Positions 1-29,368 of a stretch of DNA of 29,368 nucleotides are shown in pieces (positions within the stretch are counted from its first letter, which is position 1; every line of letters begins with the position of its first letter). Under the pieces are notes generated by a model, which saw only the letters and a list, made by a program, of their open reading frames with translations, made no database searches and was not told where the DNA came from. This DNA comes from a virus. Position numbers and translations under genes: made by a program. The stretch covers positions 1 through 29,368 of the IMG/VR virus record IMGVR_UViG_3300025276_000149; one strand, 5' to 3'.

Positions 1-220
1 CACCAGCGAGAACTACGTTGGCCTATCCAGCAACGGCTACCCTGACACCGCTGGGGCCACCATTGATGTGAAGGGTGCTATCAACAACAGGCAATCAGGT
101 TTGACTGCGGGTCAGAGTTACTTTGTGCAGACGGATGGCACACTAACCACAACCGCAGGAGACCCAAGTGTCTTTGCTGGCACAGCCATATCGGCAACAA
201 AGATGATCGTGAAAGGCTAG
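1..220 (+). CDS. Tail fibre protein, C-terminal end only (gene enters from the left)
   Basis: An open frame reads from base 2 to a TAG at 218-220, giving 72 residues of a protein whose start lies outside the window. It closely matches the last 70 or so residues of the next gene: both contain TAGQSYFVQTDGT, DPSVFAGTAISAT and end VKG or VKT. The two genes are therefore tandem paralogues sharing a C-terminal domain, 3 nt apart. By context this is a tail fibre or receptor-binding protein. The shared end may be a trimerisation or attachment domain, but no known family is evident to me. Confidence 0.75.
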   Translation, partial: TSENYVGLSSNGYPDTAGATIDVKGAINNRQSGLTAGQSYFVQTDGTLTTTAGDPSVFAGTAISATKMIVKG

Positions 221-223
221 AGC

Positions 224-1684
224 ATGAGAACTATACCTGAACTTGAAGAGGGTACGCATAGGGCCAAGGCTTCTGGTACACTGCCGGATGGTAAGCCTGT
301 TATTGTGAATGTAGATGGGACAGTTAGTGCTGTTGCTGAAACTGCTGTTAGTCAGGCTGTTGGCACCCCTGTTGTCTGGCAAAGTGCTAGAAAGGATTTT
401 TGCTCCGCTACTTTTGATAGCAACTCCAATAAGGTTGTTATTGCTTACAAAGATAGGGCAAATTCTAACTACGGGACAGCTATTGTAGGAACAGTAGACC
501 CGTCTGACAATTCTATTAGCTACGGGACACCTGTGGTTTTTGAGAGTGCAAACTCTACTTACTTTTCGTCCACCTTTGATAGTTCCTCAAACAAAGTAGT
601 TATTGCTTACATAGATAACGGAAACTCAAACTACGGCACAGCCATTGTAGGAACCGTAAGCGGTACGGGAATCAGCTTCGGTTCTGCGGCAGTCTTTGAG
701 AGCGCAGATACATTTATACCTTCTGCTACTTTCGACAACAACTCTAATAAAGTGGTTATTGCATACGCAGATGTTGGTAATCAAGATAGAGGGACAGCCA
801 TTGTAGGAACCGTAAGTAATACTTCTATCAGCTTTGGTTCTGCTGTAGTCTTTGATAGCACTGGTGCGACAAACAGTATTTCGTCTACCTTTGATAGCGA
901 CTCGAACAAGGTAGTTATTGCTTACAGTGATGCTGGTAGTTCTGATAAAGGGACAGCTATTGTCGGAACTGTTAGCTCAACTTCTATCAGCTTCGGAAGT
1001 GCTGTAGTCTTTGAGGAAGGCGTTACAACTTCAACTTCAAGTACTTTTGATAGCCTTAACAATAAAGTCGTTATTGCGTATAAAGATGCTGGTAATTCTA
1101 ATAAAGGAACGGCAATCGTAGGTACAGTTAGCTCAACTTCTATCAGCTTCGGAAGTGCTGTAGTCTTTGAAGAGGGCGAGACAACTAACATTTCAAGTAC
1201 TTTTGATAGCAATGCTAATAAAGTGGTTATAGCATATCGAGACGGAGGAAACTCTAATCAAGGCACATTGTCTGTTGGGACGGTAAGTGAGACATCTATC
1301 AGTTTTAGTTCTGCTGTAGTCTTTGAGGATTCTGCTTCTGAAGACTGTTCATCTACCTTTGACAGCAATGCTAATAAAGTGGTTATTGTTTACAAGAATG
1401 ATGGTAACTCTGAATACGGGACTGCTGTAGTGTTTCAACCCGCCTTCACCTCCATCAACCTCACCGCTGAGAACTACATCGGCACGTCTCAGGGCGGCTC
1501 TGTAGCAAGCGGTAGCAGCGCAACGGTAGACATTATCGGCTCAGTCAGCACAAACCAGTCTAGCCTTACAGCAGGGCAGAGCTACTTCGTTCAGACAGAC
1601 GGGACGATAGGCACAACCGCTGCTGATCCAAGCGTCTTTGCAGGGACGGCAATATCTGCTACAAGTTTAGTAGTTAAAACATAG
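224..1684 (+). CDS. Tail fibre / receptor-binding protein with seven tandem propeller-like repeats
   Basis: A 486-residue protein. Residues 1-46 form a short head containing SGTLPDGKPVIVNVDGTV. Residues 47-405 hold seven repeats of about 50 residues, each with the pattern STFDSxSNKVVIAYxDxGNSxxGTAIVGTVSxTSISFGS. The seventh ends GTAVV without the rest, as if closing a ring. Residues 415-486 repeat the C-terminal domain of the preceding gene. Seven short beta-rich repeats suggest a seven-bladed beta-propeller, typical of carbohydrate or protein binding. The variable residues sit between the conserved FDS and GTA strands. AAAGG lies 9 nt before the ATG. The role in host recognition is inferred from repeats and neighbours; no enzyme motif is visible. 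Confidence 0.8.
   Translation: MRTIPELEEGTHRAKASGTLPDGKPVIVNVDGTVSAVAETAVSQAVGTPVVWQSARKDFCSATFDSNSNKVVIAYKDRANSNYGTAIVGTVDPSDNSISYGTPVVFESANSTYFSSTFDSSSNKVVIAYIDNGNSNYGTAIVGTVSGTGISFGSAAVFESADTFIPSATFDNNSNKVVIAYADVGNQDRGTAIVGTVSNTSISFGSAVVFDSTGATNSISSTFDSDSNKVVIAYSDAGSSDKGTAIVGTVSSTSISFGSAVVFEEGVTTSTSSTFDSLNNKVVIAYKDAGNSNKGTAIVGTVSSTSISFGSAVVFEEGETTNISSTFDSNANKVVIAYRDGGNSNQGTLSVGTVSETSISFSSAVVFEDSASEDCSSTFDSNANKVVIVYKNDGNSEYGTAVVFQPAFTSINLTAENYIGTSQGGSVASGSSATVDIIGSVSTNQSSLTAGQSYFVQTDGTIGTTAADPSVFAGTAISATSLVVKT
362..1437 (+). repeat. Seven tandem ~150-nt coding repeats (propeller blades)
   Basis: In-frame repeats inside the tail fibre gene, with a period of about 50 codons. Blades 5 and 6 share a perfect 44-nt block (971-1014 and 1127-1170, offset 156 nt or 52 codons), which points to recent duplication or gene conversion between adjacent blades. 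Confidence 0.8.
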
Positions 1685-1937
1685 AGTAACACAGACCCAA
1701 TACGAAGTGACACCTAAATAAAAATGAGTTAAAATATTAGCCGCCCTTAATGCTTAATTAATAAACTTTAGCTAATATACCTAATATAACATGTACTAAA
1801 TCTTGTACCATATATCGTACAACAAAAAAACAAGTAGATTATCACACTGCTGAAAAAGCAATCGTTGATGCGCTGTTTTACCCTCACCCTGAATATTTTC
1901 TAAATCCCACTTTGGGTAATAAAGAGGCTCCTTTTAA
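1685..1937. other. AT-rich intergenic region, no supported gene
   Basis: These 253 bases hold no ORF with a usual start. The plus strand is open from about 1765 to 1977, but that frame has no ATG, GTG or TTG until late and overlaps the next gene. It contains an inverted repeat TTGTAC/GTACAA (1804-1809 and 1818-1823), and the tetramer GTAC recurs at 1793, 1805 and 1817, exactly 12 nt apart. No clear terminator was seen after the fibre gene. Confidence 0.5.
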
Positions 1938-2129
1938 ATGGATAGACGCACTGCATCTTTGGCACATGACCGGGTAGATTTTTTGGAGAAAGAGATGATA
2001 GCTATCAAAACAGAGGTTCGGATTCAATTTAAAGATTTATTTAATAGAGTCAGACGCTTAGAGAGCATAATGATAGCAGCAACGGCTTCAATCATTGCGC
2101 TGTTAGTCACCGTGCTGATGAAAATGTGA
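1938..2129 (+). CDS. Small coiled-coil protein with C-terminal TM helix (XhlA-like, possible lysis accessory)
   Basis: A 63-residue protein. Residues 14-43 look like an amphipathic coiled coil (FLEKEMIAIKTEVRIQF, then a NRVRRLES segment). Residues 45-61 are hydrophobic and end in a Lys-containing tail. This coiled coil plus C-terminal anchor resembles the XhlA haemolysin/holin-accessory type, but that is a topology match only. AAGAGG lies about 10 nt before the ATG. It opens a run of small membrane proteins that leads to the holin and endolysin, so a role in lysis or in a membrane complex is plausible. Confidence 0.6.
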   Translation: MDRRTASLAHDRVDFLEKEMIAIKTEVRIQFKDLFNRVRRLESIMIAATASIIALLVTVLMKM

Positions 2130-2137
2130 GCTAAGTT

Positions 2138-2608
2138 ATGGATCCGGTCACATGTATAGCCGCTGCATCTGCCGCCTTTAAAGGTATTAAGAAAGCCGTC
2201 GATTTTGGTAAGAGTATACACGAAATGTCGGGATCTATATCTCAATTTGCGAAAGCGGCTTCAGATATAGATTTTTTAGAAAAGAAAGCAGAAAAACCAC
2301 CGCTCTACAAAATGTTTGGGGACACAGAGGCTAACGCCCTGGAAATATGGTCCCAGAAGCAAAAACTGGCTGAAATGAGGGAAGAACTACGAAGCCACAT
2401 AAGTTGGACATACGGTCCAAGTGCTTGGGAAGCCATAGTAAAAATTGAGGGCCAACAACGTAAGAGGCAACAAGAATTAGTCTACAAGAAGCAAGAATTT
2501 ATAGAGAGTTGCATATCCTTTGTTATCGGCACAACCTTAATGTTATCTGGCGTAGGTGCTTTAATAACGATCCTGTTTTTCCTTGGCGTAAAGCATGGCA
2601 GATGGTGA
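2138..2608 (+). CDS. Conserved marine-phage protein with C-terminal TM segment, function unknown
   Basis: A 156-residue protein starting MDPVTCIAAASAAFKGIKKA. The middle is charged and helical (about 30-120), followed by one strong hydrophobic segment at about 128-150 (FVIGTTLMLSGVGALITIL) and a short basic end. From memory, proteins with this start and layout recur in T7-like marine phages near the tail and lysis genes, with no assigned function. It starts 8 nt after the preceding gene, with only a weak GAG-type binding site. It could be a membrane-associated virion or lysis component. Confidence 0.65.
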   Translation: MDPVTCIAAASAAFKGIKKAVDFGKSIHEMSGSISQFAKAASDIDFLEKKAEKPPLYKMFGDTEANALEIWSQKQKLAEMREELRSHISWTYGPSAWEAIVKIEGQQRKRQQELVYKKQEFIESCISFVIGTTLMLSGVGALITILFFLGVKHGRW

Positions 2609-2781
2609 TCTGGTTTTTGCTGTGGTTTCAGTTTCAGAATAACACTCTGAAATATTACCAAATATCCCAATTCCCCACCAAAGATGAGTGTTTTAAAGCC
2701 AAAAACGATGCCCAAGTTTTGGTGACAAGCAGCACGATCATGGTGGGATGTTTCGAAGTTGTACCTGACCCTCTTAAATAA
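2602..2781 (+). CDS. Small secreted or membrane-anchored protein with two cysteines
   Basis: The frame is open from further upstream, but the likely start is the ATG at 2602, which overlaps the stop of the previous gene (ATGGTGA). This gives 59 residues. Residues 1-9 (MVIWFLLWF) are hydrophobic like a signal anchor. The rest is a small soluble domain with two cysteines (DECFKAKND and VGCFEVVPD), which could form a disulphide outside the inner membrane. Its place among holin-type genes suggests a lysis accessory, for example a spanin-like role, but no spanin signature such as a lipobox is seen. Confidence 0.5.
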   Translation: MVIWFLLWFQFQNNTLKYYQISQFPTKDECFKAKNDAQVLVTSSTIMVGCFEVVPDPLK

Positions 2782-2802
2782 TTCATTAGCCGGGAGTGTA
2801 AA

Positions 2803-3117
2803 ATGACCAATTACGACCTCAACGGGAACGGCAGGATTGATCTTGATGAATACGAGATCGTGCTGGAAGACCGCCGCCGCAAGATGGAAGACGCTGATGC
2901 GAAACGTGACGCACAAAGGCGCATGACCTGGTGCGCTCTATCGGGAATGATTTTGTATCCGTTCCTGATCCTAGCAGCCTCTCTGGGGGGCTTAGATACT
3001 GCTGCAAAGCTAATGGCAGATATCGCTTCAGTATATGTGATCGGCGCTTCAGGGGTGGCTGCCGCCTACTTTGGCTTCAACGCAATGGAGAGTAAAAATG
3101 ATAGCTCTACTGGGTAG
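2803..3117 (+). CDS. EF-hand motif protein with two TM segments (holin-like)
   Basis: A 104-residue protein. The N-terminus carries DLNGNGRIDLDEYE (residues 5-18), a near-perfect EF-hand calcium loop with acidic or polar ligands at 1, 3, 5, 9 and 12. A charged helix follows, then two hydrophobic segments at about 43-62 and 70-93. GGGAG lies 6 nt before the ATG. The gene sits directly before the three-TM holin and overlaps it. Two TM segments in a lysis cassette fit a holin or antiholin. Calcium sensing is an inference from the motif alone. Confidence 0.65.
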   Translation: MTNYDLNGNGRIDLDEYEIVLEDRRRKMEDADAKRDAQRRMTWCALSGMILYPFLILAASLGGLDTAAKLMADIASVYVIGASGVAAAYFGFNAMESKNDSSTG

Positions 3118-3553
3118 CGCACTAGGCTTCGGGACATCATTCCTGCCACAGGTTTTAGGTTTCTTTCAGAAGAAGCAGGACCACAAGAACCGCATTGAAG
3201 AACTGCGGCTACAAGGCGAACTCGCAAGCCTTGGCGTGATGCACGACATCCAGAAACTCGACAAGCAAGCTGAGATTGCAGAAACAAAGGCGCTCTATGA
3301 ATTTGCTAACCCATCTAGCGGCTTTGCCGCAGGCTTATCCGCATCTGTACGACCTGTTATTACTTACTTGTTTTTTGGCTTATTCCTTGCCGTCAAAGCA
3401 GTCATCTTGCTCAAGGCGCTGGAAGCAGGAAGTGATTGGAAAGACGCAGTTCCATTGATGTTCGATACGGAAACTCAGGCTTTGTTCAGCGCAATTATCG
3501 CCTTCTGGTTTGGTCAGCGCAGCGTCAGTAAATTCATGGGAGCAAACAAATGA
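3098..3553 (+). CDS. Three-TM holin of the GTA-release type
   Basis: The start is placed at the ATG at 3098 because GGAG lies 8 nt upstream; an ATG at 3071 in the same frame has no such site. The 151-residue product has hydrophobic segments at about 1-22, 88-110 and 127-143, separated by a charged helical middle (HKNRIEELRLQGELAS). The segments around RPVITYLFFGLFLAVK and FSAIIAFWFGQRS match my memory of the three-TM holin family involved in gene transfer agent release (PF11351). Holins form inner-membrane lesions that let the endolysin out. The stop overlaps the endolysin start (ATGA). Confidence 0.75.
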   Translation: MIALLGSALGFGTSFLPQVLGFFQKKQDHKNRIEELRLQGELASLGVMHDIQKLDKQAEIAETKALYEFANPSSGFAAGLSASVRPVITYLFFGLFLAVKAVILLKALEAGSDWKDAVPLMFDTETQALFSAIIAFWFGQRSVSKFMGANK

Positions 3554-4167
3554 GTGAAGCAATGAAACGCCTGCAAGAAAAGGCTGGCGTTGGCTCAGAC
3601 GGTGCTTTCGGTCCTAATACGGCACGGGCGATAGCAAAGCATTATGAACTATCCCCTGAACGTGGTGCACACTTGTTGGGCCAAGCACACCATGAGAGCG
3701 GCGGTTTCAAGAAAACTACAGAGAGCCTCTATTATTCAACACCAGAGCGCATCCAGGCTGTGTGGCCTTCTCGTTTTGATACGGTAGCAGACGCAGAGCC
3801 TTACGCTAAGAACCCGGAGGGTCTAGCGGATAAAGTTTACGGTGATCGGATGGGCAATGAAGGCGAAGGCTTTCTGTGGCGGGGTCGTGGATTTTTACAA
3901 TTAACTGGCAAATTTAATTACCGGAAGTTTGCTGCTGAGATGAACCTGCCCGATGTAATGACTGATCCAGATTTAGTCTGTGAAGAGTATGCGTTTGAAA
4001 CAGCACAATGGTTTTTCCAAACCAACGGCTTGTTTGCGATTGCCGATGGTGGCGTCAACGACAGCATTATTAAAAAGATTACTAAGCGGGTCAATGGCGG
4101 TCATCACGGCTCAATAGATCGTATCAATCAGACCAATAAAATATATAGCTGGTTGCTAAAAAACTAG
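3550..4167 (+). CDS. Endolysin, GH19 chitinase-like muramidase
   Basis: A 205-residue protein. Residues 7-31 (RLQEKAGVGSDGAFGPNTA) resemble half of a peptidoglycan-binding repeat. Residues 40-205 are a GH19 lysozyme-like domain: AHHESGGF contains the likely acid Glu49, TESLYYST holds Glu58, and GFLWRGRGFLQLTG plus YRKF are family-typical. It cleaves the glycan backbone of peptidoglycan at the end of infection. There is no signal peptide, so it needs the holin encoded immediately upstream (4-nt overlap). Confidence 0.9.
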   Translation: MSEAMKRLQEKAGVGSDGAFGPNTARAIAKHYELSPERGAHLLGQAHHESGGFKKTTESLYYSTPERIQAVWPSRFDTVADAEPYAKNPEGLADKVYGDRMGNEGEGFLWRGRGFLQLTGKFNYRKFAAEMNLPDVMTDPDLVCEEYAFETAQWFFQTNGLFAIADGGVNDSIIKKITKRVNGGHHGSIDRINQTNKIYSWLLKN

Positions 4168-4174
4168 TTGGATG

Positions 4175-4190
4175 AGTGAATTATTTCACT
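4175..4190. promoter_or_regulatory. 6-bp inverted repeat overlapping a -35 box
   Basis: AGTGAA-TTAT-TTCACT is a perfect dyad between the endolysin stop and the promoter of the acyltransferase gene. Its last base is the first base of the -35 hexamer TTGCTA. It could be an operator, or a weak hairpin isolating the two genes. Confidence 0.4.
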
Positions 4191-4218
4191 TGCTATAACA
4201 TTAACTAAGTGGTATAAT
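4190..4218 (+). promoter_or_regulatory. Strong sigma70-type promoter for the acyltransferase and downstream virion genes
   Basis: TTGCTA (4190-4195), a 17-nt spacer and a perfect TATAAT (4213-4218). The spacer holds the TAACTAAG box (4202-4209) also found at the promoters near 20140, 26270 and 28440. The expected start near 4226 leaves about 20 nt before the ATG at 4247. It is the best promoter match seen inside the structural module. Confidence 0.7.
4201..4212 (+). promoter_or_regulatory. TAACTAAG box, copy 1 (putative phage operator)
   Basis: TTAACTAAGTGG inside the -35/-10 spacer. It shares the core TAACTAAG with copies at 20142-20153, 26284-26295 and 28433-28444. Confidence 0.5.
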
Positions 4219-4246
4219 TATCTCATACTAAAGAATTAAGGTTACC

Positions 4247-4669
4247 ATGCAATTACAAAAAGCCGTCCTAGACAGCTTGTACTTGTTCAACCAATCGCCT
4301 GATCATCGAATATACACTTTGGTTGAATTTAACCATTACTGTTTGTTCCCACTGATCCATAAAAAAGTTCAACTTTTCTACGATGGAACCAAGCCAATAG
4401 GCTTCGTTTCGTGGGCTTGGTTAACCCCTGATGAAGCACATAACTTTCTGGATGAGCGGTGGGTTCCTGATGAAGAAACATACAAGCGACCAGATGTAAT
4501 AACCGAAGACCTCCAACTTTGGGGAATTGAGTTCATAGCTCCATTCGGCAGCACATTAAAAGTCATGCGAGGCATGATGCAACATTCTCAAACCGTCTTA
4601 GGACAAAGAGTTCCAGTAAATTGGCGGCGGTTTAAACAACCAGATTTAAAACACACTAAGGAGTTATAA
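4247..4669 (+). CDS. HlyC-family toxin-activating lysine acyltransferase homologue
   Basis: A 140-residue protein. It aligns along its length with HlyC-type enzymes, which use acyl-ACP to fatty-acylate lysines of RTX toxins. SPDHR (17-21) matches the S-P-L-H-R around HlyC's catalytic His23, giving His20 here. YDGTKPIGFVSWAWL (45-59) matches the Y-C-S-W-A-N-L region. WGIEFIAPFG (92-101) matches WFIDWIAPFG, with Glu95 in place of HlyC's Asp92. About 140 residues is slightly shorter than bacterial HlyC (about 170). The gene has its own promoter and AAGG 5 nt before the ATG. No RTX toxin is present in the window. The next gene starts one base after this stop and has its ribosome site inside this gene, so the two are probably translationally coupled. 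A virion substrate is inferred. Confidence 0.85.
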   Translation: MQLQKAVLDSLYLFNQSPDHRIYTLVEFNHYCLFPLIHKKVQLFYDGTKPIGFVSWAWLTPDEAHNFLDERWVPDEETYKRPDVITEDLQLWGIEFIAPFGSTLKVMRGMMQHSQTVLGQRVPVNWRRFKQPDLKHTKEL

Positions 4670-4670
4670 T

Positions 4671-5945
4671 ATGGGCGGCGGTGGTGGAGACACAGTAACA
4701 AATACAGGGCTGGGCGATGAGCAGTACGAAACACTCTCATCGAACCAGACACAAATGCAGTCAGATATGGAGGCACAGCAAGCTGCTAATGAAGCCGCTC
4801 TGGCGGAGCAGAATGCTTCAATGCAGGCGTCAATAAGTGCAGCTAACGCAAGTGCTGCGGCATCTGCAGGGGCGGCTCAAGCCGCTAGTGCAGCAAACTC
4901 CGGGCGATTTGATACGCTGGATACTAGCGTGGCTGGTGTGGACACCAACGTCACTACGGGATTTGCATCAATTCAAGATTTGTTAGACCAGTATAATACT
5001 GCTTCCAATCAACAATTTGATGCCTTGAATACAGGCGTGACAGGCGGTTTTGAGCAGGTAGGAAACCGTTTTGATACGGTTGATACTGCGACAGGTGCTA
5101 TCCAAGGGGCAGTAGATCAGGGCAATGTTGATCAAGCGCAGGGCTTTTCAAACGCACAAGTAAATCGAACAGCTAATGCTGCGGCTAATACTACCAACTT
5201 TGCAGAGGCTGGCGAAGCTTTGAACCAAGGATTTGCAGACACCTCAAATCAGATGACGCAGACGCAGGCTAACGTATTAGGCGGTCAGGGCGAGTTACAA
5301 ACCGACTTAGATACGATGTCTGATACAGCAGATATCTATGCTACACAGTCTCTGGAAAATCAGGCTGGTCTGCAGCAAGGGCAAGACAGCTTCGTCAGTA
5401 GCTTTGATGACTATGTGGATCGGTATGGCGACGATACCCGCATAGCCAATCAGACCAGAGCAGATATGCAACAAGCCAACGCAAATGCAAATCGTAGCTT
5501 GCGGCAGGATGTGGGTGACTTTGCTCAAGCGGCTGCTACAGGTCAGAAAGAAGTGTCTCAGCAAGTTCGATCAATGGATCAACAATTCGCTGCAAGTCTT
5601 GCTTCACTGGATGCCGGGCAAATTACAACAGCACGGGATATGGCAAGGGTAGCTTCCGGGCAAACGGACCTAGATATAGCTTCACGGCAAAATTATAGCC
5701 AGCTTGGCGCAGCCTTTGACAACAACGGCGCATTAATTCCTACAAACGTAGATCGGGCGGGTAACACAACAACTCGGTCAATGGATGACGGTGGCAACCT
5801 ACTCCTGAACCGATTTGATGTTCGTGGAGTTAACACCGGATTTATGTCCATCAATTTGCGAGAATCTTTACAGCAACTGAGTTCATTGCAGACGCCTGCA
5901 AGATCAAGTGCAGGATTTACATCACCTTTTGTAACAACTCGCTAA
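4671..5945 (+). CDS. Virion-type Gln/Ala/Asn-rich coiled-coil protein with a single lysine
   Basis: A 424-residue protein beginning MGGGGGDTVTNTGLGDEQ. It is very rich in Gln, Ala, Asn, Asp and Thr, with repeated FDTLDTxV / FDTVDTAT / FDALNTGV segments at about 80-140 and long low-complexity helical stretches (residues 18-78 and 260-340). It has no TM segment. It contains 19 arginines and only one lysine, Lys293 in TGQKEVSQQ (codon 5547-5549). AAGGAG lies 8 nt before the ATG, inside the acyltransferase gene. Its position before the other ejection-type proteins suggests an internal virion or tail-associated protein; I recognise no family. The lysine depletion next to a lysine acyltransferase is its oddest feature. 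Confidence 0.75.
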   Translation: MGGGGGDTVTNTGLGDEQYETLSSNQTQMQSDMEAQQAANEAALAEQNASMQASISAANASAAASAGAAQAASAANSGRFDTLDTSVAGVDTNVTTGFASIQDLLDQYNTASNQQFDALNTGVTGGFEQVGNRFDTVDTATGAIQGAVDQGNVDQAQGFSNAQVNRTANAAANTTNFAEAGEALNQGFADTSNQMTQTQANVLGGQGELQTDLDTMSDTADIYATQSLENQAGLQQGQDSFVSSFDDYVDRYGDDTRIANQTRADMQQANANANRSLRQDVGDFAQAAATGQKEVSQQVRSMDQQFAASLASLDAGQITTARDMARVASGQTDLDIASRQNYSQLGAAFDNNGALIPTNVDRAGNTTTRSMDDGGNLLLNRFDVRGVNTGFMSINLRESLQQLSSLQTPARSSAGFTSPFVTTR

Positions 5946-5970
5946 CACAAATAAGAAAAAAGGATAAATT

Positions 5971-8262
5971 ATGGGTTGGTGGGCAGATAATATCGGAGAC
6001 GGTAACAGCTTCACAGAAAGCGTGGCAAATGTTTTCAGTACAGGCAACAATACGGAATACCAAAAAGGTAATCGTGTAAACACCGACACAAATAATATTG
6101 TTTCCGGTGGTTTTATGGACGATACTTCCACAGGGCAGACAGGCTCTGTGGGTACTGCCTCTGCAGATGATATCCCAAGCGGACGGGCTCCTTCGGGCAT
6201 ACTATCGGCAAGCCCGACGAGTATTGTTGGTAAGCTTTCTGGTTTGGTTAATGGTTTTAATCCAGAGCTAGATATTAAAAATGGCGAGGTTGTAGGGGGT
6301 CAGCAAATATACCAAAAAGAAGATGGAACCCAGTATTCTTATAACTTTGCAAAGATGCCATATCAGGTTGAAATTGTAGACGGCAAGGTTAAAGATAAAC
6401 TATCCATCCGAGATGAAATCACAAAACTAACAGGCTATGAAGTATTAGCCCAACAAGCCCGTGCCGATGGCGACAACGATACTGCTGATGCAATTATGCA
6501 AGAAGCTGCAGACAACGCTGCGATAGGTAGTGAAGAAGAGGGTACTTACTCTACCGCCGACATACTAAAGATGGCTGAAGAAGCAGGCATGGCGGCTAGT
6601 AACGCACAGATACAAACTATAATAGATGATCCACAGGCATGGATGAGGCAGAATGGTGCATTATTATCAGAAAAGTTTCCTACCTTAAACGCCGATACTA
6701 CAGGTACAAACCTAAATCCTGGTGACCCTCGATATGGTCTAGGATCTTCTCCTAGTATTACGACACAGACGGTTGGACAGGTTAGTGCTGCTGATGCAGT
6801 AACAAACCCAGGTGCAGAAACTTTCGAGGCAAGCACAGCAGCCAATCTTCTTGGGACAGACGCTACTACAGCCAATGAAGCTGTAGGCACTATTGATGAT
6901 GATAACTTAGTAACATCCGCTCAGATTGATATGACGGGCGCTGCCACCGGTGTGAACGAAGATGGTACGGCTAGCGTTACAGGCGAAGCTCTGAATGACT
7001 TTGCCACGCAGAATATTTCCAACATTATTGATACCTCTACCGTTGCGGGTAAATTGTTAGCCCAGAGATTGGGTGAAGGTGGTTATACCGACAGTAAGTC
7101 CACCATCTTAGGTCAGATGAAGATCATCTCTGATGAATTCAAAGATAGTAATGGTAATCAAATAATCCCGCCTTGGGCGCAGCCACTTGCTCGAAGTGTT
7201 GCTAAGTCTATGGCATTCGATGGCATCACAGGTACGGCACAGGTTGCTGCTATGTCTAATGCCATTATGGAAGCTACTCTAGGGATTGCTGAAAAAGAAT
7301 CTACCTTCTTTCAAACAATTACAAATAAAAACTTAGACAATCGGCAGCAAAGTATCGTCAACAAAGCTAGTGTACTAGCGAAGTTTGAGGTAGCTAATTT
7401 AGACAATCGTCAGGCGGCGATGGTTCAGAATGCCAAGACGTTCTTAGAAATGGATTTGTCTAACCTAACCAATGAGCAGCAAGCGGAAGTAATTAACACT
7501 CAGTCAATGGTTGATGCACTTTTTAATGATCAGTCTGCAATCAACGCAGCACGTCTTTTTGGGGCAGATCAAACCAACGACATGGCTAAGTTTTATTCAA
7601 ATTTGAATACGCAGGTAAACGTACACAACTCTGAACAAATTAATCTTATGGAGCGTTTTAACGCAGGTGAGCTTAATGCAGGTGCAGAATTTAATGCTGC
7701 TCTAGAACAATCCCGGCAAGAATTTTACGCTGATATGCAATATAATTTAGATTTAGCGAATGCCAAGTGGCGGCAGACAGTTTCAACCACAAATACTGAG
7801 ATGGAATTTGATGCACATACACTAGACGTTAAAAACACGTTAGATTTATCAACTGAGGGCATGACCCGCCTGTGGGATCGTGTCGATAACCACCTAGACT
7901 ATATATACAAAAGCGTGAATGCGGAGGCAGATAGGGATGTTAAGATCCTAGCCACTGAGATCAATGCTCAAGCGGGTAGCGGCGGCGGCGGTAACAGCTT
8001 TTTAGACGGTGTATTCACTCTAGGTGCAGCGGCGATTACAGCAGGATCCGATGAACGTATGAAAACCAACATCGAATACTATGACACTGTTAAAAGTATC
8101 AAATACTACACCTGGGAATGGAACTCTCACGCCAAAAAGATTGGCTGGGATAAGTATCCAACCATTGGTGTGTTGGCACAACAGGTCCAGAAAACTCATC
8201 CAGATGCGGTGGTCGTAGGGCCAGAAGGATATCTGATGGTAAATTATAGGAAGCTCCAATGA
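5971..8262 (+). CDS. Virion protein with short C-terminal S74 intramolecular chaperone/peptidase domain
   Basis: A 763-residue protein. Residues 1-260 are polar and Gly/Asn/Thr-rich, and residues 350-680 are helical with many Asn and Gln. A glycine linker (SGGGGNSF) precedes the last 71 residues, which are a Peptidase_S74 domain: SDERMKTNIEYYD (from 693) with the Ser693/Lys698 dyad of the S-D-x-R-x-K motif, YTWEWN, IGVLAQQVQKTHPDAV and a final LMVNYRKL. S74 domains assist trimerisation of phage fibres and spikes and then cut themselves off just before the serine. This one stops right after VNYRKL, without the usual C-terminal coiled coil. GGATAA lies upstream of the ATG. It may be a fibre, spike or ejection protein. 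Confidence 0.8.
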   Translation: MGWWADNIGDGNSFTESVANVFSTGNNTEYQKGNRVNTDTNNIVSGGFMDDTSTGQTGSVGTASADDIPSGRAPSGILSASPTSIVGKLSGLVNGFNPELDIKNGEVVGGQQIYQKEDGTQYSYNFAKMPYQVEIVDGKVKDKLSIRDEITKLTGYEVLAQQARADGDNDTADAIMQEAADNAAIGSEEEGTYSTADILKMAEEAGMAASNAQIQTIIDDPQAWMRQNGALLSEKFPTLNADTTGTNLNPGDPRYGLGSSPSITTQTVGQVSAADAVTNPGAETFEASTAANLLGTDATTANEAVGTIDDDNLVTSAQIDMTGAATGVNEDGTASVTGEALNDFATQNISNIIDTSTVAGKLLAQRLGEGGYTDSKSTILGQMKIISDEFKDSNGNQIIPPWAQPLARSVAKSMAFDGITGTAQVAAMSNAIMEATLGIAEKESTFFQTITNKNLDNRQQSIVNKASVLAKFEVANLDNRQAAMVQNAKTFLEMDLSNLTNEQQAEVINTQSMVDALFNDQSAINAARLFGADQTNDMAKFYSNLNTQVNVHNSEQINLMERFNAGELNAGAEFNAALEQSRQEFYADMQYNLDLANAKWRQTVSTTNTEMEFDAHTLDVKNTLDLSTEGMTRLWDRVDNHLDYIYKSVNAEADRDVKILATEINAQAGSGGGGNSFLDGVFTLGAAAITAGSDERMKTNIEYYDTVKSIKYYTWEWNSHAKKIGWDKYPTIGVLAQQVQKTHPDAVVVGPEGYLMVNYRKLQ

Positions 8263-8438
8263 AATTTGAAGATGCAGTAAAGAAGAGCATCAAAGCTTTT
8301 ATGAATGGTAAATCTCCAGCCGCCACAGGTGATGTTAGCGAAGACGGTATTTTTCACTCCCCTGCCTACTTTGATGAATTAGAAGAGCAGATGCTGGGCG
8401 ATGATATGAAAGAGGAGAGCGATGATGCAGAAGCTTGA
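8259..8438 (+). CDS. Small acidic protein, 59 residues, function unknown
   Basis: Begins MKFEDAVKKSIKAFMNGKSP and ends in an acidic tail (DDMKEESDDAEA). The start overlaps the stop of the S74 gene (ATGA), with AGGAAG 6 nt upstream, and the end overlaps the next gene by 17 nt. That coupling is strong evidence of translation. It fills what would otherwise be a gap in a continuous structural operon. No family recognised; a small virion or chaperone protein is possible. Confidence 0.75.
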   Translation: MKFEDAVKKSIKAFMNGKSPAATGDVSEDGIFHSPAYFDELEEQMLGDDMKEESDDAEA

Positions 8439-8997
8439 TGCTCCAATCGCAGGCGCTAATTATGCGGCGGATACTCGAAATTACCCCTGGCATCGACCAC
8501 CGGACATCACAAGCTATGACGAAGGTGTTGATTACCTCATCACAAAGATGCAGGAGCCAGAAGAACTTGAACTGGTTTATGCACTGTTAGAAATTGATGC
8601 CACCGTAGCTACGGTTGTTACATCCGTGCTGATGCAAGGCATTTCTCGTGGCAAGTTTTCCATTGATCTAGCAATCCTGATGTCGGGGCCAGTAGCCCGA
8701 TACATTGGTATATTAGCTGATGAGCAAGAGATAAAATACGACATGGGTGTAGGCGATGACAGCCGCATCAAGATCACACCAACCTCTCTGAAGCTTGCTT
8801 TGGGCATTGTGGATGATGTCGAAGAAGTCGTGCCAGAAGATATAGCGCCAGAAGAACCTGTAGAAGCACCAATGAACGGTCTTATGGGCGCTCCAGGCAG
8901 CGACATGACTGCATCAGATGAAGAACAAGCGGCAATGCTTGGCGGCGACGATGACACTCCAGAAGTAACAGAGGAGCCTCAAGATGGGTTGGCGTAA
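8422..8997 (+). CDS. Acidic structural-module protein, function unknown
   Basis: A 191-residue protein. Residues 1-130 look folded, with a helical core (LELVYALLEIDATVATVV, then LMQGISRGKFSIDLAIL). From about 131 to the end it is an acidic, Pro/Glu/Asp-rich, probably disordered tail. GAGGAG stands before the ATG, and ATGATG gives two possible first codons. It overlaps the genes on both sides, so it is co-translated with them. No family recognised; the place in the operon suggests a virion or assembly role. Confidence 0.7.
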   Translation: MMQKLDAPIAGANYAADTRNYPWHRPPDITSYDEGVDYLITKMQEPEELELVYALLEIDATVATVVTSVLMQGISRGKFSIDLAILMSGPVARYIGILADEQEIKYDMGVGDDSRIKITPTSLKLALGIVDDVEEVVPEDIAPEEPVEAPMNGLMGAPGSDMTASDEEQAAMLGGDDDTPEVTEEPQDGLA

Positions 8998-11119
8998 AAC
9001 ACAAAGTGATGTTCAATCAGGTAGAGTAAGTTTTGCAAAGCCTAAAGATAATTTTAAAGGTTTCGCTAATGCAGCTAATATTATTGCTAAAAGCTGGATG
9101 CAGGATGCTGCTGATGAAAAAGAGGCTGAGAAACTACGGATTAAAGAAGAAAAAGCTCAACGTAAGCGCATACGAAATGCCCAAGCAGCGGCAGAAACTA
9201 AGGATAAAAAGCTGAGATCTAACGCTACCATCTTGGCAGAAACCTATACGGGTGACCCTAAAAATAAAGCTGCCGTTGACTATTTCTATCAGCAACTAGT
9301 GTTGAAGGATGGTAATATTGGCAGCGTAGAGACTTCTACTCAGACACGTATTAAGGATGGTCAGCTAGAGTTTACTGCAGGGACTACAGAGCCTGGACTA
9401 CCTATCCAAGGCCCGAATATACCTATTAACCCAGAGATTAAGGGGTTTAATGTAGGTTTTGGGGATGAAAAAGAGACAGCTTATAAAGATGCACGTGAAA
9501 TTACTGTTAATGACCTTCCTGGTATTGCAGAGGGGGATTACCCTGAAAGCGCCAAAGCTGAAGCTTCTCAAATGAATGAAATGTTTGGAGGTTTTAGTGA
9601 AGGTACTATTCTTCCCGGCGAGGTAGATGAAGAAACAGGAGAGACTATAGGGCCTGATATCACCACACCAGGTGGCGTTAAAATAACTCCATACGGAAAA
9701 GGTTCTCCTAAGTTAGACGTTACTAAACTAAAAGATTTAGATACTATTAGACTGTACGAGATGGAACTAAAATCCAATGGTTCTACTTTAAATGCAGAAG
9801 ATCAAGAATTGCTAAATTCGGAAAAGGATAGACTTAAAAAAGTAACAGAAGATCTAACTGAAACAGAAGCTATAAACTTTAGAAAATCCTTAATAACGAT
9901 GGACGTTAAGGATCTAAACGGAATAATAGCCAGCAATGATCACTCAGAAGCTTCAAAGGCGGCAGCTTTAATACAGAAAAACTCAAGAAAAGACGAACCT
10001 TTTAATCTACTAGATTATGACGATGTGGAAACATCAACAATACAGTCTATTGTTGACCTTTCTGGTAGTCATCCTGCGATGATTTCTGGAAACATAGTTG
10101 AGTTACAGACCCTGCTCTCCAACAGAAATAAAGAAACTGCCCCCATTGGTGATGGCGAGACATTTATTATAAAAGTTACGGGGGAAGACGGCTTACTTGA
10201 AACCGTGACTGCTAAACTTAATACAAATAATCAGTGGGTGGATTTAAATAACCCTACTCAAACAGTTATTCCTGCAGAAAATACGTCTGTTATGAGATTA
10301 GAGGGTCAAGGAGAGTTATTTGACCGTGTGGTCAAGATCAAGCAGTCTACTATTGCACCTCTCAAAAAGCAACGTATCGCCATGTCTGCGACATTACGCT
10401 CTGCTAAAAAACTAGATGATATGGTTAACCCTGCTATGGGCGGGGATCCCAAGATACTTACCGTTGTTGGCGGAAATCTTACACGGTTCATACAGGGACT
10501 TGCTTTAGAGGGTGAAGCACTGGCCGATACTGTTGTTAAAGTGTTCAATAAAGACGGTCCACAGAAAACCCTGGCTATGATTGAAAGTCGAATACAAGCT
10601 AATATACCAGCCGGTGTAGATGAGGCTGCACGTCTTGCTTATCTATTCCAAGCTGAAAAGATAAAGCTGGCATTTAGTTTTGCAGCATCATCAATGGGAC
10701 AATCAGGCCAAGGTTTGTCTAACAAAGACTTTGAAAATGCTATGGAGACCATTGATTCTGGAAAAGATTACGAAACCTTTACTAAAAACTTGAGAAGTCA
10801 GGCATCTTCCGTAGTAGAAAAAACAGAAGAGCTTATAGCTAACTTCAACACCGATGATGCAGTAAAAATTCTAAAGAGTATGCAAGACGGCCTGTTTGAA
10901 GGCTACGGACAGACAGCGGAAGAGTATGCCGAACGAACGAACCTAAGTGATGCCTATACCTGGTCCCAGGCTGCATACAAAGCCCCAGAAAGTTCAGCAG
11001 ACCCTGTAACTATTAATGATGATGCTGGATATAAAGCATTAGGCCCAGAAGTGCTTTATCGTAACTCTTCTGGCTCACTAAGCAGAACACCAGCAACTAA
11101 AATAGCAGGGGAAATGTAA
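8984..11119 (+). CDS. Large helical virion/ejection-type protein
   Basis: A 711-residue protein. Residues 38-85 are highly charged and coiled-coil-like (KEAEKLRIKEEKAQRKRIRN), and the middle is polar. Residues 460-680 are helical with a hydrophobic stretch near 570 (RLAYLFQAEKIKLAFSFAAS). There is no signal peptide or enzyme motif. It overlaps both neighbours (14 nt upstream, 1 nt downstream). In T7-like phages the large internal core proteins are encoded in a run like this, so an internal virion protein is likely, but this is positional inference. Confidence 0.7.
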   Translation: MGWRKTQSDVQSGRVSFAKPKDNFKGFANAANIIAKSWMQDAADEKEAEKLRIKEEKAQRKRIRNAQAAAETKDKKLRSNATILAETYTGDPKNKAAVDYFYQQLVLKDGNIGSVETSTQTRIKDGQLEFTAGTTEPGLPIQGPNIPINPEIKGFNVGFGDEKETAYKDAREITVNDLPGIAEGDYPESAKAEASQMNEMFGGFSEGTILPGEVDEETGETIGPDITTPGGVKITPYGKGSPKLDVTKLKDLDTIRLYEMELKSNGSTLNAEDQELLNSEKDRLKKVTEDLTETEAINFRKSLITMDVKDLNGIIASNDHSEASKAAALIQKNSRKDEPFNLLDYDDVETSTIQSIVDLSGSHPAMISGNIVELQTLLSNRNKETAPIGDGETFIIKVTGEDGLLETVTAKLNTNNQWVDLNNPTQTVIPAENTSVMRLEGQGELFDRVVKIKQSTIAPLKKQRIAMSATLRSAKKLDDMVNPAMGGDPKILTVVGGNLTRFIQGLALEGEALADTVVKVFNKDGPQKTLAMIESRIQANIPAGVDEAARLAYLFQAEKIKLAFSFAASSMGQSGQGLSNKDFENAMETIDSGKDYETFTKNLRSQASSVVEKTEELIANFNTDDAVKILKSMQDGLFEGYGQTAEEYAERTNLSDAYTWSQAAYKAPESSADPVTINDDAGYKALGPEVLYRNSSGSLSRTPATKIAGEM

Positions 11120-14100
11120 TGGAACAAGAACTTGATGAGTATGGCAATCCTATAATCAGCGAGGAAGAAGCTGAAGTGGATGGGTTCGGCAACCCTATAA
11201 TATCAGAAACACAAACAGACCCTCAAACAGACCCTCAAACCGCTGCTCAACCAACGGATGCCATCAGCACACAAATGTACGAAGGTAAGAACTTTTCTGA
11301 AGCTATGGAACAGTATAATTCTATTATAGAAGGCCCAAATATTATAAAACCGCCTTTAGGTTTTATTGGGTATGCCGTTTATAACGACCCTGCTACCGGA
11401 CGCAGAGAGTATATCCCTCGACCAAATCAAAAGATGTTTGGCAAAAATGGTATGTTTGATAATGCCACTGACATGCTGGCCGGTCTTTTTACTGGAGATT
11501 TGGACAGAGCGTCCACGGCATTTGATGATACAGAAGCAAATGTATCTACTACCAGTAAGTTAATACTAGGCGGAAGTGAAAGTTTCGGAGACTTCACAGA
11601 AGCTGCAGCCGCTGGATTAGAGGTGGCAGGACTAGAGGGTGCAGTAGATTTCGTTGAACCGCTGGCTCCTAAGATTGATACTGGTGATAATATCGTTGAT
11701 ACCATCATAACAGATGCGGTCCCTGCTGTTGCATTGGCGTTTACTGGTGGTGCTGCCGCACAGCAGATTGTTAAAAGTATGCCCAAAGTAATCCGTGGGT
11801 TTGGTATTCTTTTAGGTGGAGAGTTAGGGGCCACTGCAACTGTAGGTACTGAAGAAGGTACTATGTTCCTCGGCAAAGGTGATACACCAACTCTTTTCCC
11901 CATTGCTGATGGAATTGATTTAGGAGACAGTGAAGCAGAGGCTATATTAGAACAGCGATTTAATACCCTATCTGAAGGTATGTTGCTGAATAGCACAATA
12001 GCTGGACTTGGGCTTACCGCAGTACAGGCCGCTAAACTGGTATCTAAATTTGCCATCACTCCGTTTTTAAATATGGCATCTGATGCAGCTATTGAAAGCC
12101 GCATCTACAACTCTATTTCGGACCAGCTCGTTAAAATTGATTTAAGCTCAACAAAAAAACAGGTTGCGGATGCAAAACTTGCGATTTCTGATATTATCGA
12201 AAGAAACAAGACCCTTCTTGTTCCTAAACTAACCAACCTAGTTGAAAACGTAGAAGTACCTATTGATACGATATCAGCGCTTCTAAAAGGTACTGATGAT
12301 CCAGAAGGTATGGCCCGTATCTCTGGGGTTCGTGCAGGTCAGATACAAAAAGGGTCTACAGCAGCTAAGACTATTGCTGCCTCAGAAAGACCTGCCTTAG
12401 AGTTACAAGGTCAAATGGATGAGCTATTAACAGAAGTAGGTGGGGACACGGCTACTGACCAGGTTGCTACCATTGCAAAATCTGCAGATGAATTGGCAAC
12501 AGATGCTCGTTCAGCAATTAATACCGCAGATGTAGGTGCTACAGGCGCACAAAATACCTTTGATGAAGCCGCACAGAGAGTGGTGGATAATATAAAAAAT
12601 GCGGATTTAGAAATCGGAGGTACTATAAGCCGACTAGAGGATGTCACAGGAACAAATATTGTAACAGGTAAAGAAGCTTCCTTTGAGCAAATCCGTTCTG
12701 GTTTGATGACGGCTAAAGAAACCATGACCAAAACAAAGGATGATCTATATCTAAGTGTTCCTGAAGGCACACCTTTTGATTATGGAGGGTTTGCTGCTGC
12801 AGTTGATGATGCCGTTCAGCAAATAGATTTGATAGACTCAAGTGGTACACGTACAAAGAGCGTGGAGCTTATAAATACAATACGCCTAGCTTTAAAACCA
12901 CGAGAGGTTGTACAAGAAGGTGCGTCTGTACCATTTGGTGTAAGGCAAGATGTTATCTCTGTTGTTGACGGCGAAGACCTTGCCACTGAATTACTAGAAG
13001 GTGGCGTAGACTTTCGGACCTTATATACACGAGTGCGTCCTGAGATAGCTACCTTGATTGACCAGGCTTATAAACGGGGTGATAACGCTGTTGCTATAAG
13101 ACTTATAGAAGTCAAAAAAGCTATTGATCTTCAGGTTGATTGGGTAGCAAAAAATTCAGATGCGGATGCGGCGGATGCTGCTAAGGCAGCTTATGGATAT
13201 TACAAAGATACATATGCACCTATCTGGAGGTCTGGTGGTGCAATACAAGAATTTGGAGATATGTATCAGCCTGTACTGACAAGAGGAACAGGACAAGCAG
13301 GCTTTATGGAAGACTCTCGTTCCCTGGTTACTGCAGTTCTACAAGGTAACAACGCTGACGCAGTTTTAAATATGAGGACTGCCCTTGAACAGGTATCAGA
13401 CCCTAAACCTATTGCAGATTATATGATTACTGATGTTATCAATGGTTTTGCGTCTTCAGTTCGACAAGATGGTATGACACCAGAAACCTTAAAAAGCATG
13501 TCTAGTAGGTTAGCTCAATATGCAGAATCTTTAAACACAGCGTTCCCTGAACGTGCTGCTCAGATAAACAGATTAATTGCATCAATAGAAGAAGCTGGCG
13601 GCAACAAGACGATGGTTGAGTCTGCCCTCAAGCAAGCGGAAGAAGTTGCTACCCAGACCCGTAAAGATGTCAAAAGCTCAGAACTTGGTAAGTTTTTAAG
13701 TAATATCTATGGTCGAGAGTTAGACACTACCTTAAATCCAGAAGCTGCCTTTCTTAAAATATTTAGGGAAGCAGAAGGTATAGGGACGATACAAGATATC
13801 CTTGCAAGATTAGATGATATGCCTGCAGCACGTTCACGTATTATTAGAGATGGTATGGAAACATCATTCCTGCGGCATTTAGGTAATAGGATCAACGGTG
13901 CAAAGATGCAGAGTGGTGGCGCTTTGTCTCTCAAAGGGGCAAATGCAGACAGCATCCTGGCAGAGCTTAATAATACATTAGATATAGGACGTGCTGTATT
14001 TTCTAAATCTCCCGAGATGATGGAAACTATTGAAACTCTGTTAGATGCTGCACGTATTATTGAAAAACAAAAGCAAGCTTCGCCTGTAGCATCTATGTCA

Positions 14101-14451
14101 CCTACGGCATTTAATCAGGAAGCCGTACAAGCTACCAACAGGTTAATTATGACGTTTATTGGCCCCCTAACTAGATTGGGGGCAAGGGTAGGTGCTTTAT
14201 CAGGCGCAGTTTTTGATAAACTAGACTCAACTCAAAGAGCGGCTAAGATAATGGATAACATGCTGGCTAACCCTGATTACTTCTTAGAGTTAGCAAGAAA
14301 GTATAACCGATATCCATTGGACCCATTAGTAGAAGAAAACCTAATCACCGCTCTGACGGCGGGTGCTACAAAGGGCATAAATGCAGAGGTAGAGTATATG
14401 TACGATCAGAACAATGTAGATCAACAGATGATGGAACTTGTTCCACAATAA
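11119..14451 (+). CDS. Giant internal virion / DNA ejection protein, last gene of the structural operon
   Basis: A 1110-residue protein. The N-terminus carries a degenerate repeat (EYGNPIISE, then GFGNPIISE) and a short DPQT tandem. Residues 190-245 are hydrophobic and Gly/Ala-rich (VPAVALAFTGGAAAQQIV and FGILLGGELGATATVG), as seen in membrane-penetrating ejection proteins. The remainder is long, helical and polar. No transglycosylase or peptidase motif was found. It starts at the last base of the preceding stop (TAATG). Its size and last place resemble T7 gp16, but no homology is claimed. A terminator follows at 14540. Confidence 0.7.
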   Translation: MEQELDEYGNPIISEEEAEVDGFGNPIISETQTDPQTDPQTAAQPTDAISTQMYEGKNFSEAMEQYNSIIEGPNIIKPPLGFIGYAVYNDPATGRREYIPRPNQKMFGKNGMFDNATDMLAGLFTGDLDRASTAFDDTEANVSTTSKLILGGSESFGDFTEAAAAGLEVAGLEGAVDFVEPLAPKIDTGDNIVDTIITDAVPAVALAFTGGAAAQQIVKSMPKVIRGFGILLGGELGATATVGTEEGTMFLGKGDTPTLFPIADGIDLGDSEAEAILEQRFNTLSEGMLLNSTIAGLGLTAVQAAKLVSKFAITPFLNMASDAAIESRIYNSISDQLVKIDLSSTKKQVADAKLAISDIIERNKTLLVPKLTNLVENVEVPIDTISALLKGTDDPEGMARISGVRAGQIQKGSTAAKTIAASERPALELQGQMDELLTEVGGDTATDQVATIAKSADELATDARSAINTADVGATGAQNTFDEAAQRVVDNIKNADLEIGGTISRLEDVTGTNIVTGKEASFEQIRSGLMTAKETMTKTKDDLYLSVPEGTPFDYGGFAAAVDDAVQQIDLIDSSGTRTKSVELINTIRLALKPREVVQEGASVPFGVRQDVISVVDGEDLATELLEGGVDFRTLYTRVRPEIATLIDQAYKRGDNAVAIRLIEVKKAIDLQVDWVAKNSDADAADAAKAAYGYYKDTYAPIWRSGGAIQEFGDMYQPVLTRGTGQAGFMEDSRSLVTAVLQGNNADAVLNMRTALEQVSDPKPIADYMITDVINGFASSVRQDGMTPETLKSMSSRLAQYAESLNTAFPERAAQINRLIASIEEAGGNKTMVESALKQAEEVATQTRKDVKSSELGKFLSNIYGRELDTTLNPEAAFLKIFREAEGIGTIQDILARLDDMPAARSRIIRDGMETSFLRHLGNRINGAKMQSGGALSLKGANADSILAELNNTLDIGRAVFSKSPEMMETIETLLDAARIIEKQKQASPVASMSPTAFNQEAVQATNRLIMTFIGPLTRLGARVGALSGAVFDKLDSTQRAAKIMDNMLANPDYFLELARKYNRYPLDPLVEENLITALTAGATKGINAEVEYMYDQNNVDQQMMELVPQ

Positions 14452-14475
14452 AAAACCCCCAGACCGAAGCCTGAA

Positions 14476-14526
14476 GGTTCTTTTGTATAGAGAAAGGAAC
14501 CGACCAAAGTTCTTTCCTACTGGTCT
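14476..14526 (+). other. Structured repeat element, copy A (hairpin with loop GTATAGAG)
   Basis: Directly after the structural operon. GGTTCTTTT / AAAGGAACC form a 9-bp stem (one G-U) with loop GTATAGAG (14476-14501). The following GACCA pairs with TGGTC (14502-14506 and 14521-14525). The 28-nt core 14480-14507 matches 29197-29226 with one substitution and two single-base length differences. At 29197 the same element forms the leader and ribosome site of a gene; here no ORF follows, AAG stands where the ATG would be, and a terminator lies about 35 nt on. It could be a regulatory RNA, a promoter or a relic leader. Confidence 0.6.
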
Positions 14527-14539
14527 TATATTACAAACT

Positions 14540-14573
14540 AAGCCCCTGGGTCAATCGCCTTGGGGCTTTTTTA
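14540..14573 (+). terminator. Rho-independent terminator of the structural operon
   Basis: AAGCCCC (14540-14546) pairs with GGGGCTT (14562-14568), followed by a T-run to 14572. It faces the plus strand, 89 nt after the last structural gene. On the minus strand the hairpin has only a weak T tract. Confidence 0.8.
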
Positions 14574-14585
14574 TTACATAATTTC

Positions 14586-15005
14586 CTAGATTGTTTTTAC
14601 AAATATAGCCTTGTCTTTAGGTATATCGAAGAACTTTTCGCCAAACCTTATCTTTGCATTTGGAACCTCAACCGTAGGGCTTTCCTGAACTACTTTCCTG
14701 CTGATGATGGCAGCATGCGTTAGGCTGTTATTGAACACCATAAATTGCGTAGGCTTAGTCAGGAACTTAGCTTTTCGCACAGGGATGTGGATACTATCGT
14801 ATTTAAGATCAATGCCATGCCAGACGGTCTTAACCTCAACCTCGCAGTAGAAACGCTTGCCATCACGCTCTACCACTAGGTCTACCCCGAACTCATCTTC
14901 GTTGTCTGTGCAATCGTAGCCGTTGTAGGACCAAAACCGTTTAGCCGTTTCTCGTGCTACTTCATCATACTTTGCGAAGTCTTTGCTCTGAAATACTTTG
15001 TACAT
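14586..15005 (-). CDS. PD-(D/E)XK-type nuclease-like protein
   Basis: The frame is open to 15056, but the ATG at 15005 has GGAGG 5 nt upstream and is chosen, giving 139 residues. DEFGVDLVVERDGKRFYCEVEVKTVW (37-62) has the D...ExK arrangement (Asp42, Glu57, Lys59) of the PD-(D/E)XK nuclease fold. The rest is small and folded. It is the last gene of the leftward replication operon and its start lies inside the preceding RMF-like gene. Possible roles are recombination, host DNA degradation or restriction-like cleavage; the exact substrate cannot be read from the sequence. Confidence 0.6.
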   Translation of the reverse strand: MYKVFQSKDFAKYDEVARETAKRFWSYNGYDCTDNEDEFGVDLVVERDGKRFYCEVEVKTVWHGIDLKYDSIHIPVRKAKFLTKPTQFMVFNNSLTHAAIISRKVVQESPTVEVPNAKIRFGEKFFDIPKDKAIFVKTI

Positions 15006-15168
15006 CAATACCTCCACTCTTGTAGAATGCTGAGTTAAAACCTCTGTGCCATTCACGGTTATAGTGACTGTTTAGGCGATAGGCACAGACAAGCTCCCCG
15101 TCCAAGAAGGCGTTGAAGCCCTGCATGAACGGAGAGTCTGCTTCTATGCGGTTTACCGGATTGGACAT
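14965..15168 (-). CDS. RMF-like small protein
   Basis: A 67-residue protein. The pattern SPFMQGFNAFLDGELVCAY, then N-x4-REWHRGFNSAF, resembles ribosome modulation factor (A-x2-x-G-x-x-A...G...C-x-Y...W-x-x-G-x-x-x-A). That factor dimerises ribosomes in stationary bacteria, and RMF-like domains occur in phages. It overlaps the end of the RNR gene by 16 nt and the next gene's start by 41 nt. An effect on host ribosomes is only a suggestion; the match is to spacing and a few residues. Confidence 0.55.
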   Translation of the reverse strand: MSNPVNRIEADSPFMQGFNAFLDGELVCAYRLNSHYNREWHRGFNSAFYKSGGIDVQSISEQRLRKV

Positions 15169-17147
15169 GCGCCTGTCGCACAGTCATCACCCTCAAGCTC
15201 CAGCAAGCTGTTACCTTTATCTAAGTCCACCGGAAGTAGCGTTTTAAGATACTTAGTGTAGTCCTCTTTCGTCACAACTTCCTGCGGAAGATACTCGTAG
15301 CCAAGGTCTTTGGCTGTTTTAGTAGGATCGTTGCGGTAGATGAAAGATACGCCTATGTAGGTGTCCCAGTTCTCCATGATCCAATCAATGATTGTAGGGA
15401 TTTCTGTCGGATCATAGGAGATCGTCACAGAACAGTTATGATCCACGTAATTATCCATCATAAGCTTGTAGCGATCTAATTGAAGCACGGCAGATTCAAG
15501 ATTAACGAACTTACCGTCTACCTCTGTGAATTTAACATCCTCATAGGCTACTGGGAAGGTAATCAGGACGCTCTCAGGCTCTCCAGGCTTCTTTATAACC
15601 TTGTAGTTTGAAGCCTTCATTACAGGTACAATAGGATCATGCTTGGAGAAAGTTACATTGTTGAACATATACTTTCCTAATGGTCGATGCACCCCCTCTG
15701 TAGTATCCATGATCTTTGACAGGCTTCCGCTTGGCTTGACCGTGGTAACAAGTTTAGGGCGGGGGAGCAGTAAAACGTCTGCCATGTTGTTTGCACCACG
15801 TTGCGCCCACGAGCGGAGGTTCTGTAGTCGGTTAGGAGCTTCTTCACCGTGGAAGTCTAAGAACTTAACAATGCCTGTGAGGCCTACACCACAGAGCCTA
15901 AGGAATTCATTCAACTCATGCCATGACCGTTGAAGCACACCATCATCAAGGTTCACACAGGTCTGGCGATAGTTTGCCCGTGATATAATCCACATGGCAC
16001 GTTCTAATGCAGACAGGTCAGATAGGAATTTACCCAAGTCAATTTCTACTAAATTACAGTGGCTCTTATTTCCCAATAATATTTCTGCGCATGGGTTTAA
16101 ACCCTTGAAATATGGTGCTTTTTTAAGTGCAGCCTCTGCATTGATGAAGCCAGGTTCGCTCCCGCCTGCCTCAACCATCCTAGCAAAGATATGGCCCATT
16201 TCCCATTTAGTAGGCTTCTTAGAGAACACGATGGAGTTGTTAGACTGTTGTCTGTGACCGTTGTCATGCAGCCAGAAATCTTTCTTTGCTGAAATGAATT
16301 CATCAACTTCGCTATCCTCAATTGGCATCAACGCAATCTCTGCAGAGCGGCGTGAAGAGAGTGTGGTTCCTAAATGGTTTAGTAGATCTAAAATATCCAT
16401 TCTAGTCAGCAGTTGCCCTGCACGTTTGTTCATCAGCTTACAGATGTTTGTAAATGCAATTGAGATCGTTTCGTCACCGGATGAAATCCAGCCATATCCT
16501 CTCAGACGTTCTCCTGCAGGGCGGATCTCTGTGAAATCCAATACCAATCTGTCTATCGGTTTTTTAAGTGCAAGTATCTTACCTACAGATTTAGCCCATG
16601 CCTCTGCGCTGTCACCAATTTTGATGTGAGTTACCTTTTTTTGGTCTACGTCAATAAACGTACGCTCTTGATTGTCAGGAAAACCTTTATCAGTTCTGGT
16701 GGATCTAATGATCTCTAACTCTATCTTCTTAGCAAAGCCATTCAGTGTACCTCTAATAGGCTCAAAGCCCACCCCACAGCCCTGAAGAAGCAGCCAGAAT
16801 TGGTCTACTACATCATGCACTGTTTCAGTCCGGCTGAAGCTACAATTGAACTGAGAAGCTTCACGGGTCTTAGCTACGTTTGTACCGCCTAGCCAAAGAG
16901 TTCGGCCCGATACTGTAGCCTTACGGTCAACCATAAGGTCACGAAGCTCATCTAGTTCTGCCAGTTCGTCTATGTTTAACTTTTCATTCTTAGCCCTTTC
17001 CCAGAGCCATTGTTGATGTTCAATCACACGGCCTATGGTCTGTTCCCAAGTTTCAAATACAGTACCTTCATCATTCAGCGGTCGATTGTATGTGCGGCGT
17101 GTAATTACACTAGCCCGTGTGGAAAATTTCTGTTTATTACTGCTCAT
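15153..17147 (-). CDS. Adenosylcobalamin-dependent (class II, monomeric) ribonucleotide reductase
   Basis: A 664-residue protein. The ATG at 17147 is used because GGAG lies 6 nt upstream; the GTG at 17159 lacks a site. FNCSF gives the substrate-site Cys102. NPCAEI (351-356) provides Asn351, the thiyl Cys353 and Glu355; HCNL gives Cys364. The C-terminal CATGAC (656-661) is the swinging dithiol pair with the same spacing as in the Lactobacillus enzyme. GCGVGFEP and KPSGS are family motifs. It reduces ribonucleotides to deoxyribonucleotides, using B12 rather than a second subunit and without oxygen dependence. This feeds phage DNA synthesis together with ThyX and MazG. The host must supply cobalamin. 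Confidence 0.93.
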   Translation of the reverse strand: MSSNKQKFSTRASVITRRTYNRPLNDEGTVFETWEQTIGRVIEHQQWLWERAKNEKLNIDELAELDELRDLMVDRKATVSGRTLWLGGTNVAKTREASQFNCSFSRTETVHDVVDQFWLLLQGCGVGFEPIRGTLNGFAKKIELEIIRSTRTDKGFPDNQERTFIDVDQKKVTHIKIGDSAEAWAKSVGKILALKKPIDRLVLDFTEIRPAGERLRGYGWISSGDETISIAFTNICKLMNKRAGQLLTRMDILDLLNHLGTTLSSRRSAEIALMPIEDSEVDEFISAKKDFWLHDNGHRQQSNNSIVFSKKPTKWEMGHIFARMVEAGGSEPGFINAEAALKKAPYFKGLNPCAEILLGNKSHCNLVEIDLGKFLSDLSALERAMWIISRANYRQTCVNLDDGVLQRSWHELNEFLRLCGVGLTGIVKFLDFHGEEAPNRLQNLRSWAQRGANNMADVLLLPRPKLVTTVKPSGSLSKIMDTTEGVHRPLGKYMFNNVTFSKHDPIVPVMKASNYKVIKKPGEPESVLITFPVAYEDVKFTEVDGKFVNLESAVLQLDRYKLMMDNYVDHNCSVTISYDPTEIPTIIDWIMENWDTYIGVSFIYRNDPTKTAKDLGYEYLPQEVVTKEDYTKYLKTLLPVDLDKGNSLLELEGDDCATGACPIR

Positions 17148-17161
17148 ATTACTCTCCACTA

Positions 17162-17488
17162 TTATCGATTATCGCCAGAGCCGCCGAGGACGCCACGGGC
17201 CATTCTGCTGTTTAATTTATCCAAATTCATCTGAGCTATTTTCTCTAGGCCGTAGCCAAGATCTGTCGCAAGGTTGGAAACATACCACTGCACATCACCC
17301 AGCTCTGCTGCCATTGCTGCACGAAACTCTGGGGTGATAAGGCCGTTGCTATCTCGAAGCAGCTTCTTGTACTTACCTGCTAATTCACCGACTTCAGAGC
17401 AAAGGCCCATCAGGCAATATACGATGGTATCAGCATCATCGTAGATGGCAGTCTTGCCTGCCTGCGTTTGGTAGTCTTCAAATCTCAT
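17162..17488 (-). CDS. MazG-like nucleotide pyrophosphohydrolase
   Basis: A 108-residue protein. The all-alpha NTP-PPase metal site is visible as SEVGE (Glu32, Glu35) and AELGD (Glu62, Asp65), the ExxE...ExxD signature. MazG-type enzymes hydrolyse (d)NTPs to NMPs and pyrophosphate; in phages they are thought to recycle or clean nucleotide pools or act on ppGpp. An in-frame ATG at 17500 is possible, but AGG abuts it; the 17488 start has AGGA 11 nt upstream. The start overlaps the DUF3310 gene by 11 nt and RNR follows 14 nt on. Confidence 0.85.
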   Translation of the reverse strand: MRFEDYQTQAGKTAIYDDADTIVYCLMGLCSEVGELAGKYKKLLRDSNGLITPEFRAAMAAELGDVQWYVSNLATDLGYGLEKIAQMNLDKLNSRMARGVLGGSGDNR

Positions 17489-17726
17489 GCGTGAGTTCAT
17501 CCTTGCTATGTTCTATTAGAATTTCGGTGCGTAGGCGGTTGATGTACCAGACAGCTTTGTCCAGATCTTCTACGCCGCCTTTATACTCGTGCCGCCAGAC
17601 GTATTTCAGGACATTTCCGTGGCAGTATTTGCGAAAGCCTTCTGGGCCTAACGCCGCCCGGAGAGCATCAATACACTCAATACCGGACTGATTATAATGC
17701 CGGGGGTTGTTAACCATGTCAGCCAT
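17478..17726 (-). CDS. DUF3310 family protein
   Basis: An 82-residue protein with the family's layout: NNPRHYNQSGIECIDAL (6-22), FRKYCHGNVLKYVWR (31-45) and EDLDKAVWYINRL (53-65). DUF3310 is common in phages. T7 gp1.7, a nucleotide kinase, carries a related domain, so a part in nucleotide metabolism is likely. Context agrees, with MazG next and RNR after that. The start overlaps the previous stop (TAATG), with AAGG 9 nt upstream. Confidence 0.85.
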   Translation of the reverse strand: MADMVNNPRHYNQSGIECIDALRAALGPEGFRKYCHGNVLKYVWRHEYKGGVEDLDKAVWYINRLRTEILIEHSKDELTHEI

Positions 17727-18046
17727 TAGTGCGGCCTTTTCTTGCCATTTATTGGGACAACCTTTGATCCGTTGATGGCATCAACTAATTTTTCATCTGG
17801 CTCAAAAGTGAAGTCTTGCTCTTCAAGCTCATCCGCCATTGCAAGAGCGCTACCGACAGTCGCAGCTACATTGGGTCCCACCTCTGCCATCATCTGCATT
17901 CCTCGCAGCATGAAGCATAGATAGTCCTGATCATCTTCATCAAAATCTTGGTCAAAGGACGCAAACCCAGAGGCTACAGGATTGCCTTCCTTGTCCAGAT
18001 TTACGACCACAGCTATGCTGTTTGGTTCGAGATCTTCCGCTTTCAT
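17726..18046 (-). CDS. Acidic hypothetical protein of the replication operon
   Basis: A 106-residue protein, strongly acidic (ASFDQDFDEDDQDYLCF, then ADELEEQDFTFEPDEK) and mixed alpha/beta in appearance. GAGG lies before the ATG. The start overlaps the nuclease stop (ATGA) and the stop overlaps the DUF3310 start, so it is translated with them. No family recognised. Acidic small phage proteins often act by binding host proteins, but nothing specific is visible. Confidence 0.65.
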   Translation of the reverse strand: MKAEDLEPNSIAVVVNLDKEGNPVASGFASFDQDFDEDDQDYLCFMLRGMQMMAEVGPNVAATVGSALAMADELEEQDFTFEPDEKLVDAINGSKVVPINGKKRPH

Positions 18047-18396
18047 TTCTTAGTCCTCTTCGTTAATTTGAAAAAGTGATCTGCATCTAAAACCGCTAAC
18101 GGTTTTCTTTGATCTGCTTTGATAATAGCCAGAGGCGTAGCGCCTTTAGGGCAGTTCGCTGTGGCCTGCTCCATCACCTTGTAGATGGCGTTTTTAGCGT
18201 TGTTCTTGCACTCCACAGAGTATGGAAACAGGCGTCTGGCAGCGGGTGAAAGAAGCAAATCTTCACCGCCTGCCCCCATCGATGTTGAGCGTACGTCGCC
18301 ATCTTCTAGGCTTGGGAAAGTGGAGTAGAGCCTGTCTCTCACCCATTGCTGCAGACGCCTGCCTTTGGCCTTTGCAGACTGCGGTGTAATCGCCAT
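18043..18396 (-). CDS. PD-(D/E)XK endonuclease (resolvase-like)
   Basis: A 117-residue protein. KAKGRRLQQWVRDRL (9-23) is a basic N-terminal helix. SMGAGGEDLLLSPAAR (39-54) and FPYSVECKNN (57-66) supply Asp46 and Glu62-x-Lys64, the PD-(D/E)XK core. This compact form recalls phage Holliday-junction or single-strand endonucleases, and its place after the exonuclease is like that of T7 gp3 relative to other DNA enzymes, although gp3 is not claimed as homologue. It starts immediately after the exonuclease stop. Confidence 0.75.
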   Translation of the reverse strand: MAITPQSAKAKGRRLQQWVRDRLYSTFPSLEDGDVRSTSMGAGGEDLLLSPAARRLFPYSVECKNNAKNAIYKVMEQATANCPKGATPLAIIKADQRKPLAVLDADHFFKLTKRTKK

Positions 18397-19263
18397 TTAT
18401 AGTTCCACACCTTCATACTGGACGTACCAATTCATCTTAGGCTCTTTAGCCTTAGACCGGGGCTGTGGAAGTAGCTTCGCCGTGGGCCAACAGGTTTTCT
18501 TAAAGTCGCAGAAACTACAGTTCATGCCTAGTTTCTTAGATCCTGTGAACTTACGGTTGAAGAAGTCATCAACCGGTTCAAAGCAGCGCTCAAAGGCCCA
18601 ACCCTCTTTTAGTGCTGTGGCTTTCATCTTAATATCTGCAATTACTTTATCCTTCTCTGCGTCTGAGAAGTCTGCATCGACAACAACCACTTGTCCGGTG
18701 CTTTTACACACGACAATCCAGCCACCGGTGTCGAGATCCTGGGCAACGGAATAGCCGACAAGCTGCCCGATATATCCGAAAGGATCATCTGACTTTAGAG
18801 CGTCCAGACCTTTCTTCCATTTCAGGTCAAAGCTATATGGTGCAGAGCTTTTGATATCATAAACTTTGTTGTCGATATGGATATCATCTTCGCCCTTGAT
18901 GATAGTGTCGCCCAGATCCAATGATATTTTAGACTTACCGCCAGTGATGTCGGCTTTGGCAATCTTCAGCAGAAGATCCATGATAACTTCTATTGCATCA
19001 CCGTGCATCATCCGCATTATAAAGTTGTAGTCTTTACGCTCTGGTACAGCGCCACTTTTAGCCATCTGTAGCTGGCAAAGACTTTTACCCATGTTGGAAG
19101 CTCGAAGACGGAATTCATCATCCCTGCGGGTGAATTGGCGGCGTAGAGAGGCTTTTAGATCCTCCCCTGCCCTTTCAATCCAAGCATCATCAATTTCCAG
19201 CGTGTCGCCTTCATTGTTTGATAGCTTTTCCATTACCGCATGGAGTTGAGGCTGCAGTTTCAT
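18397..19263 (-). CDS. PD-(D/E)XK exonuclease with Cas4/AddB-type Fe-S cysteines
   Basis: A 288-residue protein. RecB-family nuclease motifs appear in order: HGD (87-89), GEDD (124-127), DIKSS (Asp136, Lys138) and QLVGY (Gln167, Tyr171). Four cysteines, Cys63 near the N-terminus and Cys249, Cys252 and Cys258 at the C-terminus (NCSFCDFKKTCWP), match the split 1+3 arrangement that holds a 4Fe-4S cluster in Cas4, AddB and Dna2. It probably resects DNA ends for recombination or degrades host DNA, in the position T7 gives to its gp6 exonuclease. It overlaps the SSB-like gene by ATGA. Confidence 0.85.
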   Translation of the reverse strand: MKLQPQLHAVMEKLSNNEGDTLEIDDAWIERAGEDLKASLRRQFTRRDDEFRLRASNMGKSLCQLQMAKSGAVPERKDYNFIMRMMHGDAIEVIMDLLLKIAKADITGGKSKISLDLGDTIIKGEDDIHIDNKVYDIKSSAPYSFDLKWKKGLDALKSDDPFGYIGQLVGYSVAQDLDTGGWIVVCKSTGQVVVVDADFSDAEKDKVIADIKMKATALKEGWAFERCFEPVDDFFNRKFTGSKKLGMNCSFCDFKKTCWPTAKLLPQPRSKAKEPKMNWYVQYEGVEL

Positions 19264-20105
19264 GCCACTTCTTCGAAGTCAGCGTCCAAACTATCAATTG
19301 CCGTCATTGCAGCGCCGTCGATAGAACCCTCGGTGATAGCCTTCATGTATTGGCTATCGATGTACTTGTTTTCTGCACGAATACTTTCAGCAAACACAAT
19401 ACTAGTATCACGGACTTCTTTTGTGAAAGTAAGTACGTTACTTAGATCCGGTTCATACTGGAACGTATACCAAACCACTGAGCCGTTTTCGTTATATTCT
19501 GAAGTAAGTTTAGCTTCATAATTATATAGATGATGACCTTTCGGAATCTTTTTAACGAAACCGTTATAGAAACCGCCATAAGTGCTGTTTTTGTGAAACA
19601 TGATGCAGGGTTCGTTTTCATAAACGACTTCTTCACCGTCTTCAGTTTTACCGCTGTAAGAGACTACGCCACGGACAATACGATGCTGCATAGCCCTCCA
19701 CTTTTTGGAAACCTCTTTGTCCATCTGCTGACGATCATCCCACGATGGCATACCGCAGGCAATTGTACCAAGGATGTCACGGGCTTCGTCTTTGTATGGA
19801 TTTAACACAGCGATACTTTTATTAACGAGAGTACGCTTGCCATCAATATCATCCCAGTTAAAATACTGGACGTGGCTAGCCAGTGGGCGAAAGGTTACAC
19901 TCTCTGCATAAGCAGTTTTGTCGCTACCTTTGAGGTAAAAGCTTCCTTGAGGTATAGGCTTTTTAGTGTCTTTATTCACTGACTTAGCGTTAATTCTTAA
20001 TTCAGGAACTCGTACAATTGAAGACTCCCCACCTGAAACTGCTGTCCCAAGGATTGCCGCCAATTCTTCCATTTCTTTGCTGTCTAGTGTTGATAGATCG
20101 TTCAT
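19260..20105 (-). CDS. Probable single-stranded DNA-binding protein
   Basis: The ATG at 20105 (MNDLSTLDSKEMEELA) is chosen over 20156 because AAAGG lies 9 nt upstream and a promoter sits between the two, giving 281 residues. The body is beta-rich and aromatic (VQYFNWDD, GGFYNGFVKKIP, VVWYTFQYEP) and the protein ends in an acidic tail (DSLDADFEEVA), as in T7 gp2.5-like SSBs. It lies between polymerase and exonuclease, the usual place for a phage SSB. No sequence family is recognised, so the call rests on tail, composition and context. Confidence 0.6.
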   Translation of the reverse strand: MNDLSTLDSKEMEELAAILGTAVSGGESSIVRVPELRINAKSVNKDTKKPIPQGSFYLKGSDKTAYAESVTFRPLASHVQYFNWDDIDGKRTLVNKSIAVLNPYKDEARDILGTIACGMPSWDDRQQMDKEVSKKWRAMQHRIVRGVVSYSGKTEDGEEVVYENEPCIMFHKNSTYGGFYNGFVKKIPKGHHLYNYEAKLTSEYNENGSVVWYTFQYEPDLSNVLTFTKEVRDTSIVFAESIRAENKYIDSQYMKAITEGSIDGAAMTAIDSLDADFEEVA

Positions 20106-20134
20106 GTTTTTGACCTTTGTTATGTGTATTACTA

Positions 20135-20163
20135 TTGTGGCATAACTAAGTGGCACAAGTCAA
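20135..20163 (-). promoter_or_regulatory. Promoter of the SSB-to-nuclease operon
   Basis: On the minus strand TTGACT (20163-20158), overlapping the polymerase stop codon, then an 18-nt spacer and CACAAT. The spacer contains the CTTAGTTA form of the shared box. The expected start is about 20-25 nt before the ATG at 20105. The -35 is near-ideal, the -10 is moderate. Confidence 0.6.
20142..20153 (-). promoter_or_regulatory. TAACTAAG box, copy 2 (putative phage operator)
   Basis: ATAACTAAGTGG on the plus strand, inside the spacer of the leftward SSB promoter. Relative to its promoter it is inverted compared with copy 1. Confidence 0.5.
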
Positions 20164-22313
20164 TCATATTCAACCTGATCTAGCCAGTTTTTTCCTCCCG
20201 AAATCTCAATAGCCAACGGCAAAGCAAACGTGTAGTTCCATCTTTGTTCTGCCTCGCCTGTGACACCAACCATTGCCCATGTCAGAGCCTCTTTTACCTG
20301 TTCAAGCTCGCCTGGAAAGACATCTACACAAATACTGTCGTGTACAGTCAGGACTAACTTTGAGGTTAGTTTTAGCTCCTTGAACTTACGGAATGCACGG
20401 ATGCAGGAGATTGGGACAAGGTCAGCGGTTGCGGCACTCTGCACCGGATAGTTAACAATCTGAGTATAGAAGGTAGTACGTCCGTTTTTAGTACGCTTCA
20501 CGTCAGGCCAGAAGAATTGTCTGCCTGAAGGGATCTGCACTATTCCGTTCTTGAGTACACCACTTGCTAGACGCTTGTGGTATTCTCCAAGACCTTTGTA
20601 TATATCAAAGAATTGAGTATAATATCGTTTGATATGCCCTTCATATTGATTTCCTGTCGAACCATACACGGGCGCAAACGAATGGGATTTTACTTGAGAC
20701 CTCATATCCTTAGTCACCTCAGAAATTTCGCACTCGTGTATGATAGAGGCTGTTTGCTTATGTAGATCTTTGCCTTGCGCTACGTCAGCAATGATCTGAG
20801 GATCTCTAGAAAGCTCTCCTGCAATAACAAATTCTGCAGAAGTGAAATCTGCTTCTAAGAAAATCCCGTCTTTCCATCTGCTCACAACAGCCTTCCGCAC
20901 AGGAAATCCTCGCTTTGGAGCGTTCTGCATATTGGGTGATGTACTGCTCAGTCTTCCAGTTGCGGTCACACATTGATTGAACTGCGTGTGCAGGATGCCG
21001 TCTGAACGTGTCCACGTTTGGATGCCCTGAACGAATGAATCTAGATAAGAATTAATAGCGTTTAATCGGCTCATCTTTGTAAGGAACTCGACGGCGGTGT
21101 CGTTACCTTTGCTCTGCGCCTGTGATATCAAAGCTAGGATGGTCGATTTATCTGTTTTAAACCCGTTGATCGACGCATAGTTTGGAGAAATAGGATTTAA
21201 CTTCAGTCCTGCCACTTGTCCGTTAGGTTCATAAAAAGCACCTACACCAGCACAGTTAGGGCATTTAGATAGGTTTTTATATGGACCGCCCTGGACCCGC
21301 CACTTCTTACCGAGCTTAATTTTAGTAATCTGCTTGAACTTTTGGATCAAGCCTCTGCCATCACACATGTCGCAGCAAACCGCATCAGTCTTCTTCAAGA
21401 TTTTAGTGGTGGCACGAACGGCTCGTTTGAACTCATCATCTTTCATGCGTGGCGGGTATAAAGGCTTTCCGTTAGCTCCTATTCCGATATTCCAAACCTG
21501 TTGGTGATCGTCCCGGTTTATAACCTCACGAGAGTAGACGACCTTCGTCATATCTCTACCACTGTTTAAGTTGATCACGGTATCGCCCATCACATCTTCA
21601 ACGATCTGGTTTAGCCTGTTCGACAGTACACGCTGTTCTTCCTGAAACTCATCCTTGATACCCTCCAGCACGTCTAGGTCTATTTTTATGCCGTTACGCT
21701 CAATCTCCACTAAGAATAGCAGCATCTCATTCATCATGCTGACTGTCTCTTTTAGCGACTGATTATTTGGATGCTCAAAGTCATCCTGCTGCTTCAGATA
21801 GATTTCAGCGCAGGATATAACGTCAGCTTCAGCGTAAGGAATTACGACATCGTGCAAAGGCATGGCTTCAAAGCCAGTACCGCTCTTAAACAGATCATCT
21901 ACAAGATCAGATTTCTTGCGAGTAACGTCTCTGCGCTCGGCGGTAGCCTTTAGCGACAATTGCTGACGCTGGCCTTTAGCCAGAACATACTCGCCAATCA
22001 TCGTACAGTAGACTGTGGCGGGGATCTCAAACCCCATCTCTAACAGCCATTCCACGTCAAACTTAGCATTGTGGGCCACAATAACATCAGCTTCTTTAAG
22101 TGCTGCTTTCAAAAGATCTGGGCTATCTGGCTTGTCTTGCTCGTTATGAAAGAAGATCAGGTTAGTAACCGTATCGACCTTATCCCAACCAATGAAGCCA
22201 AAGTGTGCTGAAACGCAGCGGTTCTCAGGATTAAACGGGCTGTTGTCTATCTTCTCGCCCAGCTTTTTAACTGTGGTTTCCAGATCTAGTACTAATACAT
22301 TGACAGCATTCAT
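20160..22313 (-). CDS. polA: Family A DNA polymerase with inserted DnaJ-type zinc domain
   Basis: A 717-residue protein. The 3'-5' exonuclease is intact: LDLET (Asp10, Glu12), Asp86 in NAKFD, and YAEAD (Tyr160, Asp164). Residues 314-358 hold two CxxCxGxG knuckles (CDMCDGRG and CPNCAGVG) separated by a basic stretch. Polymerase motif A is EADFTSAEF (Asp489, Glu494); the O-helix has Arg538, Lys542, Phe546, Tyr550 and Gly551; motif C is VHDS (658-660). There is no 5'-3' exonuclease domain, as in T7. Phe546 corresponds to E. coli Phe762. The zinc insert is, from memory, the hallmark of HMO-2011-type phages. It may bind DNA or a processivity partner. Confidence 0.95.
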   Translation of the reverse strand: MNAVNVLVLDLETTVKKLGEKIDNSPFNPENRCVSAHFGFIGWDKVDTVTNLIFFHNEQDKPDSPDLLKAALKEADVIVAHNAKFDVEWLLEMGFEIPATVYCTMIGEYVLAKGQRQQLSLKATAERRDVTRKKSDLVDDLFKSGTGFEAMPLHDVVIPYAEADVISCAEIYLKQQDDFEHPNNQSLKETVSMMNEMLLFLVEIERNGIKIDLDVLEGIKDEFQEEQRVLSNRLNQIVEDVMGDTVINLNSGRDMTKVVYSREVINRDDHQQVWNIGIGANGKPLYPPRMKDDEFKRAVRATTKILKKTDAVCCDMCDGRGLIQKFKQITKIKLGKKWRVQGGPYKNLSKCPNCAGVGAFYEPNGQVAGLKLNPISPNYASINGFKTDKSTILALISQAQSKGNDTAVEFLTKMSRLNAINSYLDSFVQGIQTWTRSDGILHTQFNQCVTATGRLSSTSPNMQNAPKRGFPVRKAVVSRWKDGIFLEADFTSAEFVIAGELSRDPQIIADVAQGKDLHKQTASIIHECEISEVTKDMRSQVKSHSFAPVYGSTGNQYEGHIKRYYTQFFDIYKGLGEYHKRLASGVLKNGIVQIPSGRQFFWPDVKRTKNGRTTFYTQIVNYPVQSAATADLVPISCIRAFRKFKELKLTSKLVLTVHDSICVDVFPGELEQVKEALTWAMVGVTGEAEQRWNYTFALPLAIEISGGKNWLDQVEYD

Positions 22314-22489
22314 GCCGTAAAACCTGCCAACTTAGCAGCGATTTTAATCTGAATGGAATTAAGCGATTGGATTAAAGATTGCTGTTCATCAAGTAGCTGC
22401 TGAAGACTAGCAAACTTCTTATCCGCTCTTTCCTGATCCTCTTTTTTAAGCTGTTCATAATGTTCACGGAGATCGGTTTCATTAAGCAT
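22310..22489 (-). CDS. Small coiled-coil protein, 59 residues, coupled to DNA polymerase
   Basis: Begins MLNETDLREHYEQLKKEDQE and continues as a single predicted helix rich in Gln, Leu and Ile, ending AAKLAGFTA. AGAGGG lies 7 nt before the ATG. It overlaps the upstream gene by 8 nt and the polymerase start by ATGA, so it is well supported despite its length. Heptad-like leucines suggest a coiled coil. Its coupling to the polymerase invites a role as a small replication accessory, but no family is recognised. Confidence 0.7.
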   Translation of the reverse strand: MLNETDLREHYEQLKKEDQERADKKFASLQQLLDEQQSLIQSLNSIQIKIAAKLAGFTA

Positions 22490-22790
22490 CCGCTGACCCT
22501 CTCAGCTTGTGCAAAAGGTCTGTTGGCGTGTTGTAGTAAGACCACCAATGGTGGCCGTACCGTATCCATTTTTGTTGATTGAGGTTTGCAAAATACTTGT
22601 TGTCTATTTTTACACCACCGTGCGTGTATATTATCCCATAACCCCCAACTTCCATGAATTCATGCAGGTTTTTTAGTTTCTTTAAGGTTTTAGTTTCGGT
22701 TCGATTATAGCTTTCGTCAGACCTGGTGGCGATTTTAGTACGCCTGATAGCGTCTTTAACATCTTGCAGTGTGCAATCGGAACTAAGCAT
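22482..22790 (-). CDS. Hypothetical protein, 102 residues
   Basis: The ATG at 22790 is preferred to the GTG just before it because GGGAGG stands 5 nt upstream. Residues 7-40 are basic and helical (VKDAIRRTKIATRSDESY). The C-terminal half is aromatic and glycine-rich (GGYGIIYTHGGVKIDNKYF, then WIRYGHHWWSYY). No catalytic motif recognised. It shares one base with the methyltransferase stop and overlaps the next small gene, so it belongs to the operon. Confidence 0.65.
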   Translation of the reverse strand: MLSSDCTLQDVKDAIRRTKIATRSDESYNRTETKTLKKLKNLHEFMEVGGYGIIYTHGGVKIDNKYFANLNQQKWIRYGHHWWSYYNTPTDLLHKLRGSADA

Positions 22791-23314
22791 CACGTCCTCC
22801 CAAAGAATTTTGTGTTATAACTTTCGTTATGACGGTCAAATAAATACCAACAGGCGTTGTCTTTGCCTGCGGTCTTGTCGAACCACTTAACCCTGCCGAT
22901 GGACACGATCTTACGAAGCCGGGGCAGAAACGGAGTAGACTGTCTGGTGTGTATCCAATCGCTATCAAACAGCAGCCAGGTTGGGCGTAGGTCTGAAAAG
23001 GTATAAATCATAGGATGTAAGATGGACCGCTCCCACGGCGGATTGGTGATGATCATATCAGCAGAACCTAGATGGCTTTCCTCCAGCACCAAGGCATCCA
23101 GCACATCAATATCGCCGCTCTGCGGTTCAATGTCATACGATTTGGTGCAGCTTAGTCCCATAGCCACAAGGCTTCGGATCAGCGCCCCATCACCAGCACA
23201 CGGCTCACAGAAGTTCTGAGTTTCCTGCAAGAACGGACGAAGCGGCTCAACAGCTTCTATCGGTGTTCTATAATAGTCACGGGGCTTTCGCTCAAAGTTA
23301 GATCGTTTACCCAT
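22790..23314 (-). CDS. DNA N6-adenine-type methyltransferase
   Basis: A 174-residue protein. Motif I is CEPCAGDGALI (36-46, the SAM-binding loop) and the catalytic motif is NPPW (91-94), typical of N6-adenine or N4-cytosine methyltransferases. DYYRTPIEAVEPL near the start is common in phage members. It is short, with no clear target recognition domain. It probably marks phage DNA against restriction or regulates packaging or replication. No cognate restriction enzyme is beside it. The start overlaps the helicase stop (TAATG). Confidence 0.85.
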   Translation of the reverse strand: MGKRSNFERKPRDYYRTPIEAVEPLRPFLQETQNFCEPCAGDGALIRSLVAMGLSCTKSYDIEPQSGDIDVLDALVLEESHLGSADMIITNPPWERSILHPMIYTFSDLRPTWLLFDSDWIHTRQSTPFLPRLRKIVSIGRVKWFDKTAGKDNACWYLFDRHNESYNTKFFGRT

Positions 23315-24531
23315 TATTCTACATACCTGCTGATCTCAGGCTCAATCTGACAGATCACGCAGCCGTGGTAGCCAGAAAGCTTGTTCTTACTGACATTTAT
23401 GAATCTGGTATGGTCAGGATTATCGTCTTCTGAGGTACTATATTTTGCTATGCCTAGAATCAGATCAGCTTCTGCAGCCTTTCCGGTCTTACTGCCCTCA
23501 AGCATACTGAAATCAATACGGGTTTTACCGTCAGCTTCAGCGGAAGCTTGCGAAACACCAAGCAACGCACAGTCGTGTCGTTTGGCTAGTTCCCTCAAAG
23601 AGCGATATAGTTCACGAATACGCTCATGGCTGGCGTTGTAGTTGCCAGCGATAGAAACCTTATCACTTTGATCTATGATTAAAACGTCCGGTTTTATCTT
23701 CTCGCAATAGGCACTGATGGTATCAATATCCCACTCCTGCACGTCCTTCATAATCAGGCGGTCTTTGATGGAAAGATACTTGCTCATAGCCAAATCAGGG
23801 TTGTCGGCTATTTGCTCACGGGTCATGCCACTGCAGGCTTGGATAGCTCTTAGCTTTGTGCGTGTCGTTTTCTCTTCATTGCCAAGATACAGAACCTTCG
23901 CACCTTGCTGGCAGAAGCCGCCGGGACCAGCACAAAGGGATATCACAAACGCTGATTTACCAGTCTCAGGTCGGGCAAATACAATACCAAACTCCGATGG
24001 ACCGATTCCGTAGACGTTACGAGCCAGTGTCTCAATATTGAATTTCCAGCGATTCTCATCAGATGTCTCTGCTAACAGTTCATAAATATCGTCCGTAGTT
24101 GCGTCACCAAACGAGTCGGGAAGATAGCCATCTCTAGTACGCTCCAGCAATGACTGAAGTCTGGACATTGCCGATACGTCACCTTCGCTCATGTTGATGC
24201 CAAGGTTTGCAATATCTCTGCCGATTTCTCTGCGCCACAAAGTTTCAATTACGTCAGCCGCAACATCTGAGTTAATCGGTTCAATTACTTTTAAGTGTTC
24301 GATTACATCACGAAATTCGGCGCTCTCAGATGCAGTGGCGATTGGGTTATCTGCGACCCACAGCGAGTAAAGATCGTCAGGCTTTAAGTCTGTTTCATAT
24401 TTCTTATGTGCAGAGCTTAATAAGTCAAAAAGCTGTCCTGCATCGTCTGAAAATATAGATTTTCGTAGCTTACCTGTTACTGCCGTATAGTTGTCGTTAA
24501 CTAATAATGATTTTATTAATTGTACTTCCAT
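23314..24531 (-). CDS. Replicative DnaB-like helicase
   Basis: A 405-residue RecA-fold hexameric helicase. Walker A is ARPETGKS (186-193) and LGNEE (216-220) holds the catalytic Glu. Walker B is DVLIIDQSD (282-290) and GVSQ (325-328) is motif H3. A short N-terminal domain of about 150 residues replaces the full DnaB collar. Primase is encoded separately upstream, unlike T7 gp4 where both are fused. AAAGG lies 8 nt before the ATG. It opens the operon after the terminator at 24593. Confidence 0.9.
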   Translation of the reverse strand: MEVQLIKSLLVNDNYTAVTGKLRKSIFSDDAGQLFDLLSSAHKKYETDLKPDDLYSLWVADNPIATASESAEFRDVIEHLKVIEPINSDVAADVIETLWRREIGRDIANLGINMSEGDVSAMSRLQSLLERTRDGYLPDSFGDATTDDIYELLAETSDENRWKFNIETLARNVYGIGPSEFGIVFARPETGKSAFVISLCAGPGGFCQQGAKVLYLGNEEKTTRTKLRAIQACSGMTREQIADNPDLAMSKYLSIKDRLIMKDVQEWDIDTISAYCEKIKPDVLIIDQSDKVSIAGNYNASHERIRELYRSLRELAKRHDCALLGVSQASAEADGKTRIDFSMLEGSKTGKAAEADLILGIAKYSTSEDDNPDHTRFINVSKNKLSGYHGCVICQIEPEISRYVE

Positions 24532-24592
24532 GCTCCCTGCCTTTCTTATGTGGCACTTCTAGGGGAGTAGCTATAACAGCGATTAGGAATAA

Positions 24593-24624
24593 AAAAAGCC
24601 CCAATCTTTCGACTGAGGCTTTTT
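24593..24624 (-). terminator. Rho-independent terminator upstream of the helicase operon
   Basis: AAAAAGCC (24593-24600) pairs with GGCTTTTT (24617-24624), with two further inner pairs. On the minus strand the hairpin is followed by a run of seven T. It separates the primase and small-gene unit from the helicase operon. It may also work on the plus strand. Confidence 0.8.
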
Positions 24625-24652
24625 AATTTATTAATGTATTTAAAACGGTAGT

Positions 24653-24856
24653 TTAGCTATTTCTAAACTTCATAGATTTAATGTCAGGCGTTTGATCGCC
24701 CCGGCGTTCCTTCATATCCACTTGATGAAAAACAACACGTTTGTTGCCTTTTGTGATTGATGCTATCGCCTCTTGAAGTTTAGTCTGCTCCTCAGCAGCT
24801 ATTAAAAAGTCATCTTCGAATTGGTAGTCAATGACTACGATACCTCTGCATTTCAT
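24653..24856 (-). CDS. Small hypothetical protein, 67 residues
   Basis: Begins MKCRGIVVIDYQFEDDFLIA. Two beta-like segments flank an acidic helix (AAEEQTKLQEAIASI), and the end is basic. AAAGGA lies 9 nt before the ATG. A 6-bp hairpin (AGTCGC/GCGACT, 24875-24896) stands directly upstream, its loop containing TCCT, which could pair with the AGGA of the binding site. This hints at translational control. No family recognised; a terminator follows within 30 nt. Confidence 0.65.
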   Translation of the reverse strand: MKCRGIVVIDYQFEDDFLIAAEEQTKLQEAIASITKGNKRVVFHQVDMKERRGDQTPDIKSMKFRNS

Positions 24857-24908
24857 CGTCTTTTCCTTTTTTTAAGTCGCTATAGGAGATGCGACTGATA
24901 CTTTTAAC

Positions 24909-24923
24909 GTAGTGACCCACTAC
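24909..24923. promoter_or_regulatory. Perfect 6-bp dyad, putative operator
   Basis: GTAGTG-ACC-CACTAC lies about 55 nt upstream of the 67-residue gene and touches the end of the 43-residue gene. On the minus strand it includes GTCACTACGTTAA, which differs at two positions from the GTCACTTAGTTAA around the integrase promoter box. Confidence 0.4.
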
Positions 24924-25055
24924 TCACACATTGATCTCGGAACCATGAGTTCCGCCTTTCACATTGCACTGGCTTTTACCAGAGTTTTTATACAGGTGGT
25001 CCGATAGGCTTGTGCCGCCAACTTGTGACGGTCTGCCCGTAGAATCCAGAGGCAT
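24924..25055 (-). CDS. Microprotein, 43 residues, function unknown
   Basis: Begins MPLDSTGRPSQVGGTSLSDH and ends KGGTHGSEINV. AAGG lies 5 nt before the ATG at 25055 and the frame runs to a TGA at 24924-24926. The sequence is polar, glycine- and serine-rich, with one Cys and two His (DHLYKNSGKSQC, GGTHG), and looks like a real small protein rather than chance translation. It lies alone between primase and the 67-residue gene. No family is recognised. Confidence 0.55.
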   Translation of the reverse strand: MPLDSTGRPSQVGGTSLSDHLYKNSGKSQCNVKGGTHGSEINV

Positions 25056-25187
25056 ACTTGCCTTGAATTAAAAGCCCCGATGTATTGATATACGGTCTAA
25101 AAAAAGTACTTTTTATTTTACTGATAGAAGACATTACGGTTAACTTAATTCCTTTCTGAGCGTATGTATAGTCTCGCCCGTCCTTGT

Positions 25188-25958
25188 TTATTTTACTAGG
25201 TTTCTAATTTCACCGCAGGATAAATACTTCAAATCATGTTTGGTTAGTCTGATATTACAATCTATACTTATCTTTCGTAGGAGCATCATTGCTTTAAGTG
25301 ATGCGTCATTGTCAAGTATTAAAGTGCATTTATTATATTTAATGATGGATTTTGCTATGGTCTTTGTTATGTTTGTTCCAAGTAGCGCAACACCTACCAA
25401 GTTTTCGACGTTACTGACGGCACAGGCCGATGCTACATCTTCGACCAGGACGGCATGTATACCTTCTCCTACATGGATTCCTCCAGATACATCTGCGTAA
25501 GTCCACCACTTTGACCTAACAGGCCTCAAAGAGCGTCCCACAGCGCCTGTACCATCTTTATTATAAAAGAGTACTCTATCCTCTTTAACAGCGTACCTGA
25601 TCGCTATGTCACCTCGTTCAAAGGCTGCAAACGAGTTTACTGACTTCAGATATTCAATTGCAGCGGGTACGTTGGTTATCCGAGTCGTAATCTCAGGGAT
25701 AGCTCCATATCTTTGTTTCTTTCTGCCGGTGGCTTGCCCAGATAGATACTGCTTTGCATTTGCAACACTGCGACCTTCGATATGAGAGCCACGCACATTG
25801 CAGGATGCTCTGTAACAATTCCAGACTAGCTTGCCGTCAAACTTATCTATCGTAAATTTATTCTTGCCGCCACAGAATGGGCAGTCCATCGTCTTTCGAT
25901 CCCCGTCTTTTAACCTGACGCTTTTAATTACGGAGATCTGATCTTTGTAGCTATACAC
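25188..25958 (-). CDS. DNA primase with zinc-binding and Toprim domains
   Basis: The start is taken as the GTG at 25958, which overlaps the upstream stop (GTGTATAG) and has AGGA 9 nt before it. A GTG at 25985 is open but has no site. In the longer numbering a zinc motif DCPFCGG ... NCYRASC (Cys35, Cys38, Cys57, Cys62) precedes a Toprim domain with VLVEDVASA (Glu182) and LILDNDASL (Asp225, Asp227). This matches the T7 gp4 primase half, here a separate protein. It makes RNA primers for the helicase-polymerase system. It lies 24 nt from nothing but non-coding sequence downstream. Confidence 0.85.
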   Translation of the reverse strand: MYSYKDQISVIKSVRLKDGDRKTMDCPFCGGKNKFTIDKFDGKLVWNCYRASCNVRGSHIEGRSVANAKQYLSGQATGRKKQRYGAIPEITTRITNVPAAIEYLKSVNSFAAFERGDIAIRYAVKEDRVLFYNKDGTGAVGRSLRPVRSKWWTYADVSGGIHVGEGIHAVLVEDVASACAVSNVENLVGVALLGTNITKTIAKSIIKYNKCTLILDNDASLKAMMLLRKISIDCNIRLTKHDLKYLSCGEIRNLVK

Positions 25959-26190
25959 GTTTGGTGATCCTGAACACCTCACCACAATCTGGGCATAGCT
26001 TCTCGAATATATAGGATCGTTCTGAGTCTATTATTGTACAGCCGGTTAATAGAACCGCTTCGGTCAGATATGCAGCCACCACGGCAGGCTTGCCTTTTAC
26101 TACGGTTACGAAACATTGCTCACATATGAATGTTTTATCTGTTTTAAAATCATCGGCTCCTACAAGCTCTTTGTTTAATTTTTGTGCCAC
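25951..26190 (-). CDS. Small zinc-ribbon-like protein
   Basis: A 79-residue protein starting at a GTG (26190) with GGGAG 8 nt upstream. Two CxxC pairs, CEQC (23-26) and CPDC (66-69), flank a beta-rich middle, as in a zinc ribbon, and the last residues are basic. It is the first gene of the primase unit and overlaps primase by 8 nt, so it may help primer synthesis or bind nucleic acid. No family recognised. Confidence 0.65.
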   Translation of the reverse strand: MAQKLNKELVGADDFKTDKTFICEQCFVTVVKGKPAVVAAYLTEAVLLTGCTIIDSERSYIFEKLCPDCGEVFRITKRV

Positions 26191-26242
26191 TATACTGCTC
26201 CCTTACTTGATAGTATTACTTAACCCAGGGCGGGTCATCCGC

Positions 26243-26270
26243 AGGATAAAGTGATTCGTATATAAGTCAA
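26243..26270 (-). promoter_or_regulatory. Promoter of the zinc-ribbon/primase unit
   Basis: On the minus strand TTGACT (26270-26265), a 16-nt spacer and TATCCT (26248-26243). A TAACTAAG box lies 14 nt upstream of the -35. The ATG-equivalent GTG at 26190 is about 45 nt after the expected start. Confidence 0.55.
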
Positions 26271-26283
26271 GCACATTGTTAGG

Positions 26284-26295
26284 TGGCTTAGTTAT
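26284..26295 (-). promoter_or_regulatory. TAACTAAG box, copy 3 (putative phage operator)
   Basis: ATAACTAAGCCA on the minus strand, upstream of the primase-unit promoter. It keeps the TAACTAAG core but not the TGG/TGA end of the other copies. Confidence 0.4.
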
Positions 26296-26355
26296 GTTCG
26301 AAGTCATTATTTAGCCCTGTAACATATTGTTTTAATTAGGTACTACCAGACCGGA

Positions 26356-26389
26356 TTGGTCGTTGGTTCAAGTCCGACCGGGCCTACCA
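26356..26389 (+). other. attP: attP candidate: 3' end of a tRNA gene
   Basis: These bases fold as the 3' part of a tRNA: variable-loop-like TTGGTC, T stem GTTGG/CCGAC (one G-U) with loop TTCAAGT, then acceptor strand CGGGCCT, discriminator A and CCA. No anticodon arm, D arm or 5' acceptor strand precedes it, so it is not a tRNA gene. A tRNA 3' fragment in a phage with a tyrosine integrase is the classic attP core, which restores the host tRNA on integration. The tRNA species cannot be fixed; the tail resembles tRNA-Ile types. Two other genes lie between it and the integrase gene. Confidence 0.75.
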
Positions 26390-26453
26390 CACCTTGAAAA
26401 CAAACGATTTTTTTCCCTGAGTATAGGAAAGTTACCAAAAGTTGCCGTTTTAG

Positions 26454-27146
26454 TCAAATTAACGAATCCTCAAACCAATTTTTCATTGAGAATATCATTG
26501 GAAATACCGATTCGAGAGCCGTCTTGATCTCACGAGCGAGAACAACATGCTCCCATTGGGTTACATTTTCATCATCACGGACTTCTAAATAATGAAGCCA
26601 TGAACGTAGCGTTCCATTGACGTAAAGTCGGCTCATTGTCAGACCTTCCGGTAGGACAACACGAGCGCATTCTTTAGCCACACCGCTATCTATCATTTCC
26701 TTATAAGCAGCCGTAGCTTGCTCTAGAACTGAATTGGTATTGGTAATGGAAGATGCTTCGATATCATCCGACAGATCATCAACAGAGTTCTGGCGATTTG
26801 TTGTATCTTGGCGGCGAAACTCTCGTGGAGTTGTCTCAATCTCACTCGAATATCTCTGCGAAAACTCTTGGAAGCTAAAACTGCGATGCCGTAAAAGTTG
26901 GCGGGTTATATCCCGTGGGGCTTCGACCTCTACGACTGCATTAGCCATCTCAAAGACGGACCAGTGCTTGTTTCGCATGCAGTACTTTAGCAGGCCATCC
27001 GCAGTGTCGTGATTGTCTTGGTTGCTAGGATTGCTGACCCTCGCCGCATATGCAATCAACTCTTCGCTGGTCTTTGCTGATATGTTACAGGTTGGTTGTG
27101 TCACACCTACAATCTTTGCAGACACTTTCATTTCATTTTTTAACAT
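26454..27146 (-). CDS. thyX: Flavin-dependent thymidylate synthase
   Basis: A 230-residue protein. The signature RHRxxSxxxxSxRY appears as RHRSFSFQEFSQRY (86-99). MSRLYVNGTLRSWLHYLEVR and TQWEHVVLAREI complete the FAD and dUMP sites. It makes dTMP from dUMP using methylenetetrahydrofolate and NAD(P)H through FAD. In this phage it complements RNR and MazG in supplying dNTPs. Start codon M1 overlaps the preceding small gene by 14 nt; a second ATG five codons on is possible. Confidence 0.95.
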   Translation of the reverse strand: MLKNEMKVSAKIVGVTQPTCNISAKTSEELIAYAARVSNPSNQDNHDTADGLLKYCMRNKHWSVFEMANAVVEVEAPRDITRQLLRHRSFSFQEFSQRYSSEIETTPREFRRQDTTNRQNSVDDLSDDIEASSITNTNSVLEQATAAYKEMIDSGVAKECARVVLPEGLTMSRLYVNGTLRSWLHYLEVRDDENVTQWEHVVLAREIKTALESVFPMIFSMKNWFEDSLI

Positions 27147-27282
27147 AGTCAGTCTTTCTTAGTTCAAATCTCACCGCTTGCATCATGTCTATTAATTTCT
27201 CAGTTAGAATTTGACTTGGCTTACCTGTTATGCGCTGGAGTTCTTTTTCCAGCGCTTTTCGGGCTTCATTTACTGATGTCAT
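27133..27282 (-). CDS. Small helical protein between integrase and ThyX, 49 residues
   Basis: Begins MTSVNEARKALEKELQRITG and is charged and helical throughout. GAGG lies 4-5 nt before the ATG at 27282. It overlaps the 3' end of the integrase gene by 17 nt and the thyX start by 14 nt, so all three are probably read in one message. No family recognised. Its place beside the integrase makes an excisionase-like role thinkable, but there is no winged-helix signature. Confidence 0.6.
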   Translation of the reverse strand: MTSVNEARKALEKELQRITGKPSQILTEKLIDMMQAVRFELRKTDYVKK

Positions 27283-28393
27283 GCAGCCTCGCTCCCTCTG
27301 GAGTTACAGGAACCTGTTTAGCGAACCGTTTGTTTACCGCAGCCCCAGCTAACTTCGGGGTCTTGCGTACATAAATAGCCAACACATCCATACTTTTGTG
27401 TCCGGTAACACTACGGAGTTCTGAATTTGTGCAACCAGCTTCTGCCATCTCTGTGGCCCCGCTCCTTCTTAGATCTCGCAACTGAAGGTGTTTCGGTAGC
27501 TTTGCTGCAGTACGAATAGCTCCGGTCTTTTCTGCATAAAGCCAGCGATTATACGGTTTACCCGTGTTTTCATTATACATAATGACATCATGCCAGTTGC
27601 TTCCGGCCTGAGCCTTCGTTAACCGGTCTTTGAGACGTGGGCTTGCAGGAATTTCCATCCATGTCTTGGTCTTTTCTTGCTCAAAACCAAATACCTGTTC
27701 ATGCAGGGTGCTCCAAGTTAGCTGTCGCATGTCGCCAGGCCGCTGGCAGAGATCGTAGCAAAGCAAAGCTATTGTACCTATGGATCCCATCCCCATTTCA
27801 TCTGCCTTATCTACAAACGTATGTACCTGTTTTTCTGTCCAGACGATAGTACGGTCATCCGTTGCTTTTAGGCCCATGCCTTTAAAAGGAAAGGTTTTAA
27901 CGTAACCTAGACGGTCACCTACGTTCCAGATTTTCCTTAGAACCTTGCAAGTCATGTTTGCGGCATGAGGGCTTGTGTTCTTTTTAATCTGGGCAACAAG
28001 CTCCTCTGCCTGCTCCACAGTGATATTGCGAGAAGTCATATCCCCGAGAGCTTTTCTTGATGTACCAATTCGAAGTACCAAAGCTCTGTTAAGTATATCT
28101 TTGTATGTCCGTTTTGAATTCAAGGATAAATTATCCCAAGCTGCGGTCTTCTTGTAGGCAGCTACAAGTCCGAACACACTGTCTTCTTGTATATGAACTT
28201 GACGCTTAACAGTACGTTTATAATCTCTGTATTTATCAGAAATGCTGTAAGCTAACGCCTCGGCTTTGCTATAATCATCGAATTGATCATAGCCTACTTT
28301 TAGAGCCTGTCTTACATAGGACGGCGGATTTACGAGCCATTTGACCGCACCAGACTTCAAAACTTTCCTGCGTAAATACTTTACATGTGCCAT
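27266..28393 (-). CDS. int: Tyrosine recombinase (phage integrase)
   Basis: A 375-residue protein. Residues 1-65 resemble an arm-binding region and residues 70-175 the SAM-like core-binding domain (SLNSKRTYKDILNRAL). Catalytic residues: Arg218 in LCQRPGDMRQLTW, the box II segment LRDLRRSGATEMAEAG (Arg309, with Arg306 where His is usual), His332 in TGHKS, and nucleophile Tyr341 in AIYVRK. GGGAGA lies 5 nt before the ATG. It integrates the genome at a host site, here probably a tRNA gene. Confidence 0.93.
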   Translation of the reverse strand: MAHVKYLRRKVLKSGAVKWLVNPPSYVRQALKVGYDQFDDYSKAEALAYSISDKYRDYKRTVKRQVHIQEDSVFGLVAAYKKTAAWDNLSLNSKRTYKDILNRALVLRIGTSRKALGDMTSRNITVEQAEELVAQIKKNTSPHAANMTCKVLRKIWNVGDRLGYVKTFPFKGMGLKATDDRTIVWTEKQVHTFVDKADEMGMGSIGTIALLCYDLCQRPGDMRQLTWSTLHEQVFGFEQEKTKTWMEIPASPRLKDRLTKAQAGSNWHDVIMYNENTGKPYNRWLYAEKTGAIRTAAKLPKHLQLRDLRRSGATEMAEAGCTNSELRSVTGHKSMDVLAIYVRKTPKLAGAAVNKRFAKQVPVTPEGARLHDISK

Positions 28394-28430
28394 ATCACTC
28401 TCCCTAACTGGCTTTCTAGTACATGAATCA

Positions 28431-28459
28431 CCTTAACTAAGTGACACTACAAGAGTCAA
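28431..28459 (-). promoter_or_regulatory. Integrase promoter
   Basis: On the minus strand TTGACT (28459-28454), then after 17-18 nt a weak TTAAGG or TAAGGT -10. The shared CTTAGTTA box spans the junction of spacer and -10. The ATG is about 30 nt further on. The -10 is poor, so an activator may be needed. Confidence 0.5.
28433..28444 (-). promoter_or_regulatory. TAACTAAG box, copy 4 (putative phage operator)
   Basis: TTAACTAAGTGA on the plus strand, within the leftward integrase promoter, in the same relative orientation as copy 2. Confidence 0.5.
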
Positions 28460-28474
28460 TTACTAAATTAATAC

Positions 28475-28503
28475 TTGGAATCAGTTGATGGCGGTGTTAC
28501 AGT
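28475..28503 (+). promoter_or_regulatory. Candidate promoter of a short plus-strand RNA
   Basis: TTGGAA, 17-nt spacer, TACAGT. It is a moderate sigma70-type match, positioned about 50 nt before a strong plus-strand terminator with no ORF in between. Confidence 0.4.
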
Positions 28504-28509
28504 AATTAA

Positions 28510-28585
28510 AGCAGGCACTCTCCAGGTCTGTTCTTTCTCCCTACTACTTGCCCCCCGTTGAGAAATCTTCGGGGGGTTTTGTTTT
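28510..28585 (+). ncRNA. Candidate small RNA of about 75 nt
   Basis: The region lies between a moderate promoter and an intrinsic terminator on the plus strand and holds no coding sequence. The terminator stem CCCCCCG/CGGGGGG is unusually strong for an otherwise empty interval, which suggests a short transcript. It contains a pyrimidine-rich stretch (TCTGTTCTTTCTCCC) that could pair with purine-rich ribosome sites, for instance the GGGAGA before the integrase ATG. No known RNA family recognised. Confidence 0.4.
28551..28580 (+). terminator. Strong rho-independent terminator, plus strand
   Basis: CCCCCCG (28551-28557) pairs with CGGGGGG (28570-28576) over a 12-nt loop and is followed by TTTTGTTTT. 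There is no T tract in the minus direction, so it serves a plus-strand transcript, though no plus-strand gene precedes it after 14451. Confidence 0.8.
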
Positions 28586-28595
28586 GATTAGGCAC

Positions 28596-28619
28596 AAAAA
28601 AAGGCCCCAAAAAGGCCAA
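28596..28619 (-). terminator. Terminator of the two-gene minus-strand unit
   Basis: On the minus strand GGCC-TTTTTGG-GGCC followed by seven T (28602-28596). The stem is short, extended by A/T pairs. It lies about 25 nt after the stop at 28643. Confidence 0.55.
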
Positions 28620-28621
28620 TT

Positions 28622-28649
28622 TTTACTCGCACGTCAAACACATTATACC
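28622..28649 (-). repeat. 28-nt direct repeat, copy 1
   Basis: Starts TTTACTCGCACGTCAAAC and ends ATTATACC, with two variable bases between. It matches 28981-29008 at 26 of 28 positions. This copy overlaps the stop of the 59-residue gene. Confidence 0.75.
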
Positions 28650-28822
28650 TTAATTATGGCTACAGTGTTGTATGTATCTTGTAAGTCCGGATGAAGAGGT
28701 ACAGCTAGCCCACAACCTTCTAAAACAATTACCGCCTGATCTTGTCGCCGTTGCTCTGCATTCTCACTGGCATCTATTAATGCTTCCCCGATCTGTCTTG
28801 CCTTATTTATATCTAATATCAT
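28643..28822 (-). CDS. Small hypothetical protein, 59 residues
   Basis: Begins MILDINKARQIGEALIDASE; a helical first half is followed by a beta-like second half (QAVIVLEGCGLAVPLHPDL). AAGGGG lies 8 nt before the ATG. The start overlaps the stop of the preceding small gene (ATGA), so the two are translationally coupled. The stop lies inside a direct repeat. No family recognised. Its position in a control-like region next to the integrase suggests an early or regulatory role. Confidence 0.6.
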   Translation of the reverse strand: MILDINKARQIGEALIDASENAEQRRQDQAVIVLEGCGLAVPLHPDLQDTYNTVAIIKV

Positions 28823-28953
28823 ATCAGCACCCCTTGATCTAAGGTGTTGATATTAAAGGACTTAACAATATAGGACACACATACCCAACCTCCCCGAAAA
28901 CGCTGTTGCTCGACCTCCCAAGGGTCTTGCTCTTTGTTTATATAATCAGGCAT
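28819..28953 (-). CDS. Microprotein, 44 residues, coupled to the next gene
   Basis: Begins MPDYINKEQDPWEVEQQRFR and continues GGWVCVSYIVKSFNINTL. The upstream GAAAGA is a weak ribosome site. The stop overlaps the start of the 59-residue gene (ATGA). Looks like a small folded protein with a Trp-rich centre. No family recognised. Confidence 0.5.
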   Translation of the reverse strand: MPDYINKEQDPWEVEQQRFRGGWVCVSYIVKSFNINTLDQGVLI

Positions 28954-28967
28954 TTTGAATTCTTTCA

Positions 28968-28996
28968 ATTTAAAGTTAAATTTACTCGCACGTCAA
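28968..28996 (-). promoter_or_regulatory. Candidate promoter of the two-gene minus-strand unit
   Basis: TTGACG inside repeat copy 2, 17-nt spacer, TTAAAT. The predicted start leaves a leader of only about 8 nt before the ATG, so either the first gene is nearly leaderless or the true start is the TATAAT further upstream in the repeat (29006-29001). Confidence 0.4.
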
Positions 28997-29008
28997 ACGT
29001 ATTATACC
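28981..29008 (-). repeat. 28-nt direct repeat, copy 2
   Basis: Second copy of the 28622-28649 repeat, 359 nt away, on the upstream side of the two small genes. Read on the minus strand it contains GGTATAAT and GTTTGACG, i.e. both -10-like and -35-like hexamers. Confidence 0.75.
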
Positions 29009-29196
29009 CACAATATCTATGCCGATATTCAGGACATAAAGCATACTCTTACTGATCCTAAAAAAAGGCAATAGTTTTTTCAAAAAATATATTTTGCAAA
29101 AAATAAAATTAACTTGAATTATATAAAATAACTCTTTTTATTAATGGCACAGCTAACAGCCTGCAGATTAACCACCTGCAAAAACCAGGCAGCTAG
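29009..29196. other. AT-rich intergenic region upstream of the rightmost gene
   Basis: No ORF supported. Contains A/T tracts and TATA-like sequences around 29113-29125 that could be a plus-strand promoter (TTGCAA near 29093, TATATA/TATAAA near 29120), then nested short inverted repeats (GCCTG/CAGGC, TGCAG/CTGCA) at about 29158-29190 before the leader element. Confidence 0.4.
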
Positions 29197-29226
29197 CTTT
29201 TTGTATAGAGAAAAGGAATCGACCAA
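29197..29226 (+). promoter_or_regulatory. Structured repeat element, copy B (leader of the rightmost gene)
   Basis: Near-identical to 14480-14507. CTTTTT and AAAAGG form a 6-bp stem with the same loop GTATAGAG, and the AAGGAA of the stem is the ribosome site of the ATG at 29226. It may be a control hairpin hiding the ribosome site, or a phage-specific promoter core (TATAGAG). Confidence 0.6.
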
Positions 29227-29368
29227 TGAAACTATTAAACATTAACGCTAGCAATACAAAAATAATGAAAACCCAAACCGGTACAGAATATGAAATTGCT
29301 AGCCTTTCCCTTATGCCTGACTCCATTATATGCCCTGCCCAAACGATAGCTGAATGCAAGGATCCTTG
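29226..29368 (+). CDS. Conserved phage protein with MKLLNI start, N-terminal part only
   Basis: Forty-seven residues are in the window, beginning MKLLNINASNTKIMKTQTGT and reaching SIICPAQTIAECKDP. From memory, a family of marine-phage proteins starts MKLLNxxxNxKxxK and has a CP-x6-C-x3-C cysteine motif at this point; function unknown. AAGGAA lies 8 nt before the ATG within the structured leader element. The gene runs off the right edge. Confidence 0.65.
   Translation, partial: MKLLNINASNTKIMKTQTGTEYEIASLSLMPDSIICPAQTIAECKDP

Follow-up and report, generated by a model that had tools for sequence, protein, structure and literature searches.

What does a short element do twice in one phage genome, once as the leader of an early gene and once at the 3′ end of the late operon, where it has no gene of its own? 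A sequence-only reading of a 29,368-nt stretch of viral DNA (the window) had pointed out the two copies and had listed an RNA thermometer, a protein-binding hairpin, a phage-specific promoter, and a processing site as candidates. We followed up these claims by comparing the window with related phages and environmental contigs.

The phage and the two copies

The window record is a 29.4-kb virus fragment of an HMO-2011-type phage, whose helicase and that of Roseobacter phage CRP-235 share 75% identity. Phages of the HMO-2011 type belong to the dominant viruses of the sea; ten subgroups were described in a 2022 survey, and subgroup III has four cultured members whose hosts are two Roseobacter strains, one of the four, CRP-3, having been shown to integrate (PMC9038755). 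Judged by helicase similarity and hosts, the cultured four of subgroup III probably are CRP-3, CRP-212, CRP-235, and CRP-738. The contig L063 overlaps the end of the window over 6.2 kb at 99.8% identity, and a further contig, G018, overlaps L063 at 99.9% identity; therefore, the two together extend the genome rightward. The contigs G016 and L123 come from one metagenome and are treated below as one phage by assumption only. The features of the window on which the comparison of the two copies rests are as follows.

Minus strand: polymerase A, DnaB-like helicase, primase, thymidylate synthase, ribonucleotide reductase, and tyrosine integrase
Plus strand: late genes
14476..14501, plus strand: hairpin of the sequence-only reading, with arms 14476-14484 and 14493-14501 and loop GTATAGAG; strong in copy 1, unconserved in relatives
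14480..14507, plus strand: copy 1, located by sequence within the late 3′ non-coding element
29197..29226, plus strand: copy 2, which serves as leader and ribosome-binding site for the early gene that comes first in the rightward direction; this phage has six such start sites
29227..29368, plus strand: start of a GP88-family early gene that runs beyond the window and is complete as L063:4314-5078, minus strand

Alignment of 14481-14507 with 29199-29226 (93% over 28 nt, one gap) confirmed the match that had been noticed, with one substitution and two single-base length changes. On the window alone, the pair is borderline (self-BLAST E = 0.001; an equal or better pair in 2 of 40 shuffled windows); the sequences of the relatives settle that the repeat is real. 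The positions of the copies had also been read correctly. Copy 2 is the leader and ribosome site of an ORF that starts at 29227 and encodes, as seen in full in L063, a protein of 254 aa (Pfam GP88). Copy 1 lies between the last late gene, which stops at 14451, and a terminator, in a region with no credible ORF, and its closest non-self matches in the DNA of the same phage are early start codons. An exact 15-mer scan of viral contigs returned 118 stretches, almost all of them chance, and the full element was found there only in the two copies of the window and in L063, which is the same phage. Neither copy matched any of the Rfam 15 covariance models up to E = 1.

The hairpin that had been drawn in both copies stands for copy 1 (−10.7 kcal/mol, z −3.5 versus shuffles) and falls for copy 2, whose folding is not above that of shuffles (−2.7 kcal/mol, z −0.2) and whose minimum-energy fold in context is a different one. 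An RNA thermometer finds no basis in a leader copy that lacks significant structure. The loop GTATAGAG, noticed as common to both copies, is conserved in none of the relatives, and of 100 shuffled windows, 20 contain the octamer by itself two or more times.

A phage-specific site precedes the AUG of early genes

In each phage of the group, unrelated early genes have in common a phage-specific motif just 5′ of the AUG. In this phage, it reads AAAGGAACCGACCA-AUG at six genes. The six early starts in L063 that have this leader are AAAAGGAATCGACCAATG, AAAAGGAACCGACCAAATG, AAGGGATCGACCAAAATG, ATAGGAACCGACCAAATG, AAAAGGAACCGACCAGATG, and AAAAGGAACCGACCAATG; two of the products behind them are GP88 and DUF932, and the rest are small proteins without a known family. 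Conservation within a phage is confined to the 20 nt preceding the AUG, which are 76% identical compared to 39 to 45% further upstream, and the motif includes the Shine-Dalgarno sequence. At 31 early starts, the GACC box ends 0 to 4 nt before the AUG. In the contig G012, the early starts have the 5′ half of the motif in common and lack the GACC box.

The same starts were reached when the DNA of each phage was queried with its own late element (see below) at a score cut-off of 25 or more. Thirty of the 38 non-self matches ended at an ATG with an ORF, and 120 shuffled queries gave 4 such ATG-ending matches altogether. G012 adds none under the strict distance rule, its matches ending 11 to 14 nt before the ATG. 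Matches are few per genome, almost all of them at early start codons, and the sites are asymmetric, have a single orientation relative to transcription, and are specific to each phage. A mini-ORF, AUG ACC AAA UGA, that overlaps some of the start codons was also considered and was found to be unconserved.

These data bear on two of the suggestions, that the repeat is a phage-specific promoter built around TATAG and that RNA is processed there. TATAG is indeed seen in both copies of the window, but of the six early leaders of this phage only copy 2 has it, and the relatives lack it at the equivalent position. Moreover, the site is held at a fixed distance from the AUG, with conservation only in the 20 nt before it and no conserved sequence further upstream. 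We consider a promoter or a processing site very improbable.

The late 3′ end carries a structured form of the site

The late non-coding copy in this phage reads AAAGGAACCGACCAAAG, and 16 relatives could be aligned across ~130 nt of the late element. The alignment defines the following features.

14456..14576, plus strand: proposed structured RNA with which the late operon would end (alignment of 16 relatives and covariance model)
14494..14515, plus strand: hairpin 2, the conserved hairpin of the family, with arms 14494-14500 and 14509-14515 and loop CGACCAAA at 14501-14508
14541..14573, plus strand: intrinsic terminator hairpin and T-run, with GGTCAA invariant in 16 relatives

In order, the late element consists of a C-rich hairpin, which in the 16-relative alignment immediately follows the stop codon of the last late gene, then a linker, hairpin 2, an AU-rich stretch, and the terminator. 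The stretch 14456..14576 may well be transcribed as a discrete RNA. A covariance model matches 14446-14576 with 102.8 bits, the window belonging to its training set, and it also matches the subgroup contigs spanning the region, most of which were in the training set too. Nothing convincing was found with it in CRP-1, CRP-2, CRP-345, CRP-603, CRP-207, HMO-2011, and HTVC033P (best 18 bits, E 0.7). Every subgroup member examined has the late element, without a gene, and of all genomes compared by sequence, only those of the CRP-3/212/235/738 group have it. Second, diverged copies of the late element lie ~520 to 560 nt upstream in G005, G006, G010, and L127/L128.

Hairpin 2 is the part of the element in which the structure is conserved. 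In the relatives, its stem has two-sided changes at 9 of 9 pairs, and its loop reads (U/C)GACCAA. Its cells in the alignment are paired in 73% compared to 53% in shuffled and 25 to 53% in slid controls, and RNAalifold, applied to the full alignment, recovers the inner helix. In the window copy, hairpin 2 competes with the hairpin of the sequence-only reading and is not the most stable fold. The late element of G012 has two hairpins, with loops reading GUUACCAC, where usually there is one elsewhere. The protein-binding hairpin among the early candidates came near the best explanation with the wrong hairpin and the wrong loop; what is conserved is the motif anchored to the AUG and the next hairpin, with its (U/C)GACCAA loop. 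A kissing interaction of the GACC loop with GGUCAA of the terminator was considered and rejected; both are invariant, and UGACC changes to CGACC without a matching change in GGUCA.

Start sites and late element change together

The motif differs from phage to phage, and the late element differs with it, as seen in the four cultured phages.

CRP-235: start site TAAACTTGAAAAGGAAATGACCAAATG; late element TAAACTTGAAAGGGCAGTGACCAAACC
CRP-212: start site TTCTAACTGGAGTAAATGACCAAATG; late element ATTCTAACTAGAATGGTGACCAAACC
CRP-3: start site ATCTAACTTGGAGACTGACCAATG; late element ATCTAACTTGAAAAGTGACCAAAC
CRP-738: start site AACCAACTGACGAAAGGACCAATCAG; late element AACCAACGAACAAGGTGGACCAATC

The variable 5′ half behaves likewise in the environmental contigs G009 (TCTAAAACGAA), G010 (TTAAAACCGAA), G005 (CTAAACTGAAAAAGG), G016/L123 (CTAAACACAAA), and G012 (CACACAAAACC). 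The mean similarity of start site and late element is 26.9 for cognate pairs and 15.5 between phages; the presence of a GACC box was one criterion in picking the start sites for this matrix, and this choice bears on the level and not on the contrast of cognate and foreign pairs. The contrast also holds after removal of the GACC box, and none of 200,000 random re-pairings of start sites with late elements reached the true pairing. Shared ancestry contributes to it. However, the loci are far apart and would drift independently if they were unconnected. Recombination could also maintain the similarity of such short repeats. At the level of sequence, we regard the AUG-anchored, phage-specific site, its co-variation with the late copy, and the covarying hairpin as established. 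Since the variable parts of the motif change together with a non-coding copy many kilobases away, the conservation goes beyond that of a ribosome site alone, and the earlier suspicion of a shared regulatory element at the RNA level is strengthened.

It is imaginable that no regulator is involved at all and that a strong start-site cassette has been duplicated to several early genes and has stayed uniform through recombination or through the preference of the ribosome, the late element being the relic of a leader. The element is short, the Shine-Dalgarno sequence lies within it, and the late element does resemble an early leader minus its gene. A relic is nevertheless hard to reconcile with an element that is kept without a gene in all subgroup members examined and whose hairpin covaries, and the preference of the ribosome would not give motifs that differ between phages of the same host. 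Such a cassette is, in our view, quite unlikely.

A model for the control of early genes

We propose that a phage-encoded RNA-binding regulator uses the early start sites as its RNA operators and that a structured copy of them is present in the late 3′ RNA, probably as a decoy; we believe this about as much as we doubt it. A discrete RNA species, the binding of a protein, its encoding by the phage, the direction of control, and the decoy role are what we infer beyond the patterns described above. In this model, the repeated element would be the recognition site of the regulator. On early mRNAs, the site would cover the Shine-Dalgarno sequence together with the last nucleotides ahead of the AUG. 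A regulator bound there would control the initiation of translation jointly for all of these early genes, most likely by repression via a block of the ribosome. In the late 3′ element, the start codon of the same site would be swapped for a complementary arm, which would place the GACCAA box in a hairpin loop. RNA from the late transcript could then bind the regulator and serve as a decoy or, possibly, the element could act in cis on the late mRNA and determine what becomes of that transcript. The late timing of a decoy counts against the model if the regulator represses early genes, and so do the early starts of G012 without the GACC box and the limited stability of hairpin 2 in the window copy.

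The sense identity of the copies, their fixed position at the AUG, and the lack of cognate complementarity argue for a common binder rather than for RNA-RNA pairing. Since CRP-235, CRP-212, and CRP-3 have a single host strain in common and different motif variants, the binder would most simply be encoded by the phage. Among the small proteins that are conserved in the group and absent from others, no candidate has an RNA-binding domain, and no PHROGs or Pfam match to a RegA homologue was found in the 20 window proteins and 10 early or small proteins scanned.

Alternatively, the late RNA could act as a small RNA, base-pairing directly with the start sites of early genes and thereby repressing them. 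Hfq-type small RNAs have an AU-rich stretch before the terminator, as does the late element, and sequences within its hairpin arms could pair with Shine-Dalgarno regions (in this phage, GGUUC with GGAACC). However, the sequence in common is sense and not complementary, and the predicted duplex energy (mean of −14.8 for cognate pairs versus −14.5 kcal/mol) was matched or surpassed in 22% of re-pairings. We thus give little credence to direct pairing. The own-genome scans revealed no convincing antisense partner match away from the starts; a recurrent off-start match in CRP-212, G011, and G013, considered as such a partner, reads as primase coding sequence. The phage P4 CI RNA and the phage P1 C4 RNA are small phage RNAs that are related to an early-gene leader and act by complementarity. 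The putative RNA described here is similarly related in sequence to early-gene leaders but differs in that the common sequence has the sense orientation and in that the duplex predictions showed no complementarity specific to cognate pairs.

The main rival of a regulator acting on RNA is a phage repressor for which the motif would be a DNA site; bound at early genes and where the late operon ends, it would block transcription. There is a precedent in the stoperators of mycobacteriophage L5 and other cluster A phages, which can be temperate: these DNA sites of ~13 bp, up to ~30 of them spread genome-wide, are asymmetric, phage specific, in one orientation, and co-vary with phage divergence (PMC6550527). 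The sites described here are also asymmetric, in one orientation relative to transcription, and phage specific, varying as the phages diverge, and one group member integrates (PMC9038755). In contrast to stoperators, they are few, are not spread over the genome, and are each fixed within 0 to 4 nt of an AUG, and the late copy has a covarying RNA hairpin that is absent from the start-site copies. Operators at the DNA level are therefore an unlikely explanation.

The operator and decoy model has its closest likeness in phage T4, in which the phage-encoded RegA (and RegB) control several early mRNAs through sites overlapping the AUG or located just 5′ of it, the RegA sites being without clear sequence conservation (PMC3014915). 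Here, too, the sites are on several early mRNAs just 5′ of the AUG, but they are well defined, phage specific, and copied into a late structured element, and the regulator protein is putative. The exposure of the box in a loop has a parallel as well. Decoy RNAs of the CsrB/RsmZ type show, in their hairpin loops, the motif of the ribosome-binding sites of their target mRNAs. The late element likewise has the box of the early starts in a hairpin loop on a covarying stem; it differs in having usually one hairpin (two in G012), another motif, and a phage origin, and its titration of a regulator is putative. By analogy, a RegA-like protein that reads early starts, with a late RNA as its decoy, would be the most economical account.

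Significance

The main text of the 2022 survey mentions neither promoters nor small RNAs (PMC9038755). In the open-access literature, we found no report of post-transcriptional control in the HMO-2011-type group or of a system of early-start motif and late element, and nothing pertinent on a phage decoy RNA that acts on a translational repressor. If our model is true, a conserved RNA element connecting early starts with the point where the late operon ends would provide a handle on how these phages switch their programme, and four cultured phages are available for testing. The site and its non-coding copy have diverged together between phages of one host strain, and therefore, recognition specificity can be compared directly.

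In sum, we put forward, tentatively and with more doubt than conviction, a post-transcriptional switch in a genus-level group of marine phages, in which a phage protein would read operators at start codons and a late structured RNA would titrate the protein. Operator, decoy, and protein would co-evolve, and related phages of one host would thereby avoid cross-reaction.

Late terminator and diverged copies of the late element

The terminator that closes the late element, the proposed structured noncoding RNA at the 3′ end of the late operon, carries GGTCAA, which is unchanged in the window and in 16 relatives, and the facing stem strand is variable. Read on the minus strand, it becomes TTGACC, a near-match to the GACC box that precedes the AUG of early genes.

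Window 14552-14559, and the equivalent place in the 16 relatives: terminator GGTCAA

Diverged second copies of the late element, with loops such as GTAACTAA, were found in environmental contigs, including L127 and L128; in all five contigs named here, the second copy adjoins the last late gene, directly 3′ of it.

L138 9435-9556: diverged second copy
L141 5429-5551: diverged second copy
L142 8063-8185: diverged second copy

Hairpin region preceding the helicase gene

Window 24555-24717: intergenic hairpin region

This region matched the late-element covariance model weakly (25 bits) and Rfam BSnc120 weakly, under the family threshold. Comparably located weak matches occur in the cultured phages CRP-212 and CRP-738 and in contig G012. 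The region is probably a conserved terminator.

Coding regions and annotation

The early operon of four cultured relatives and of L063, a contig of the same phage as the window, has a stretch of ~750 to 870 nt without an annotated gene, in the same position in each.

CRP-235 48879-49631: unannotated gap
CRP-212 50166-50938: unannotated gap
CRP-3 48354-49211: unannotated gap
CRP-738 48727-49532: unannotated gap
L063 about 341-1205: unannotated gap

In CRP-3 (MK613345.1), the annotated start codons of gp60 and gp55 appear misplaced, since the shared start motif indicates different ATGs (for gp60, ATCTAACTTATGGAGACTGACCAAATG). In the window, an ORF (224-1684) contains a tandem repeat with a unit of about 156 nt, or 52 residues.

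Window 410-1441: tandem repeat, seven copies

Leader pair at the first leftward gene

A second common leader, GGTATAATnnGTTTGACGTGCGAGTAAA, lies upstream of the first leftward gene (59 aa) and again just past its stop, where it directly adjoins a terminator on the terminator's 5′ side.

Window 28622-28649, minus strand: GGTATAATnnGTTTGACGTGCGAGTAAA copy
Window 28981-29008, minus strand: GGTATAATnnGTTTGACGTGCGAGTAAA copy

Between the two late-element copies of G005, and likewise of G010, lies a paralogue (58 aa) of the protein that the first leftward gene encodes. Pairs of the GGTATAATnnGTTTGACGTGCGAGTAAA type also flank the same gene in G005, G016, G017, and CRP-235, and the variants, TTGACGTGCGAGTA or TTGACGCCAGAGTAAA, agree inside each phage. 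The pair looks like another element that a short terminated RNA has in common with a gene leader, or else like an operator pair.
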